This document shows, piece by piece, positions 1-64,000 of a stretch of DNA of 64,000 nucleotides. The position numbers were made by a program, and so were the translations under genes. Origin of the DNA: Orbaceae bacterium ESL0727 (GTDB lineage: Bacteria; Pseudomonadota; Gammaproteobacteria; Enterobacterales; Orbaceae). The stretch lies in contig JAQTHY010000001.1 of NCBI GenBank assembly GCA_029433345.1, positions 868,001-932,000 on the forward strand, in the 5' to 3' direction. How positions within the stretch are numbered: the first letter of the stretch is position 1; every line of letters begins with the position of its first letter. The notes under the pieces are model-generated. The model searched no databases. It was not told the origin of the DNA and saw only the letters and a list, made by a program, of their open reading frames with translations.

Positions 1-574
1 CATTGATCTGTTCAATCGAAATATTTCGATTGATTATCGTTGATACTAAGGAACCCAGTAAAATACCTAAACTCAACCCGCTGGTTAAAATACCACAGGC
101 TAATCCGATACGGTTCTTGGGAACATGTTCTGCCACAAAAGTCCAGGCACCAGGTACTTCCCCTCCAACAGCAAGTCCTTGGCATAAACGCATGATAAGG
201 AGTAACAAAGGTGCCACAATACCAATATTATGATAAGTAGGTAGGCAACCAATTAACAGAGTTGGTAACGCCATCAATAAAATGCTAAGCGTAAACATTT
301 TTTTACGACCAAACAGATCACCAAAATGGGCCATAACAATTCCCCCAAATGGACGAATCAAATAACCGGCAGCAAAAATACCAAAGGTTTGGACTTGGCT
401 TAGCCAGGCCGGCATATCATTAGGGAAAAAAAGATGGCTAATGGTGAGGGAAAAAAACATGAAAATAATAAAATCATAAAACTCTAATGCCCCACCTAAT
501 GCTGACAGCGCCAATGTTTTGTAATCTTGGCTATTGAGCATGCGAGTTTGGGTTAACGTAGCGGTTTGTGACAT
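1..574 (-). CDS. MFS transporter, metabolite:H+ symporter type (C-terminus off the window)
   Basis: About 191 N-terminal residues of a major facilitator, read by eye on the minus strand from an ATG at 572-574; the gene continues beyond base 1. Visible features are the early GGALEFYDF segment, the loop GDLFGRKKM (the inter-helix 2/3 motif), and QGLAVGGEVPG before helix 5. These are typical of the metabolite:H+ symporter group (ProP, ShiA and relatives). The substrate cannot be read from the sequence. A perfect TGTAAA-N6-TTTACA box lies about 53 bp upstream of its start, which suggests TyrR control and therefore an aromatic or shikimate-related substrate; that is inference. The gene is divergent from lacD. 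Confidence 0.8.
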   Translation of the reverse strand, partial: MSQTATLTQTRMLNSQDYKTLALSALGGALEFYDFIIFMFFSLTISHLFFPNDMPAWLSQVQTFGIFAAGYLIRPFGGIVMAHFGDLFGRKKMFTLSILLMALPTLLIGCLPTYHNIGIVAPLLLLIMRLCQGLAVGGEVPGAWTFVAEHVPKNRIGLACGILTSGLSLGILLGSLVSTIINRNISIEQIN

Positions 575-626
575 AAGCTTTCCTGTAAAACTTTCGCATC
601 AAAAAGGATAGTGTAATAAAATAGAT

Positions 627-644
627 TGTAAATTATTATTTACA
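627..644. promoter_or_regulatory. TyrR-type box
   Basis: TGTAAA, six bases, TTTACA: a perfect match to the TyrR operator consensus, centred about 60 bp upstream of the minus-strand MFS gene. A second perfect copy lies before aroL at 50940-50957. Binding is inferred. Confidence 0.55.
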
Positions 645-647
645 CTT

Positions 648-680
648 GTTAAGTATATTGTACTAATATACCTTAACACT
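648..680. other. Inverted repeat in the MFS/lacD divergent spacer
   Basis: GTTAAGTATATT and AATATACCTTAAC pair around a 5-base centre with one bulged base. The 357-bp spacer 575-931 otherwise holds the TyrR-type box and a Fur-like site. The hairpin is followed by TTCGTTTTTTC, so it could act as a weak terminator on the plus strand or as an operator. Confidence 0.4.
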
Positions 681-824
681 TCGTTTTTTCAAGTAGCGAT
701 AAGACAATATGGGCTATATTTATTGTCTATCCCATCGGTTATTCGGATTTATCTACTATTATCTGTAAAGAAATTAATTGGTTGCATTTTTTGCACAGGC
801 GGTTATTTTTATTTATGTTAAGAT

Positions 825-843
825 GATAGTGAGAATCAATTAG
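825..843. promoter_or_regulatory. Possible Fur box upstream of lacD
   Basis: GATAGTGAGAATCAATTAG matches 13 of 19 positions of the classical Fur consensus (GATAATGATAATCATTATC); the right half is poor. It lies about 90 bp upstream of lacD. A chance match in AT-rich DNA is quite possible. Confidence 0.28.
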
Positions 844-931
844 AAACTAGCACAAATGATTAATAAACAATATTGCGCAATCATGCCAGAAGTTTACAAT
901 GAAAATACCTTATCTATTGGAGAGTTAGAAA

Positions 932-1972
932 ATGGCTAAAAAACGTATTTCTCGTGGAAAATTTACTCGACTACAACAGTTATCAAATCAAGACGGTGTT
1001 ATTGCTGCGCTAGCTATTGATCAGCGTGGCTCAATGGTAAAAATGATGCAAGCTGCTGTGGGTAAAGATCGTTATAATGTTGATATGGTGTATGAATTCA
1101 AAGAGCTGGTTTCGCAGGAACTGACCAAATATGTCAGCGCCATTTTATTAGATGAGGAATACGGTTTTAAAGGTATTGCGAAAAAAAATAGTCATGCCGG
1201 CCTTTTGATGTCCTATGAAAAAACGGGCTATGATGCTAATACACCAGGGCGTTTACCCGATGTCCTACCTGAAGACTCTTTGCAGCGATTACTCAAAAAA
1301 GGTGCCGATGCAGCGAAAGTATTGGTCTATTATAATCCTGATGATCCACAAGATATTCTTGAGAAAAAACATGCATTTTTAGAAAGATTAGGTGATGAAG
1401 CGCGATCAGCTGATATTCCGGTTTTTGTCGAACCAATTGTTTATGATAATGTGATTACCGATGATAAAAGTCCTGAATTTGCCAAGATTAAGCCACAAAA
1501 AGTGATGAAGACAATCAAAGAATTTACTAAAAATCATTATCATATTGATGTGTTAAAAGTAGAAGTGCCGGTTGCGTTTAAATATGTGGAAGGTTTTAAT
1601 GAGAATAATCCGGTTGTCTATTCACAAAAACAGGCCGCTGAATATTTTAAGCAAGCGAGTGACATGGCAACGCGACCATTTATCTATTTAAGTGCGGGTG
1701 TACCTACTAAAATATTCCAAGAAGAACTGGTTTTTGCCGGTGAAGCTGGCGCTAAATATAGCGGTATTTTAGGTGGACGTGCAACATGGTTTGAAGGGGT
1801 TGCCGCTTATGCGAAAGGTGGACGAGATGGCCTGTTACGTTGGTTGGATTCAGTCGGCCGTGATAATGTCGAACAACTGAATAAAATTTTAAAACAGTAC
1901 GCGATACCTTGGTATGACATTTATGGTGGTATCGATAATATTGAAGTATTTGATATCAATTTGGCTGATTAA
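932..1972 (+). CDS. lacD: Class I tagatose/fructose-bisphosphate aldolase, LacD family
   Basis: A 346-residue TIM-barrel aldolase of the LacD type, which cleaves tagatose-1,6-bisphosphate (and often fructose-1,6-bisphosphate) to dihydroxyacetone phosphate and glyceraldehyde-3-phosphate. Signs of the family are AALAIDQRGSM near the N-terminus, LLDEEYGF around residue 70, and DVLKVEVPV with the expected Schiff-base lysine at K209. The length is slightly above the roughly 326 residues of streptococcal LacD. GGAG 10 bases before the ATG fixes the start. No lacABC neighbours are present, so it may serve general glycolysis or hexitol/galactose-derived sugars. LacD is best known from Firmicutes, so transfer into this lineage is possible. 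Confidence 0.85.
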   Translation: MAKKRISRGKFTRLQQLSNQDGVIAALAIDQRGSMVKMMQAAVGKDRYNVDMVYEFKELVSQELTKYVSAILLDEEYGFKGIAKKNSHAGLLMSYEKTGYDANTPGRLPDVLPEDSLQRLLKKGADAAKVLVYYNPDDPQDILEKKHAFLERLGDEARSADIPVFVEPIVYDNVITDDKSPEFAKIKPQKVMKTIKEFTKNHYHIDVLKVEVPVAFKYVEGFNENNPVVYSQKQAAEYFKQASDMATRPFIYLSAGVPTKIFQEELVFAGEAGAKYSGILGGRATWFEGVAAYAKGGRDGLLRWLDSVGRDNVEQLNKILKQYAIPWYDIYGGIDNIEVFDINLAD

Positions 1973-2031
1973 TTTATAAAATACCCACCATCACATCTTG
2001 CCAAGGGGCAAGGTGTCAATGAGTCGATTGC

Positions 2032-2069
2032 TACCCGTTACAGATAAGATGACTATCAGGTAACGGGTA
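2032..2069. other. Long stem-loop after lacD
   Basis: TACCCGTTAC pairs perfectly with GTAACGGGTA, with an inner GATA/TATC pair. A smaller hairpin (CTTGCC/GGCAAG) precedes it at about 1990-2014. No T-tract follows, so it is not a standard intrinsic terminator; it may end or protect the lacD mRNA. Confidence 0.5.
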
Positions 2070-2154
2070 TATAGGGTAATTCCTTATAAAATCGCATCGC
2101 TTCTTCGTCGATAAAAATCGACAGATTTTAAACTCAATAGGTGAATCGAACTTT

Positions 2155-3822
2155 ATGGCGCAATACGTCTATACTATGAATCGAGTGGGGAAAATCGTCC
2201 CACCTAAACGCTATATTTTAAAAGATATTTCTCTCAGCTTTTTCCCGGGCGCCAAAATTGGTGTGTTGGGATTAAATGGTGCCGGGAAATCGACATTACT
2301 CCGCATTATGGCCGGTGTGGATACCGAAATCGAAGGTGAAGCACGCCCACAATCTGATATTAAAATTGGTTATCTACCACAAGAACCTAAATTAGATCCA
2401 GAACAAACAGTACGCGAAGCTGTCGAACAAGCCGTTAATGATGTAAAAAAAGCATTAACACGTTTGGATGAAGTGTATGCAGCTTATGCGGATCCAGATG
2501 CCGATTTTGATGCATTGGCTAAAGAACAAGCTGAATTAGAAGCCGTTATTCAATCCCAAGATGCTCATAACCTTGATAATCAATTAGAGCGGGCCGCTGA
2601 TGCATTACGTTTACCCGATTGGAATGCCAAAATTGGTCATTTATCGGGTGGTGAACGTCGGCGAGTTGCGATTTGTCAATTGCTGCTGGAAAAACCTGAC
2701 ATGCTATTAATTGACGAACCGACTAACCATTTAGATGCAGAATCAGTCGCGTGGTTAGAACACTTTTTACATGACTATGAAGGTACGGTTGTCGCCGTAA
2801 CTCATGACCGTTACTTCTTAGATAATGTTGCGGGTTGGATTTTAGAACTTGACCGCGGTGAAGGTATTCCTTGGCAAGGTAACTACTCTTCTTGGTTAGA
2901 GCAGAAAGATCAGCGCCTTGCACACGAAGCAGCTACTGAATCTGCACGTCGCAAATCGATTGAAAAAGAACTCGAATGGGTACGACAAAATCCAAAAGGC
3001 CGCCAAGCCAAAAGTAAAGCGCGCTTAGCTCGCTTTGACGAACTGAATAGTACTGATTATCAAAAACGTAATGAAACCAATGAACTATTTATTCCACCTG
3101 GACAACGTTTAGGTGATAAAGTGATCGAAGTCAGCCATCTGACCAAATCATATGGCGATCGTGTATTGATTGATGATCTCTCCTTTACGATTCCCAAAGG
3201 CGCAATCGTGGGGATTATTGGCCCAAATGGAGCCGGTAAATCGACTTTATTTAGAATGTTGTCAGGAAAAGAACAACCGGATTCGGGTACTATTACTTTG
3301 GGCGATACTGTGCAGTTGGCTTCGGTTGACCAATTCCGCGATAATATGGATAACAGTAAAACTGTTTGGGATGAAATCTCCAATGGGCAAGATATCATGC
3401 GGATTGGTAACTTTGAAATTCCAAGCCGTGCTTATGTCGGTCGCTTTAATTTCAAAGGTGTCGATCAGCAAAAACGAGTTGGCGAGCTATCAGGTGGTGA
3501 GCGGGGACGTGTGCATTTAGCCAAATTATTGCAAGTTGGCGGTAATGTTCTATTACTCGATGAACCAACCAATGATTTAGATGTCGAAACCCTACGAGCA
3601 TTAGAAAATGCCTTACTCGAATTCCCAGGTTGTGCCTTGGTTATCTCGCATGATCGTTGGTTCTTAGACCGTATTGCGACGCATATTTTAGATTATCAAG
3701 ATGAAGGCCATGTTGAATTCTTCGAAGGTAATTTTACCGAATATGAAGAGTGGAAAAAACGGACATTAGGGGATACCGCCCTAGAACCAAAACGGATGAA
3801 ATATAAACGTATCGCTAAATAA
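2155..3822 (+). CDS. ettA: Energy-dependent translational throttle protein EttA
   Basis: 555 residues, the same length as E. coli EttA. It is an ABC-F protein with two ATPase cassettes and no membrane domain; it binds the ribosomal E site and gates the first peptide-bond step according to ATP/ADP ratio. Cassette 1 has GLNGAGKST (about residues 42-50) and LSGGERRRV with LLIDEPTNHLDAE. The charged helical linker (about 255-300, RRKSIEKELEWVR) is the P-site tRNA interaction region. Cassette 2 has GPNGAGKST, LSGGERGRV and LLLDEPTNDLD. It appears monocistronic, with a terminator just after it. Confidence 0.96.
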   Translation: MAQYVYTMNRVGKIVPPKRYILKDISLSFFPGAKIGVLGLNGAGKSTLLRIMAGVDTEIEGEARPQSDIKIGYLPQEPKLDPEQTVREAVEQAVNDVKKALTRLDEVYAAYADPDADFDALAKEQAELEAVIQSQDAHNLDNQLERAADALRLPDWNAKIGHLSGGERRRVAICQLLLEKPDMLLIDEPTNHLDAESVAWLEHFLHDYEGTVVAVTHDRYFLDNVAGWILELDRGEGIPWQGNYSSWLEQKDQRLAHEAATESARRKSIEKELEWVRQNPKGRQAKSKARLARFDELNSTDYQKRNETNELFIPPGQRLGDKVIEVSHLTKSYGDRVLIDDLSFTIPKGAIVGIIGPNGAGKSTLFRMLSGKEQPDSGTITLGDTVQLASVDQFRDNMDNSKTVWDEISNGQDIMRIGNFEIPSRAYVGRFNFKGVDQQKRVGELSGGERGRVHLAKLLQVGGNVLLLDEPTNDLDVETLRALENALLEFPGCALVISHDRWFLDRIATHILDYQDEGHVEFFEGNFTEYEEWKKRTLGDTALEPKRMKYKRIAK

Positions 3823-3836
3823 GTCGTCAATTATGG

Positions 3837-3867
3837 GGCGAATTGTGGTAAAAATTCGCCTTCTTTC
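3837..3867 (+). terminator. Intrinsic terminator after ettA
   Basis: An 8-bp stem, GGCGAATT/AATTCGCC, with an 8-base loop, followed by TTCTTTC. It starts 15 bases after the ettA stop. Confidence 0.65.
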
Positions 3868-3978
3868 AACTTATCCTCCCAGACAATTGCCAACAGAATA
3901 AACTCACATTCAATGATTGATTGCAATCTCACTTGGTGTAATAATCAGTGCTATATCGAATAGTTATTTCTTTATATT

Positions 3979-3996
3979 TATAAGATTATCTTTACA
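3979..3996. promoter_or_regulatory. Possible weak TyrR box before tyrB
   Basis: TATAAG, six bases, TTTACA: 4/6 plus 6/6 matches to TGTAAA-N6-TTTACA, about 20 bp before the tyrB start. E. coli tyrB is TyrR-repressed, which makes the position plausible, but the match is weak. Confidence 0.3.
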
Positions 3997-4016
3997 AGAT
4001 TATGTAGGGTGTGAAT

Positions 4017-5216
4017 ATGTTTGAAAACGTAGAACTTTATGCAGGTGACCCAATCTTATCGTTAGTCGCTGATTTTAATCATGATCATCGAGACAATAAA
4101 GTTAATTTAAGTATTGGTTACTATTATAATGAGCAAGGTATTGTACCTCAGTTAGATTGCGTCAAGATTGCGCGCGATTATTTATATAAAAATAAAACAG
4201 GTGCGCAACTCTATTTACCGATGAGCGGCTTAGATACTTATTGCCACGCTATCCAATCATTACTGTTCGGCGATAATAGCACCTCGCTGAAAGATCAGCG
4301 TATCGCCACGATTCAAACACTTGGTGGTTCTGGCGCGCTCAAAGTGGGTGCCGATTTTTTACATCGTTATTTCCCAAAATCAGAAGTATGGGTGAGTGAT
4401 CCAACGTGGGAAAATCATATTGCCATCTTTAATGGCGCTGGCTTTAACGTCAATAAATATCCCTATTTTGATGAAGCAACGTGCGGTGTGAAATTTGCGG
4501 ATATGCTAGAAACACTTAATGCACTGCCTGCCAAAAGTATTATTCTATTACATCCTTGTTGTCATAACCCAACGGGTGTTGATTTGACTCACGAACAGTG
4601 GAATCAAGTGATCGAAGTTTTACAAAAACGTGATCTTATCCCATTTATGGATATCGCCTACCAAGGATTAGCTAAAAATATTGATGATGACCGCTATGCG
4701 ATTAATAAAATAGCGGAGCTCGGTTTATGTGGCTTAGTGAGTAATTCGTTCTCAAAAACCTTTTCACTTTATGGCGAACGTGTCGGGGGCTTATCTGTTT
4801 TATGCGACAATAAAGACATCGCTAAACGTGTGTTTGGTCAATTACAAGCTACGGTACGCCGCAATTATTCGAGTCCGGCTGCACATGGTGCTTATATTGT
4901 TTCTTATGTATTAAATGATCCTGAATTGAAAGTCTTATGGCTTAACGAAGTTGCCGCAATGAACGCCCGTATTACTGATATGCGTGTCACATTGGTTGAA
5001 TCGTTAAAAAGTGCGGCGCCTGATCGGAATTTTGATTTTCTGATTAAACAAAGAGGTATGTTCAGTTATACTGGATTTAGCGAACAACAAGTTGCGCAAC
5101 TACGTGATCAATCTGCAATTTATTTGGTGAGTAGTGGCAGAATGTGTGTCGCTGGATTAAATAAAAATAATGTTTATCGTGTTGCTGAAGCCTTTGCTGC
5201 TTTAACAAAACGCTAA
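4017..5216 (+). CDS. tyrB: Aromatic-amino-acid aminotransferase TyrB
   Basis: A 399-residue fold-type I PLP aminotransferase for the last step of tyrosine and phenylalanine synthesis; it also acts on aspartate and leucine keto acids. It follows E. coli TyrB almost segment by segment: [52 protein letters not shown], the PLP-lysine segment [29 protein letters not shown], and [10 protein letters not shown] near the end. I chose ATG 4017 because AGGG at 4006-4009 is 7 bases upstream. An in-frame GTG at 4011 would leave only one base of spacing. The aspartate-type paralogue is at about 36.5-37.7 kb. Confidence 0.93.
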
Positions 5217-5289
5217 ACAGAACCCTAGTCAAGCTGTATTAAGACGAACAACGTCATAAAAAACAGACATCGCAAAGAGGAGTATAAGT

Positions 5290-5439
5290 ATGTTTTATAA
5301 AGCGCTAATTTTAATGTTTGGTATTGTGGTAACAACTATGGTTGTTGGATGTAATACAGTGAAAGGTGTGGGTAAAGATGTGCAAGCTGGTGGCGAAGCT
5401 ATTTCGACTTCTGCTCAAAAAGTCAGTAATAAAATGTAA
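5290..5439 (+). CDS. Entericidin-like small lipoprotein
   Basis: 49 residues: a hydrophobic signal peptide, a lipobox VVGC (acylated Cys at about residue 20), then NTVKGVGKDVQAGGEAIS and a polar tail. This is the pattern of the entericidin A/B family (EcnB), which are small outer-membrane-anchored lipoproteins linked to envelope stress. AGAGG lies about 9 bases upstream of the ATG. It is a single gene of this type; no ecnA/ecnB pair is seen. Confidence 0.8.
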   Translation: MFYKALILMFGIVVTTMVVGCNTVKGVGKDVQAGGEAISTSAQKVSNKM

Positions 5440-5471
5440 TCATTACTGATTTTAGCGATATATCCGTTATC

Positions 5472-5532
5472 ATAAACCATTGTGGTTATTCGCCTTACTG
5501 GTCACGGTGAGCGAAATAGTGCAATGGTTTAT
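5472..5532. other. Long imperfect inverted repeat after the entericidin-like gene
   Basis: ATAAACCATTG at 5472-5482 pairs exactly with CAATGGTTTAT at 5522-5532, and TTCGC...GCGAA pairs inside, giving a long stem. No T-run follows. It resembles the stem-loop after lacD in being strong but U-tract-less. Confidence 0.5.
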
Positions 5533-5642
5533 CTCATTTCAGCTAGAAATGGGTAAAACAGCATGATCATCTTGCAATATCAAGAGATTAAAACAGTCAT
5601 GCCATGGCTGTAATGGCGAAGAACAGATTATCTATTTATAAT

Positions 5643-5671
5643 GTTTCAGAACATATATACGTTTATGTAAA
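5643..5671 (+). repeat. Dispersed 28-38 bp repeat, copy A
   Basis: GTTTCAGAAC, then TATACGTTTATGT and AAA. It ends exactly at the start codon of the next gene. Five further copies lie elsewhere in the window (22525, 22874, 32994, 48352 and 54962). This copy lacks the ATTTTTA tail seen in copies B-D. Confidence 0.75.
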
Positions 5672-6208
5672 ATGAAAGCGATTTTAATCAGTATCACAGC
5701 ACTTTTACTCATGGGTTGCAATGCGTTAAATTATCGAACTGCACCTGTGGTTTGGAAGGATTGTCAATACGAAACCTTACCCGGTACCGTATTCCAATTG
5801 CAACCGTTGCCTGCTAATCAACCTAATTATCCGCATATTTATATTGCGCAAAGCAGAGAAAGTGCTCACCTGCCAGCAAGTTATGCCGGTCTGCAGGGTA
5901 AACTGACAGGGAAAACAGTTGTGCGCAATTATCCGAAAGAGACATTTTGGCACACCATGAGTTTATTTGATCGTGCTTCATTATATGATGATGGCTACGA
6001 TGACCTTTATATAACGCCTGCGCAACGGGAAAGCCGTGATCGTAAGGCAAAATTTGTTTTTCGTCAGGCGGTATTACAAAATTGTCAAATCGTCTATATT
6101 GCAGTTGATTCTTTAGCTAAAGACAGTAATAATCCGAAGCTGATTGAGGCGGCTAATGTAGCAATCATAAAATTAGCGAATGAAAAACCTAATTTAAAAG
6201 CTAACTAA
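5672..6208 (+). CDS. Putative lipoprotein of unknown function
   Basis: 178 residues: MKAILISITALLLMGC is a clear lipoprotein signal with the acylated Cys at residue 16. The mature part is polar, with KDCQYETLPGTVF near the start and several aromatic residues; I do not recognise a domain. The ATG directly abuts a dispersed repeat and no Shine-Dalgarno sequence is visible, so translation may be weak or the true start may differ. It lies 37 bp before galU on the same strand. Membrane attachment is seen in the sequence; the role is unknown. Confidence 0.65.
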   Translation: MKAILISITALLLMGCNALNYRTAPVVWKDCQYETLPGTVFQLQPLPANQPNYPHIYIAQSRESAHLPASYAGLQGKLTGKTVVRNYPKETFWHTMSLFDRASLYDDGYDDLYITPAQRESRDRKAKFVFRQAVLQNCQIVYIAVDSLAKDSNNPKLIEAANVAIIKLANEKPNLKAN

Positions 6209-6245
6209 AAAAGTAACTAACAAAAGTGATAAGTAAGGGGAAAAA

Positions 6246-7187
6246 ATGTCAGTAAATGTAACTTCTACAATCGATGAAAAAGTAGATGGAAAAACAGCAG
6301 TTGGAAAAATAAGAAAAGCCGTTATCCCCGTTGCAGGTTTAGGTACGCGCATGTTGCCTGCAACCAAAGCTATTCCGAAAGAGATGCTACCTGTTGTGGA
6401 TAAACCACTCATTCAATATGTGGTTAAAGAATGCGTTGCCGCGGGTATTACTGAAATCATTTTTGTGACTCACTCTTCTAAAAATTCAATCGAAAACCAT
6501 TTCGATACCAGCTTCGAGTTAGAAGCAATGTTAGAAGCGCGTGTAAAAAGACAACTGCTACTCGAAGTCCAAGGTATTATTCCTAAAACAGTAACGATTA
6601 CCAGTGTACGTCAAGGGTTAGCTAAAGGTTTAGGGCATGCGGTATTGTGTGCTTATCCTATTGTCGGCGATGAGCCTTTTGTCGTAGTCTTACCGGATGT
6701 GATTATTGATGAATATGAGAGCGATCTCAATAAAGATAACTTAGCGGCGATGATTGATAATTACCACACAACTAATCACAGTCAAATCATGGTCGAACCC
6801 GTACCGAAGGCATTAGTTTCCTCTTATGGAATTGTCGATTGCCGTGGTGCTGAATTGTCTGCTGGTAATGTTGCTCAGATGTATCAAGTTGTTGAAAAAC
6901 CAGCTATTGATCAGGCACCGTCTAACCAATCTATCGTTGGACGTTATGTCTTATCTGAAAAAATATGGCCACTTCTTGCTAAAACACCATTAGGTGCAGG
7001 CGGCGAAATTCAATTAACAGATGCGATTGCTATGTTGTTAGAAACTGAAATTGTCGATGCTTATTGCATTAAAGGTCGTAGCCATGACTGTGGTAATAAA
7101 TTAGGTTATGTGCAAACCTTTGTTGAATATGCAATGCGCCACAAAACACTTGGCCCAGATGTCAAAGCGTGGTTAAAAACGTTATAA
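6246..7187 (+). CDS. galU: UTP-glucose-1-phosphate uridylyltransferase GalU
   Basis: 313 residues. It makes UDP-glucose from UTP and glucose-1-phosphate for LPS, capsule and the Leloir pathway. The nucleotidyltransferase signature [24 protein letters not shown] begins near residue 27, followed by [19 protein letters not shown] (metal-binding Asp) and [12 protein letters not shown] near the C-terminus. There is a roughly 25-residue N-terminal extension before the fold. AAGGGG 5 bases before the ATG supports the start. A terminator lies downstream. Confidence 0.95.
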
Positions 7188-7204
7188 TTGCGCGTAAATT
7201 ACGC

Positions 7205-7282
7205 ACTATTATTAATAAGATAGTTATCAACAAGATAGTTAGTAAAAAAATAGTTATTAAAAAAATAATTATCAGTAAGATC
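7205..7282. repeat. Degenerate short tandem repeats after galU
   Basis: Units like AAGATAGTTAT, AAAAATAGTTATT and AAAAATAATTATC follow each other imperfectly at 15-18 base steps. The open frame across them is Lys/Ile-only and looks non-coding. Similar imperfect tandem units occur at 8594-8646, 13459-13492, 37786-37826 and 59300-59341. Confidence 0.5.
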
Positions 7283-7311
7283 ATTATCCATATGATCTTG
7301 ATAGCGGATTG

Positions 7312-7341
7312 TAGGGCGATAAGCCCTATAATCCTTTTTCT
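7312..7341 (+). terminator. Terminator after galU
   Basis: TAGGGC/GCCCTA stem with a 5-base loop, then TAATCCTTTTTCTC. A second hairpin (AAGATCA/TGATCTT, 7277-7299) precedes it. Confidence 0.55.
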
Positions 7342-7464
7342 CTTCTACATTCCGCAGACAACAGTTGGCGAAATACATAAATTCAAGGTAAAATTACCCG
7401 CTAAATGGTCATTAATAGATAACGCATTATTTCACAATGCATTACATAAAAGTTAGGAATAACT

Positions 7465-8460
7465 ATGGAACTTCTTTGCCCAGCTGGTTCACTACCTTCA
7501 CTCAAAATTGCCATCGATAATGGTGCAGATGCTGTTTATATTGGCCTAAAAGATGACACCAATGCACGCCATTTTGCTGGTCTCAATTTTAATGAAAAAC
7601 GGTTATTTGAAGCTGCCGATTATGTGCATAAACGGGGCAAAAAATTACATATTGCGATTAATACCTTTGCGCATCCAGACAATTTTGTCCGTTGGCAGCA
7701 TGCGGTGGATACGGCTGCTAATATTGGCGCAGATGCGCTGATTATTGCCGATTTGGCCATGTTAGACTATGCCGCTGAAAAGTATCCTCAACTTGAACGG
7801 CATGTCTCGGTTCAGGCTTCATCAACCAATGAAGAATCGATTAAGTTTTATCATAACAATTTCCAAGTCCATCGTATTGTATTACCACGCGTGCTTTCCA
7901 TGCATCAGGTAAAACAGTTAGCACAAGTTTCCCCGGTACCACTCGAAGTTTTTGCCTTTGGTAGCCTGTGTATTATGGCGGAAGGGCGCTGTTATTTATC
8001 GTCTTACTTGACCGGCGAATCACCAAATACAGTCGGCGCGTGCTCGCCAGCTAAATTTGTCCGTTGGGAAGAAACTGACAAAGGGCTTGAATCACGCCTC
8101 AATAATGTATTGATTGATTGTCATCAAAAAGGTGAAAATGCGGGTTATCCAACCTTATGTAAAGGGCGTTATTTTGTGGATGATACGCTTTATCACCCAA
8201 TCGAAGAGCCAACTAGCCTTAATACGATTGAATTATTGCCTGATCTTTTTGCTGCTGGTATTGCGTCGGTTAAGATTGAAGGCCGTCAACGTAGTCCCGC
8301 CTATGTTGCACAAGTGACCAAAGTGTGGCGGCAAGCGATTGATCGCTGTAAGGCAGATCCACAAACCTTCCAAGCTGAAAAAAATTGGTTAGATACATTA
8401 GATGCTATTTCCGAAGGCACCCAAACCACCTTAGGTGCTTATCACCGTAAGTGGCAATAA
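7465..8460 (+). CDS. ubiU: Ubiquinone biosynthesis protein UbiU (O2-independent hydroxylation)
   Basis: 331 residues, the same length as E. coli UbiU (YhbU, peptidase U32 family). With UbiV it forms an iron-sulfur heterodimer that hydroxylates ubiquinone precursors without oxygen, using prephenate as the oxygen source. MELLCPAGSLPSLK starts the U32 domain. Cluster cysteines appear at C169 (SLCIMAEGRC) and C176, in VGACSPAK, and in PTLCKGRY, matching the family's four ligands. It heads a row with ubiV, csdA and csdE, which fits an anaerobic gut lifestyle. Confidence 0.95.
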   Translation: MELLCPAGSLPSLKIAIDNGADAVYIGLKDDTNARHFAGLNFNEKRLFEAADYVHKRGKKLHIAINTFAHPDNFVRWQHAVDTAANIGADALIIADLAMLDYAAEKYPQLERHVSVQASSTNEESIKFYHNNFQVHRIVLPRVLSMHQVKQLAQVSPVPLEVFAFGSLCIMAEGRCYLSSYLTGESPNTVGACSPAKFVRWEETDKGLESRLNNVLIDCHQKGENAGYPTLCKGRYFVDDTLYHPIEEPTSLNTIELLPDLFAAGIASVKIEGRQRSPAYVAQVTKVWRQAIDRCKADPQTFQAEKNWLDTLDAISEGTQTTLGAYHRKWQ

Positions 8461-8670
8461 GTAAATCTAAATGGGAAAGTCGCGATCGATAGATCATACG
8501 GTGGAGCACGCCAAAACGTCTTTTCCTTCCCTGATTTCGTTGATAGCCATGGCTAAATAAGCTGCGATGTTAATAGGGTGATGAATATCATTAACCATTA
8601 CATTAATATACATAAATTAGTTAATATACATAAATTACTATACATAGTAAGTGACACAGTGAGCAAGCAT

Positions 8671-9546
8671 ATGCAATATTCCTTAGGGCCGATCCTCTAT
8701 TATTGGCCTAAAATTCAAACTGAAGCGTTTTATCATGCTGCCATGAAAAGCGATGCCGATATTATCTATATGGGTGAAACTGTCTGCACTAAACGGCGCG
8801 AAATGAAAGTGGCAAATTGGTTAGCGTTGGCTAAAGAAGTCGCACAATCAGGCAAACAGGTAGTTTTATCGACCTTAGCACTGCTTGAAGCATCATCCGA
8901 AATCAATGAGATGCGTCAATTGATCAATAATGGCGAGTTTTTAATTGAAGCGAATGACTTAGCCGCGATTAATATTGCCCAAGAGCATAAATTACCTTTT
9001 GTGGTTGGGCCGGCGATCAATTGCTATAATGCCTTTACCCTAAAACTGTTACAAAAACAGGGGATGGTGCGCTGGTGTATGCCGGTAGAACTTTCACGCG
9101 ATTGGCTGCGTAATGTGCTGACTCAGTTTGCTGATTTTAATATCGAACGTAAGTTTGAGGTGGAAGTATTTAGCTATGGCTATTTACCATTGGCCTATTC
9201 TGCGCGCTGCTTTACGGCACGTTCAGAAGATAAACCGAAAGATAAATGCGAAACCTGTTGTATCAACTATCCTGTGGGCCGCGAAGTCTTTTCGCAAGAA
9301 CAACAAAAAGTTTTTGTGCTTAATGGTATTCAGACACAAAGTGGTTATTGCTATAACTTAGGTAATAATCTTAAGGAAATGCAAGGACTGGTGGATATTG
9401 TGCGACTATCGCCACTCGGGCAAGAAACATTAGATATCGTGACACAATTTAAAGCGAACGAACAAGGTGAACATCCCTTAGTGATTGAACAGAAACGTGA
9501 CTGTAATGGTTATTGGAATGGTATTGCAGGGCTTGAGCTGAGTTAA
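8671..9546 (+). CDS. ubiV: Ubiquinone biosynthesis protein UbiV
   Basis: 291 residues from ATG 8671. This start aligns with the E. coli protein (MKYSLGP-like N-terminus) and places the first cluster cysteine at C39 as in the family. An in-frame ATG at 8578/8581 would add about 30 Ile/Asn/His-rich residues lying in a tandem-repeat spacer; it has a better ribosome site (AGGGTG), so that form cannot be excluded. Conserved segments are IIYMGETVCTKRRE, VVLSTLALL, MRWCMPVELSRDWL, and the C-terminal cysteine group AYSARCFTARSEDKPKDKCETCC. The stop overlaps the csdA start (TAATG). Confidence 0.93.
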   Translation: MQYSLGPILYYWPKIQTEAFYHAAMKSDADIIYMGETVCTKRREMKVANWLALAKEVAQSGKQVVLSTLALLEASSEINEMRQLINNGEFLIEANDLAAINIAQEHKLPFVVGPAINCYNAFTLKLLQKQGMVRWCMPVELSRDWLRNVLTQFADFNIERKFEVEVFSYGYLPLAYSARCFTARSEDKPKDKCETCCINYPVGREVFSQEQQKVFVLNGIQTQSGYCYNLGNNLKEMQGLVDIVRLSPLGQETLDIVTQFKANEQGEHPLVIEQKRDCNGYWNGIAGLELS

Positions 9547-10781
9547 TGACAACTAACAATGTGATTCATCAAGCGGTAAATTATCCACATTTTAATCCCG
9601 AACAGTTTCGATCCTATTTCCCTGCCTTAACAGCAACAGATGGGGAGCAAACTGTCTATCTTGATTCGGCAGCTACCGCTTTAAAACCCAATGCGATGAT
9701 AGAGGCGACAACGCATTATTACTCGCATCATACTGCTACCGTGGCACGGAGTTTGCATAAAGATGCCTTACAAATTACGGCTAATATTGACCATGCTCGC
9801 CAACAAACCGCCGATTTTATTGGCGCAATAGATAGCGGTGAAATTATTTGGACGCGTGGAGCGACTGAGTCGATTAATCTTATCGCACAGAGCTATGCGC
9901 GCCAGATATTACAACCTCATGATGAAATTATTGTCAGTGATCTTGAGCATCATAGTAATTTGTTACCCTGGTTAATTGTCGCTGAGCAGACAGGTGCAAA
10001 AGTGGTGAAATGGTCAATTGGTGAGATTGATCTCTCGTCTTTAATGACGCCACGGACCAAAATTGTTGCCGTGACACAGATGTCTAACGTGACCGGCTAT
10101 TGTCCTGACTTGGCAAAAATTAGTCAAATTGTCCATCAATATCAAGCCGTTCTGTTGGTTGATGGTGCACAAGGTGTGGTCCATAAACCGATCGATGTAA
10201 ATGCGTTATCGATTGATTTTTATCTATTTTCTACTCATAAGTTATATGGCCCGACAGGGCTTGGTGTCTTATACGGTAAAAAATCTCTATTAACGGCCAT
10301 GTCTGTTTGGCATGGTGGTGGCAAAATGCTTAAGCGTGCGACATTTTCAGGTTTTGAAGCTGAAGATCCGCCTTATAAATTCGAAGCGGGCACACCTAAT
10401 ATCGCTGGAATATTGGGATTTGCTGCCACACTTAATTGGCTAAATAGCTTATCGATATGGGAGCAAGCCGAGGCGTATACCGAAAAGTTGGCAGATTATA
10501 CGCGCTCACAATTAGCTAAACTGGCAGATATCACGTTCTATAGTGTCGATAAAAGTCCAATTATTGCCTTTAATATAGCGGATATTCATCATAATGATAT
10601 CGCGGTGCTATTGAGTGAACAGAATATTGCCTTAAGAACGGGTGAGCTTTGTGCGCAACCACTTATGCATAAACTGGGATGTCATGGGGTAATTCGTATT
10701 TCACTTATGCCATATAATAATCAACAAGATATTGATTGCCTAATTGCCGCGATGCAAGAAGCAATCTTGTTATTAAAATAG
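9546..10781 (+). CDS. csdA: Cysteine desulfurase CsdA
   Basis: 411 residues. A fold-type I PLP enzyme that removes sulfur from cysteine as a persulfide for Fe-S cluster or other sulfur transfer. YLDSAATALKP lies near the N-terminus, WTRGATESIN binds PLP phosphate, the Schiff-base lysine is K232 in FSTHKLYGPTG, and the persulfide cysteine is C369 in RTGELCAQPL. This fits group II desulfurases (CsdA/SufS); the following CsdE-type partner points to CsdA. It is translationally coupled to ubiV, so sulfur supply may be co-expressed with the Fe-S enzymes UbiUV. Confidence 0.92.
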   Translation: MTTNNVIHQAVNYPHFNPEQFRSYFPALTATDGEQTVYLDSAATALKPNAMIEATTHYYSHHTATVARSLHKDALQITANIDHARQQTADFIGAIDSGEIIWTRGATESINLIAQSYARQILQPHDEIIVSDLEHHSNLLPWLIVAEQTGAKVVKWSIGEIDLSSLMTPRTKIVAVTQMSNVTGYCPDLAKISQIVHQYQAVLLVDGAQGVVHKPIDVNALSIDFYLFSTHKLYGPTGLGVLYGKKSLLTAMSVWHGGGKMLKRATFSGFEAEDPPYKFEAGTPNIAGILGFAATLNWLNSLSIWEQAEAYTEKLADYTRSQLAKLADITFYSVDKSPIIAFNIADIHHNDIAVLLSEQNIALRTGELCAQPLMHKLGCHGVIRISLMPYNNQQDIDCLIAAMQEAILLLK

Positions 10782-11043
10782 ACAGTGCGCTTAATCTAAA
10801 TACGATCATCTACCTAAATACAGTTATTCATATAACAGTTATTTATATAAGAACAGTTGTTCACATCACTATTAGCAGAAAGTTGCTGATCAAAACTGAT
10901 TGAAATGGGTAGTAGTTCTGAAAGATATTAACAAAATCTTATCTGATAACCCAAATAGCGATACGTTGTTTAGTCGCATAATGGTCTCGACTTAACGCAT
11001 CATAACTCGTCATAACTGAGGTAAAATAAGGAGGCGAAAAAAT

Positions 11044-11439
11044 ATGTTATCCCCCCAAAAATTAATTGAATTATTTGCACAGCAATCTAGTTGGCAAGAT
11101 CGTTATCGACAATTAATTTTATTATCAAAACAGTTACCTGATTTTCCTGAGGATCGCAAAATAGCCACTAATCAAGTCATCGGCTGTGAAAACCGTGTTT
11201 GGTTGACCTCTTACAAGCAGCCCGATAATACTGTTCTTTTCCAAGGTGATAGTGAGGGGCGTATTGTTAAAGGGTTGCTCGCAGTACTACTTATCTTAGT
11301 TAATGGCAAAACGGTTGATGAAATTAGGCAGATGGATTTACTGGCACAAATAACAAATTTACATATTAGTGAAGGACTTAGCGAAACCCGTTTGCTTGGT
11401 CTCGCTAAGTTGATTGAAAGAATAAAATCGATCGAATAA
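11044..11439 (+). CDS. csdE: Sulfur acceptor protein CsdE (SufE family)
   Basis: 131 residues of a SufE-like fold that takes persulfide sulfur from CsdA. The acceptor is C48 in the conserved VIGCENRVWL; GDSEGRIVKGLLAVLL follows. It is about 15 residues shorter at the N-terminus than E. coli CsdE. AAGGAGG before ATG 11044 supports the start. The 262-bp spacer from csdA holds degenerate repeats built on ACAGTTATT-like units, so it may have its own promoter. Confidence 0.9.
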   Translation: MLSPQKLIELFAQQSSWQDRYRQLILLSKQLPDFPEDRKIATNQVIGCENRVWLTSYKQPDNTVLFQGDSEGRIVKGLLAVLLILVNGKTVDEIRQMDLLAQITNLHISEGLSETRLLGLAKLIERIKSIE

Positions 11440-11495
11440 TCACAGACTAGTTTGGTGTTAATGATGGTTTGTGATTAACTCGATGGCTTCTTACG

Positions 11496-12077
11496 CTATT
11501 CATCTTCAGCGCTAAACGCCGTAACCACCTTTCTGACACCGGCAACATGGCTGGCAACGTTAGCGGCTGCTTTTCCTTCTTCGTTAGAGACAATTCCCAT
11601 CAGAAAGACTTCGCCATTTTCAGTAACAACTTTAATATTACGTGCTTTGGTATCGGTATTGGTGACTAATTGTGATTTAACTTTAGTGGTGAGCCAAGCA
11701 TCATTAGTTATTACACCTGCATCGACAGGATCACCATCACGAATCTGATTGAAAACTTTACGTACTCCATCCACTGAGCGTGCTAGCGACTCGGCTTTTT
11801 CACTTTGTCCACTATTTGCTTGACCTGTCAGTAAGATATTACCATTGTAAGCTGTGGCGATAATCCGCGAACCAATAAAGGTGGTAGCATTATCTTTCAG
11901 TTTGCGATCAACTCGACCATTTAGCGTGGTATCATCCACTTGAGTACCTGTTGTACGCGGATCGGTCGCCACTTTTGCTGTGGTTCCTGCACCGGCACCA
12001 ATTATTGCCGCAGCAACACAACCTTGTAACATGAGTGTCCCGGTCATCAGTAATGTGAGTAGAGCAAAATTTTTCAT
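11496..12077 (-). CDS. dolP: Outer-membrane lipoprotein DolP (YraP), two BON domains
   Basis: 193 residues. The signal peptide ends in the lipobox LMLQGC (acylated Cys at about residue 20), followed by a glycine/alanine stretch. Two BON domains follow: about 48-115 (TTLNGRVDRKLKD...ILLTGQA...VDGVRKVFNQI) and about 125-190 (DAWLTTKVKSQL...VFLMGIVSNEE...VAGVRKVVTAF). DolP localises to division sites, binds anionic lipids and maintains outer-membrane integrity. AAGGGA sits before the ATG. It converges with csdE. Confidence 0.94.
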   Translation of the reverse strand: MKNFALLTLLMTGTLMLQGCVAAAIIGAGAGTTAKVATDPRTTGTQVDDTTLNGRVDRKLKDNATTFIGSRIIATAYNGNILLTGQANSGQSEKAESLARSVDGVRKVFNQIRDGDPVDAGVITNDAWLTTKVKSQLVTNTDTKARNIKVVTENGEVFLMGIVSNEEGKAAANVASHVAGVRKVVTAFSAEDE

Positions 12078-12255
12078 ACTTATCCCTTATCGCCTTGGTA
12101 ATTTTTATCTGCGTCAATGGCTTTATACATCATAAAATGGACGCTGATAAATATTATGCCTTGTGGATATTGATTTGCAAAATGATTTTACAGTTTATGA
12201 ACACAATAGTTTTAATCAGTAACTTGATTGGAAACGTGATCAACCGTTACCGCCT

Positions 12256-12321
12256 TTTGTCGATTGTCATCGACAAAGTAAAAAGAGTGAGGGATGACAA
12301 GATTCCCCATGACTCTTTTTT
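12256..12321 (-). terminator. Double hairpin terminator after ispB
   Basis: On the minus strand a 9-bp stem (AAAAAGAGT/ACTCTTTTT, 12280-12320, with an inner GGG/CCC pair) ends in a T-run. It is followed by a second perfect 9-bp stem with a 4-base loop (TTTGTCGAT/ATCGACAAA, 12256-12277). The first can also work on the plus strand. Confidence 0.65.
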
Positions 12322-12358
12322 ATGTGATAACGTTTAGCGGTATGGTTAATGGATTGAC

Positions 12359-13345
12359 TTAGTAATCACGTTTTACCGAAAGTAGAGCGAGATCTTGTAA
12401 TGCAGTTTTGTACGGTGAATCAGGAAGAATCGTAATCACATCGACAGCCTTTTGGGCTTCTTGTCTGGCAACCTGTAAAGTAAACTCGAGCGAACCACAT
12501 GCCTGCATAATATGTAAAATATGATCAAGTAGATGGCGGCCATTACCTTGCTCTATTGCTTGACGAATCAATTTTACATCATCCGGATTTTTGGCATGGT
12601 GCATCGCATGTAACAGCGGTAAAGTCGGCTTGCCTTCATTAAGATCATCACCAAGATTTTTACCTAAGGCTTTTGCATTGTCGGTATTATAATCTAATAG
12701 ATCATCGATAATTTGAAAGGCAGTACCCAGATAACGACCATATAACTGTAAAGCGTGTTCTTGTTCTGCGGTTGCATTGGCAATGACCGCTGCTGAATGC
12801 GATGTTGCTTCAAACAGACGCGCTGTTTTGCGATAAATGACATCCAAGTATTGGGCGCGCGTAATATCGGGATCATTACAGTTGATCAACTGCTGTACTT
12901 CGCCTTCGGCAATGACATTGGTTGCCGATGACATAATGGTTAAGACTTTGAAGGATTCAACACGAACCATCATCTGGAATGAACGGGTGTAAATATAATC
13001 GCCGACTAACACGCTCGCTGCATTGCCAAACAGTGCATTAGCGGTCGATTTACCACGACGTAAATCAGATTCATCAACTACGTCATCATGCAATAATGTC
13101 GCCGTATGAATAAATTCAATGAAAGCGGCGGTAATAATCTGCTTATCACCGTGATAATTGAGTGCCTTAGCAATTAAAAGTGCCACCATCGGGCGAATAC
13201 GTTTACCGCCATTATTAATAATATAATTACCAAGTTGGTTAATTAAAACAACATCAGAGCTCAGTTCAGCACGTATTGCGGCATCGACTTTGCTCATATC
13301 ATCTTGGACAAGTGCCAAAATGTCATTCATAGATTGATTATTCAT
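12359..13345 (-). CDS. ispB: Octaprenyl diphosphate synthase IspB
   Basis: 328 residues (E. coli 323). A trans-polyprenyl synthase that builds the C40 side chain of ubiquinone and menaquinone from IPP and FPP. GGKRIRPM binds pyrophosphate, the first Asp-rich motif is DDVVDESDLRRG, the second is DDLLDY, and GDDLNEGKPTLPLL follows. No clear ribosome site precedes the first ATG; a second ATG five codons in is also possible. It belongs functionally with ubiU/ubiV nearby. Confidence 0.95.
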   Translation of the reverse strand: MNNQSMNDILALVQDDMSKVDAAIRAELSSDVVLINQLGNYIINNGGKRIRPMVALLIAKALNYHGDKQIITAAFIEFIHTATLLHDDVVDESDLRRGKSTANALFGNAASVLVGDYIYTRSFQMMVRVESFKVLTIMSSATNVIAEGEVQQLINCNDPDITRAQYLDVIYRKTARLFEATSHSAAVIANATAEQEHALQLYGRYLGTAFQIIDDLLDYNTDNAKALGKNLGDDLNEGKPTLPLLHAMHHAKNPDDVKLIRQAIEQGNGRHLLDHILHIMQACGSLEFTLQVARQEAQKAVDVITILPDSPYKTALQDLALLSVKRDY

Positions 13346-13612
13346 AGTATTGATCGTAGTTAATTATAAAAGCTGTTTTCTATCATTATCCGATAAATAT
13401 AACATCAAGTCTATATTGGTTTCCCTTAAAGGCAGTGACAAAGTCGATGAGGATTGATTATGAGAGATGGTGATAAAGAGAGATGGTGATAAAAATAGTC
13501 TGTTTTTTTAGCACTATACGGATAGTGGCGATCAAAATAGTGCCGTGCCTGCATAATTTCGTGAACCGATAAAACAACCTAACGAAAGCGATTTTTTAGA
13601 AAATGCTACAAA

Positions 13613-13627
13613 TGATAACAGTTTTCA
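13613..13627. promoter_or_regulatory. Fur box upstream of tonB
   Basis: TGATAACAGTTTTCA fits the 7-1-7 Fur motif (TGATAAT-N-ATTATCA) at 11 of 14 positions and sits in a wider palindrome AATGA...TCATT (13611-13629), 44 bp before tonB. Iron repression of tonB is well known in relatives. The rest of the 325-bp spacer 13346-13670 holds a doubled GAGATGGTGATAAA unit and no gene. Confidence 0.55.
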
Positions 13628-13670
13628 TTTACAATTACCGCCACTAAAGCTAATAAATCTTACAATTGCC

Positions 13671-14561
13671 ATGAATTTTGATATAAATGCAATAAATATT
13701 GACATAATCGATGATATTAAAACACCGATAAAAGCTAAAAAATCATCTAGCAGTATGATGTATAGTTTGGTTTCTATCGGTGCACATTTACTTTTCATCG
13801 GCTTATTATGCAGTAGTTTATTTATTGCAAGTAATGCGGTGATTAAGGATGAAGGTGATAAGGAAATCCGCGCTATTATGGTCGATTTGTCGAAAATTGC
13901 GGCACCCGCACAATCGCTCGCCGAAGCGCCACAAGAAGCCAAAAGTGCTGACAAAACTGAACAAAAAGTGGACGAAGAGAGTCAGTCACAACCAGAACCA
14001 CAACCACAATTAGAGCCAGAACCAAAGCCTGAATTCGTGGTCAAACCAGACGAAAAAGTAGCCGAGAGCGTGAAACCGATAGAAAAACCGAGTATCAAGC
14101 CTCGCGAAAAACCGGTCAAAAAACCGGTAAAAGACGCTGTTGCTAAACGGTCTAATCAACCGCCTAAACCACAACCGCAAGCGATAGGGCAAAATACAAC
14201 GCAATCACAAGCGCGCCAAGATATCGTCAGTGATAATGTCGCCCCTGTTTCATCTGCCCCCGCAATTGCGAATAACAATAAATATTCAGAAGCACCTTCG
14301 CCTATTAGTCGTAATCAACCAGAATACCCGCGCCGTGCATTGGATATGCGGTTAGAAGGATATGTTGTTGTGCGATATGATATTAATAGCGAGGGTCGCG
14401 TTGAAAATATTCGTTTTGTTGAATCTATCCCCGAAAATGTATTTAATCGCGCTGTTGTTACCGCGATGAGAACATGGCGATATAAACCGATTGCCGCAAA
14501 AGATTTAACGATTAAAATTATTTTTAATCGTAATCAATCCATTAGCTTAAGCAATTCGTAA
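13671..14561 (+). CDS. tonB: Energy transducer TonB
   Basis: 296 residues. A cytoplasmic N-terminus, one membrane helix (about 31-55, YSLVSIGAHLLFIGLLCSSLFIA), a long periplasmic Pro/Glu/Lys-rich spacer (about 95-175, with PEPQPQ and EKPVKKPV runs), and a C-terminal TonB domain (about 205-290: PEYPRRALDMRLEGYVVVRYDI...VVTAMRTWRYKP). TonB carries proton-motive energy from ExbBD to outer-membrane siderophore and B12 receptors. exbBD are not in the window. A Fur-type box lies just upstream. Confidence 0.93.
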   Translation: MNFDINAINIDIIDDIKTPIKAKKSSSSMMYSLVSIGAHLLFIGLLCSSLFIASNAVIKDEGDKEIRAIMVDLSKIAAPAQSLAEAPQEAKSADKTEQKVDEESQSQPEPQPQLEPEPKPEFVVKPDEKVAESVKPIEKPSIKPREKPVKKPVKDAVAKRSNQPPKPQPQAIGQNTTQSQARQDIVSDNVAPVSSAPAIANNNKYSEAPSPISRNQPEYPRRALDMRLEGYVVVRYDINSEGRVENIRFVESIPENVFNRAVVTAMRTWRYKPIAAKDLTIKIIFNRNQSISLSNS

Positions 14562-14616
14562 TGCATGTTGTTAGAGTATAGTCTTAAGGCATAGTTGTTA
14601 AGACATAGTTTTTTCA

Positions 14617-14637
14617 GGCATAATTATTGATTATGCC
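14617..14637. other. Hairpin between convergent tonB and pepP
   Basis: A perfect 8-bp stem, GGCATAAT/ATTATGCC, with a 5-base loop. No T-tract follows on either strand. It may help end both transcripts. Confidence 0.4.
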
Positions 14638-14647
14638 CGATCAACGA

Positions 14648-15970
14648 TCAGGCACCTAACATTAACTGTTCGATCTCGTCGATATTTTTAGGCACATCTG
14701 CAGTGAGTACGGTATTGCCATTTTCAGTGATCAGAATATTATCTTCAATACGAATACCAATACCTTTATATTGTGGCGGCACGTCAGCATTTTGGTCAAT
14801 ATACAGCCCGGGCTCTACAGTTAACACCATGCCGGGTTGTAATAAGCGATCACGGCCGCTACCAACATCATGCACATCCATTCCTAACCAATGACCTAGG
14901 CCATGCATATAGTATTTTAGATAGGCTTTATCTTGAATAAGTGTGTCGATATCACCTTGCATGATTCCTAATTTAACCAAACCTTCTACCATAATGCGGA
15001 TAACCTGTTGATTGACCTGTTGGATAGAGACGCCCGGCTTAAATAGTTCGATAGCCTTATATTGCGAAGCTAAGACAATCGCATAAATTTCGCGTTGTGC
15101 CGGACTAAATTTGCTATTCACAGGGAAAGTTCGGGTAATATCACTTGCGTAATAATGGTATTCACAACCGGCATCAATCAGGACTAAATCACCATCACGT
15201 AATTGCGCACTATTATTTTCGTAATGCAGTGTACAGCCATTATTGCCGCTTCCGACAATGGTATTATAAGATGGCCAGCGTGCACCATGCCAAGCAAATT
15301 CATGTAAAATTTCTGCTTCTAATTGATATTCATACATGCCTGGTTGGCATTTTTTCATGGCACGCGTATGGGCTAATGCAGCAATTTTCCCTGCTTGGCG
15401 CATAATGTCGATTTCGCCATCCGATTTGAACATACGCATTTCATGCACAATAGGGCGCCAGTCAATAAAGACATTAGGTGCAGAAAAATTTTGTCTACAG
15501 CCTTGGCGTAAGGTATTGATCACATTTTTGACAATCTGATCAGCATAAAAATATTGATTATCGGCATGATATAACGCTGTTTTCCCGCTAATTAGTGTAG
15601 GTAAAATCGTTTCGATATCGGTAAATAGATACGCTTTATCAACCTGTAATTCGGTTAATGCGGCTTGTTGCCCTAACCGATAACCGGTCCATGTTTCCGC
15701 TAAAGGATCTTTTTTACGATTAAAGATAATTTGCTGATAAGTATGATTATCATCGTGTTTGATCAGCAGCAAGGCCGCTTCTGGTTCCTCAAATAAGGTA
15801 AAATACCAAAAATCACTATTTTGTCGATAAGGATAATGAGTGTCATTACTGCGGACGACTTCAGGTGCCGCAAAGAAAAGAGCAGCGCTATTAGGCTGCA
15901 TTTGTGAGATAAATTGGTTACGACGAACCACTATTTCATTTTTAAGTTTGTTCTTCATCATGGTTTTCAT
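14648..15970 (-). CDS. pepP: Xaa-Pro aminopeptidase PepP
   Basis: About 440 residues. A dinuclear-metal (Mn) M24 peptidase that releases N-terminal residues preceding proline. The N-terminal domain contains RSNDTHYPYRQNSDFWYFT. The pita-bread domain has the metal ligands in LVLIDAGCEYHYYASDITRTFP, HGLGHWLGMDVHDVG, LTVEPGLY and GIRIEDNILIT. I took ATG 15968-15970; a GTG at 15976 and later ATGs are alternatives, and no strong ribosome site separates them. It follows ygfB, as in E. coli. Confidence 0.94.
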   Translation of the reverse strand: MKTMMKNKLKNEIVVRRNQFISQMQPNSAALFFAAPEVVRSNDTHYPYRQNSDFWYFTLFEEPEAALLLIKHDDNHTYQQIIFNRKKDPLAETWTGYRLGQQAALTELQVDKAYLFTDIETILPTLISGKTALYHADNQYFYADQIVKNVINTLRQGCRQNFSAPNVFIDWRPIVHEMRMFKSDGEIDIMRQAGKIAALAHTRAMKKCQPGMYEYQLEAEILHEFAWHGARWPSYNTIVGSGNNGCTLHYENNSAQLRDGDLVLIDAGCEYHYYASDITRTFPVNSKFSPAQREIYAIVLASQYKAIELFKPGVSIQQVNQQVIRIMVEGLVKLGIMQGDIDTLIQDKAYLKYYMHGLGHWLGMDVHDVGSGRDRLLQPGMVLTVEPGLYIDQNADVPPQYKGIGIRIEDNILITENGNTVLTADVPKNIDEIEQLMLGA

Positions 15971-16002
15971 AGTCACAAAAGTGCTAATAAGTGGATGAGA
16001 TT

Positions 16003-16548
16003 TTAATGGATAGTTGGCGTGGTATACGATTCATTAAATTCATCATGGCATAAAATTGCAGTGATACGAACATACTCCTGAATTTCTTCAAAAGCAAATC
16101 CAAGCTCTTCGAGATCATCATCGGCATCATAACCTAATTTGACAATTTGGCGCAGATCATAAATGGCTTCACCGACATCGCCTTTGACTTTTGTTAATTG
16201 CGGTTGCATAAGGCCAATGCCTAATAAAAAATAGTTCACCCAACCAATTAAATCATCGATACGAGAAAAGAGATCACTATCACCCAGCAATAACTGAAAA
16301 TCAAAATCATCTTCTGAAAACTGTTCGCGCGTTTTGTCGTAAAGCGTTTTGATGTTTTGCATTAAAGGTTGAGGAATTGGCTGTCCATCATTTAGCATAT
16401 CATTAGTGAGTGGTTGCCAACTTTCATCATGATTGCCACCCGCTAAAAGGCCAGAAAGAAAGCCATGTAACTCTGCCGCAGTGATTCCCAGGTTATATTG
16501 TACTAATTGACGAGTTAAATCGTCATATTTAATCGTATCCATCATCAT
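16003..16548 (-). CDS. ygfB: UPF0149 family protein YgfB
   Basis: 181 residues, acidic, largely helical. It matches YgfB/YecA-type proteins (AAELHGFLSGLLAGG, DFDFQLLLGDSDLF, GWVNYFLLGIGLMQP, EEIQEYVRI). The family function is poorly defined. It lies 32 bp before pepP in the conserved order, so the two are probably co-transcribed. AAGGTG before ATG-ATG-ATG sets the start. zapA and 6S RNA, the usual further neighbours in E. coli, are not seen upstream. Confidence 0.9.
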   Translation of the reverse strand: MMMDTIKYDDLTRQLVQYNLGITAAELHGFLSGLLAGGNHDESWQPLTNDMLNDGQPIPQPLMQNIKTLYDKTREQFSEDDFDFQLLLGDSDLFSRIDDLIGWVNYFLLGIGLMQPQLTKVKGDVGEAIYDLRQIVKLGYDADDDLEELGFAFEEIQEYVRITAILCHDEFNESYTTPTIH

Positions 16549-16959
16549 TTCACCTTGATGTTTGTATATACTTACTATTTGGCAATATCGTTGGCGATTT
16601 TGCCAATTATTGTTGACGAAGCCGTGTTACTTTTGTGGTAGATGATGCGTCAATAATGCTGACTCAATGGGTATTCTCTAACCATGTCACACTGCACTTT
16701 AAGCAAATATTAGTATATAATTTACCACTAATTAATAAATAATAAACGGGTTGGCTATTTTTATAAAGAAATTCTTTTATTACACCATGATATCTTAAAA
16801 AAGTTATAGCTGTCGTACAATTATCGTCATAGTAAGCGTGTGATATGATTGTCGTTTTGTAAGATTGAACAAAACTTGCTAGCCTTTCCACCCGTTTTTA
16901 TTTATATTGATTTAATTTATAGTGATCGTTTATCACATTATATCTGGAGTAAATTAACT
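16549..16959. other. Spacer between ygfB and ptsH
   Basis: 411 bp between divergent genes. AT-rich; it should carry both promoters. GTGATCGTTTATCAC (16922-16936) is a short palindrome just upstream of ptsH, but its spacing does not match CRP. No RNA gene or convincing small ORF was recognised. Confidence 0.4.
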
Positions 16960-17217
16960 ATGTATAAGCAAGATGTCACAATTATTGCATTGAATGGTCT
17001 TCACACCCGCCCAGCGGCTCAATTTGTTAAGGAAGCCAAAACCTTTAATTCTGACATTACCGTCACATCTAATGGTCAAAGTGCAAGCGCGAAAAGCTTG
17101 TTTAAACTACAGACATTAGGATTAACACAAGGCACGACGCTAACCATTTCTGCTGAAGGCGAAGATGAAAAAGCTGCCGTTGATCACCTAGTTAAATTAG
17201 TCCCTGAGTTAGAATAA
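16960..17217 (+). CDS. ptsH: Phosphocarrier protein HPr
   Basis: 85 residues, the standard size. The active-site histidine is H15 in [11 protein letters not shown] and the regulatory serine position is S46 in [11 protein letters not shown]. It shuttles phosphate from enzyme I to sugar-specific EIIA domains. I chose ATG 16960, with TGGAG 11 bases upstream; longer reading from 16849 has no ribosome site. First gene of ptsH-ptsI-crr. Confidence 0.97.
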
Positions 17218-17313
17218 CCATAACCCAGTAATGAAGAGCACTGTTTTTCATGTTATTACCCATAGACAGTGTAATTAAAAATCAGTTTTTAAATTGAATA
17301 AGGATTAAATATT

Positions 17314-19041
17314 ATGATATCAGGCATACTTGTTTCTCCCGGTATCGCTTTTGCCAAAGCGCTATTGTTAAAAGAAGATCCTATTGTGATTAGCAATAGA
17401 CAGATTCCGGATAGTCGAATTAATACAGAAATTGATCGATTTAAAGAAGCTCGCGCAAAATCAAGCGCCCAGTTACATGCGATTATGGAACGCGCAAAAG
17501 TCACATTAGGTGAAGATAAAGCGGCCATCTTTGAAGGGCATATCATGTTACTGGAAGACGAAGATTTAGAATCTGAAGTTATTAATCGTATTCAAAGTAA
17601 ACATTCAACCGCTGATGCTGCTGTACAATCTGTATTTGAAATGCAAGCGAAAGAATTAGAAAATCTCGACGATGAATATTTGAAAGAACGTGCGGCTGAT
17701 ATTCGTGATATCGGTAAGCGCCTCCTAAAAAATATTTTAGGTATCCAGATTGTTGATTTAGGGGCGATTAGCCAACCCTGCATTTTAGTTGCCACCGACT
17801 TAACACCATCTGAAACAGCACAATTAAATTTAGAAATGGTACTCGGATTTATTACCGATGCTGGTGGACGTACATCTCATACTTCTATTATGGCGCGTTC
17901 TTTAGAAATCCCCGCTATTGTCGGCACAACTAACGCGACACAAGAGATCAAACAAGATGATTTTGTGATTTTAGATGCGATCAACAATGCCATTTATGTC
18001 AATCCAGATCATACTACGCAAGAAAGAATGAGACAGATCCAAAATCAATATCTATTGGATAAAGAAGAGCTCGCAAAATTAAAAGATTTACCAGCTGTAA
18101 CATTAGATGGTCATCAAGTTGAAATTTGCAGTAATATTGGTACATCACGTGATATTTCTGGCGCGGAACGTAATGGTTATGAAGGTGTCGGTCTTTATCG
18201 AACTGAATTTTTATTTATGGATCGCGACGCTTATCCTGATGAAGAAGAACAATTTAAAGCCTATAAAGAAGTAGCCGAAGCAACAGGTGGATTACCGGTG
18301 ATTGTTCGTACCATGGATATTGGTGGCGACAAAGAAGTACCTTACATGCATCTACCGAAAGAAGAAAACCCATTCTTAGGTTGGCGTGCAATCCGTATTT
18401 GCTTAGATCGTCGTGAAATATTACATGCGCAATTGCGTGCTATTTTACGTGCCTCTGCATTTGGTAAATTGCGCATCATGTTCCCGATGATTATTTCGGT
18501 TGAAGAGATTCGTCTTTTAAAATCTGAACTCAACATTTTAAAAGAACAACTAACGGCTGAAGGTAAAGCGTTTGATAAATCTATTGAAATTGGTATTATG
18601 ATTGAAACGCCATCTGCGGCTGTAATTGCAAAACATTTAATCAAAGAAGTAGACTTTTTCAGTATTGGTACGAATGACTTGACCCAATATACGTTAGCCG
18701 TTGACCGTGGTAATGAATTGATTTCTCATCTTTATAATCCATTAGCACCTTCTGTATTAACATTAATTAAAAATGTTATTGATGTTTCCCATCAAGAAGG
18801 TAAATGGACCGGAATGTGTGGTGAATTAGCCGGTGATGAGCGTGCGACTATTTTACTGCTGGGTATGGGCTTAGATGAATTTAGTATGAGCTCAGGATCG
18901 ATTCCAAAAATTAAGAAATTGATTCGTAATACCAATTATGCTGAAGCGAAAAAATTAGCCGATACGGCGTTAGAAAAAGCAACCGCAAAAGAGATCATCG
19001 ACTTAGTGACAAAGTACACAGATGAAAAGCAAATTTGCTAG
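17314..19041 (+). CDS. ptsI: PTS enzyme I
   Basis: 575 residues (E. coli 575). Phosphoenolpyruvate-protein phosphotransferase that starts the PTS chain. The N-terminal HPr-binding domain carries the phospho-histidine in [21 protein letters not shown] (about residue 190). The C-terminal PEP barrel has [40 protein letters not shown], and the conserved cysteine in [10 protein letters not shown]. It lies 96 bp after ptsH and 8 bp before crr. Confidence 0.97.
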
Positions 19042-19049
19042 GAGAAATT

Positions 19050-19553
19050 ATGGGTTTTTTCGATAAAATAAAGCAGTTGGTTTCTGACGATGACAAAAAC
19101 AGTATCGACATTATTGCGCCACTAAGTGGTGATATAGTGAAAATTGAAGATGTCCCCGATGTGGTTTTTGCAGAAAAAATTGTCGGTGATGGTGTCGCAA
19201 TTAAGCCAGCAGGTAATAAAATTGTCGCGCCAGTAAATGGCAAGATCTGCAAAATCTTTGAAACTAATCACGCTTTTGCGATTGAATCTGATGAGGGTAT
19301 TGAACTTTTTGTTCACTTTGGCATTGATACCGTCGAGTTGAAAGGTGAAGGCTTTAAACGTATCGCTGAAGAAGGGCAACAAGTGAAAGTCGGTGATACT
19401 ATTATTGAGTTTGACTTACCGCTTTTAGAGAGTAAAGCCAAATCGGTATTAACGCCGGTTGTCATCTCTAATATGGACAGTATTGCCGAATTAACCAAAT
19501 TATCTGGCAGTGTTGAAGCAGGTAAAACACCGATAATGCGTGTCAAAAAATAG
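19050..19553 (+). CDS. crr: PTS glucose-type EIIA component (Crr)
   Basis: 167 residues. The single-domain EIIA-Glc that passes phosphate to glucose-type EIIB and signals carbon status to adenylate cyclase and permeases. [14 protein letters not shown] is the amphipathic N-terminus, NHAFAIES holds the first conserved histidine, and [14 protein letters not shown] holds the phosphorylated one. AGGAG lies 6 bases before ATG 19050. A strong terminator follows. Confidence 0.97.
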
Positions 19554-19591
19554 CCACTTATTCCCTAATTAACTGCAAATTTTGCACAAAG

Positions 19592-19625
19592 AAAAATACC
19601 GAGTATCGCACTCGGTATTTTTTTA
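19592..19625. terminator. Bidirectional terminator between crr and pgi
   Basis: A 13-bp perfect stem (AAAAATACCGAGT/ACTCGGTATTTTT, 5-base loop) with T-runs on both strands, serving convergent crr and pgi. Confidence 0.9.
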
Positions 19626-19647
19626 TAGATCTCTTATTATCTCGACT

Positions 19648-21297
19648 TTAACGCCACTTCTTATATTGATTAATTAAATTATTCGTCGATTCATCATGGG
19701 ATGTGACTGATTTATCATCGGCTAATTCTGGTAAAATACGACCCGCTAACTGTTTGCCTAACTCCACGCCCCATTGATCGAAACTGAAAATATTCAAAAT
19801 CACCCCTTGGATAAAGATTTTATGTTCATACATCGCGACTAATGCACCTAAAGTGTAAGGCGTGATCTCTTTAACTAAGATAGAATTGGTTGGTTTATTG
19901 CCGGTAAAGACTTTAAACGGCACGATGTCTTTCACTTCGTCTAAAGTTTTACCGGCAGCTAAGAACTCTTGTTCCACTTGTTGAGCAGTTTTACCAAAAG
20001 CCAAGGCTTCAGTTTGTGCAAAAAAGTTAGACAATAATTTTGGATGATGATCACCTAATGGATTATGGCTAATTGCAGGTGCAATAAAGTCACAAGGTAT
20101 CAGTTTGGTTCCTTGATGGATTAATTGATAAAATGCGTGTTGCCCGTTAGTACCAGGCTCACCCCAAATAATGGGTCCAGTCGAATAAGTGGTTTGGTTA
20201 CCATTGCGATCGACACTCTTACCATTTGATTCCATATCGCCTTGCTGAAAATAGGCAGGGAAACGATGCATATATTGATCGTAAGGTAAAATAGCCTCGG
20301 TTTCAGCACCAAAGAAGTTGTTATACCAAAGACCAATAAAAGCAAGTAAGGCCGGAATATTTTTATCCAGTGGTGTATTTTTGAAATGCATATCCATCGC
20401 ATGGCCACCGGCTAAAAATTGTTTAAAATTATCAAAGCCGATCGATAATACAATAGAAAGCCCAATGGCTGACCAAGAAGAATAACGACCACCGACCCAA
20501 TCCCAAAATACAAACATATTATCGGTATCGATACCAAATTTTGCCACTTCCTTACTATTGGTTGAAATCGCAACAAAATGTTTGGCGACAGCGCTATCGT
20601 CTTTAGCTGCCTTGAGTAACCAATCACGTGCACTTCGGGCATTGGTCATTGTTTCTTGTGTGGTAAAGGTTTTTGATGCAACTAAAAACAGTGTTGTTTC
20701 AGGATTAAGTCCACGTAAATTTTCAATTAAATGCGTGCCATCAACATTAGAAACAAAATGCATAGTCAGATGATTTTTATAAGGTCTTAATGCTTCGGTA
20801 ATCATCACTGGACCCAGATCTGATCCACCGATACCGATATTAACAACATCTGTAATCGCCTTACCGGTATACCCTTTCCATTCACCATTAATCACTTTTT
20901 TACTGAATGATTCCATTTTAGCTAAGACGGCATTCACGTCATCCATCACATTTTTACCGTCTACATAAATGGGGGTATTGGCAATATTTCGTAACGCCAC
21001 ATGTAATACCGCACGATCTTCCGTACGGTTAATCTTTTCGCCGCTAAACATCGCTTGGGTCGCGCCTTTTAGATCACATTCTTCGGCTAATTTATAAAAT
21101 AGTGATAATGTCTCTTGCGTGATACGATTTTTTGAAAAATCAGCTAACAGTTGATCTTCAAAATTGATAGTCAGTTTGCCAACTCGCCCAGGCTCATCAT
21201 GCAAAATTTGTGCAATAGTCTTATCTTTATTCTTATCATAACTTGTTTGTAGTGATTGCCAAGCAGCAGTTGTGGTTGGATTAATTGACTTTAACAT
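19648..21297 (-). CDS. pgi: Glucose-6-phosphate isomerase
   Basis: 549 residues, the same as E. coli Pgi. It interconverts glucose-6-phosphate and fructose-6-phosphate. Signatures are [19 protein letters not shown], the PGI signature around [35 protein letters not shown] (catalytic Glu), and [13 protein letters not shown] (catalytic Lys) near the C-terminus. A single gene with its own promoter; terminator shared with crr. Confidence 0.97.
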
Positions 21298-21448
21298 AGA
21301 GATTCCTTACGCAATATGAATGGATAGATACAATCATAATATAACTATCCCTTTTGCCATTCAAGGTATCTCGTTAGGCATTATTCTGAAAGATGGGTAA
21401 AGCCATAACGTGATTATCAACACAAGTATTAATAAAAAAATAAAGCGA

Positions 21449-22378
21449 CTAATCAATCGTTAAATTGCGCGTTTTTAAATCAAACGGTGTTAATTGGTAA
21501 ACATAATAGTTGAGCCAATTACTAAAAAGAAGATAAGCATGACTGCGCCACGTCGCTTTCGGAGATTGATTAGGATCATTATTCGGGAAATAATATTGTG
21601 GGATCGCAGGTGCTAGCCCCGCTTTAACATCACGATGATACTCATTGGCCAACGTAAAAGCGTCATACTCTGGGTGCCCAGTCACGAATGCCATCCGTTT
21701 ATCCGCAGTTGACATTAAATAAGCGCCAGCAATATCAGATGCCGCTAAAATCGTCAGATCAGTATAGTTTTGAATTTTATCAACCGGGAAATCGGCATAA
21801 CGGGAATGGGGTGCCACAAAGGTATCATCAAAACCACGCGTTAAAATTGCATTTGATTGTAACGTGTTATGTTGATAAACGCCGGAAAGTTTTTGGGTGC
21901 GAGTCAATTTTGGTAAATCATAAAGTACATTTAGCGCAGCTTGTACCGCCCAACAGACGAATAATGTCGATGTGACATGCTCTTTGGCCCAATTGACAAT
22001 CTCAACAAACTTATCCCAGTAAACAACATCAGTAAATGGTACTTTTCCGAGTGGCGCGCCAGTAATAATTAGGCCATCAAAGTTTTGTTCGCGAATATTA
22101 TCAAAATCACAATAAAAACTATTGAGATGTTCGGCCGGTGTATTTTTAGATTCACGCTGATCAATGCGTAATAATTGGATATTAATTTGCAGCGACGAGT
22201 TAGAGAGCAGGCGTAAAAATTGATTTTCGGTCTCAATTTTTTTAGGCATGAGATTTAAAAAGAGTAATTTTAATGGTCGTATTTCTTGCGTATTTGCCCG
22301 TGATGAGAGCATAACAAATACATTTTCATTGCGTAGCACATCAACTGCAGGTAACGAATCAGGAATACAAATTGGCAT
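21449..22378 (-). CDS. metA: Homoserine O-succinyltransferase MetA
   Basis: 309 residues from the ATG at 22376-22378, matching the E. coli length and N-terminus ([12 protein letters not shown]); an upstream in-frame ATG at 22399 is less likely. It makes O-succinylhomoserine, the first committed step to methionine. Motifs: ILNLMPKK-like segment [42 protein letters not shown] (nucleophile Cys), VTGHPEYDA (His and Glu). A perfect MetJ half-site lies about 50 bp upstream. Confidence 0.96.
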
Positions 22379-22430
22379 AATACACACCTCGAGAATCAAT
22401 TTTCAAAGCTATTTAACCGCCTAAACATTT

Positions 22431-22446
22431 AGACGTCTAGATATCC
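22431..22446. promoter_or_regulatory. MetJ operator upstream of metA
   Basis: AGACGTCT at 22431-22438 is a perfect met box, directly followed by AGATATCC (5/8), giving the tandem 8-bp arrangement MetJ dimers need. It lies about 55 bp before metA. metJ itself is not in the window. Confidence 0.7.
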
Positions 22447-22524
22447 ATATATTTCAATATACTTTTTTTATTATTTATTGTCGAGTGTTTTATGATTGAT
22501 TAAAAACAGCATTTTTATTTCGAA

Positions 22525-22562
22525 GTTTCAGAACTATACTATGTTTATGTAAAATTTTTAGG
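22525..22562 (+). repeat. Dispersed 28-38 bp repeat, copy B
   Basis: GTTTCAGAACTA, a slightly diverged centre (TACTATG), TTTATGTAAA and ATTTTTAGG. It shares the tail with copy C 350 bp downstream in the same orientation. It lies in the 672-bp spacer between metA and the broken adhesin gene, which also holds a CGTTTACG/CGTAAACG hairpin at 22760-22780 and no other gene. Confidence 0.75.
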
Positions 22563-22873
22563 GGTGGATTTATTTTTTCTCTCTAATCTTTCCTATTTTT
22601 TTTTCTCTAATTTGATTTTTCGCTTTTTGACTTCAATGTCGCTTATCCCTTTTCAGGCCAATAAAAACGTATATTTTACTTGGGGGATTTTATCAATTTC
22701 TTGATTAAATGATGAAATTAGTCATTTATCTTACGGGTGTGATTATTTATTATTTTAAGCGTTTACGCTAAACGTAAACGTTAATCATTTAGGGTGATTT
22801 GGGTTTTTAGGATGCCAAAATTACAGCTGAATGTGAGTCTAACTGACTAAAACGCGTGACTGTTTTGTTGGAT

Positions 22874-22911
22874 GTTTCAGAACTACTATACGTTTATGTC
22901 AAATTTTTAGG
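22874..22911 (+). repeat. Dispersed 28-38 bp repeat, copy C
   Basis: GTTTCAGAACTAC, TATACGTTTATGT, CAAATTTTTAGG. Closest to the consensus. It lies about 140 bp before the adhesin start codon. Confidence 0.78.
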
Positions 22912-23050
22912 TGAATTTACTTTATAAATATAGCTAAAAAAAACAATTAATTAGCTAAGTAACAAAATAATCATTAGATAAATCAATAATAATTAGCGAG
23001 TTATTGTTCTTTGTAATTTGCTGCAAGAATGGAATGATAAGGAAGAAAAT

Positions 23051-23254
23051 ATGAATAAGCACTTTTATCGAGTGGTGTTTAATCGTACCCGGCGTATGTT
23101 GATGGTGGTGGCCGAGATTGCTAAGGCGCATAACGGTGAAAGTGCGGGTGAGGTAGCAGGTGCCGCTAATCTAGGCAATACAACTGCGCCAGCAATGGGG
23201 TCTCGGCTAACCGTGGCGCGATTATCGACGCTTACCTTTGCTACTTATTTAGCT
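23051..23254 (+). pseudogene. Adhesin/type V secretion gene, 5' fragment (ESPR signal peptide)
   Basis: 68 residues from ATG 23051 (AAGGAAG 7 bases upstream) until the insertion sequence. MNKHFYRVVFNRTRRMLMVVAEIAKA is the N-region of the extended signal peptide (ESPR) found in autotransporters and two-partner-secreted haemagglutinins. A Gly/Ala-rich link and the hydrophobic LSTLTFATYLA follow. The reading frame then runs into the insertion sequence and stops at 23257. The rest of the gene is partly preserved at 24496-25485, but the passenger domain expected between the two parts is mostly absent. Confidence 0.75.
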
Positions 23255-23294
23255 TGATCTGCCCACATTTTAGTGGAGAGTTATTTTTAAATTA

Positions 23295-24101
23295 TTAAAT
23301 CACTTTTTCTTCAAATTGAACGGGGGATAAATAGTTTAAATAAGAGTGTTTTCTTACCCGGTTATAGTAAACCTCAATGTACCACAAGAGCATCGATTTT
23401 GCTTGTGCCATATTTTCTAGTTTGTATCGGTAAATCCATTCTGTTTTTAAAGTATGGAAAAAACTTTCAGCTACCGCATTATCCCAACAATTACCTTTGC
23501 GACTCATACTACACTTTAATCCATAAGCCGTTAATATAGCTTGATAATCCTCTGAACAATACTGACTACCGCGATCACTATGAACAATCACTTTACTCGG
23601 ATACCCCCGATGACGCAAAGCCATGGTTAAGGCTTGGCAGACGAGTATGCTTTCCATATGCGTATCCATCGCCCAACCTATGATTTTACGAGAGTATAGG
23701 TCGAGTACAATAGCAAGATATAACCACTGCTCATTCACTTTAATATACGTTATATCCCATACCCAAGCTTGATTCGGTTTATTCATTGAAAAATGCCTAT
23801 CTAAAATATTTTTAGCGATCGGTTTATCGTGGTTACTGTCCGTTGTTTGCTTATACTTCTTGCGTTGTTTTGCCTTGAGATGAAGTTTATGCATTCGTCG
23901 ACGCACTCGTTCACGTGATAAACAATAACCTTCCTCCAAAAGTTCGACATGTAAACGTCTATAACCATAAAGATGTCGATGCGCTTCAAAGAGTGTTTCA
24001 ATTTTTTTGTCAAGTTGCTCATTAAACAGCGCTCGTTGAGAAGGCAATCGCTTTAAATAGGCATAGTAACCACCACTTGACACGTCAAATAGATGAAACA
24101 A
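23295..24101 (-). CDS. IS3-family transposase OrfB
   Basis: 268 residues from the first ATG. HTH_21-type region (YGYRRLHVELLEEGY), then an rve integrase core with DDE residues in WVWDITYIKV, VIVHSDRGSQYCSED and NAVAESFFHTLKTEW. The frame stays open upstream to the slippery site at 24179-24185 (giving KKGCSVLCEPEIARYEFIKK...), so the working enzyme is probably an OrfAB fusion made by -1 frameshifting. No internal stops; it looks intact. Confidence 0.9.
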   Translation of the reverse strand: MFHLFDVSSGGYYAYLKRLPSQRALFNEQLDKKIETLFEAHRHLYGYRRLHVELLEEGYCLSRERVRRRMHKLHLKAKQRKKYKQTTDSNHDKPIAKNILDRHFSMNKPNQAWVWDITYIKVNEQWLYLAIVLDLYSRKIIGWAMDTHMESILVCQALTMALRHRGYPSKVIVHSDRGSQYCSEDYQAILTAYGLKCSMSRKGNCWDNAVAESFFHTLKTEWIYRYKLENMAQAKSMLLWYIEVYYNRVRKHSYLNYLSPVQFEEKVI

Positions 24102-24148
24102 ACGATGCTTAGATACCGTGTTTTGCTTTTTGATAAACTCGTACCTTG

Positions 24149-24442
24149 CTATTTCAGGCTCGCAAAGTACTGAGCAGCCTTTTTTAGGATGTCGATCTCC
24201 TTTTTACGTAATTCAAGTTCTCTTTTCATCGCTTTATTTTGACGCTCAAGTTCTTGATAGTCTGGTTTTTTATTTGATTTTATCGCGTGGTGAGTGGGTT
24301 TATTCATCGTTTGGTACATCCAATTACAAAATGTTTTATAATTTATACCTAAATCACTGGCTGTTTGTCGATAACTTTGTTTGCTATTTAGTGCTAAATT
24401 GATAGCTTCTTGTTTAAATTGAGGATCGTATTTTTTACACAT
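24149..24442 (-). CDS. IS3-family transposase OrfA
   Basis: 97 residues: a helix-turn-helix (YDPQFKQEAINLALNSKQSYRQTASDLGINYKTFCNWMY) followed by a leucine-zipper-like coil (ELERQNKAMKRELELRKKEIDILKKA). It binds the element ends. Near its 3' end the minus-strand heptamer A-AAA-AAG (plus-strand 24179-24185) is the classic IS3 -1 frameshift site into OrfB. Confidence 0.9.
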   Translation of the reverse strand: MCKKYDPQFKQEAINLALNSKQSYRQTASDLGINYKTFCNWMYQTMNKPTHHAIKSNKKPDYQELERQNKAMKRELELRKKEIDILKKAAQYFASLK

Positions 24443-24495
24443 ATGAGACTCCTTTTTTGTTGCTAAAAAGTCTCCACTAAACTAGGGGCAGATCA

Positions 24496-25485
24496 TACCT
24501 TGCTGAATCGCAACGCGGCATTAAATCTGTGTGATTCTGCTTATTATCGTGTGGAATTGAGTAGTACAGCTGGAGCATTGACCACTCGGTATGGTTACCC
24601 GCGTGCTAGCAATTTTACCGCCTCGAATGCCACTTATTATATCAAACCGTATGTTGATAGACCCTATGTCTGTTATGCGCAACCTAACTTAGATCATCAG
24701 ATTTGGAATAATACAAGTTTGATCGGTTTAGTGAACCAATGGCGTAAAGATAAAGGGTTTATTGTGCAGAATATTAACGATCCTACGGCTAACTTCCCGA
24801 CCACGGGAATAAATAATGTCTTTTTTAATCTCACCTTAGCGGGTGCACTAGTGAGCGATGTGACTTACGAGGCAGAACCAGCCAGTTCGGGGCTGCATCT
24901 GGATATTACTGGGAGCGGCAATGTGGCAAAAGTGACCTTAACCGGCCCGAGACATGGAGCAACACCGGCTGAAGCGGCGACTGCTGTACCAACTACCTTT
25001 ACCTTATATGCTACGATTAATGGCACAAAGACTAAAATCTATAGTTTTAAGTTAAACAAATGGTTTATCGCCAGTCCTGATGAGTCGATTCTTCTATCCG
25101 AATATAATGAAAATTATTGTAATCGTTATGGTGCGGGTTATCGTATACCGCATATTGCTGAATTGACTAATGCCAATCGTGATTCTCGTCCTTATTTTAT
25201 TTGGACAGGTAGTTTAGGGAATCGAGGAACTAAGTACTATACAAGGCAAATTGGCGGTGGTTTATTTGCGGAGTGGGGAGATATGTCAACGTACATTAAT
25301 AATTATTACCCTAATACTGATTTTAGCCATGGCCCCATCATCCCCAATGGCCGTTTGTATGGGCTATAGACCGTATTTACTCCAATTATGCTACTGAAAT
25401 CAACGCTATATTAGGATGGTTAGTTAGTGGTAATATTGGTCTATCATCACCGGCGAACGTGTCACATATCTGTGTCACACCTTAA
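24496..25485 (+). pseudogene. Adhesin gene, 3' fragment with a further frameshift
   Basis: An open frame 24497-25369 (about 290 codons, no start of its own) encodes an extracellular-looking protein: Thr/Asn/Gly-rich beta segments, then a C-terminal module with NYCNRYGAGYRIPHIAELTNAN, IWTGSLG and GGGLFAEWGDMSTY. This resembles the C-terminal adhesion module of enterobacterial invasin/Rat-like surface proteins (family name uncertain). After the stop at 25367-25369, another frame continues sensibly from about 25360: IDRIYSNYATEINAILGWLVSG...SHICVTP, with a stop at 25483-25485. A frameshift near 25360 has therefore cut off the true C-terminus. A precise excision of the IS would leave the two halves out of frame. 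Confidence 0.65.
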
Positions 25486-25535
25486 TTGATAAGTATTTAT
25501 GTATTTTTTATATTTTGGTGCATAGAAAAGCGGAG

Positions 25536-26348
25536 TCAAAATGTGCGGGTGTCTGTGCGCCAAGTGTCTGCGGTGAGTGCTTCGCCGAAATAGCTGTGGA
25601 TTAATTTTTGCGTAATGTCACTTAATGGTGAGGCCAGCACTTCGGCCGTATTGCCAGATTCTACGACAGTACCATTATTCATGACAATAATTTGATCACT
25701 AATATGTTTCATCATTCCAATGTCTTGGGTGACATAGACATAAGATATTTTCTGTTCTTCTTGCAGTGCTAACATAAGATTGATAATTTGTGAACGCATT
25801 GAAATGTCGAGTGCCGCCAGTGCTTCGTCGAGGATGATCACTTTCGGTTTTAGAATTAAAGCACGGGCAAGCGCAACACGTTGTTTTTGCCCAGCTGCCA
25901 TAACTGATGGGTAATAAGAGGCATGTTCAGGTAATAATCCGACCTGTTTTAAGACAGCATAAATCTGTTTTTCGCGATCTTGCGCACTGTAATTGGCGTT
26001 ATATTTTAGTGGGATTTCTAATAATTGGCCAATGCGTAATCTAGGATCGAACGAACTTTCAGCATTTTGGAAAATCATCCGAATTAATGGATAGCGGCTG
26101 CGATAATCGCCATATTCTAATTTATGATCCTCAATCCAAATATCACCTGAACTTGGTTTTATCATACCTACTAACATTTTGGCTAATGTTGATTTCCCTG
26201 AACCATTTTGGCCAATAATCGCTAATGTTTTCCCTTCGTTAAGTGAAAAAGACAGCGGTTTGACTGCATCAATATGGAGATGGCCAAAAAGCCCTTTTGA
26301 TAGCGTGAATTGTTTGGATAAGTTACGTACTTTTAAAATTGGATTCAT
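25536..26348 (-). CDS. sapF: Peptide/putrescine ABC transporter ATPase SapF
   Basis: 270 residues. Walker A GQNGSGKST, signature VMAAGQKQRVALARAL (the SapF variant of LSGGQ), Walker B VIILDEALAALD. The C-terminal SYFGEALTADTWR is specific to SapF. Sap systems are linked to antimicrobial peptide resistance and, in E. coli SapBCDF, to putrescine export. Last gene of the minus-strand sapB-C-D-F operon. Confidence 0.95.
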   Translation of the reverse strand: MNPILKVRNLSKQFTLSKGLFGHLHIDAVKPLSFSLNEGKTLAIIGQNGSGKSTLAKMLVGMIKPSSGDIWIEDHKLEYGDYRSRYPLIRMIFQNAESSFDPRLRIGQLLEIPLKYNANYSAQDREKQIYAVLKQVGLLPEHASYYPSVMAAGQKQRVALARALILKPKVIILDEALAALDISMRSQIINLMLALQEEQKISYVYVTQDIGMMKHISDQIIVMNNGTVVESGNTAEVLASPLSDITQKLIHSYFGEALTADTWRTDTRTF

Positions 26349-26381
26349 CTTTTCACTTTATCTCTATTGGTTAGCTCTATT

Positions 26382-27371
26382 TTACATATCCATATTTAAT
26401 GGGAAATGACACGCAACGGCATGATCTTTAATCGAGATAAGCTCGGGCGTTTGGATGCATTTTTTTTGTGCATAAGGACAACGTGGTCCAAGCCGACACC
26501 CAATGGGCAAATGCTCTAATGAAGGAATGACACCGGGTAACGTATTTAGCGGGCTTTTGTGTGGCATGGCTTTACCAAAGTCGGGAATGGCATAAATTAA
26601 TGCTTGTGTATAAGGGTGATGCGGTGATTTTATTAAATCTTCGCTATCGGCGATTTCGACAGTTTGCCCACAATAAAGAACATTAATGCGATCCGTCCAG
26701 CGAGTCACCATCTGTAAATCATGACTGATCAGTAGAATTGTGGTTCCCATATTTTGATTCATACTGGCTAATAAGCGAAAAATTTGCGCTTCTGTGGTCG
26801 CTTCCATCGCATTGGTCGGTTCATCGGCAATGAGTAATTTTGGTTGATTGGCCAGTGCGATAGCGATCATCACTTTTTGACATTCACCTTCTGTTAATTC
26901 AAAAGGATAAGATTTCATGATTTCTTTGTGTGCTTTGATCCCGACACGATGTAATAATTCAATCGCGCGATTTTTTCGCCAAAATAGCCGTTGCCAAAAA
27001 TGACCTTTGAAGGTTCTTGATGGGATTGCCTCAATTAATTGCTCACCTATTTTCATTGAGGGATCTAAACAAGACTGTGGTTCTTGGAATATCATTGAAA
27101 TATGCGTACTGATCACTTTACGGCGTTGCCTTGGTGATAGCTTGAGCAGATCAATATCGTTAAAAGAGAAGCGATCAGCGGCGATCTTCCAGTTATGATT
27201 AGTGATACCAAGAATAGCTTTGGCAATTAAGCTTTTCCCTGAACCTGACTCACCGACAAGCCCGCGAATTTCACCTTCTGACAGTTTTAAATTCACATGA
27301 TCAATCGCCCGTAATAGACCATTCGGGGTAATAAATTCAATCGTTAAATTGCGAATATCGAGTAGTGCCAT
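26382..27371 (-). CDS. sapD: Peptide/putrescine ABC transporter ATPase SapD
   Basis: 329 residues. Walker [10 protein letters not shown], the unusual signature [15 protein letters not shown] characteristic of SapD, Walker [13 protein letters not shown]. The C-terminal oligopeptide-transporter extension carries [14 protein letters not shown]. SapD also supports Trk potassium uptake in E. coli. 3 bp from the sapC stop, 33 bp before sapF. Confidence 0.95.
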
Positions 27372-27374
27372 ACA

Positions 27375-28250
27375 TTAATTCCCTATTCGCTGATTATGTA
27401 ATCCAAAACTCAGTAAATAAACTAAGGTAATTGTGATAATAATTGCCAGTCCAGGCGACAAAAAAGCCCAATAGTTGCTATAAATAATACTTTTCATTTG
27501 GAACATCATCATACCTAAATCGGGATGATCAATGTCGTTGGCGAAACCTAAAAAAGTGAGTGTGGTAATCGCTAAAATCATCTGTCCAAATAGTGAAATT
27601 ATTTCGGTTAAATAAAACGGAAATATATTAGGAATAATGCAGCGACTGAGAATCTGAAATGATGACAAACCATCTAATCGATAAGCAGTAATATAGGTTT
27701 TTAGGCTTTCTTGAATAATTTTGGTATGCACATTGTAGATAAATCGCGGCATGTAGGTAAGGCCAATCACAATTAATAGATTGGTTGTACTATTTTTGAA
27801 GACTAAGCTGATCACAATCACACCCAATAGTGGTGGAATCGCCGCAAATAAGCGCAAAATTAATAATAATAGCGAGCGTAAAAAAGGAATGAAAAACAGT
27901 AAATAATTTATTATTGCGCCAAAAATGACAATATAAAGTAATGTTTTTATCGTCATCACGGTTGTTGTGCGGTAACTAATGAGCAAGTAATCGAAAATAT
28001 CTTGTCCATTGATATCGGTACCTAAGATATGATTAACATCGCCATTTGCCCACCATGCAGGGGGGAGTGAAGCGATATAAATAGGGTCGACCTGGGCATG
28101 GAAAAACCATCGGGTAGAGAGTACCAAGCCAATGATGGCGATAATGCCATAGGTGCTAATAAGCAGATAAATGTTGCTATGTAATTTTTTTAATAATAGA
28201 GGTAGCCAATCAAAATGGATGATTGTTTTTTGAGTGAGCTGATTAAACAT
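27375..28250 (-). CDS. sapC: Sap transporter permease SapC
   Basis: 291 residues, several hydrophobic helices, DppC-type permease: ILGTDINGQDIFDYLLISYRTTTVMT in the N-terminal periplasmic region, and the coupling-loop EAA-like segment around YRLDGLSSFQILSRCIIPNIFP. Overlaps sapB by 8 bp, so the pair is translationally coupled. Confidence 0.93.
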   Translation of the reverse strand: MFNQLTQKTIIHFDWLPLLLKKLHSNIYLLISTYGIIAIIGLVLSTRWFFHAQVDPIYIASLPPAWWANGDVNHILGTDINGQDIFDYLLISYRTTTVMTIKTLLYIVIFGAIINYLLFFIPFLRSLLLLILRLFAAIPPLLGVIVISLVFKNSTTNLLIVIGLTYMPRFIYNVHTKIIQESLKTYITAYRLDGLSSFQILSRCIIPNIFPFYLTEIISLFGQMILAITTLTFLGFANDIDHPDLGMMMFQMKSIIYSNYWAFLSPGLAIIITITLVYLLSFGLHNQRIGN

Positions 28251-29172
28251 AATTTTCCTTATGACGCATAGGATAAATAATCAGTACCGAAATTTCACTT
28301 AAGAGTGTTAACAGGCTGGTGACTGTTCCACACGCCAAAATAGCAATAGCAATAATATTGTAATTGAATTGGTGATAAGCCATTATGACCCATTGCCCTA
28401 ATCCAATGCGATTAAATAAAATTTCAATTACCATCGTTGAAAAGAGTAACGTTGAGGTATTGTAAGACAGTTGTGGAATAATTGCAGGAATAGAATTAGG
28501 TAATAGATGGCGCATGAGTACCTTTAAAGGTGATGCTTCGCGAATAATCGCCATTTTTATATAATTTTGGTGTGTGGTATTTTTGACATTTTGACTCACT
28601 AACTGAATCGTGATGATGCAGGGCTGAATAGCGAGAATAATTGTTGGCAATAAGAGATATTGGATCTGTTCGATAAATGCCGTAGATTTATCTATTCCTG
28701 GCGTGATTAAGATATCTAATAAAGAGAGGCCGGTAATAGCGGGTTGAGTATCAAGATTAATAAAAAGTGACCAGTTTGGCGATAATAGATACATAATCAG
28801 GATAACTAGCCAGATCAATGGGCAAGCGTAAATAACTAAGCAGGTTATTTTGATAATATTATTTAGCCAGTTAAGGTGACTGAGCCCAAGAAAAATACCG
28901 ATAGGAATACCAATTAGAATGGATACAAATAGGGCAAGTAGACACAATTCGAAGGTGGCTGATAACATGCGTAATACCGGCACTGTTTCACCCGAGTCTA
29001 ATGTAAATTCGCCCGATAAAAGCTGAGTAAAAAAAGATTGGTAAGCATCGAGTAAATTTAATGGATTTAGTAACGAATCTGGTGCGAAATACGCAAGGCA
29101 GAAGCTGATTTGAGCAAGCAAAAATAAAATGAATAAAAAGGTAAATATTTTTCTTAAAATATAGATAACCAT
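28243..29172 (-). CDS. sapB: Sap transporter permease SapB
   Basis: 309 residues, DppB-type permease with about six membrane helices and the coupling segment REASPLKVLMRHLLPNSIPAI. First gene of the operon here. In E. coli and Pasteurellaceae the periplasmic binding protein gene sapA precedes sapB. Here only 127 bp separate sapB from rne, and no sapA is present. Confidence 0.92.
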   Translation of the reverse strand: MVIYILRKIFTFLFILFLLAQISFCLAYFAPDSLLNPLNLLDAYQSFFTQLLSGEFTLDSGETVPVLRMLSATFELCLLALFVSILIGIPIGIFLGLSHLNWLNNIIKITCLVIYACPLIWLVILIMYLLSPNWSLFINLDTQPAITGLSLLDILITPGIDKSTAFIEQIQYLLLPTIILAIQPCIITIQLVSQNVKNTTHQNYIKMAIIREASPLKVLMRHLLPNSIPAIIPQLSYNTSTLLFSTMVIEILFNRIGLGQWVIMAYHQFNYNIIAIAILACGTVTSLLTLLSEISVLIIYPMRHKENYV

Positions 29173-29223
29173 TGTCTATCTCTATCTGTTTATCTTTATA
29201 TCCATTACCATGCAATATGGTTG

Positions 29224-29290
29224 CTCTATTCCGCCACACCATGGTGGGGGAATAGAGAAAGGAAAGGTTTTATAGGGCTAGCTGCCCTAT
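29224..29290. other. Two stem-loops between rne and sapB
   Basis: CTCTATTCC...GGAATAGAG (29224-29256, with inner CCAC/GTGG) and ATAGGGC/GCCCTAT (29272-29290). No T-tract follows on the minus strand, so rne transcripts may read into sap or be processed here. Function inferred. Confidence 0.45.
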
Positions 29291-29299
29291 GAGACGTTT

Positions 29300-32065
29300 T
29301 TATTTTGATGGTAATACCGGTTTACTGGCATCGGCATAAGCATGATCGTGGGCACTCATCCCACCAGCGGCACCTTTACCTGTAAATGAATAAGATTCCT
29401 GACGTGTTTTGATCTCAATAACGGTATCATCGTAATGCGGTGCGGGTGCTTTGGTCATGGCTGATGATGCGAAACCTAAGCTTGTGAACAGATCAGGTTG
29501 TTGCATTGATTTCGCATTATCTGTGGCTTTATCATCCACCGCTGTTTTGCTTTCATTCACGTTAGGGTTAGTGTTGGTGCGATTTTTCGTCTTAGTTGAT
29601 TTATCACTAGCACTTTTATTTTCACTGGTCGCGCTAACACTATTTTGATTCAATACCACCGGCAACAATAGATTTGGCATCGCTACTGTTTTGTTGGTTG
29701 TTTCATCATGATTGAGTGAATGATAATCAATATAGATTTTACCCATCGCCAATTCTGGTGAGGCAACCGCCATCGTTAATGGCATTGGTGATTGTTTAGG
29801 GTAATTATTTTTAGTGCGACGACGACGTTGTCCATTCATTCTTAAATGTCTTGATGAACGGCGTTGGCGTTTAGGTTGTGCTTCAGCTTGAGTAGTCGCA
29901 TTAGCATTGTCTGCTACGGGTGTTATATCAGCTAGTACAACCGGTAATAATATTGATGGAATACTCACTTTTCCTGCAGCATCAGTTATCGCCTCATGAT
30001 GGGGAATGCGAACACTTTTGCTGAGTTGTCGTGGTTGACGACGTGGTTTGGGGTCACGTGCTTTAACTGCCACTATCTCTTCGATAACTTTATTTGGTTT
30101 GTTATTCGATGCGTTAGTGTTGTTAGCCGCGCTACTATTTGCATTATTGTTAGCATTCTCATTAGTATTAACGGTTGTACCGTTATTGTTTTTCGGTCGA
30201 CGAGAATGGCGTGATGGCTGTTCTTTTGTGGCATCATCCGTGGTGGTTTGGGTAACAGCTGTGGCAGCGCTATTATTTCTATTCGCATTACGTGGCGGAC
30301 GACGATTATTATTTCGGCCTTGACGTTCTGGCTGTTTTACCGGTTTTGCTGGTGTTTCTGGTTGTGGTTTCTGCTCTTCGGATGAGAATAATTTTTGGAT
30401 ATTATGCCAAAGTGAATTAAATAACCCAACAGTCATCTCTTTTTTCGATTTAGTGACCGTTTTAGTCGGATTAATTTCTACTTTCGGACCGGATAGTACG
30501 GCTTCTTCGACCACGATATCTGGAATCTGTTCTTCTTCCTCTTCTTCTAATTCGCGGACGAGTTTCGGTAAATTATAGCTTAGGACATCGATTTCTTCAC
30601 CGTGACGTTTACGGATCACTTTATACAGTGGTGTTTCCATTTCGGGATCGCCCGCAATGACAATCTTGACGTCAGGATACATCTGTTCGATACGGGTAAT
30701 GGTGCGTCTTTTTTCGTTAAGTAAATAACTCGCAATCGGTACCGGTACAATGACATCGATTTGAATTGTATTTTCTTTCATCGCTTCTTCTTGGATTAGA
30801 CGCAAGACAGATAACGAGAGGGAATTATTATCACGAATCGTTCCAGTACCTTGGCAACGCGGACAGATATGGTGAGTGGCTTCACGTAGCGATGGGCTAA
30901 GGCGCTGACGCGACATTTCTAATAGACCGAAACGTGAGATGCGGGCTGTTTGAATACGTGCACGATCCGTTTTCATTGCTTCTTTGAGTCGATTTTCGAC
31001 TTCGCGTTGATTGCGGATTGGGGTCATATCAATAAAGTCAATGACAATCAAACCACCTAAATCGCGTAAACGTAATTGACGGGCTATCTCTTCGGCCGCT
31101 TCTAGATTGGTATTAAATGCGGTTTCTTCGATATCGCTACCACGAATTGATTTGGCTGAGTTAATGTCAATAGCGGTTAAGGCTTCAGTTGCATCAATGA
31201 CAATTGAACCACCTGAAGGTAAACGGACTTCACGTTGATAAGCAGATTCAATCTGTGCTTCGATCTGGAAATGATTAAACAGTGGCACATCACCATCATA
31301 TAGTTTTAGGCGACTGACATATTCTATACGACCCAGATCGGCGAGCCGTTTTTTGGCAATCTCAAGTACTTTAGGATTATCAATAAGGATATCACCAACA
31401 TCATCACGTAAATAATCACGAAAGGCGCGGGTAATGATATCACTTTCTTTATGGATCAGGCTCGGGGCTGAATGATTTTTGGCTTCGTTTTGGATAGCAA
31501 GCCAGTAATTGACTAATGCATCTAAGTCTTGCTGTAGCTCTTCTTGTGTTTTGCCAACGCCAGCTGTGCGCGCAATAACGCCCATGCCTTTCGGCTTTTC
31601 TATGGCATCAATAATGCGTTTTAAGTCAGCCCGATCTTCCCCTTCAATACGACGAGAAACACCACCTGCACGTGGATCATTTGGCATTAAAACTAAATAA
31701 CTACCGGCTAGGCTGATGTAAGTGGTTAAGGCTGCACCTTTTTTCCCGCGGATCTCTTTTTCAATCTGAATAAGAACTTCTTGCCCTTCTTGCAGATGTT
31801 TAATACTACGGCGACCGCTGATATTGGCTGGGAAGTAGCTTTCGGCAATCTCTTTTAATGGTAGGAAACCATCGCGTTCGCCACCGTAAGAGACAAAAGC
31901 CGCTTCTAAGCTTGGATTGATTTTGGTGATTTTCCCTTTGTAAATATTGGCTTTTTTCTGTTCATGGCCAAGGCTTTCGATATCTAAATCATAGAGACGT
32001 TGACCATCGACGAGTGCAACACGCAGCTCTTCTTGCTGGGTTGCATTGATTAGCATTCTTTTCAT
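29300..32065 (-). CDS. rne: Ribonuclease E
   Basis: 921 residues (E. coli 1061). The endonuclease core of the RNA degradosome. The N-terminal half (about 1-520) is highly conserved: S1 domain (NIYKGKITKINPSLEAAFVSYGGERDGFLPLKEI), the DNase I-like catalytic region with IVIDATEALTAIDINS and LIVIDFIDM (catalytic aspartates), and the Zn-link CPRCQGTGTI. The C-terminal half (about 560-921) is low-complexity: Arg/Asn/Thr-rich, with RRPPRNANRN and long Asn/Ala stretches, suited to RNA binding and partner scaffolding. It ends in a small GKGAAGGMSAHDHA tail. Confidence 0.96.
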   Translation of the reverse strand: MKRMLINATQQEELRVALVDGQRLYDLDIESLGHEQKKANIYKGKITKINPSLEAAFVSYGGERDGFLPLKEIAESYFPANISGRRSIKHLQEGQEVLIQIEKEIRGKKGAALTTYISLAGSYLVLMPNDPRAGGVSRRIEGEDRADLKRIIDAIEKPKGMGVIARTAGVGKTQEELQQDLDALVNYWLAIQNEAKNHSAPSLIHKESDIITRAFRDYLRDDVGDILIDNPKVLEIAKKRLADLGRIEYVSRLKLYDGDVPLFNHFQIEAQIESAYQREVRLPSGGSIVIDATEALTAIDINSAKSIRGSDIEETAFNTNLEAAEEIARQLRLRDLGGLIVIDFIDMTPIRNQREVENRLKEAMKTDRARIQTARISRFGLLEMSRQRLSPSLREATHHICPRCQGTGTIRDNNSLSLSVLRLIQEEAMKENTIQIDVIVPVPIASYLLNEKRRTITRIEQMYPDVKIVIAGDPEMETPLYKVIRKRHGEEIDVLSYNLPKLVRELEEEEEEQIPDIVVEEAVLSGPKVEINPTKTVTKSKKEMTVGLFNSLWHNIQKLFSSEEQKPQPETPAKPVKQPERQGRNNNRRPPRNANRNNSAATAVTQTTTDDATKEQPSRHSRRPKNNNGTTVNTNENANNNANSSAANNTNASNNKPNKVIEEIVAVKARDPKPRRQPRQLSKSVRIPHHEAITDAAGKVSIPSILLPVVLADITPVADNANATTQAEAQPKRQRRSSRHLRMNGQRRRRTKNNYPKQSPMPLTMAVASPELAMGKIYIDYHSLNHDETTNKTVAMPNLLLPVVLNQNSVSATSENKSASDKSTKTKNRTNTNPNVNESKTAVDDKATDNAKSMQQPDLFTSLGFASSAMTKAPAPHYDDTVIEIKTRQESYSFTGKGAAGGMSAHDHAYADASKPVLPSK

Positions 32066-33358
32066 TATTCTACACTCTTAATTAATCGTGATTAATAGTA
32101 GGTAGAATCTCATTTTTAGTTTCTGTTTATTTTATTTAAGTAATTGTAAGTATTCATTATTTTATTTATTTTTGTTGTTATTATTATATTATGTGAATAT
32201 CTTTCATTTACTTGTTATCAATCAATGATGATCCACATCGGCGTGGTTTTTACTTTAGCCGTTATGCCAATCACGCAATTGTTTTTGCAAATGCCGTTTT
32301 ATCTGTTTTGCTGCTAACGCTACTCATTATTTTTAAAAAGGTTATTTTATTCCACATACTGTCACTTGTGGGAGTGTTGACGGGAGAAGAGCGTTGCTCT
32401 ACGGCCCACTTATCCTTTTGTAAACCTTTAATGCTAAAGAGTATTGATAGTTAGCTAAACATTATTACTGTTATTTTTAATCATAATGAGGATGATCATT
32501 ATGCGGAATTTTGCAGATTAACAGCCATATTGATGGCACAGTTTTGTGAATTTTAAAACTTATCCATCGTAAGACCCATTATTTGCAAAATGCCTCAATT
32601 GCAAAAGAATAACAGACCAAGAGACTTATTATTCTTCAAGATGATTACTTTGTTCTTATGGAATAAAGCAGAGATAAAAGTTATAGGATTGTTGCCCAGT
32701 AATCTGTTATTTTCTTGCTCATCTTCAGCAATAATGAGTCTATGCTGTTTTTAAAATAAACATATTATCTAATTATAAAGATTTTACTTACTTAGTTTTT
32801 CATAATCTGTTTTGTATAATTTATTTTTTATCACTTATGCTGTCTAACGCCATTGCTGCATCATAAGGATAAAAACACTAGCATATTATTCACGTTTCAG
32901 ATCAGGATAGCAAGAAAATTAAATTTTTATTTTATAAATAGTTAGTTGTTTATTTTGTTTTTATTTTTTAATTCATTGCTTCATAAGCAAAAATAGAAAA
33001 ATTTTACATAAACGTATAGTAACTCTGAAACATTGCTAAAAATTAGGCTGATTTAATGCAAAATAATCGTGGCAAAAGATTCTTTATTATTTTCAATAAG
33101 GTGATTTTATTTTGCTTTTGTTATAGATCAGATATCGCGATAAGAAGAGGAAATTATCAGGTTGGTTATAGTCAGAAAAAGCGGAACGTGGTAGACTGAA
33201 TCAAACTCTAAAGCTTGTTTGCCTAAGTAATATTGAATGATCGATATGATATGAACTGGTGATATTTATTATGATAATAATCAATATTATAAGGTGAGTA
33301 AGCCGCGGCATAATGTAGAAATGCTTATGCTTCCCGATATTGGATAAGGTGTTTGGAC
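32066..33358. other. 1.3 kb spacer between rne and moaA
   Basis: A long AT-rich region between divergent genes. It contains CCACA/TGTGG (32351-32370) and repeat copy D (32994-33031). Its rne-proximal part probably encodes the long rne leader used for autoregulation in relatives. Two small open frames (TTG start at 32212, 80 codons; ATG 32590, 54 codons) lack ribosome sites and look non-coding. I recognised no RNA gene or molybdenum-cofactor riboswitch. Confidence 0.45.
32994..33031 (-). repeat. Dispersed 28-38 bp repeat, copy D (reverse)
   Basis: On the minus strand: GTTTCAGAGTTAC, TATACGTTTATGT, AAAATTTTTCT. The tail matches copies B and C. Confidence 0.75.
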
Positions 33359-34354
33359 ATGCAATTAATTGATAATTATCAGCGTAGATTCCACTATCTA
33401 CGACTGTCGATTACCGAACTGTGCAATTTTCAGTGTCAATACTGTTTGCCTGACGGTTATCATCCGAATAAAGATTCGGCATTAGATGGTCATAACCATA
33501 AATTTTTATCACTCTCTGAAATCGAAAATGTGGTCGCAGTTTTTGCCGATCTGGGTGTTCATAAAGTACGTTTAACCGGTGGTGAGCCAACTTTACGCCG
33601 TGATTTTATTGATATTTTATCGCTGATTTCATCTTATCCAACTATCAAAGTTCGCGCTATTACGACAAATGGCTCACGTTTGCTTAAGAATATTGCTAAT
33701 TGGCAAGCAGCCGGATTAAACGCGATTAATATTAGTATTGATAGTTTATCCCCCTATTTTTTCAAATTAATTACTGGGCAAGATAAGTTATTTGAAGTGA
33801 TGCGTGGGGTGGATAGATCGCTCGAACTGGGCATTGAGAAAGTCAAAGTCAATACGGTATTGATGAAAAATAGGAATGATAATCTAGCCGATTATTTGGC
33901 ATGGATTAAAGATAGGCCTATTGATTTGCGTTTTATTGAATTGATGGAAACCGGTGATGATCGTCAATTGTTTGATCATTATCATGTATCTGGCAGCAAG
34001 ATGGAAGCACAGCTTATTGAGCAAGGTTGGCAGTTGCAACCGAAAGAACGCTTAGCTGGGCCAGCTAAGGTTTATACACATGATGATTATCAAGGCAAGA
34101 TTGGCTTAATTATGCCGTATTCAAAGGATTTTTGTAAAAGCTGTAATCGCTTACGAATCTCATCAGTTGGGAAATTACATTATTGTCTATTTGGTGATGC
34201 AGCTGTTGATTTGCGTGCATTATTGGCTAAACCAGAGCAGCGCGAACAGCTAAAAGTGCAGATTTTAGCGTCACTTGCCATCAAACCCGAAAAACATTAT
34301 TTGCATGATCATAATGTTGGTATTACACAGAATCTATCTTATATTGGCGGTTAG
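33359..34354 (+). CDS. moaA: GTP 3',8-cyclase MoaA
   Basis: 331 residues from ATG 33359 (AAGG 9 bases upstream; a TTG two codons earlier is unlikely). A radical-SAM enzyme for the first step of molybdopterin synthesis. N-terminal cluster: CNFQCQYC; KVRLTGGEPTLRRDF follows. C-terminal cluster: CKSCNRLRISSVGKLHYC. It ends in NLSYIGG, and this Gly-Gly tail is needed for activity in the family. No other moa genes are nearby. Its last 32 bp overlap the convergent gluQ. Confidence 0.96.
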   Translation: MQLIDNYQRRFHYLRLSITELCNFQCQYCLPDGYHPNKDSALDGHNHKFLSLSEIENVVAVFADLGVHKVRLTGGEPTLRRDFIDILSLISSYPTIKVRAITTNGSRLLKNIANWQAAGLNAINISIDSLSPYFFKLITGQDKLFEVMRGVDRSLELGIEKVKVNTVLMKNRNDNLADYLAWIKDRPIDLRFIELMETGDDRQLFDHYHVSGSKMEAQLIEQGWQLQPKERLAGPAKVYTHDDYQGKIGLIMPYSKDFCKSCNRLRISSVGKLHYCLFGDAAVDLRALLAKPEQREQLKVQILASLAIKPEKHYLHDHNVGITQNLSYIGG

Positions 34355-35210
34355 TTTTGGGAATAGAGGCTATATTCCAATGCATCACTGCCCAATTGAT
34401 TAACTGATCTTGGCTAGCATCTAACCAATCTGTCGGAATCTTTTGTCCTAAAAAGGTTAACGCTTTTATTGTCAATGATTTTACATTAGACAAGCTAAGG
34501 GGTGTCGCGTGATTCTGTTTAGAAAGCTTATTTCCATGCTGATCTAATGCTAAAGGGAGATGGCAATAATTAGGAACCTGCCAATTCAGTAAGTGATATA
34601 GTGAAATCTGTTTACCTGTAATGGATAATAAATCTGCCCCACGGACAATTTCTGTCACACCTTGAGCATGATCATCCAGTACGACAACCAGATTATAAGC
34701 AAATAAGTTATCTTTGCGGTGAATAATAAAATCTTCTTCGGCATTGCGTCTATCAATCTGTTGTTGTCCTTGGATCTGATCGCTGAATTGGTAGACGGGA
34801 TAGGTCTGTTTTAGCCGAATAGCTAAGGGTTTGTTTGTCGGCTGTAAGTGGCGCGTACGGCAAAAATTATCATATTGCCCCTGTAATAATGTCGAAATAC
34901 GTTGGCGACTACAATCACAATAATAGGCTAACTGTTTAGATAATAAAAAGTGAAGCGTTTCAAGATAACGCGCTGAACAGGCCGATTGATAGAGAACGTC
35001 CTCATCCCAATAGAGGCCAAACGCTTCTAATGTTTTTAAGATAAGTGCCGGTGCATCGGGGCATTCGCGGGGCGGATCAATATCTTCAATACGGACTAGC
35101 CATTTACCGTTTTGCGCTTTTGCTTGTAAATAGCTCCCTAATGCAGTAATAAGTGATCCAAAGTGTAAGGGGCCTGATGGTGAAGGGGCGAAACGACCAA
35201 TATAAGACAT
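34323..35210 (-). CDS. gluQ: Glutamyl-Q tRNA(Asp) synthetase
   Basis: About 295 residues; I took ATG 35208-35210 (MSYIGRFAPSPSGPLHFGSL), the family N-terminus. A GluRS-like catalytic core without anticodon domain that attaches glutamate to queuosine in tRNA-Asp. HIGH-type motif: PSGPLHFGSL; zinc cysteines around YYCDCSRQRI and FCRTRH; KMSKS counterpart: NKLSKQNHA. Downstream of dksA as in E. coli. The 3' end overlaps moaA convergently. Confidence 0.94.
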   Translation of the reverse strand: MSYIGRFAPSPSGPLHFGSLITALGSYLQAKAQNGKWLVRIEDIDPPRECPDAPALILKTLEAFGLYWDEDVLYQSACSARYLETLHFLLSKQLAYYCDCSRQRISTLLQGQYDNFCRTRHLQPTNKPLAIRLKQTYPVYQFSDQIQGQQQIDRRNAEEDFIIHRKDNLFAYNLVVVLDDHAQGVTEIVRGADLLSITGKQISLYHLLNWQVPNYCHLPLALDQHGNKLSKQNHATPLSLSNVKSLTIKALTFLGQKIPTDWLDASQDQLINWAVMHWNIASIPKTNRQYKIDSV

Positions 35211-35295
35211 ATACACACTTTATGCTGTGCTCTAGCGGTCTGCTTTTTTAGTCATCATCATGTTACGATTAAACAGATAACGCTAGAGATAATTT

Positions 35296-35751
35296 TTATA
35301 CACCCATCTGTTTTTCACGTAATTCAGCTAATGTTTTGCAATCAATACAAAGATCGGCTGTTGGTCGTGCTTCCAGACGGCGAATACCAATTTCGACACC
35401 ACAAGATTCACAATAACCAAAATCGTCTGTTTCGATTTTCTTTAATGTTTTTTCAATTTTTTTGATTAATTTACGTTCGCGATCACGAGCACGTAACTCT
35501 AAACTAAATTCCTCTTCTTGTGTTGCACGATCCGCTGGATCAGGGAAGTTAGCTGCTTCGTCTTGCATGTGTGTCACTGTTTTACCCATTTCACCTTGTA
35601 GCTGTTTTAGCCAAGCTTCAAGAATCAGTTTAAAATGTTTTAACTGTTTAGGGTTCATATACTCTTCGTCTTTTGCTTCTTTGTAAGGCTCAAGGCCTGC
35701 AACAGCAAGTAAACTAAGAGAAGAAGTATTGATTTTTTGTTCCTTTTTCAC
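35296..35751 (-). CDS. dksA: RNA polymerase-binding transcription factor DksA
   Basis: 151 residues (E. coli 151). A coiled-coil protein that enters the RNA polymerase secondary channel and works with ppGpp. The coil tip aspartates lie in [16 protein letters not shown], and the C-terminal zinc finger is [26 protein letters not shown]. Followed by gluQ on the same strand after 85 bp. Confidence 0.97.
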
Positions 35752-35881
35752 AGAAATCTCCTTCAGGCAGATAATTGGCAGCGGTAGACTATAGCAATAA
35801 ATTAGCCATTATCAAATTTTTTTATCAATTTTTTTTGTGATTAGTCATATGAGATAATATAACAGTATGTTTTTTATTATA

Positions 35882-36370
35882 TTATTTATTTTCCCATAAA
35901 ACCATTCCCTTTAAAGGAATTTTTGCTATCAGATCATATAAAGGTGTCTGATCGGGTAAGATAAGATTAGGTGCGATATCAAATAGTGGATAGAGGACAA
36001 ATTCACGATTTTGCATATCATAATGGGGAATTGTTAATCTTTCATTGTCGATAATTAAGTTATCGTACAATAAGATATCTAAATCTAATGTTCTGGCGCC
36101 CCATCGTTGAGATTTGCGTATGCGTCCTTGTGATTTTTCGATAGATTGTAGATGATCAAGCAATTCGAGCGGAGATAAAGTCGTGGTTAATTCGATAACC
36201 GCATTAAGATAATCATTCTGATTTTGTGGACCCAATGGTTTACTGCGGTAAAACGGTGAGATTTGGGTAACATGGGTATGAGGTAATTGCTGTAATTGCT
36301 GCAAGGCCTGATTGGCTTGTGCCAGTGGATTATCTAGATTACTTCCTAAAGCAACAAATACAGAAGACAT
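35882..36370 (-). CDS. folK: 6-hydroxymethyl-7,8-dihydropterin pyrophosphokinase FolK
   Basis: 162 residues. It transfers pyrophosphate from ATP to the folate pterin precursor. Features: VFVALGSNLDNP at the start, YRSKPLGPQNQNDYLNAVIEL, and the signature RKSQRWGARTLDLDILLYDN with metal-binding aspartates, then IPHYDMQNREFVLYPL. In E. coli pcnB lies between gluQ/dksA and folK; here it is missing. Confidence 0.95.
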   Translation of the reverse strand: MSSVFVALGSNLDNPLAQANQALQQLQQLPHTHVTQISPFYRSKPLGPQNQNDYLNAVIELTTTLSPLELLDHLQSIEKSQGRIRKSQRWGARTLDLDILLYDNLIIDNERLTIPHYDMQNREFVLYPLFDIAPNLILPDQTPLYDLIAKIPLKGMVLWENK

Positions 36371-36487
36371 AAGTCAATCCTTTTTTATTCTACCAATAGT
36401 AATCGGCTATCAAATAATGCATGATTGATTGACGGATAATGCGGTTAGCCCCATTACCCATCAAGATGAACAAAACCGATAAAGCCA

Positions 36488-37693
36488 TTAGGCTGATGTG
36501 GTCGGCAATACCTTAACAATCGATTCACATAAGCGTGACATATTATCTAATGTCATGCCAGCAACATTGATACGGCCAGAATTAACAATATAAATGCCAT
36601 AATCATTACGTAATGTTAATACCTGTCCTTCATTGAGCCCGCTAAATGAAAACATGCCGTTTTGTTTAGCAATAAAACTAAAATCTTGTTTTGCTCCTTT
36701 TTCTTGCAATGTTTTCACAAATAGCTGTCGCATACGATAGATACGTTGTCGCATCGTAGTTAGTTCACTTAACCACTCTTCTTTTAGTTCGGGGGTGGTG
36801 AGAATATGTGCCACAATTTTAGCGCCATGTGCGGGTGGATTCGAATAATTGGCCCGGATAATGGTTTTGACCTGACTAAATGCGCGATCGGCAATATCGG
36901 CATTTTCGGCAATAAGTGTGAAGGCACCTACGCGTTCATTATAGAGACTAAAATTCTTTGAATAAGAACTGGCAATCAGGAGTTCAGGTTGACTTTTGAT
37001 AAAGAGGCGCAAGCCATAGGCATCTTCGTCTAAACCTTGCCCAAAACCTTGGTAGGCTAAATCAAATAAAGGTAACCAACCCTTTTCTAAGGAGAGATCG
37101 GCAATGGCCTGCCACTGTTCTGGGGTAGGATCAATACCTGTTGGATTATGACAACAGCCGTGGAATAAAACGGCTTCGCCAGTGGTAACATGGCTGAGAT
37201 CGGCCATCATGGCATCAAAATCAAGACTGTGATCGGTAGCATTATAGTAATGGTATTCCCGCACTTCTAGCCCAGCAGTTTGAAAAACGCTACGGTGATT
37301 TGGCCAAGTTGGATTGCTGACCCAAATCCGTTTTACTTTGGTTCTGCGGGCTAAGAAATCGGCCATAATACAAAGTGCGCCTGTGCCACCCGGTGCTTGT
37401 GCAGTACGTGCTCGCTGACTTTGCGTGTCAATAATTTCTGTGCCAAACAGTAACTGTTGGGTTACTCGATTAAATTCAGGTGAGCCTGTAATGGGAAGAT
37501 AGGTTTTATTCTTTTCATGCTCTAATAAAAAAAGTTCAGCTTTTTTGACGCTACCTAAAATAGGCGTTTGTGATGTTTCGTCTTTATAGATACCAACACT
37601 TAAATTGATTTTATTTGCACGCGTATCGGCATTATAAAGATCAGCCAGTCCAAGAATAGGATCAGCGGGTGCTGCAGTTAGATTTTCAAACAT
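36488..37693 (-). CDS. aspC: Aspartate aminotransferase AspC
   Basis: 401 residues. PLP-dependent transfer of amino groups between aspartate/aromatic amino acids and 2-oxoglutarate. [19 protein letters not shown] is the AspC N-terminus. Further: [34 protein letters not shown], the PLP-lysine in [28 protein letters not shown] and SGRINVAGM with the C-terminal substrate-binding Arg. Paralogue of tyrB at about 4.0-5.2 kb; the pair covers aspartate and aromatic transamination. Confidence 0.95.
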
Positions 37694-37884
37694 AATTCAC
37701 CTATTAATTATTTCTTCTATCGACAGTTAATTTCGGATGAAAAGCGCCAAAGAAGATGAAGATGGGTTTTATAATATAGCTACGAGTATAGCTACATAAG
37801 CATAAATACATAAGTATAAATACAGGATAACCCGTTTGTTGTCATAATATTTCTATTCGGCAAATAAGGTGTCTCACTATTTGC

Positions 37885-38445
37885 TTAATACAACTGTTTT
37901 AAAAATGTAGTTAAATTTGGTGCGAGTGTAAGGAGTTCACCCGTAATCAAGCTTTCTTTTACGATTTCACCACTTTGATTGTTAAGTGAAATGATATCAC
38001 TATCTTCGGCTGTTGTGGCAATAAAAACAGTCGGGACACGGTTAAATTTTTTTTGCATGGATAAATGGGCAATTAAATTCTGTTCTAAACGGGAAAAATC
38101 GTCATCATTCCAAATTTGGATTAATGAAACGGGGAGGGGATGCTCATCTGCCGTGCCTTTAAATGTCACATTGATATCACCTGCATATTGCGTTCCATAA
38201 AAAACATGGGCAGAAGGATGCAAGGTAATCGCCATGACTTGCTCAACAATGTTGAGGTTTTTTGCCGGTACCATCAAAACTGGACGCCACGCAACCGCGA
38301 GTTGTGGGCGTTTTGTTGTCGATTGTTGTGAGTTTTCGACAATGCAAGGTGAAGGTATAGCATGTAATGATTCGCTATAAGGTGCTTCGGTAAATTGCGC
38401 CAACCAGCGTTGTGTAAATTCGAGTAGTGCGGTTTTATCTGTCAT
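37885..38445 (-). CDS. syd: SecY-interacting protein Syd
   Basis: About 186 residues from ATG 38443-38445; an in-frame start at 38472 would add nine residues, and neither has a clear ribosome site. It shares the family pattern: LHAIPSPCIVE, HVFYGTQYAGDINVTF, LIQIWNDDDFSRLEQNLIAHLSMQKKF, PTVFIATTAEDSDIISLNNQSGEIVKE and a final LTTFLKQLY. Syd is a peripheral membrane protein that binds SecY and may monitor faulty translocons. Identification is from memory of the E. coli protein. Confidence 0.85.
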   Translation of the reverse strand: MTDKTALLEFTQRWLAQFTEAPYSESLHAIPSPCIVENSQQSTTKRPQLAVAWRPVLMVPAKNLNIVEQVMAITLHPSAHVFYGTQYAGDINVTFKGTADEHPLPVSLIQIWNDDDFSRLEQNLIAHLSMQKKFNRVPTVFIATTAEDSDIISLNNQSGEIVKESLITGELLTLAPNLTTFLKQLY

Positions 38446-38615
38446 AGTGATAATCAGAGTATGGATACTCATTATTATTAAAGGGTTGCCAAAAATAAGC
38501 GGTTATCGAGTGAGTGTTTACCAACTGGGTCATTTTTCTCTTGTATTGACCATAATCGGTGGCATCTTTTAATCTAAGATACAACCACCGATTGGAAGGG
38601 TAATACCTATAGATG

Positions 38616-39986
38616 TTATGGATTAATCATCTGTCGATAAACACGATTATTTAAAATATTTTTAGGATCAAAGAGTTGTTTTATCTGCTCCATAATTTGA
38701 CGATTTTCGAGTGGAATAGCGTCATTAAAGTAAGCAACTTTCGCCGTACCAATACCATGTTCGGCTGATGGTAATCCACCAAATTCAAGGCATTTTTGAT
38801 ATAAACCGTCATGAACCATTTTTAATTTACGTGACCACTCTTTATCATCCAAGTTATCCCGTAAAATACAGAGGTGAATATTACCGTCACCTGCATGTCC
38901 AAATGCCAACATGCGTACTTGGGTCTGTTGTTCTAATTGTTTTGTGTAAGCGATAAAATCAGCAATACGGTTAATTGGCACCACAATATCAATAGGATCT
39001 TGTTGAGAGACAGCTTCAACTGCGCGCACTAATGATCCCCTTACCGCCCAAATCTGTTGCGTTTCTTCGGCAGTCTGTGGAATCACGTAATCGACTTTAC
39101 CCAGAACGGCAAGTAGGTTTTGACGTTGCTTAGTAATGTCATCATGATCCATACCATCTAACATAACAATCAAATAGGCTTTTGCTTGTGGTAAAGGGAA
39201 GGTTACACCCGAATACTGTTCTCCCCATTGTGCGACTTTGCGTTCAACAAATTCAAGTGCTGTGGGGGTTAATGTCTGTAATATTGTGGTGATATTGGCA
39301 ATGGCTTTTTCAATACTGTCGAAGCCTAAAATCAAGGTTTCACTTGCCTTGGGTTTGGCAATCACTTTCAATGTACATTGGGTAATGACACCGAGTGTCC
39401 CTTCACTGCCAATAAATAAATTTTTTAAGGATAAGCCAGTATTATCTTTGATATTTTTACTACCAATTTTTAGCAAGGTGCCATTGGGTAAGACGACTTC
39501 TAAGGCTTGTACATAATCACGCGTTACGCCATATTTGACGGCACGCATACCCCCAGCATTGGTACTGATATTTCCGCCAATAGTTGACCGTTTTTCACCT
39601 GGATCGGGCGGATAAAAAAGCCCCTGTTTTTCAACAAATTGTTGTAAATCAATTAAGAGCACGCCAGGTTGTACGGTCACGGTAAAGGTCTCTTTGTCGA
39701 GTTCAATGATATTATTCATTAATGAGAGATCTAAGATAATGCCGTGATTTGGAATTGTTGAGCCAACTAAGTTAGAACCGGCACCGCGTGATGTGACATT
39801 GATCTGATGCGTGTTAGCAAATTGCATAATAGCACAGACTTCTTGCGTCGTTTTAGGAAAGATTAAGATATCTGCTTCGCCAAAAGTCTGTTTTAGTCCA
39901 TCGGTCAGGTAAAAATGTTCAATTGCCTGCCCTATGATGACACGATTGGCATCATTAATAAGATCACTAAGATATTGCCATTGCAT
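38616..39986 (-). CDS. FAD-linked oxidase, GlcD/D-lactate dehydrogenase type
   Basis: 456 residues. The N-terminal FAD-binding (PCMH) domain contains NVTSRGAGSNLVGSTIP and YPPDPGEKRSTIGGNISTNAGGMRAVKYG. The C-terminal FAD-oxidase domain contains FGHAGDGNIHLCILRD and LPSAEHGIGTAK (metal/substrate region). The family oxidises 2-hydroxy acids (glycolate, D-lactate, D-2-hydroxyglutarate) and passes electrons to quinone or a partner. No glcE/glcF follows, so a stand-alone D-2-hydroxyacid dehydrogenase is most likely; the substrate is not determined. Confidence 0.85.
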   Translation of the reverse strand: MQWQYLSDLINDANRVIIGQAIEHFYLTDGLKQTFGEADILIFPKTTQEVCAIMQFANTHQINVTSRGAGSNLVGSTIPNHGIILDLSLMNNIIELDKETFTVTVQPGVLLIDLQQFVEKQGLFYPPDPGEKRSTIGGNISTNAGGMRAVKYGVTRDYVQALEVVLPNGTLLKIGSKNIKDNTGLSLKNLFIGSEGTLGVITQCTLKVIAKPKASETLILGFDSIEKAIANITTILQTLTPTALEFVERKVAQWGEQYSGVTFPLPQAKAYLIVMLDGMDHDDITKQRQNLLAVLGKVDYVIPQTAEETQQIWAVRGSLVRAVEAVSQQDPIDIVVPINRIADFIAYTKQLEQQTQVRMLAFGHAGDGNIHLCILRDNLDDKEWSRKLKMVHDGLYQKCLEFGGLPSAEHGIGTAKVAYFNDAIPLENRQIMEQIKQLFDPKNILNNRVYRQMINP

Positions 39987-40234
39987 AATAGAGTTCTCGC
40001 TATTTTTATATGTTATTTGCTTAATAACTATCTAACAACTTGCTTTTTATCTCGTTGTTTTGTTATTTGTTTTTTTACTATAGTCTATCGACTGTTGTTG
40101 GTAGATCTATGCCTATATTTATATCACTTGGCGATCGTCACTCTGTCGGTGGCAGAGTGGGTTAGTTTGCTGCCTTTTTATCCGCGTTACTGTCATCTAT
40201 CATTTATTATCTAATATTATGAATTTAATGATTT

Positions 40235-40903
40235 TTAATGTTTGTGCTTATCAAGGTGATCTGCGAAAGTATCGCCTAAAAATTGTAATACTTGCACAAT
40301 GATGATCAAAATTACAATACAGATAATTAAAACTTCAGTGACGTAACGTTGATAGCCGTATCGAATAGCTAAATCACCAATACCACCACCACCGACGATT
40401 CCCGCCATGGCGCTATAACCGATGAGTGAGATAACCGTTACTGTGGCATGTCGAACCAGTTGTGCAAACGCTTCAGGAAATAAAATGCCAATAATAATTC
40501 GATAATGAGACGCGCCACTCGCAATTGCAGCTTCAATCACGCCGTTATCGACTTGGCTAAATGCATTTTCGGCTAATCTAGCATAAAAGGCAATAGCGGC
40601 AACGGCTAATGGAAATATGACAGCTTTAGGACCAATAGATGTACCCACTAAATAAAAACCGGCAGGTAATACGGCGACCATTAAGATCAAAAAGGGAATA
40701 GATCGCGTTGCATTCACAATAAATCCTGCAATTTGGTTAATGATTTTATTTTTAAAGAAAAAACGATTAGCGGTCAGATAAAGGAAAAGTCCAATTATGG
40801 TACCGAATAAAATAGCGGCCAATAATGACCAGCTGACCATAGTAAACGTCTCTTTGGCTGCGATCCACAAAAGATCACATAATTCGTTAAAAGTTAGGTT
40901 CAT
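40235..40903 (-). CDS. metI: Methionine ABC transporter permease MetI
   Basis: 222 residues with five or so membrane helices; the EAA loop is around [27 protein letters not shown], and [23 protein letters not shown] is highly typical of MetI. Inner-membrane channel of the D/L-methionine importer. Overlaps metN by 4 bp. Confidence 0.95.
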
Positions 40904-41919
40904 GATATATCCTCAATAATCACATCATGATCTTTTAATAATTGGATTAGGGCTTGTATATTATCTGGTTTACCAATCAATTCCACCACCAAATTACCTA
41001 ATGCACGATCGTTAAAATACTCAATGAAGCCATGTAGAATGTTAAACTCAACATGCGTTAATTGCGCTGATTGATATAAGATGGGTTGAGTTGCATTTTC
41101 ATGGATGTAGCGTAAACGGATCAAGGTTCCCTTTACGTTATTCTTGATGTTATCCGGTAAGAGTGTATTTTCATCGACATTCAAGAAGGATTGTGTGAAT
41201 GCTTGTTGTGGTTGTGAAAAGAGCGCAAACGTGTCATTTAATTCGACGATTTTTCCATTCGACATGACGGCGACACGATTACAGATCTTTTTGATAACAT
41301 CAATTTCGTGTGTGATTAAGACAATTGTTAATTTAAAGTCGCGATTTAGCTGTTTTAATAGCTCTAAAATAGCAGTAGTTGTTTGTGGATCAAGCGCACT
41401 GGTCGCTTCGTCGCACAATAAAATTTTGGCATCATTCGCTAATGCACGTGCGATACCCACGCGCTGTTTTTGTCCGCCACTTAGCTCAGCAGGATAGGCA
41501 TCAGCCTTATCGCTTAATCCAACTAGCGTGAGCAATTCTTGCACACGTGATTTAACGGCTTCCCCTTTTTTACCTGCCGCTTTTAAGACAAAAGCGATAT
41601 TTTCATAAACAGTTTTGGAGGCGGCTAAATTGAAATTTTGAAAAATCATGCCCATTTTGAAGCGAAAATTTTGTAAGGCTTTACCCGATAAGGTCGCAAT
41701 ATTCACGCCATTTACATCAATTTCGCCAGATGTCGGATCGGCAAGACGATTTAAAGTACGGACTAACGTACTTTTACCTGCACCACTTGAGCCAATAATG
41801 CCGAAAATATCGCCTTCGTATACATCAAAAGTGACATCTTTTACCGCATGTATAGTCTGTTTTTTGCTCTGAAAAGTGACGGAGACATTTTTTACTTGAA
41901 TAAGAGGTATATTTATCAT
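40900..41919 (-). CDS. metN: Methionine ABC transporter ATPase MetN
   Basis: 339 residues. Walker [10 protein letters not shown], signature [15 protein letters not shown], Walker [17 protein letters not shown]-terminal NIL/ACT-like domain (about 260-339) binds methionine for trans-inhibition. Coupled to metI; a hairpin separates it from the upstream metQ. Confidence 0.96.
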
Positions 41920-41960
41920 CGATTATGCTTGTTCTATTATTGTTTTTGTTTTGTCTATGC

Positions 41961-41982
41961 TGCGCCGACGTGAATCGGCGCA
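41961..41982. other. Intercistronic hairpin between metQ and metN
   Basis: A perfect 8-bp GC-rich stem, TGCGCCGA/TCGGCGCA, with a 6-base loop, in the 139-bp metQ-metN spacer. No T-run. It is well placed to stabilise the metQ end and give more binding protein than transporter. Confidence 0.5.
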
Positions 41983-42058
41983 ATAAAGCAATCTTTGAGA
42001 ATGGTAACTTGTTGTTATCTATTCTTAATCGTTATCTATTTTTAATCATTATCCACTT

Positions 42059-42922
42059 TTAATAAAGTTGATAGTCAGGTTTTTGGAATGTATAAAAAAT
42101 ATCATTCTTATCATCAATAACACGATTAAAATCATCAGATTTTAAGACATCAATAATCGCTTTACCTAAAGTGTCAACAGTATCAGTACGAATAGCGATA
42201 ACATTTTTTAAATCTTTGTCGAGTTTTTCAGTATATAGCGCTTTGGAAAGATCAAGTCCTGCACCTATAGCATAGTTACCATTTACGACGGCAAGTACTG
42301 CACTGTCTAGTGAACGCGGTGTTTGTGGCGCTTCAATTGGTACGATGACCAGTTGGTAAGGGTTATCAATAATATCTTTAGGTGTCACTTCACCTGCAGC
42401 TGTATTTGGATTGAGTTTAATTAAGCCGGCAGATTGTAAAATACGTAATGCACGGGCTTCGTTAGTTACATCATTTGAGATGGTGACTTGATCGCCAGCT
42501 TTGAGTTGGGAAAAATCGCTAATTTTATTTGAAAAAATACCGGCTCCGGCAGTGGGAACAAAAGCGATAGCGGTGATATTATCAATCTTGCGTGCTTGTT
42601 TGAAATTATTCAAATAGGCTAAATGTTGGAATAGATTGACGTCAATTTCTTTATTGGATAACGCGATATTGGGTTGGACATAATCACTAAATTCGCGAAT
42701 ATCAATTTTATAACCTTGCTTTTCAAGACCAGGCGCAATGGCTTTTTTAAACATATCCCCATATGGGCCGGCAGCGACGCCGACAACTAATTTGTTTTCA
42801 GTTTTATTGGTTGTCGTATTTTTGTTGTCATCACATCCGGTTAGGGTAAAGAGCGATAACGTTGTGATAAAAACAAAACTGATAATCTTTTTAACGGTTA
42901 GAGATTTTAATGTGATTGACAT
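42059..42922 (-). CDS. metQ: Methionine-binding lipoprotein MetQ
   Basis: 287 residues. Signal peptide with lipobox LFTLTGC (Cys at about residue 29). NlpA/MetQ-type binding fold: VGVAAGPYGDMFKKAI, FSDYVQPNIALSNKEIDVNLFQHLAYL, VTISNDVTNEARALRILQSAGLI, and a conserved C-terminal YQKPDYQ-like segment. It hands methionine to MetNI. It overlaps the upstream aminotransferase by 16 bp, so all four genes form one operon in an order (metQ first) unlike E. coli metNIQ. Confidence 0.95.
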   Translation of the reverse strand: MSITLKSLTVKKIISFVFITTLSLFTLTGCDDNKNTTTNKTENKLVVGVAAGPYGDMFKKAIAPGLEKQGYKIDIREFSDYVQPNIALSNKEIDVNLFQHLAYLNNFKQARKIDNITAIAFVPTAGAGIFSNKISDFSQLKAGDQVTISNDVTNEARALRILQSAGLIKLNPNTAAGEVTPKDIIDNPYQLVIVPIEAPQTPRSLDSAVLAVVNGNYAIGAGLDLSKALYTEKLDKDLKNVIAIRTDTVDTLGKAIIDVLKSDDFNRVIDDKNDIFYTFQKPDYQLY

Positions 42923-44097
42923 AATAACTTTTCCTTAATATGAGACAAACGTTCTAATGCGTCTAATAAAGTTTCCTCTTTTTTAGCAAAATGAAAACGG
43001 ATATAGCGATATTTTGTTGTATCGGGATCAGAATCTTTAAAAAATGCAGAACCGGGTACGGCGGCAACGCCAACTTCTTTTATTAGCCATTCACAAAATT
43101 CTAAATCAGTTTTGAATGGATTCAGTGTAGAGATGTCGACTAAAACATAGTAAGCACCTTGTGGTTCGTAATAGGATAAACCGATTTTATCTAGACCACT
43201 TAAAAAGAGTTGGCGTTTATGGGTATAGAGTTTAGTTAGGTTATCATAATAATCTTGCTTCAACGCGAGACCTGCACAAGCCGCTTGTTGTAGAGGTGCA
43301 GCTGCGCCAACCGTTAGAAAATCATGGATCTTTTTACAACCATCAATAATGTCTTTATCCGCAATAATATAACCTAATCGCCAACCGGTAATCGAATAAG
43401 TTTTAGAGAGAGAGCTACAGGTAATTGTTCTTTCTTTCATACCAGGAAAGTTAGCCAAATAAAGGTGTTTATAAGGTGCATAGACGATATGTTCATACAC
43501 TTCATCGGTAATCACATAAGTATCAAACTCAATGGCTAACTGGCTAATATAATCGAGCTCTTCTTTGGTAAATACCTTACCGCATGGATTGCTTGGATTA
43601 CAGACGATAATTGCCTTAGCACCTTGTTCAAACGCTGCTCGTAATTGCTGTTTATCAAATTCAAAAGTGGGTGGAATCAGTGGGACATAAATAGGTTCCG
43701 CGTCTGATAAAATCGCATCAGCACCATAGTTCTCATAAAAAGGTGAAAAAATAATCACTTTATCTTTGGGATTACAGACCGTCATCACGGCGCACATCAT
43801 TGCTTCAGTACTGCCACAGGTAACTAAAATATTTTCGTTTGGATTGATCGCCATGGCCATTAATTTTTCTTGTTTTTGGGCAAGTAGCTGTCTAAATTTT
43901 GCTGATCCCCACGTGATCTCATATTGGTGAGGACCATGATCGGCCACTTGTTTTAATGCATCAAGTAATGGTTGCGGCGGATCAAAATCAGGAAAACCTT
44001 GTGATAGGTTAACGGCATCGTATTGGTTGGCGATTCGCGTCATGCGACGAATAATAGAATCCGAGAAGTGATCTAAACGATTAGCGAGTTTATTCAT
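42907..44097 (-). CDS. PLP aminotransferase, probably methionine-preferring (YbdL-like)
   Basis: 396 residues, class I/II fold-type I. INLSQGFPDFDPPQPLL lies at the N-terminus (NLSQGFPDF is shared with YbdL and kynurenine aminotransferases), then VTCGSTEAMM, ICNPSNPCGKVF-like VCNPSNPCGKVF, TDEVYEHIVY, and the PLP-lysine in SSLSKTYSITGWRLGY. The C-terminal FHFAKKEETLLDALERL also resembles YbdL, a methionine aminotransferase. Translational overlap with metQ supports methionine as substrate; the exact substrate is inferred. Confidence 0.8.
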   Translation of the reverse strand: MNKLANRLDHFSDSIIRRMTRIANQYDAVNLSQGFPDFDPPQPLLDALKQVADHGPHQYEITWGSAKFRQLLAQKQEKLMAMAINPNENILVTCGSTEAMMCAVMTVCNPKDKVIIFSPFYENYGADAILSDAEPIYVPLIPPTFEFDKQQLRAAFEQGAKAIIVCNPSNPCGKVFTKEELDYISQLAIEFDTYVITDEVYEHIVYAPYKHLYLANFPGMKERTITCSSLSKTYSITGWRLGYIIADKDIIDGCKKIHDFLTVGAAAPLQQAACAGLALKQDYYDNLTKLYTHKRQLFLSGLDKIGLSYYEPQGAYYVLVDISTLNPFKTDLEFCEWLIKEVGVAAVPGSAFFKDSDPDTTKYRYIRFHFAKKEETLLDALERLSHIKEKLLCQSH

Positions 44098-44134
44098 AAG
44101 TTTTTAAATAGCATTTAAGCGTTATTTTGATAAT

Positions 44135-44265
44135 TAGCGTATTATACAACATTGATTGGTAAAAAATAGTTAAAAAAACAGTTAAAACCGCGGTTAAAAT
44201 AGCCAACTAAATTAGGATTATCTGCCTTAGAATTTTTGCTGTTTTGGTGGGATAGCGTATTATAC
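44135..44265 (-). promoter_or_regulatory. Possible tandem promoters for the aminotransferase-met operon
   Basis: TAGCGTATTATAC occurs twice exactly (44135-44147 and 44253-44265). On the minus strand each contains TATAAT; the distal copy has TTGGTT 16 bp upstream. A perfect AACCGCGGTT palindrome (44186-44195) lies between. No met box was found here. Confidence 0.35.
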
Positions 44266-44362
44266 CTATACAGATTAGCTAACCAATCATACTATAAATA
44301 ATCATATTATAAATAATAGAACGTTTATCACTGAAACGTTTATTATTAAGCTGGAGGTTTTT

Positions 44363-45739
44363 GTGATTACACAGATTAGCCCATTAGGATCGATGGATCT
44401 TCTTGCCCAAGTTGAAGTCGATGTTTTAAAAAAGTCAGCCGGTAGTGAACTTTATCAGCTGTTTAGGAATTGTTCATTGGCGACACTTAATGCCGGCAGC
44501 AAAACCGATAATACCCAGCAATTATTAGAACGATTTAAATCTTTTGAAATCAATGTGGTGAGTCGTGAACGCGGCGTTAAGCTAGAGCTGATTAATGCGC
44601 CACGTACGGCCTTTGTTGACGGTAAAATTATTCGCTCTATCCAAGCCAATCTGTTTGCGGTATTGCGTGATATTCTCTTTATTAATGGCGAAATTAGCAC
44701 CATCAAAGAGTTGATGGATAATGTCAAATTACAGAAAAATCAATCATTTTATATTACTAATTTAGTTTTTTCGATTTTACGTAATGCTAAAGCACTGCAT
44801 GTGGGTGAAGTGCCGAATCTTATTGACTGTTGGGGTGGGCACTCAATTAACGAAAATGAATATGTGTACGCCAAACACGTCGGTATGCAATTAGGGTTAC
44901 GTGAGCTCAATATTTGTACAGGTTGTGGTCCGGGGATCATGGAAGCGCCAATGAAAGGTGCTGCTATCGGGCATGCGCAACAACGTTATAAAGATAGCCG
45001 TTTTATTGGGATGACCGAACCGTCTATTATTGCTGCTGAACCGCCAAATGCGTTGGTGAATGAGCTTATTATCATGCCGGATATCGAAAAACGGTTAGAG
45101 GCTTTTGTGCGCATGGCTCACGGTATTATTATTTTCCCTGGTGGTCCCGGAACGGCGGAAGAGTTACTCTATATTTTAGGCATTTTGCTTAACCCTGCCA
45201 ATAAACAACAAGTTTTACCACTGGTTTTAACCGGACCGAAAGCATGTACTGACTATTTTACTGCGATTGATAATTTTGTGCGTAGTACCTTAGGTGATGA
45301 AACGACGAAACTGTATCAGATTGTGATTGATAATCCGGAGCAAGTTGCCCGGATTATGAAACGCGGTGTTAGACAAGTGAAAGCGGCACGGTTAGCTTCG
45401 GGGGATGCCTATGGATTTAATTGGACGCTTAAAATTGATGAATCTTTACAACATCCATTTATTCCGACACATGCCAACATGGCTGCACTGAACCTTCATA
45501 AAGATCAACCTGTTGAACTTTTAGCGGCTAATTTACGGCGTGCTTTTTCGGGTATTGTGGCTGGCAATGTGAAAGACGTCGGCATGAAACAGATTGCGAA
45601 GCACGGGCCTTATAAACTGCAAGGTGATCCACAGATTATGAAGCAATTAGATCTATTATTGCGTAGTTTTGTCACACAGCACCGGATGAAATTACCGGGC
45701 GGCACCAAGTATAAGCCATGTTATGAGATCTGTTATTAA
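44363..45739 (+). CDS. ppnN: Nucleotide 5'-monophosphate nucleosidase PpnN (YgdH)
   Basis: 458 residues (E. coli 454). It hydrolyses purine and pyrimidine nucleoside monophosphates to base plus ribose-5-phosphate and is stimulated by (p)ppGpp. The LOG-type core has [16 protein letters not shown] and [15 protein letters not shown]; the N- and C-terminal PpnN-specific domains are both present. It starts with GTG at 44363, supported by GGAGG six bases upstream. Confidence 0.95.
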
Positions 45740-45779
45740 TGATCCCATCTTACATCTCATCTATTTAGGGGAATTTATG

Positions 45780-45809
45780 GGTGATGTGGGAAAACATCAC
45801 CTGATTTTT
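45780..45809. terminator. Terminator between convergent ppnN and radA
   Basis: Stem GGTGATGT/ACATCACC with a 6-base loop, then TGATTTTTA on the plus strand. An outer GGGGAATT/AATTCCCC pair encloses it and reaches into the radA 3' end, so it may work on both strands. Confidence 0.65.
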
Positions 45810-47187
45810 AAAAATTCCCCAAAATATCAATTGCTTCAGAGATTTTCTTTACACCAAAAAGTTGCATATTTTCCACTTTCTTTTTAGGCATATTGGCAAT
45901 AGGAACAATCGCCTTGGTAAAGCCATGTTTGGCCGCTTCAGCGATGCGTTCTTGTCCACTTGGCACAGGACGGATTTCACCACCTAGGCCAATTTCGCCA
46001 AAGATGACCAGATCTTGCGGTAACGGGCGATTACGAAAACTGGACACTAAGGCCGCAATTAACGCCAAATCGGCACTGGTTTCGGTGACTTTTACGCCGC
46101 CGACAACATTGACAAAAATATCTTGATCGGCCATTTGCAAACCACCATGACGATGTAAGACCGCCAGTAATAAAGCTAGACGATTTTGATCAAGACCGAC
46201 AGCAACGCGCCGTGGATTGCCGTACATAGAATGATCGACCAGTGCTTGGATTTCAACCAGTAAAGGACGTGTGCCTTCCCAAAGTACCATTACCGAGCTG
46301 CCCGGTAACATCTCAGCGCCGCGGCTTAAGAAGATAGCAGAAGGATTACTCACTTCTTTTAGACCTTGTTCGGTCATCGCAAATACGCCCAGTTCGTTCA
46401 CGGCACCAAAACGGTTTTTATGGCTGCGCAATGTTCTAAAACGGGAATCGGCATCGCCATCTAATAAAATAGAACAGTCAATACAATGTTCCAGCACTTT
46501 AGGCCCAGCCAATGAACCATCTTTAGTCACGTGTCCGACCATAATAATGGCAATACCGTGTGTTTTGGCAAAACGGGTGAGGTAAGCTGCGGTTTCGCGT
46601 ACTTGTGCAACACTACCCGGCGAAGAACTAATATCGGCAAGGTGCATAACTTGGATTGAGTCAATCACCATAAGTTTGGGTTTGGCCTGTTCAGCCAGTA
46701 TACAGATCTGCTCAATACTTGTTTCTGACAACATATTCAGATTTTCAGTAGGCAGATTGAGTCGATTAGCACGCATTGCCACTTGCTGGAGTGATTCTTC
46801 ACCAGTCACATAAAGCGTATCCATCTGCTGGGACAGTTTGCTCATGGTTTGCAACAATAATGTACTTTTACCCGCACCTGGATTACCGCCAATTAGAATG
46901 GCGCTACCCGGTACGACGCCGCCACCTAATACCCGATCAAATTCTGAAAAACCGGTTGAAAAGCGTGGTAACTCGGCAAGACTAATCTCGGACAGTTTTT
47001 GGATTTTACTTTGCCCAGCTACACTACCTGCATAGCCAGTTAATCGTTCATTACGGCTAGGTGCCGCGGCAAGGCGCACTTCTGTAATGGTGTTCCAAGC
47101 ATGACATGCACTGCATTGCCCTTGCCAACGAGGATAATCCGCACCGCATTCATTACAGACATAGGCGCGTTTGACTGTTTTGGCCAA
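45808..47187 (-). CDS. radA: DNA repair protein RadA
   Basis: 459 residues. A RecA-like branch-migration helicase with Lon-like domain. N-terminal zinc finger CNECGADYPRWQGQCSACHAW, Walker A GGNPGAGKST, RadA motif SHKNRFGAVNELGVF, and a C-terminal Lon-protease-like domain. It begins at a TTG codon (47185-47187) with CAGGAG just upstream, giving the conserved MAKTVKRAYVC. Lies 54 bp after serB, as in E. coli. Confidence 0.96.
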   Translation of the reverse strand: MAKTVKRAYVCNECGADYPRWQGQCSACHAWNTITEVRLAAAPSRNERLTGYAGSVAGQSKIQKLSEISLAELPRFSTGFSEFDRVLGGGVVPGSAILIGGNPGAGKSTLLLQTMSKLSQQMDTLYVTGEESLQQVAMRANRLNLPTENLNMLSETSIEQICILAEQAKPKLMVIDSIQVMHLADISSSPGSVAQVRETAAYLTRFAKTHGIAIIMVGHVTKDGSLAGPKVLEHCIDCSILLDGDADSRFRTLRSHKNRFGAVNELGVFAMTEQGLKEVSNPSAIFLSRGAEMLPGSSVMVLWEGTRPLLVEIQALVDHSMYGNPRRVAVGLDQNRLALLLAVLHRHGGLQMADQDIFVNVVGGVKVTETSADLALIAALVSSFRNRPLPQDLVIFGEIGLGGEIRPVPSGQERIAEAAKHGFTKAIVPIANMPKKKVENMQLFGVKKISEAIDILGNF

Positions 47188-47241
47188 AATTGCTCCTGAT
47201 TATTTTCGATTTAGGGTTAGATTATATCACGAGGTGGTGCG

Positions 47242-48216
47242 TTAGCCTTCACTTAATAAGCTTGTTGATAAAATGCACCATAAGCCGGTTAAGTCAGCAT
47301 AATTGATACTAATTTTCGCTTTTTCTACCACTTTGGGTTTGCCATGGTAAGAAACCCCCAGCCCTGCAATACGAATCATCATCAGATCGTTAGCCCCATC
47401 ACCGATGGCGACAGTCTGTTCGATAGGGATATTAAGCTCAGTAGCCAGCTGCTGTAATGTTCTGGCTTTATATTTGGCATCAACAATTTGCCCAATGACT
47501 TTGCCGGTTAATTTGCCATTCTTAATTTCCAAACGGTTTGCTTCGGCGGCTTCTAGTTTCAGTTTATCTTTTAAATAATCGGCAAAATAGGTAAATCCCC
47601 CCGAAGCGATAGCGACATACCAGTTTCTTTTATAGAGTTCTTTGACCAGATAAGTTAAGCCAGGCATGATGGGCAGATTATTTTTCACTTCTTCTAAAAT
47701 CTGGGCATCAGCACCTTTTAATGTCGCGACACGTTTGCGTAAACTGGCCGAAAAATCCATCTCACCACGCATAGCTTGTTCGGTTACCGCACTGACCAAC
47801 TCACCGACACCTTGTAATTTTGCCAGCTCATCGATACATTCCACGCATATCGCGGTGGAATCCATATCCATGACTAATAAACCGGGGGAATGTAAAGTCG
47901 GTAAATTATCAATAGGCGACACATCGACACCTAACGTGTAAGCAATCGATTTCGCTTTTTTAGGAATTTCCCCTGCAATGCGTACGATTTGGTATGTTTT
48001 AATCTTCCATGACGAGACAATAACCATCGGCATCGCCAATTGATCTTGAAATTTAGAGAGTAAGGTTTTGTTTAGTTTTTTCCCATAGATAATCCAACCT
48101 GTTTTGCCGGCGTTATAGTCAAGCGGCACCACTTCGCAACCATTCAATGACAGCGGTAAGCCTTGCCAGTGTTGAATATTTTCAGGAAGATCATTATAGG
48201 TTAATGTATATGCCAT
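47242..48216 (-). CDS. serB: Phosphoserine phosphatase SerB
   Basis: 324 residues. HAD-family enzyme for the last step of serine synthesis. Nucleophile motif DMDSTAICVECIDELA (about residue 117), motif II SGGFTYFADYLKDKL, motif III and IV KARTLQQLATEL and VAIGDGANDLMMIRIAGLGVSYHGKP. Forms a serB-radA unit. Confidence 0.96.
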   Translation of the reverse strand: MAYTLTYNDLPENIQHWQGLPLSLNGCEVVPLDYNAGKTGWIIYGKKLNKTLLSKFQDQLAMPMVIVSSWKIKTYQIVRIAGEIPKKAKSIAYTLGVDVSPIDNLPTLHSPGLLVMDMDSTAICVECIDELAKLQGVGELVSAVTEQAMRGEMDFSASLRKRVATLKGADAQILEEVKNNLPIMPGLTYLVKELYKRNWYVAIASGGFTYFADYLKDKLKLEAAEANRLEIKNGKLTGKVIGQIVDAKYKARTLQQLATELNIPIEQTVAIGDGANDLMMIRIAGLGVSYHGKPKVVEKAKISINYADLTGLWCILSTSLLSEG

Positions 48217-48351
48217 AACAGAAAATCGTTTATCCCAAAAAGACTAAAAATGGAGTAGGAATTTATCATATCTCCCTAGCATTGTCCAAATTGCTGTCAG
48301 CGTTTTGGCGGTAAGGCTTGGCGAGGGCTGATAAAATATTTTTATTTGGAT

Positions 48352-48389
48352 GTTTCAGAGTTAGTATACGTTTATGTCAATATTTTATC
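48352..48389 (+). repeat. Dispersed 28-38 bp repeat, copy E
   Basis: GTTTCAGAGTTAG, TATACGTTTATGT, CAATATTTTATC. It lies in the serB/lysR divergent spacer, about 105 bp before the regulator. Confidence 0.75.
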
Positions 48390-48428
48390 TAGAGAGTTAA
48401 CGATTAAAACATTATGTTTAGAAGTATT

Positions 48429-48456
48429 TATCTTATACTATCTATCATATAAGATA
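48429..48456. promoter_or_regulatory. Candidate operator of the LysR regulator
   Basis: TATCTTATA, ten bases, TATAAGATA: a perfect 9-bp inverted repeat 38 bp before the lysR start. LysR-type regulators usually bind dyads with T-N11-A cores near their own promoter. Binding is inferred. Confidence 0.45.
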
Positions 48457-48494
48457 GGTTAACGCGATAGCTGACTTTTAGAGATTTTGATCAT

Positions 48495-49394
48495 ATGAAT
48501 TTAAAGCAACTTAAATATTTTCAATTGCTTGCTAAAACACAACATTATACCTCAACCTCAGAATATTTTTCGATTAGCCAGCCTAGTTTAAGTCACTCGA
48601 TTGCCGAACTGGAAAAAGAGGTTGGCATAAAATTATTCCAAAAACGTGGGCGAAATGTCGAATTAACCAAAGAAGGGCGACAGTATCTCACTTATGTTGA
48701 GCAAGCATTGGCGGCTTTGAATGAAGGTGAGCAATTTGTCAAAGAGTTGACCAGTATCTCTAATGGGCATATTGGTTTGGCATTTATCTATTCTATCAGC
48801 GCAAATTATATTCCTAAAATGATCAAAGCGTTTTTAAGTCATCCTGAAAATAAAAATATTACTTTTTCATTTTATGAAGGATTATCACAGCAAATTGTCG
48901 ATGGGCTGAAAAATAAACGTTTTGAGATCGGTATCTGTTCACAGCTGCATGATGAACCTGATATTCATTTTCAAAAATTAGCCAAGCAAGAGTTGGTTTT
49001 TATCATTTCCAATACGCATCCTTTATCTAAACGCAAAAAATTAGCATTGAAAGATATTATTCATGAACCGCTGATTTTGTTTACTGAGCGCAGTGGTATG
49101 AAGAATGTGATCGATACTATGTTTGAGAAAGCGGGTATTAAGCCCAATGTGGCTTGTCTTGTTGAAACTGAAGGGGCAATGATGGGATTGGCATCGATTA
49201 ATTATGGGATTGGTATTATGCCGAGAGTCTCTATTCCGGAAGAATTTAATGTCACGTTAGTGCCGATGAATAAAAATGATCAAAAGCGCGATATTTTTAT
49301 TGCTACTATGGCCAATCGACCACTTTTACCCGCTGCACAAAAGTTCTACCATTTTTTAATTGAAAATAGTGATGATGCGATTTTTGGCCGATAA
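48495..49394 (+). CDS. LysR-family transcriptional regulator
   Basis: 299 residues. Winged helix-turn-helix at about 1-60 (MNLKQLKYFQLLAKTQHYTSTSEYFSISQPSLSHSIAELEKEVG, then LFQKRGRNVELTKEG), and a LysR substrate-binding domain from about 90 to 295. It heads the quinate/shikimate gene region on the same strand, so a shikimate-pathway effector is a reasonable guess. The close CynR/CysB-like relatives cannot be told apart by eye. Confidence 0.88.
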   Translation: MNLKQLKYFQLLAKTQHYTSTSEYFSISQPSLSHSIAELEKEVGIKLFQKRGRNVELTKEGRQYLTYVEQALAALNEGEQFVKELTSISNGHIGLAFIYSISANYIPKMIKAFLSHPENKNITFSFYEGLSQQIVDGLKNKRFEIGICSQLHDEPDIHFQKLAKQELVFIISNTHPLSKRKKLALKDIIHEPLILFTERSGMKNVIDTMFEKAGIKPNVACLVETEGAMMGLASINYGIGIMPRVSIPEEFNVTLVPMNKNDQKRDIFIATMANRPLLPAAQKFYHFLIENSDDAIFGR

Positions 49395-49537
49395 GTTAGC
49401 ACAGAGTTCCCTTCTTTTCGGAATAAGTGTTATGATAAATTTGAAAATAGCGCCATTTTAATCGCTTTGATATCGCATTATTATTGCTTGAATATGGTCG
49501 ATCTTTACTTTATTTGTAACTTACACAAGGAGTTAAT

Positions 49538-50368
49538 ATGAGTCAGTTTACACCTTATAGTATATACGGAATTATTGGTTACCCACTTGGACATAGTATG
49601 AGTCCGCTTATTCATACCATGTCGTTCCAAGATTATAATATTCCAGCCGTATTGGTTCCTTTCCCTATGCCTTCTGAAGATATTCCGACTCTTTTTAAAT
49701 CAATTCGACTATTAAATATTCGTGGTTTATGTGTCACTATTCCTCATAAACAGACGATTATTCCTTATTTAGATGAAGTCACTGATCGCGTCAAAAAAGC
49801 GGGGGCAGCAAATCTTATTTATTGGGATGGCGATAAATTGTGCGGTGATAATACTGATATTATTGGTTTTATGGAGCCATTACGTCACAAAAATCTGAGT
49901 GCTGATTATAAAAAAGTGTTATTACTTGGCGCAGGTGGTGCGGCGCGAGCTGCAGTGGTTGGTTTACATGATCTTGGCTATACCGATATTACCGTTACCG
50001 ATATTGTCGATGCGTTACCTAATGCTTTGGCGGCAGAATTTAATTTGAAGGTAGTGCCATGGGACAAGCGTAATGAAGTTGAAGCACAAATTATTGTCAA
50101 TGCAACGCCATTAGGTATGCAAGGTAAGTTTGAAACAGAAACAGCTTATGAACAGTCTTGGTTCAAAGGTAAAGGTGTGGCCTATGATATCGTTTATACG
50201 CCGTACCATACTTGCTTTAGAAATGCAGCCGAAAAAGCGGGATGGGAATCTATTTCGGGTCGTGATATGTTCATTGGCCAAGCGAATGCGCAATTTAAAA
50301 TTTGGACTGGCAAAGATCTTTCTGTCCGCGCTAAACAAGCCGTTATTGATGCACTAGCAGGAAAATAA
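49538..50368 (+). CDS. Shikimate/quinate dehydrogenase, AroE family
   Basis: 276 residues. Substrate domain: GYPLGHSMSP (S20, S22 bind the carboxylate), catalytic K71 in VTIPHKQ and D107 in GDNTDI. NAD(P) domain: LLGAGGAARA followed by ITVTDIVDAL at the end of strand 2. Here an Asp replaces the NRT motif that binds the NADP phosphate in biosynthetic AroE, so NAD use is predicted. It oxidises shikimate (or quinate) to the 3-dehydro acid, or the reverse. AAGGAG 7 bases before the ATG. Probably a catabolic paralogue, with the housekeeping aroE elsewhere. Confidence 0.88.
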   Translation: MSQFTPYSIYGIIGYPLGHSMSPLIHTMSFQDYNIPAVLVPFPMPSEDIPTLFKSIRLLNIRGLCVTIPHKQTIIPYLDEVTDRVKKAGAANLIYWDGDKLCGDNTDIIGFMEPLRHKNLSADYKKVLLLGAGGAARAAVVGLHDLGYTDITVTDIVDALPNALAAEFNLKVVPWDKRNEVEAQIIVNATPLGMQGKFETETAYEQSWFKGKGVAYDIVYTPYHTCFRNAAEKAGWESISGRDMFIGQANAQFKIWTGKDLSVRAKQAVIDALAGK

Positions 50369-50378
50369 GGGGATTTTT

Positions 50379-50732
50379 ATGACTAATGTAGAATTGCAAG
50401 CGTATCGCCGCTTTTTGATGTTGAAAATATCGGAAGCGAGTCAATATGTGGGTAAAACCGAACCTAGCGTTTGGCGTGAATGGGAACAAGGTTCACAGCC
50501 GGTGCCTGAATTTGTTGCAAATGCAATGAATGAATTAAAAAGACAGCGGAATGATAAAATTAATATCATTATTAATGGTATTAATGATCGCGTAGGGAGC
50601 AGTTCTATTCGTTATTTTATGACTTATGAAGAGTTTCATAAAATGAATCCTAATTTGGATCTGATTCAATGGCGATTACATCAATCTATCGCCACAGAAC
50701 TTTACTTTAGAGGGCTTGAAAAGCTCTGTTAA
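50379..50732 (+). CDS. ydiL: YdiL-like helix-turn-helix protein (DUF1870 type)
   Basis: 117 residues. It follows E. coli YdiL: an N-terminal helix-turn-helix region (about 5-45, LQAYRRFLMLKISEASQYVGKTEPSVWREWEQGSQPVPE), then IIINGINDRVG and a conserved tail DLIQWRLHQSIATELYFRGLEKLC. Relatives include Aca2-type DNA-binding proteins. It lies 10 bp after the shikimate dehydrogenase and is followed by a terminator. In E. coli ydiL sits at the head of the ydiM-ydiN-ydiB-aroD locus, so this association is conserved. A regulatory role is inferred. Confidence 0.8.
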   Translation: MTNVELQAYRRFLMLKISEASQYVGKTEPSVWREWEQGSQPVPEFVANAMNELKRQRNDKINIIINGINDRVGSSSIRYFMTYEEFHKMNPNLDLIQWRLHQSIATELYFRGLEKLC

Positions 50733-50747
50733 GTTTGGGGTGCTAAT

Positions 50748-50787
50748 ATGGGGCTTATTGCCGTTGGCTATGCCCCATTTATTTTTG
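50748..50787 (+). terminator. Terminator after the ydiL-like gene
   Basis: ATGGGGC/GCCCCAT stem with an inner GCC/GGC pair, followed by TTATTTTTG. It ends the shikimate dehydrogenase-ydiL unit. Confidence 0.7.
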
Positions 50788-50939
50788 TCCATTTACCATT
50801 CTGATAAATATCATATCAACAAACCCAGCCATTTTCTGGATTCCCTTTTTCTCTTGTTATCGTTTTGGGTTTGATGCAGCGCGTGACATAGGGTCGTTTT
50901 TTTTGCATAAAATCGCGAAAGATTCGAAATAGTTATTAT

Positions 50940-50957
50940 TGTAAATATTAATTTACA
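50940..50957. promoter_or_regulatory. TyrR box upstream of aroL
   Basis: TGTAAATATTAATTTACA is a perfect 18-bp palindrome and a perfect TGTAAA-N6-TTTACA TyrR box. aroL is a classical TyrR-regulated gene in E. coli. It lies about 140 bp before the aroL start. Confidence 0.75.
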
Positions 50958-51011
50958 AAAATATTTAAAAAAATATATATAAATCATAGAAGTAATATAA
51001 CAAGCAAAAAG

Positions 51012-51058
51012 TGTAAAATATTTGTTGCAAATGCGTCATGTAATTACTAGCATAGTAA
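51012..51058. promoter_or_regulatory. Second weak TyrR box and a TTACTA/TAGTAA palindrome before aroL
   Basis: TGTAAA-N6-GTTGCA (51012-51029, 10/12) is a weak TyrR box. A perfect palindrome TTACTA-GCA-TAGTAA (51044-51058) overlaps where the promoter should be; its ACTAG core recalls TrpR half-sites, but the spacing differs. E. coli aroL is controlled by both TyrR and TrpR. Confidence 0.35.
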
Positions 51059-51094
51059 ACAGTTGCATTCTGGTATTTATAAAAAGGATCGAAT

Positions 51095-51616
51095 ATGAAC
51101 CAAACAATTTTTTTAGTCGGTGCCCGTGCTGCGGGTAAAACGACGATGGGAAAGATGTTAGCAAATGCGTTATCATTTTCATTTATTGATACAGATTGCT
51201 ATTTACTCGAAACTACCCAAAAAACGGTTGCCGAAATAGTTGAAAAAGAGGGCTGGGAAGGCTTTAGAGCGCGGGAAAGCTCAGTACTTGTCGAAACTAC
51301 AAAACCTAATCGCGTGATTGCAACCGGTGGCGGCATGGTGCTGGCTAAACATAATCGGGATTTTATGAAACAACACGGAACTGTCCTCTTTTTATCTGCG
51401 CCAGCGGCAATACTTGCAGCGCGATTAATGAAAGATCCGAATGTTGCACAGCGTCCTTCCTTAACTGGCTTATCTATTGTTGATGAGATGGAAAAGGTGT
51501 TGGAAGATCGCATGTCGTTATATCAAGATGCTGCGCATCATGTGCTTGACGTTGCACAAGATGAATCGAAAATTCTTGCGCAAATGTTAAGCGTGCTAAA
51601 TGTTAAAAACGGATAA
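51095..51616 (+). CDS. aroL: Shikimate kinase AroL
   Basis: 173 residues (E. coli AroL 174). It phosphorylates shikimate at the 3-hydroxyl. Walker A G9-ARAAGK-T17, metal/substrate aspartates in IDTD (D32, D34), shikimate-binding R58 in GFRARES, GGG at 78-80 (VIATGGGM), lid region with RPSLTG. The sequence is closer to AroL than AroK (FRARE, VAEIVEKEGWEGF). It stands alone with TyrR-type sites upstream and a terminator after. Confidence 0.95.
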   Translation: MNQTIFLVGARAAGKTTMGKMLANALSFSFIDTDCYLLETTQKTVAEIVEKEGWEGFRARESSVLVETTKPNRVIATGGGMVLAKHNRDFMKQHGTVLFLSAPAAILAARLMKDPNVAQRPSLTGLSIVDEMEKVLEDRMSLYQDAAHHVLDVAQDESKILAQMLSVLNVKNG

Positions 51617-51666
51617 AATCTAACCGAACCGGATGTGTTAACGGCTATAATCCACACCATAAATTC

Positions 51667-51702
51667 AAAGCCTTGTTGAGATATCAATAAGGCTTTTGTT
51701 TT
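51667..51702 (+). terminator. Terminator after aroL
   Basis: AAAGCCTT/AAGGCTTT stem, inner TTGA/TCAA pair, followed by TGTTTTAG. The remaining spacer to 52265 is AT-rich promoter DNA with no recognised gene. Confidence 0.75.
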
Positions 51703-52265
51703 AGTCGCATTGATGAGGTGAGCCGTTATCAAACCGCATGACAATCATCTATAGTGAATCGATGTCCATTCATTGAATGGATAAAATGGATTCTATTGGA
51801 TCTGCATCAACCTAAAGCTGCAATGCGCATTTTTAATGCACAATAAGCCTAAAAGATCGTCATATAAATAACTTTCAGAACGCCTATCCATTTCAATCAA
51901 AACGCTATTTTTTAGGGTAACTAGCATCGTCCAATGAATAGCGCATATCAGACAAAATCTTATTGTTTATCTTATTGTTACTAAAAAAGATGGCGTATAT
52001 TTTATTCGTTTATCATCATCCATAATAGCTGGAAAAAATCAATACAGATCCTGATTTTATTAGCTTCCCCAATTAGAAATTAAATTTATTTTTGTTCGAA
52101 AACATTTAAAATAACTATAGATACGGGTCGAATTATAAATTTTTGTGAAGAATATTAAAATTTCATAATAAATTTAAGCATAATATTTTGTAATTAAGAT
52201 TAACGATTGTATATTGGTTTCAGTTTTATTTTTGAGTTTTTAAATTTTAATTTTGGAGTATGACA

Positions 52266-53465
52266 ATGAATAATCAGCCGATCCATTCTTATGGAATTGT
52301 TGGCTCGATCTATGCAAATTATATTATGCAAAGTATTGCATTAATTGTGATTATGCAATTTTCGACTGACCTTTCTAAACAGCTAAATACCGATATTGTC
52401 GGACTTGGCTATGTTGCCTCGGGTATTGGTATTGGGAAGATATTACTAATGTTTATTGGTGGCGTCCTGTCAGATAAATTTGGACGTAAACCGTTTATCT
52501 ATATTGGTATGCTTTGTTACGTGACCTTCTTTTTGGGGATCACTTTCTGCAATGATATTCATCAAGCCTTCTTTTTAGCGATTATTGTGGGGGCCGGCAA
52601 TTCATTTTTAGATACCGGATCGATGCCGACGTTAACGGAATGTTTCCCGAAATCTGCTGGTACCGCCAGTATCTTGATTAAAGCGTTCATTTCATTAGGT
52701 TCGTTGATTTTGCCGTTAATTGTCTATTTTATTGATGGGCACCATATCTGGTTTGGTTGGGCATTTGTCGGTTTTTCTCTCTATCTATTATTAAATGGTT
52801 TGATTTTAGCACCCCAAAAGTTCCCGTCTAAAGATACCGCGATTACGGGGAATAATGGTGATAGCGATTATTTTATCAGTAAACCTAAATTTTGGTTCGA
52901 AGGTATTTTATTGATCTTGATGGGATTCACCACCACGGCAACCTTTACCGTGATTTGGCAATGGCTACCCGAAATTGCACATCGTGGTGTGGGTATGGAT
53001 GAGCTTTCGGCAAAACAGTTGATTAGCTACTATAGTACGGCATCGATTATTTCTGTTTTCGTCACGTCTTATATCGTTAAAAAAGTGCTACAACCGGTTT
53101 ATTGTATTGTTATTTTGCCACTTCTATCGGCTGCCTTTTTGGCGCTCTTCTTTTTTAATTTAACACCGACTATGTGTTTTATTGCCGCAATCGGTATCGG
53201 TTTTACTGCCGCGGGTGGTGTGTTGCAACTCACATTGGTGGTTATGCAGCAATTATTCCCTAAACGCAAAGGGTTAGCGGTTGGGTGTGTATATACACTC
53301 AGTGGTTTTTCTTACATTATTGTGCCGAGTGTGATTCCTAAGCTGACAATGATTAATGTGAGTTATGCCATTTTGATTGATCTTTTTATCGCCTTGGGCA
53401 GTGTGGTATTAGGGGCAGTTGTCTGTTATCGATTTACGCGAATCGTTGATATGAAAAAAATTTAA
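52266..53465 (+). CDS. MFS transporter, YdiM/YdiN-like (first of a pair)
   Basis: 399 residues from ATG 52266, which has GGAG 7 bases upstream; the ATG at 52260 is too close to it. Twelve predicted membrane helices. GGVLSDKFGRKPFIYIG is the MFS loop 2/3 motif; GAGNSFLDTGSMPTLTECFPKSAGTASILIKAF and GFTAAGGVLQLTLVVMQQLFP are typical of the E. coli YdiM/YdiN pair, which lie beside ydiB-aroD. Likely imports quinate or shikimate (inferred). 32 bp before the second transporter. Confidence 0.85.
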   Translation: MNNQPIHSYGIVGSIYANYIMQSIALIVIMQFSTDLSKQLNTDIVGLGYVASGIGIGKILLMFIGGVLSDKFGRKPFIYIGMLCYVTFFLGITFCNDIHQAFFLAIIVGAGNSFLDTGSMPTLTECFPKSAGTASILIKAFISLGSLILPLIVYFIDGHHIWFGWAFVGFSLYLLLNGLILAPQKFPSKDTAITGNNGDSDYFISKPKFWFEGILLILMGFTTTATFTVIWQWLPEIAHRGVGMDELSAKQLISYYSTASIISVFVTSYIVKKVLQPVYCIVILPLLSAAFLALFFFNLTPTMCFIAAIGIGFTAAGGVLQLTLVVMQQLFPKRKGLAVGCVYTLSGFSYIIVPSVIPKLTMINVSYAILIDLFIALGSVVLGAVVCYRFTRIVDMKKI

Positions 53466-53497
53466 TAGAAATCATTAATTAGTATAGGAACGTTTAA

Positions 53498-54787
53498 ATG
53501 AAAAATAGGTATTTAGGGACGTCGGTCTGTTTATATATTAACTACTTTGTGCATGGTATGGGCGCCATTATTCTGGGCTTAAATGTTGATTATTTAGCCG
53601 CACAATTTAATCCAGAGATCGCTTATTTATTTACTATTGCCAAAGATCTTCTAACGCCTGAGCAAACACGGTTAATTAGCCAGGCTAAAGGGGGCGTTTA
53701 TGATGTGATGGTTGGACTGGGCGTTGGGCGTTTATTGGTTCTGTTTATCATGGGGACACTGTCTGATAAATTTGGTCGTAAACCGTTTATCTTTTTAGGT
53801 GGGCTATTTTATATCGGTTTCTTACTCGGTATTTTAGTCAGTCCGAATGTCCATATCGCCTTTATGTTTGCCGTACTCGGTGGGATTGCTAATTCGACAC
53901 TCGATGCAGGCACCTATCCTGCCTTAATGGAAGCTTTTCCAAAATCTCCGGGTTCTGCGTCTATTTTAACCAAAGCAGCAATTGCGGCCGGTCAATCAGT
54001 GTTACCGATTATTATGGGATTGATTATGGCGGCGCAAGGTTATTATGGTTGGTCATTCTTCTTCTGTTGCGCAATTTTGCTTATCAATGCATTAGTTGTA
54101 TTAAAAATGCCATTCCCGAATTATAAAATTACACCACAACAAGAAGAGAAGGATCTCACTGCGGTCGATACCTCAATGCCAACTCTAAAAACTAAAGCTA
54201 ATTTTTGGATTGAAGGGATCTGCTTTATTCTGATTGGATTTACCTCGACAGCAACATTTTATTTGGTTTCATCTTGTTTAAAAGATTTTTCACAAACTGT
54301 TGCGGGTATGGATGCAGCAGGTGCCGGTTATTCTGTATCTGCATATGGAATCGGTACATTAGCCAGTGTCTTTTTAACAGCTTTCTTGGTTAAAAGTTTG
54401 GTAAGACCCGTCTATATTGTTGTGTTGTATCCACTTCTTTCAACCTTAATGCTTATCACACTTTATCTCAATCCAACACCAATGATGTGTGTTGTGGCTG
54501 GTTTTGTTTTAGGATTTACTGCTGCAGGTGGGGTATTACAATTGGCCTTAACAACTATGGCGGAATTCTTCCCATCCGGTAAAGGGAAAGTGCTTGGTAT
54601 CTTCTTTACGTCATCAAGTGTGGCGACGGCGACGATTCCATTTTTAATTGGTTATATTTCGAAGAATTTCGATCTGCGTTATGTGATGTTAAGTGATGCT
54701 GTTATTGCCGGTTTCGGAACATTATTAGCCGTGATTGTTTTAATTCGTTATCGCACAATCTTTAATTTCCCGAAAAAAAGTGCGTAA
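53498..54787 (+). CDS. MFS transporter, YdiM/YdiN-like (second of a pair)
   Basis: 429 residues, about twelve helices; clearly paralogous to the gene before it: MGTLSDKFGRKPFIFLGGLFYIGFLLGI, ANSTLDAGTYPALMEAFPKSPGSASILTKAAIAAGQS, GFTAAGGVLQLALTTMAEFFPSGKGKVLGIFF. It has an insert of about 20 residues after helix 1 (FNPEIAYLFTIAKDLLTPEQTRLISQAKGG) that the first lacks. The tandem pair suggests two related substrates or uptake/antiport. A double terminator follows. Confidence 0.86.
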   Translation: MKNRYLGTSVCLYINYFVHGMGAIILGLNVDYLAAQFNPEIAYLFTIAKDLLTPEQTRLISQAKGGVYDVMVGLGVGRLLVLFIMGTLSDKFGRKPFIFLGGLFYIGFLLGILVSPNVHIAFMFAVLGGIANSTLDAGTYPALMEAFPKSPGSASILTKAAIAAGQSVLPIIMGLIMAAQGYYGWSFFFCCAILLINALVVLKMPFPNYKITPQQEEKDLTAVDTSMPTLKTKANFWIEGICFILIGFTSTATFYLVSSCLKDFSQTVAGMDAAGAGYSVSAYGIGTLASVFLTAFLVKSLVRPVYIVVLYPLLSTLMLITLYLNPTPMMCVVAGFVLGFTAAGGVLQLALTTMAEFFPSGKGKVLGIFFTSSSVATATIPFLIGYISKNFDLRYVMLSDAVIAGFGTLLAVIVLIRYRTIFNFPKKSA

Positions 54788-54803
54788 TTTTTATTAACTT
54801 CTC

Positions 54804-54877
54804 GATTCCACTGACGTGAGTGGAATCTATCAAAAAAGGCGACTTATCAGCGTTGATTGGTCCGCCTTTTCTATTTT
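54804..54877 (+). terminator. Hairpin plus terminator after the MFS pair
   Basis: GATTCCACT/AGTGGAATC (54804-54827, 9-bp stem), then AAAAGGCG/CGCCTTTT (54834-54870) followed by CTATTTT. The second is flanked by A- and T-runs and could stop both strands. Confidence 0.7.
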
Positions 54878-54961
54878 CCTTTCATTTTAATTGATTTCAT
54901 CCTAACTACGGTTACCGTGAATGCAGTGATAACCGTTGGTTATAAGCAGATGTTTGATATA

Positions 54962-54999
54962 AACGTAAATTTGACATAAACGTATAGTAGTTCTGAAAC
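54962..54999 (-). repeat. Dispersed 28-38 bp repeat, copy F (reverse)
   Basis: On the minus strand: GTTTCAGAACTAC, TATACGTTTATGT, CAAATTT, then a partial second unit ACGTTTATATCAA (54949-54961). It lies 31 bp beyond the rsmB stop. Confidence 0.75.
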
Positions 55000-55030
55000 T
55001 TCATAATCATATTTATGGGTATTTAGGCCG

Positions 55031-56323
55031 TTACTGTTTTTGTAAAACGGCATAGAAGAAACCATCACCACTATTTTCGGCCGGTAAAAGCTGTTTGAAT
55101 TCACCTTGCGCTTTAGCATCAGTTTGTGTTTGTAAAAAGCGTGTAATTTGCCATTTATTTTCGTCTGGTAGCACTGAGCAGGTTGCGTAAACTAATGTTC
55201 CACCCGGTTTTAGGTAATCCCAAATTTTAGTTAAAATTGTTTGCTGTAACGTGACAAGCTGGGCAATATCGTCATCGCGGCGTAGCCATTTTATATCTGG
55301 ATGACGGCGGATAACTCCGGTGGCTGAACAAGGGGCATCGAGTAAAATACGATCAAAACGTTTGCCACTGCACCACTGTTCGGGGGTAGTGCCATCGCCA
55401 ACCATCACTTCTGCCCGTAAATTTAAGCGAGTCAGGTTTTCACTAATGCGTTTGGTTCGCCCTGCATCGACATCTACCGCGAATACATGTGCGTTAGGAG
55501 CCATTTCTAAAATATGGGTTGTTTTGCCGCCAGGTGCCGCACAGAGATCTAATATTAACTCACCATCTTTGGGTGCCAAGAGATAGGCGGCATATTGGGC
55601 AGAGAGATCTTGTACGGTCACACTGCCTTGCGCAAAGCCGGGTAAATTATTGACATTAGTCGGGGTCAGTAATCGTAATGCTGACGGTATATTGGGATCG
55701 CGTTCAGCCGCAATATCGTGCTCTGCCAATAGCTGTTGGTATTGGCTTGCCGTATAGTGGATTTGATTCACCCGCAACCACATAGGTGGTTTTTGATTAT
55801 TGGCATGAACAATGTTTTTCCACTCATCGGGATAGGCCTGTTCAAGGCGTTTTAATAGCCAACTTGGTTGTAATGATTGTAAAGCAGCGGTTTGGTTTCT
55901 AAATTGCTGATGTAGTTCGGGTTGTTGGCGTAAAAATTCACGCAATACACCATTAATTAAGCCTTTTAAGTTGGATTTTTTTAAGCTATCAACGGCACCT
56001 ACTGTTTCGCCTACTGCGGCATGCTGCGGAATACGAGTGTATAGAATTTGGTAAAGCCCTACCAGCAGAAGATAATGTAAAATCCGATTTTTACCGGTTA
56101 ACACTTTGGCCATTAAGGTTTTTAGATAAAAATTGAGTTCGGGTAAAACACGCATCACACCAAAACAGATCTCTTGCATTAATGCGCGATCTCGCTCAGT
56201 AAGATGATGTGTTAACTGCGGTAAGATAGCTGTGAGTGATTCGCCTTGTTCGACGACCTGACACGTTGCTTGCGCACAAAGTGCACGGATATTGGGATAG
56301 GTTTTATGGATCGGTTTATTCAT
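55031..56323 (-). CDS. rsmB: 16S rRNA m5C967 methyltransferase RsmB
   Basis: 430 residues. N-terminal NusB-like RNA-binding domain (about 1-140), C-terminal SAM-dependent methyltransferase: LDLCAAPGGKTTHILEMAP (motif I), VDVDAGRTKRISENL, DAPCSATGVIRRHPDIKW (motif IV Cys) and YATCSVLPDENKWQITRFL (catalytic Cys). In E. coli it is part of fmt-rsmB-trkA; here it sits alone within the quinate/shikimate region on the opposite strand. Confidence 0.95.
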   Translation of the reverse strand: MNKPIHKTYPNIRALCAQATCQVVEQGESLTAILPQLTHHLTERDRALMQEICFGVMRVLPELNFYLKTLMAKVLTGKNRILHYLLLVGLYQILYTRIPQHAAVGETVGAVDSLKKSNLKGLINGVLREFLRQQPELHQQFRNQTAALQSLQPSWLLKRLEQAYPDEWKNIVHANNQKPPMWLRVNQIHYTASQYQQLLAEHDIAAERDPNIPSALRLLTPTNVNNLPGFAQGSVTVQDLSAQYAAYLLAPKDGELILDLCAAPGGKTTHILEMAPNAHVFAVDVDAGRTKRISENLTRLNLRAEVMVGDGTTPEQWCSGKRFDRILLDAPCSATGVIRRHPDIKWLRRDDDIAQLVTLQQTILTKIWDYLKPGGTLVYATCSVLPDENKWQITRFLQTQTDAKAQGEFKQLLPAENSGDGFFYAVLQKQ

Positions 56324-56432
56324 GGTTTATGGCCATTACCCTTTTTAATGGTTGATTTGCCTTGCCGCTTTTATCGATAAATGATCTATTGATTTTGCTT
56401 TACCCGATATGCGGCATTCATATTATGATTAA

Positions 56433-57776
56433 TTATAAAATCAATGAGCCTAACCAACCAGCAATAAAAAGTGGAATATTAAAATGGATAAAAGTTGGAA
56501 TGACGCTATCGCGGATATGGTCATGTTGCCCATCGGCATTTAGCCCAGCAGATGTGGCTAATATGGTATCGGATGGCGGTGAACCGGCGTCACCAATTGC
56601 GCCAGATGCACCAATTAAGCAGACAGTCGCAATAGGTGAAAAACCTAATTGTATACAAAGTGGCACGTAGATAGCGGTAATAATGGGAACCGTCGAAAAT
56701 GAGGATCCTATACCTAGTGTGATAACCAGTCCGACCAGCATCATCATGAACGCCGCCACCGCTTTATTCTCACCAAACATTGCCGCACTATTGATCACTA
56801 AAGGTTCGATACTGTGCGTCGCTTTTAGGACTTCGGCAAAGCCTTGTGCCGAAATCATCACAAAACCAATGGTTGCCATCATTTTGACACCATCGGTAAA
56901 TACACCATCGGCTTCGCCCCATTTGATTGAGCCCGAGGCAATAAAACAGATAAAACCAATTAATGCCCCAAGAATCATCGAGCCAGTATAGAGTTGTGCT
57001 GCAAATGAGAGCACGATTGCGCCTAAGGCAATTAAGAGTGAGCGGGGACTGACATTATCGAATTGGGTTGTGACAGGCCCTTCGTGGATTAATTTATAAG
57101 CTCTGGGTCTGCGATAGGTGATAAAAATGGAGCAAAGCAGTCCTAAGAACATGCCTAATGCCGGAATTGCCATGGCGTGCATCACATTGACATGACTGAC
57201 ATCCATGCCTGATGCGGTAATATTTTTTAATAAAATTTGATTTAAAAAGATATTTCCAAAGCCAACCGGTAAAAACATATAGGGGGTGACGAGGCCAAAG
57301 GCAATAATACAGGCCATCATTCGCCTATCTAGTTGCAGGCGTGACATCACATATAATAATGGCGGAATTAATAATGGAATAAAGGCGATATGAATTGGGA
57401 TCACGTTTTGGGAAGAGATACTCACTAAGGCAATGAGAATAATCAGTGTCCATTTTATCCGTGTTTTAGCACCACTTGAGGTTAACTGTTTTATCACTTT
57501 ATGGGCTAATAGTTCGGGTAATCCGGATTTCGAAATAGCGACGGCAAAGGCACCGAGCATCGCATAAGAAAGAGCAATATTGGCACCATTGCTGATCCCG
57601 GTATTGAACGCATCTAAGGTCTCTTTTAATGTCAAGTGACCACAAAGTCCACCAATAAAGGCACCCAAAATCAAACTAATCACCACATGTACGCGGCAGA
57701 GCGACAAAGTTAACATACAGATAACCGCGAGTACAACGGCATTAAAGGGGTAAATTGCATTAAATAGATCGGTCAT
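56433..57776 (-). CDS. Na+/H+ antiporter NhaC/YuiF-type transporter
   Basis: 447 residues and about twelve membrane helices. The pattern GISNGANIALSYAMLGAFAVAISKSGLPELL, SSQNVIPIHIAFIPLLIPPLL and GASGAIGDAGSPPSDTILATSAGLNADGQHDHI fits the Na+/H+ antiporter-like family that includes YuiF and several amino-acid or organic-acid carriers. The real substrate is unknown. It stands alone; no LysR partner. Confidence 0.75.
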   Translation of the reverse strand: MTDLFNAIYPFNAVVLAVICMLTLSLCRVHVVISLILGAFIGGLCGHLTLKETLDAFNTGISNGANIALSYAMLGAFAVAISKSGLPELLAHKVIKQLTSSGAKTRIKWTLIILIALVSISSQNVIPIHIAFIPLLIPPLLYVMSRLQLDRRMMACIIAFGLVTPYMFLPVGFGNIFLNQILLKNITASGMDVSHVNVMHAMAIPALGMFLGLLCSIFITYRRPRAYKLIHEGPVTTQFDNVSPRSLLIALGAIVLSFAAQLYTGSMILGALIGFICFIASGSIKWGEADGVFTDGVKMMATIGFVMISAQGFAEVLKATHSIEPLVINSAAMFGENKAVAAFMMMLVGLVITLGIGSSFSTVPIITAIYVPLCIQLGFSPIATVCLIGASGAIGDAGSPPSDTILATSAGLNADGQHDHIRDSVIPTFIHFNIPLFIAGWLGSLIL

Positions 57777-58294
57777 AATCTCACGAGAAAGAAAGAAATA
57801 AATAATTATATAAATTAGCTGGATAAATTAATGAATGATAATTATTTGATAAAAAACAAGGGTGACATTTTAGGGGATGGGGGCGTAAAGTGCAATGTTT
57901 ATGCGTCGCACTTTGGCGGAAATATCAAAATACCGAATTCTCCAATAAAATTAAAATAGTATCGCCCTATATTTTGCACACCTTGCTGGCGACCGTCATC
58001 GCGGAAATAAAACGCGATCACCCGCAAAATTCTTTCTAACACTTCCTTTTTATGGAATCTTTTTTAATGAATTTTTTACGTGAGAACCGATACGGTAGTT
58101 TTCACATGATAAAGAAAATAACTGTCTGAACTGATAAGATTTTGTTGATAATGATCCCATTTTTTAAAAATTTATCTTTCTTTTCTTGAAAAATTGACAA
58201 TAAATGGCTATTTTAATTGATAGATATTTTTAATGAAATTTGCTCTATTTATAGAATTTATGTAATAGATAAAATGAGTCTTGAGGAGAAAGCG
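57777..58294. other. Spacer with promoters for the antiporter and the TIM-barrel/ydiB unit
   Basis: 518 bp between divergent genes. It holds a hairpin AAAGTGC/GCACTTT (57887-57914) and the dyad described at 58080-58105. No gene seen. Confidence 0.4.
58080..58105. promoter_or_regulatory. Candidate operator dyad
   Basis: GTGAGAAC...GTTTTCAC (7/8 symmetric) with CCG-ATA-CGG inside, about 190 bp before the TIM-barrel gene. It looks like a regulator site; the protein is unknown. Confidence 0.3.
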
Positions 58295-59116
58295 ATGTCA
58301 GAACGTCCTATTGGTTTAGCTGCGTTAACGGTATTAGATGTTTCACCGGCTAATCAAGTTATCGTTGCCGCTGAAGCGGGTTATACTCATGTTGGATTGC
58401 GACTTATTCCGGCCACCCCGACTGAACCTGTTTATGCGACTGTCGGTGATACTCCTCTTATTCGTGAAGTTGAGCACCGTCTTAAAGAGACCGGTGTTAA
58501 AGTATTAGATGTTGAGATTTTCCGGTTAAAACCCGATACGCGTGTGATTAATTTTTTACCTGTTCTGGAAACCGGTGCGCGGCTGGGTGCCAGTCAGGTT
58601 CTCCTGGCGGGTAATGATCCCGATGCGAATCGTTTAGCCGATAATTTTGCTGCACTGTGCGAAATTGCTGCGCCATTAGGGATAGCGATTAATATCGAAC
58701 CGATGCCGTGGACCAATGTGCCGAGTGTTAATTCGGGAACTGAGCTTTTAAAGAAGGCCAATCAAAGTAATCAAGGTATGATTATTGATCCATTGCATTT
58801 TGATCGTGGACCCAATACGTTAGAAGATTTAAAGAAAGTGCCGAAAGATTGTTGGCGTTATATGCAGTTATGCGATGGTACCAAAGAAAAACCAAAAGAT
58901 ACGGAAGGCTTGTTGTATCAAGCTCGTAACTATCGTTTATCGCCGGGATGGGGGGGGATTGATTTAGTTTCGCTTTTAAAAGCGCTACCCGAAATGCCTA
59001 TTTCTATCGAGTGTTGTAATGATGAGTTAGCCTTATCCAAATCGCCAATTGAAAGAGCCAAAATGTATATTGCTGATACGCGCGCATTACTAAAACGTGT
59101 GGCAGATGAAGCGTAA
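58295..59116 (+). CDS. Sugar isomerase/epimerase-like TIM barrel (possible dehydroshikimate dehydratase)
   Basis: 273 residues from ATG 58295, with GAGGAG 7 bases upstream; an upstream in-frame ATG has no such site. Xylose-isomerase-like TIM barrel with metal ligands at expected positions: E135 (NIEPMPW), D165 and H168 (IDPLHFD), Q191 (YMQLCDG), E239 (ISIECCNDE). The superfamily includes hydroxypyruvate isomerase, IolE and 3-dehydroshikimate dehydratase. Neighbours ydiB and aroD make 3-dehydroshikimate a plausible substrate, which would give protocatechuate. This assignment is inference; a hydroxy-acid isomerase is equally possible. Confidence 0.75.
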   Translation: MSERPIGLAALTVLDVSPANQVIVAAEAGYTHVGLRLIPATPTEPVYATVGDTPLIREVEHRLKETGVKVLDVEIFRLKPDTRVINFLPVLETGARLGASQVLLAGNDPDANRLADNFAALCEIAAPLGIAINIEPMPWTNVPSVNSGTELLKKANQSNQGMIIDPLHFDRGPNTLEDLKKVPKDCWRYMQLCDGTKEKPKDTEGLLYQARNYRLSPGWGGIDLVSLLKALPEMPISIECCNDELALSKSPIERAKMYIADTRALLKRVADEA

Positions 59117-59358
59117 CGATACTTTATTAACATTTTATACACATTACACTTGATAGCCGACCAGTAGAATGATTAGATCATCAGCGAACTGGATAAGATC
59201 TGATAAAGTTCAGCTATTTTGTTGTTAATCATCAATAGGAAACGTGGCTATTTAGGCGGCAAGTGGTGAGACGTATTAAGACCCTATTAGAAACTTGATA
59301 TTATAGAAATTAAGATTATAGAAATTAACATTATAAAAACTATGTTCGGAGCACAATA

Positions 59359-60231
59359 ATGAGAGAAAAGATTGACGGTCATTTTTTATTGATCGGTTTG
59401 ATGGCATACCCTATTCGCCACAGTTTATCCCCACAAATGCAAAATACGATCTATTCTAAATTAAATATTCCTTATGTTTATTTAGCCTTTGAAGTAGATC
59501 AAGAAAAATTACCCGATGCAATCAAAGGGATGAAAGCATTAGGGTTGCGTGGTACTGCGGTATCTATGCCAAATAAACAGTTAGTTTGCCAATATCTTGA
59601 TAAGTTAACACCAGCAGTTGAGATGAGTGGCGCGTGTAATACGATTTCTAACGATGACGGTGTGTTAACCGGTTATAACACCGATGGTATCGGTTATATG
59701 CGCATGCTAAAAGAGGCCAATGTTAATGTTATTGGCAAAAAAATGACCATTCTTGGTGCCGGTGGTGCCGCTACTGCTATCGTAGTTCAGGCTGCCCTTG
59801 ATGGTGTGAAAGAGATTTCGATTTTTAATCAAAAAGATGACTGTTATCCAAAAATCGAAGCGGTAGCGAAAAAATTAAATGCCAATACAGCGTGCAAAGT
59901 GCATGTTTTTGATCTTGCTGATAAAGAAAAACTTCGCCAAGAAATTGCCAGTAGCTCTGTGCTTTGTAATGCAACTGGCGTTGGCATGAAACCTTTGGAA
60001 GGGCAAAGCCTTATTACTGATCCGACGATGTTACGACCTGATTTAGTTGTGACAGATTGTATCTATAGTCCACGTAAATCTAAATTGCTCGAAATTGCTG
60101 AAAAAGCGGGGTGTAAGACTCTCAATGGTATTGGCATGATGTTATGGCAAGGTGCGGCACAAATTAAGGTTTGGACGGGTGAAGATGCGCCAATCGAATA
60201 TGTAAAAGAAAAAATGGGATTTAATGATTAA
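59359..60231 (+). CDS. ydiB: Quinate/shikimate dehydrogenase YdiB
   Basis: 290 residues (E. coli YdiB 288) with the same layout: LIGLMAYPIRHSLSPQMQ (S22, S24), VSMPNKQ (catalytic K73), GYNTDG (D109), dinucleotide loop LGAGGAATA, strand-2 end FNQKDD, NGIGMMLWQGAAQ. YdiB oxidises quinate or shikimate with NAD or NADP. Here the Asp-rich FNQKDD replaces the Arg-containing FNRRDE of E. coli, which favours NAD. It lies 242 bp after the TIM-barrel gene, with ATTATAGAAATTAA tandem units in the gap, and 109 bp before aroD. Confidence 0.93.
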   Translation: MREKIDGHFLLIGLMAYPIRHSLSPQMQNTIYSKLNIPYVYLAFEVDQEKLPDAIKGMKALGLRGTAVSMPNKQLVCQYLDKLTPAVEMSGACNTISNDDGVLTGYNTDGIGYMRMLKEANVNVIGKKMTILGAGGAATAIVVQAALDGVKEISIFNQKDDCYPKIEAVAKKLNANTACKVHVFDLADKEKLRQEIASSSVLCNATGVGMKPLEGQSLITDPTMLRPDLVVTDCIYSPRKSKLLEIAEKAGCKTLNGIGMMLWQGAAQIKVWTGEDAPIEYVKEKMGFND

Positions 60232-60340
60232 TCCGATTCATTGATGTTACGTGACGTAAAAATTAAGAAGAAATAGGGCATTGCTTTATAAAATCCCGTT
60301 ACTATTTTTTAGAACGAATTATTTTTAGATAGGGTCGAAT

Positions 60341-61105
60341 ATGAAAACCATCACCATTAAAAACCTTGAAATTGGCAGTGGTGCGCCAAAAATCATAGTG
60401 CCTATTGTCGGTAAGACAGAAGCGGAATTATTAAGCGAAGTGGCTTTTTTGCAATCGATAGACTTTGATGTTTTAGAGTGGCGTGTTGACCATTTTTCGC
60501 AAGTTGATGATATTGATGCAGTAAAAGCGGTGGCAAAAAAAATCAGAGATTTGCTACCGATAAAACCTATTTTATTTACGTTTAGAACCGCTAATGAAGG
60601 TGGTGTCAAACCTTGGCCACTTATCAATTATATTGAGCTCAATAACGCAATGGCCTGTAGTGGATTAGTGGATCTGATTGATGTCGAAGTATTTATTGGC
60701 GATGATCATGTGAAGGATATTATTCGTGTTGCTCATCAACATCAGGTCGTAGTTGTGACGTCTAATCATGATTTTGATAAGACACCACCAAAAGACGAAA
60801 TTATTGCGCGGTTACGTAAAATGCAGGATTTAGGTGCAGATATTCCTAAAATTGCCGTCATGCCAAGAACTACTGAGGATGTATTGACATTATTGGCCGC
60901 CACAACCGAGATGAAAGAGCAATATGCTACGCAGCCGCTAATTACCATGTCTATGGCTGGGCTTGGTGCAATAAGCCGCGTTGCTGGAACGACATTTGGT
61001 TCGGCGATGACTTTTGGTGCCGCTAAAAATGCTTCGGCGCCTGGTCAATTAGATGTTAAAGCATTGCGCTATATTTTAGATGTGCTTTATCACAGCTATG
61101 CCTAG
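60341..61105 (+). CDS. aroD: Type I 3-dehydroquinate dehydratase AroD
   Basis: 254 residues (E. coli 252). It interconverts 3-dehydroquinate and 3-dehydroshikimate through a Schiff base. Catalytic residues fall at the E. coli positions: E46 and R48 (LEWRVD), H143 (SNHDFDKTP), K170 (DIPKIAVMP). Next to ydiB as in E. coli. With quinate dehydrogenase upstream it can run in the catabolic direction. Confidence 0.95.
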   Translation: MKTITIKNLEIGSGAPKIIVPIVGKTEAELLSEVAFLQSIDFDVLEWRVDHFSQVDDIDAVKAVAKKIRDLLPIKPILFTFRTANEGGVKPWPLINYIELNNAMACSGLVDLIDVEVFIGDDHVKDIIRVAHQHQVVVVTSNHDFDKTPPKDEIIARLRKMQDLGADIPKIAVMPRTTEDVLTLLAATTEMKEQYATQPLITMSMAGLGAISRVAGTTFGSAMTFGAAKNASAPGQLDVKALRYILDVLYHSYA

Positions 61106-61150
61106 GATAGTGAGATTCAGTTAGGCGTAGTTTAGAGCTATGTTTAGACG

Positions 61151-61175
61151 TAAACGGGGTGCGTTGCCCCATTTA
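61151..61175 (+). terminator. Hairpin after aroD
   Basis: TAAACGGGG/CCCCATTTA stem with one mismatch and a 7-base loop, followed by TGTTGCTTATTTTGTTG. Its right arm (GCCCCATTTAT) resembles the terminator after the ydiL-like gene. Confidence 0.5.
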
Positions 61176-61273
61176 TGTTGCTTATTTTGTTGTCATCGCG
61201 ATGAATTGATGCACATACCGGTAGTTGCCGAGTAATAACAGATTAACGATAAATTAATGTATTGGAGTATTTT

Positions 61274-62125
61274 ATGAGTAATGGTTGGTTAGAACTAGAA
61301 AATGATGTTTGTGTGATTACTGGCGCAGTAGGTGGTATGGGATTAGAAATTAGCCGCGAATTTGCTAAACAGAAAGTTAACCTAGTCTTGATTGATCTCG
61401 ATGAAGCGAAATGTCAACAGTTTGCACAAGAACTCGCCAGTGAATATGGTATTAAAGCAATCGGACTTATCTGTAATACGACAGATGAAGCGAGTGTTGA
61501 TGCGGCTGTGGCAAAAGTAAAAGAAACCTTTGGGCGTTGCGATATTTTAGTCAATACTGCGGCTATTTTGCGTTTTTGTCCTCTTGAAGATCTGCCATTA
61601 GATGAATGGAATGCCACAATTAATGTTAACATGACCGGTTATTTTTTAATGTCACAACGTTTTGGTCGTTTGATGATCGAACAAAAATCAGGACGTATGG
61701 TGCATATCTCAACAGTTGCATCACATACGCCAGAAACTTACAGTGGTGCATATAGTGCCACCAAAGCAGCTATTTCGATGTTGTCAAAACAGATCGCGGC
61801 TGAATGGGGACAATTTGGTATTCGCAGTAATGCTGTGTGCCCATGCTTTGTTAAAACACCATTATCGCGTAAGTTCTATGAAGATAAAGAAGTTGAAGAT
61901 GGTCGTACTCGCATGATCGCCAGTCGTCGAATCGGTGAGACTCGTGATATCGCTAATGCCGTTTTATATCTCGCCAGTCGCCGTTCAGACTACTCTAATG
62001 GCACAGAATTAGTGGTAGATGGGGGATATGAAGTGATGTTAGGTGATTTAGTCCCTCGCCCTGGTGGTCGACGCCAATTTGCAATACAACAACATGCCGC
62101 AGCGCAAGAAGCGAAAAAGAAATAA
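61274..62125 (+). CDS. Short-chain dehydrogenase/reductase (SDR)
   Basis: 283 residues from ATG 61274 (TGGAG 7 bases upstream). Classical SDR: cofactor loop TGAVGGMG (16-23), LIDLDEAKCQQ with an acidic residue after strand 2 (NAD preference expected), NTAAIL, Ser in HISTVASHT, catalytic Y160-SAT-K164, C-terminal LYLASRRSDYSNGTELVVDGGYEV. A C-terminal Arg/Gln/Ala tail is added. The context suggests it oxidises or reduces a ring hydroxyl of a quinate/shikimate-derived acid; the substrate is not known. Confidence 0.85.
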   Translation: MSNGWLELENDVCVITGAVGGMGLEISREFAKQKVNLVLIDLDEAKCQQFAQELASEYGIKAIGLICNTTDEASVDAAVAKVKETFGRCDILVNTAAILRFCPLEDLPLDEWNATINVNMTGYFLMSQRFGRLMIEQKSGRMVHISTVASHTPETYSGAYSATKAAISMLSKQIAAEWGQFGIRSNAVCPCFVKTPLSRKFYEDKEVEDGRTRMIASRRIGETRDIANAVLYLASRRSDYSNGTELVVDGGYEVMLGDLVPRPGGRRQFAIQQHAAAQEAKKK

Positions 62126-62163
62126 TTGTTACTGATTAAATTTTAAAAATAGATCATTTGATT

Positions 62164-62194
62164 AATGGCTCTTGTTTTTTAGACAAGGGCCATT
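62164..62194. other. Hairpin between the SDR and flavoenzyme genes
   Basis: AATGGC-T-CTTGT pairs with ACAAG-G-GCCATT around TTTTTTAG. No T-tract follows. The rest of the 327-bp spacer 62126-62452 is AT-rich without a recognised gene and may carry a separate promoter for the flavoenzyme. Confidence 0.45.
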
Positions 62195-62452
62195 GAAGTT
62201 TGTGTTAATTTATAGATAAATTAAATAATTCTTATAAAATAGATGAAAATATTTTATCAATTAACCTTTTTATCAGTATTACTTTGTAAAATGATGGGAT
62301 AGAAAAAACAAGCTTTTATAAGCTGTTAACGGATGCCCATCGATTTTTCATGCACGTTTATGCGTAATGCGTTGAGACCTTGTGTAGTTTGTTAAGCGAT
62401 TTTTAGCAATCGATAACAAAATTGATATAAAAATTAATTAAAGGAGAAAAAT

Positions 62453-64000
62453 GTGAATAATTTTTCTGCAATATTTGAGCCCATAGTGATTAATCGGACT
62501 CCTATTCGTAACCGTATTGTGATGCCACCTATGGGAAGTAATTATGCGACATTAAATGGCGAAATTGTCGAAGATCATATTCAATATTATGAGCAACGCG
62601 CTAAGGGCGGCACCGGATTAATTATTCTTGAAAATGTCTGTGTGGATTTCCCTTATGGTACCAATGGGACGACACAACTTCGTTTGGATAATGATCAATA
62701 TATTCCAGGCCTTTATAATTTTACTGAACGTATGCATAAGCATGGTGCATCGGTTGCGGTGCAGATTAACCATGCCGGTGCGTCGGCGTTTCCTGGTCGT
62801 TTAAATGGATTACAGCCGATATCTTCTTCGAATATTCCTTCTAAAACAGGTGGTAATATTCCAAGACCCGCGACCTTAGATGAAATTCATCATGTGGTAA
62901 AACAGTATGGTTTAGCGGCTAAACGTGCGCAGCGTGCTGGATTTGACGCGGTTGAAATTCATGCCGGTCACTCTTACCTATTGAGCCAATTTATCTCACC
63001 ACTTTTTAATAAACGAACTGATGAGTTTGGTGGCTGTGCTGAAAATCGTGCACGTTTAGCTCGTATGGTTATTGATGAAATCAGAGCGCAAGTAGGGCCA
63101 TTTTTTCCTATTTTATTACGTGTTAGTGCTACCGATTTTATTGAAGGGGGCGCGACATTAGAAGATACATTAGAAATCCTCACCTATCTTGATGAAGGTG
63201 TCGATGTTTTTGATATTTCAGCTGCACAAAACGATACTATCCAATATCAGATCGATGAAATGAATCTGCCTGATGGTTGGCGTGCATATATGGCCAAAGC
63301 GGTACGTGATAAATTTAAAAAAATTACCATTGCTTCGGGTAATTTCCGTGATCCAGCTATTGTGACCAAAGCACTTGAAGAAGGGGCAGCCGATTTGATT
63401 GTTTTAGGGCGTGGGCTGATTGCAGAACCTTATTGGGTGGAAAAAGTACGAAATAATGAGGTTGATACATTACGCAAATGTATTTCGTGTAATATCGGTT
63501 GTGCCGATCACCGTATTGCGCGTGCTAAACCGATTCGTTGTACAATTAATCCTGATGTCATTAGTTATGAAGATTATAAACATTATCAGGTTAGCGTTCC
63601 CCTTAATATTGTTGTGGTTGGCGGTGGTAGTGCTGGGCTTGAAGCGGCTTGTACAGCAGCTGAAGTGGGGTGTAATGTAACGCTGTTTGAAGAGAAGTCC
63701 TTTTTAGGGGGATTATCAACGATGATCTCACGTTTTCCTTATAAAAAGCGGATTGCAGATTTACCTAAATTCTTAGTGAATCGTGCCAGCACATTATCGA
63801 ATTTAGAAATCAAACTTAACACCAAAGCGACACCTGAAATTATCGACGCTTTAAAGCCAGATTTAGTTGTCAGCGCAACCGGTTCTAAACCACTCTTGCC
63901 ACCGATAAAAGGGTTACGAGAACAATTATCGGCGCCAAATAGGAAAGTTTTTTCTATTTTCGATATTATGAATAATTTTGCACAGTTTACCGATATTCCT
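62453..64000 (+). CDS. NADH:flavin oxidoreductase of the 2-enoate reductase/FadH type (C-terminus off the window)
   Basis: 516 residues visible, from GTG 62453: AAGGAG is 6 bases upstream, and the ATG two bases earlier runs at once into TGA. N-terminal FMN-binding TIM barrel (about 1-335): IRNRIVMPPMGS, VQINHAGA, EIHAGHSYLLSQFISPLFNKRTDEFGG, LIVLGRGLIAEP. A 4Fe-4S site follows with C343, C346, C350 and C363 (CISCNIGC...RCTINP). Then an FAD/NAD(P) domain with VVVGGGSAGLEAA (from about 382). This is the three-cofactor architecture of 2,4-dienoyl-CoA reductase, BaiCD and 2-enoate reductases, which reduce conjugated C=C bonds. Shikimate-type acids have such a bond; that substrate is hypothesis. 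Confidence 0.88.
   Translation, partial: MNNFSAIFEPIVINRTPIRNRIVMPPMGSNYATLNGEIVEDHIQYYEQRAKGGTGLIILENVCVDFPYGTNGTTQLRLDNDQYIPGLYNFTERMHKHGASVAVQINHAGASAFPGRLNGLQPISSSNIPSKTGGNIPRPATLDEIHHVVKQYGLAAKRAQRAGFDAVEIHAGHSYLLSQFISPLFNKRTDEFGGCAENRARLARMVIDEIRAQVGPFFPILLRVSATDFIEGGATLEDTLEILTYLDEGVDVFDISAAQNDTIQYQIDEMNLPDGWRAYMAKAVRDKFKKITIASGNFRDPAIVTKALEEGAADLIVLGRGLIAEPYWVEKVRNNEVDTLRKCISCNIGCADHRIARAKPIRCTINPDVISYEDYKHYQVSVPLNIVVVGGGSAGLEAACTAAEVGCNVTLFEEKSFLGGLSTMISRFPYKKRIADLPKFLVNRASTLSNLEIKLNTKATPEIIDALKPDLVVSATGSKPLLPPIKGLREQLSAPNRKVFSIFDIMNNFAQFTDIP

Follow-up and report, generated by a model that had tools for sequence, protein, structure and literature searches.

The gene set discussed here resembles a known system, the qui regulon of Listeria, in which a LysR regulator, a TIM-barrel protein, OYE-type flavoenzymes, a YdiB-like shikimate dehydrogenase (SDH), AroD and two MFS carriers are distributed over two loci named qui1 and qui2. 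The order in qui1 is LysR-TIM-flavoenzyme-SDH-MFS-MFS. The genes controlled by the Listeria regulator QuiR have reportedly been titled protocatechuate biosynthesis genes, by Prezioso in 2018, and in the accessible part of the literature a class of dehydroshikimate dehydratase called QuiC2 is reported for Listeria. Megaplasmid pMP118 of Ligilactobacillus salivarius (LSL_RS09875-09910) carries a comparable row, MFS-MFS-LysR-TIM-SDR-FAD enzyme-SDH-AroD, while E. coli K-12 has ydiL-ydiM-ydiN-ydiB-aroD without a TIM barrel, an SDR, a flavoenzyme or an adjoining LysR gene. Aerobes with the QuiC-type pathway convert quinate to protocatechuate, with a dehydrogenase and a dehydratase as the first steps. 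Finally, Whiting and Coggins are said to have described a quinate and shikimate metabolism of lactobacilli in 1971, whose products would match the chemistry proposed below. Genes assigned to this metabolism were not met among the literature matches listed, and neither was a description of the present module or of genes for hydroaromatic reduction (open-licence PMC articles; subscription journals are mostly outside).

We have analysed a stretch of 64,000 nucleotides (the window) from a gut bacterium of the Gilliamella group. Positions 48495-64000 hold an island in which a three-enzyme add-on, consisting of a TIM-barrel protein, an SDR and a flavoenzyme, lies amid ordinary aromatic-amino-acid genes (Table 1). 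The genes that a preliminary description had named in this region are all present, the Pfam and NCBIfam profiles agree with the names, and all of them lie on the plus strand except rsmB and the Na+/H+ antiporter gene. Its comparison with E. coli is likewise correct: YdiL, two MFS carriers, YdiB and AroD are all in the island, but they are split by rsmB, the antiporter gene and the extra genes.

Table 1. Features of the island, with positions in the window; scores are in bits, and percentages are identities.
Feature	Position	Strand	Remarks
LysR regulator, QuiR-like	48495..49394	+	
AroE1 (AroE-like)	49538..50368	+	TIGR00507, 203.9 against a cut-off of 200.2, barely above
YdiL/Aca2-like protein	50379..50732	+	Aca2_YdiL, PF08965, 115; 35% to E. 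coli YdiL
AroL shikimate kinase	51095..51616	+	NF002988, 237.6 against a cut-off of 161
MFS carrier, YdiN/YdiM-like	52260..53465	+	35% to YdiN, 33% to YdiM
MFS carrier, YdiM-like	53498..54787	+	41% to YdiM
rsmB	55031..56323	-	Named by eye; unrelated to the island
Na+/H+ antiporter	56433..57776	-	Unrelated to the island
TIM-barrel protein, accessory module	58295..59116	+	Sugar-isomerase / dehydroshikimate-dehydratase fold
YdiB-like quinate/shikimate dehydrogenase	59359..60231	+	PRK12749, 394.9 against a cut-off of 349
AroD	60341..61105	+	250.6 against a cut-off of 139.3
SDR, accessory module	61274..62125	+	
Terminator-like hairpin, SDR/flavoenzyme gap	62162..62196	+	16 pairs, T-rich tail
Flavoenzyme (OYE/FadH/BaiCD type, 4Fe-4S motif)	62453..64000	+	Runs ca 0.5 kb beyond the window

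The intergenic gaps are 109-643 bp long, with two exceptions of 10 and 32 bp, and a second terminator-like hairpin is found at 51667-51696; the number of terminator-like sites, 15 observed vs 13.5 in shuffles, is not above chance. The long gaps and the hairpins argue for several transcription units and, together with the two minus-strand insertions, they led us to reject a single 15 kb operon.

The preliminary description had further read the whole stretch as one dedicated system for uptake and conversion of plant quinate and shikimate that goes further than amino-acid biosynthesis, with housekeeping aroE and aroD or aroQ genes to be sought elsewhere in the genome. This part has to be given up. 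AroD is the sole type I 3-dehydroquinate dehydratase found in the genome, where no type II enzyme was found either, and apart from the island genes a Shikimate_dh_N domain occurs in a single, HI0607-like protein, so AroE1 is probably the housekeeping shikimate dehydrogenase. The counter-case named in that description, that these be the only aroD and aroE copies, thus largely holds for AroD and AroE1, and much of the island is therefore biosynthetic. For shikimate kinase, a stronger match than AroL is present elsewhere in the genome, plus a weak third one. The gene aroB is found in all 44 Orbaceae genomes, the host included (the search covered other aro genes only in part), and early aromatic biosynthesis accordingly does not look lost. 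A second match to YdiB, with 31-35% identity, marks AroE1 candidates in 41 of the 44; for 12 genomes the locus itself was read, and there the orthology was confirmed. AroE1 is also kept where both YdiB and the module are lacking: one such genome (G002) retains AroE1-YdiL-AroL-AroD plus LysR debris, and the other (G030) retains AroE1 and AroL, with YdiL and the first MFS carrier in pieces. In view of the uniqueness of AroD and this retention of AroE1, we reject the idea that all island genes are catabolic.

We now turn to the accessory genes, for which the preliminary description fares better. Intact copies of the TIM, SDR and flavoenzyme genes occur together in one set of 14 of the 44 genomes (SDR at E ≤ 1e-60, flavoenzyme as full-length orthologues), and at the thresholds used none of the 44 has just one or two of them intact; the genomes are relatives, and the co-occurrence does not amount to 44 independent trials. 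Carriers and non-carriers both occur within four genera. A match to YdiB of at least 66% identity is more widespread (37 of 44). Remnants are also seen, with pieces of all three genes in G010 and of TIM and SDR in G023. By this pattern, the three genes form a separate, dispensable set that is present or absent as a whole. They need not be adjacent: in G042 and G043 all three are present but far apart, with the SDR gene of both between the RNase II and purE genes, the TIM gene of G043 between tilS and rpoH, and YdiB-AroD located apart from the module genes. In one genome (G003), TIM debris lies at the native locus and a complete island is present in addition, which makes whole-island transfer within Orbaceae likely.

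The nearest solved relative of the LysR protein is the shikimate-bound QuiR of Listeria (best PDB match 5TED, Lmo0488, effector domain, E 3.4e-49). The LysR protein of the window shares 46% identity with the one encoded at an OYE-SDH-AroD locus of Listeria innocua. It occurs in 17 of the 44 genomes, namely the 14 module carriers and three others (G010, G023 and G031), all of which hold TIM remnants. When 99 upstream regions were searched in a simple way for 4+4 dyads, the LysR, TIM, SDR and flavoenzyme genes proved to have no motif in common; such a scan is crude and proves nothing regarding a shared operator.

Related sets are found elsewhere. The L. innocua proteins are 60% (YdiB-like SDH), 57% (AroD) and 59% (flavoenzyme) identical to those of the island. 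The Listeria set differs in being split over two loci, in the absence of the SDR from the loci read, and in its TIM barrel, which is only 25% identical and apparently of another subfamily. The YdiB-like protein is 60% identical also to that of Klebsiella and 56% to E. coli YdiB. A Klebsiella locus has a flavoenzyme orthologue (54%) with SDH, AroD and LysR, again without an SDR in the locus read. The SDR is thus not required for every form of the pathway, as the Listeria and Klebsiella loci indicate. The L. salivarius proteins show 64% (SDR), 55% (SDH) and 43% (AroD) identity, but the flavoprotein there is of the FMN_bind + FAD_binding_2 type and not OYE, and the TIM barrel belongs to the Lmo2234 subfamily (55% to Lmo2234, 23% to the TIM of the window). 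Such a second flavoprotein was not found in G000 at E ≤ 1e-20 in a search of the 44 genomes; the matches in 34 genomes were rejected, being larger frames (819-1022 codons) of at most 38% identity. Because they form a separate, dispensable set, travel with a QuiR-like regulator and keep company with quinate genes elsewhere, the accessory genes reach further than biosynthesis, towards a product that we can only propose.

Our preferred reading, to which we give slightly less than even confidence, is that the island combines housekeeping AroE1, AroL and AroD with a facultative module for the use of quinate and shikimate, in which these acids serve as an NADH sink. It draws on the gene content, the co-occurrence of the three enzymes, their link to the regulator and, in other genomes, to quinate genes, the intact active-site residues and the purifying selection; the substrate and product, the direction and order of the steps, the transport and the induction we infer as follows. 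The MFS carriers would import quinate and shikimate. YdiB would oxidise either quinate, giving 3-dehydroquinate, or shikimate, giving 3-dehydroshikimate, and AroD would dehydrate 3-dehydroquinate to 3-dehydroshikimate, an enone that would be the substrate of the module. The flavoenzyme would then reduce the C=C bond with NADH, to give a ring unable to aromatise, and the SDR would reduce the ketone to yield dihydroshikimate. Next, the TIM barrel, acting in the manner of a dehydroshikimate dehydratase, would take the C4 proton and expel the C5 hydroxyl, with loss of one more water, and further reduction would lead to 3,4-dihydroxycyclohexanecarboxylate. In total, 1-2 NADH would be re-oxidised per quinate, which would give a gut bacterium that lives by fermentation an outlet for electrons, and the LysR protein would sense shikimate and turn the module on. 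Slightly more tentatively, the three enzymes under the QuiR-like regulator could be what encodes a reductive fermentation of quinate and shikimate. Orbaceae and lactobacilli would share it in variants, and relatives in Pseudomonas, Halomonas, Paraburkholderia and Rhizobium would run its oxidative counterpart.

As to the import step, the accessible part of the literature connects E. coli ydiM to the bo3 oxidase, which weakens the transport assignment. According to the accessible text of PMC11325843, 95 Gilliamella genomes include seven with quiA, whose product oxidises shikimate in a quinone-linked manner; quinate transport genes were not identified in those seven, and cytochrome bd was the only quinol oxidase found in the 95.

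A serious rival is a route to protocatechuate like that of Listeria, in which the TIM barrel would be a QuiC2-like dehydratase that aromatises 3-dehydroshikimate, and the flavoenzyme and SDR would handle by-products or other enones from the diet. The gene order of qui1, the title given to the QuiR-controlled genes and the reported QuiC2 class speak for it, as do the relatives of the TIM barrel: among solved structures, Lmo2234 is nearest to it in both sequence profile and fold, followed by IolI and QuiC. Its Glu134, Asp164, Gln190, Glu238 and His167 are shared by QuiC and the Lmo2234 orthologue; of these residues, the two Glu and the Asp align with the metal ligands of the two proteins; those of AsbF are Glu142, Asp172 and Glu253 according to the accessible part of PMC9324987. 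Gln190, which is Gln also in QuiC and the Lmo2234 orthologue and His in IolI, was dropped as a mark of dehydratases, AsbF and QsuB being listed with His in the active centre. However, the identity is only 24% to QuiC and 25% to the Lmo2234 orthologue. On the NCBIfam QuiC equivalog, which models the two-domain enzyme, the protein scores 29.5 bits against a cut-off of 1200, and Pseudomonas QuiC reaches 1276.7; the two-domain QuiC itself is absent from the island. Furthermore, of 22 loci from outside Orbaceae (Pseudomonas, Halomonas and their relatives), 13 have a QuiC within 10 kb of the TIM relative, so that a second dehydratase would be unneeded there (the QuiC used as query scores above its NCBIfam cut-off), and the route leaves the co-occurring SDR and flavoenzyme unexplained. 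We consider it unlikely on balance. A shikimate dehydrogenase is present in 13 of these 22 loci, and 15 of the 22 have an FAD_binding_2 dehydrogenase no more than 10 kb from the TIM relative; two of these FAD_binding_2 enzymes resemble oxo-cyclohexanecarboxylate and 3-ketosteroid desaturases, below cut-off, as if related ring chemistry ran oxidatively.

The three enzymes could also act on some other plant or host enone, their proximity to the aro genes being positional only, which we regard as improbable. The flavoenzyme, 680 residues long in the genome, has the features of OYE/FadH-type ene-reductases: Oxidored_FMN and Pyr_redox_2 domains, the four Cys of the 4Fe-4S motif and the Tyr that acts as proton donor in this family. 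His170/His173/Tyr175 and Cys343/346/350/363 are present in 17 of 17 aligned sequences. In favour of the reductive reading, the His-x-x-His-x-Tyr pattern is that of the OYE 5ogt, and the His pair is absent from 1ps9 (2,4-dienoyl-CoA reductase) and 6qkg (NCR). The best NCBIfam match of the flavoenzyme is the bile acid enzyme BaiCD, in line with another enone, but at 457.7 bits against a cut-off of 825. The closest flavoenzyme outside Orbaceae, on a Paenibacillus plasmid (61%), has no SDH, AroD, LysR, TIM or SDR annotated within 9 kb, which suggests that the enzyme has other settings too, and neither G042 nor G043 has any of the three genes next to aro genes. Even there, however, the flavoenzyme gene is paired with a divergent QuiR-like LysR gene, and parts of the set accompany SDH and AroD in Ligilactobacillus, Listeria and Klebsiella.

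Least probable of all is an oxidative scavenging of saturated hydroaromatic acids, made by neighbouring lactobacilli, to 3-dehydroshikimate for aromatic biosynthesis, which would suit the sharing of the island with AroE1, AroL and AroD, the SDR in common with a lactobacillus and the TIM relatives near KSTD-like dehydrogenases, but not the usual reduction of C=C bonds by OYE/FadH-type enzymes or an early pathway that does not look lost.

Returning to the reductive reading, the SDR points to sharing with lactobacilli: it is found at 64% identity in 28 Ligilactobacillus plasmid records (11 other plasmid records match at below 60%), but a survey of 369 genomes sampled from the class, whose first look scored at most six candidates per genome, found it at E ≤ 1e-65 in its own genome alone. 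If the module is indeed reductive, it would supply candidate genes for the lactobacillus metabolism, apparently under study since at least 1971, and a role for the flavoenzymes of the Listeria and Klebsiella quinate loci. It would also predict gut strains that use plant acids as electron acceptors, and the 44-genome pattern supplies pairs of carriers and non-carriers. Quinate is a pollen acid that several members of the bee gut community consume, according to the accessible part of PMC5726620.

Finally, the TIM barrel shows pS of 0.67-0.75, near saturation, and pN of 0.03-0.07 in four comparisons, so its high identity is explained by constraint, that is, purifying selection. Recent transfer as the cause is unsupported by such synonymous differences. 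The start of this gene is given here at the later ATG (58295) favoured by its relatives, while the list of open reading frames uses an upstream TTG at 58217.

All genes that the preliminary description had named were found in the window, and the flavoenzyme gene extends about 0.5 kb beyond its end, followed by plsB, rpsL, rpsG, fusA and tuf (identified by eye). The locations discussed here are collected in the table.

Locations of the window and of individual features
Feature	Location	Remark
Window	G000:C1:868001-932000	source genome G000, 2.15 Mb
Gap from AroL to first MFS	window 51617-52259	643 bp, no ORF of at least 90 aa in list
Terminator-like hairpin	window 51667-51696	inside this gap
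SsuA-like ABC transporter genes and a further SDR (255 aa)	L005:12114-15785	island-downstream, past ribosomal/elongation-factor genes
Stronger SKI match	C1:442784	
Weak SKI match	C1:622299	
HI0607-like protein	L007:2649-3479 (G000:C1:1475200)	PRK12550, 438.9 bits
Klebsiella TIM-FAD-NIPSNAP-SDH cluster	L121 (CP125156.1, about 1079-1085 kb)	near yajL and cyo genes; FAD genes match only piecewise
OYE/FAD_binding_2 open frame, example	G016:C6:216786-219527	Gilliamella

We searched each accessory protein against 44 Orbaceae genomes, with Gilliamella among the genus mates. An intact TIM barrel (full length, at least 87% identity), the SDR (E<=1e-60, at least 86%) and a full-length flavoenzyme (at least 72%, the next best match being at most 35%) were each found in 14 genomes, and the carriers are identical for all three: G000, G001, G003, G011, G016, G027, G028, G029, G034, G036, G038, G040, G042 and G043. 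The co-occurrence of this triad is the solid new result. A quality filter (at least 90% complete, at most 5% contaminated) is passed by 39 genomes, 12 of the 14 carriers among them; G032, G033 and G035 are incomplete, and absence of the module there carries little weight. The chance of two 14-genome sets coinciding is 8.7e-12 if the genomes are assumed independent; since they are not, the comparative evidence is a better argument for the module than the probability.

Carriers and non-carriers are found alike in four genera. The three genes lie at widely separated sites in G042 and G043, the SDR being flanked by RNase II and purE genes (purE scanned in G042, by eye in G043), the TIM barrel of G043 by tilS and rpoH, while the flavoenzyme adjoins a divergent LysR. 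The regulator itself (E<=1e-60) occurs in 17 of the 44 genomes, namely the 14 carriers, G010, G031 and G023, where the gene contains a stop; LysR debris is seen in G002. Broken TIM pieces are present in eight genomes, as second copies in G003 and G036 and otherwise in G006, G010, G015, G023, G031 and G035; G010 also holds fragments of the SDR and the flavoenzyme, and G023 of the SDR, MFS2 and AroL. G003 combines a native YdiB-AroD locus that retains TIM debris with another island that is complete and Frischella-like (loci L079 and L080), which suggests loss followed by re-acquisition. When the window was compared with four further loci, the module genes showed purifying selection, strongest for TIM (pN/pS of 0.044 against locus L041; SDR 0.102, flavoenzyme 0.109).

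We now turn to the housekeeping genes. The aroD of E. coli serves biosynthesis. In G000 AroD is single-copy, and a search for a type II dehydratase found none in this genome (the control was positive in 7 of 14 genomes). Three Shikimate_dh_N proteins are present, two of them in the island; the third is a member of the HI0607-like group rather than a classic AroE. For shikimate kinase, two SKI matches exist besides the island's AroL. DHQ synthase was found in all 44 genomes, YdiB (at least 66%) in 37, and an AroE1-like match (31-35% to YdiB) in 41, while confirmation by the sequence of AroE1 itself is limited to the 12 genomes with loci that were read. AroE1 is kept in G002 and G030, both of which lack YdiB and the module. 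From these findings, AroE1, AroL and AroD most likely have a biosynthetic role. The proposal of a dedicated quinate/shikimate system is partly supported: the co-occurring TIM barrel, SDR and flavoenzyme may belong to such a system, these three genes probably not.

Judged by sequence, the island is a variant of the Listeria-type qui system, from which it differs by an SDR common to a lactobacillus and a TIM barrel of another subfamily. The order is MFS-MFS-LysR-TIM-SDR-FAD enzyme-SDH-AroD in L. salivarius pMP118 (the SDR is present in 28 Ligilactobacillus plasmid records), LysR-OYE-SDH-AroD in an L. innocua record, OYE-SDH-MFS-AroD-LysR-MFS in a K. pneumoniae record, and LysR-TIM-OYE-SDH-MFS-MFS in an L. 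monocytogenes record (assigned by similarity, as it is unannotated there). A counter-example to the association with quinate genes is a Paenibacillus plasmid, whose flavoenzyme (61%) has no other module or island part annotated within 9 kb. The PLSDB records NZ_CP030101, CP125156, NZ_CP095725 and NZ_OP378649 are listed as plasmids but have chromosome-like gene content or size. Many Gilliamella genomes contain open frames of about 820-1020 codons joining OYE-like and FAD_binding_2-like matches; the FAD part has no match in G000 at E<=1e-20.

Outside Orbaceae, 22 loci were taken from the genome scan. TIM is present in 21, a Rhizobium-like FAD_binding_2 dehydrogenase in 15, QuiC in 13, AroQ in 10, some shikimate dehydrogenase in 13 and an SDR related to that of the window in 3; the query QuiC and AroQ score above curated cut-offs. 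Rhizobium sullae has the order SDH-SDR-TIM-FAD-FAD-NIPSNAP, its SDR being only 31% identical to the window SDR, and a Paraburkholderia locus holds an SDR, an FAD enzyme, NIPSNAP and TIM. The FAD enzymes of both give below-cut-off scores against 4-oxocyclohexanecarboxylate desaturases and 3-ketosteroid dehydrogenases. Such neighbours, together with QuiC, AroQ and SDH, associate TIM with hydroaromatic-acid metabolism. Where a true QuiC lies nearby, a role for the TIM barrel as another ordinary dehydratase is improbable.

As the boldest interpretation, we infer that the module could carry out reductive quinate/shikimate chemistry. 3-Dehydroshikimate is an enone. If its C=C bond were reduced first, aromatisation would be prevented, and the SDR would then reduce the ketone to yield dihydroshikimate (quinate + NADH -> dihydroshikimate + water). 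Alternatively, the TIM barrel might remove the C5 hydroxyl via C4-proton chemistry, as used by dehydroshikimate dehydratase, after which two more hydride steps would give 3,4-dihydroxycyclohexanecarboxylate (quinate + 2 NADH -> dihydroxy acid + 2 water). These products would match those reportedly found in the lactobacillus work of Whiting and Coggins.

Quinate is consumed by several bee gut members (PMC5726620), cytochrome bd is the only quinol oxidase found in 95 Gilliamella genomes, and quiA occurs in seven of these 95, which are described there as being without identified quinate transport genes (PMC11325843). Quinate use in the bee gut and cytochrome bd as the only quinol oxidase fit with the proposed reductive chemistry.
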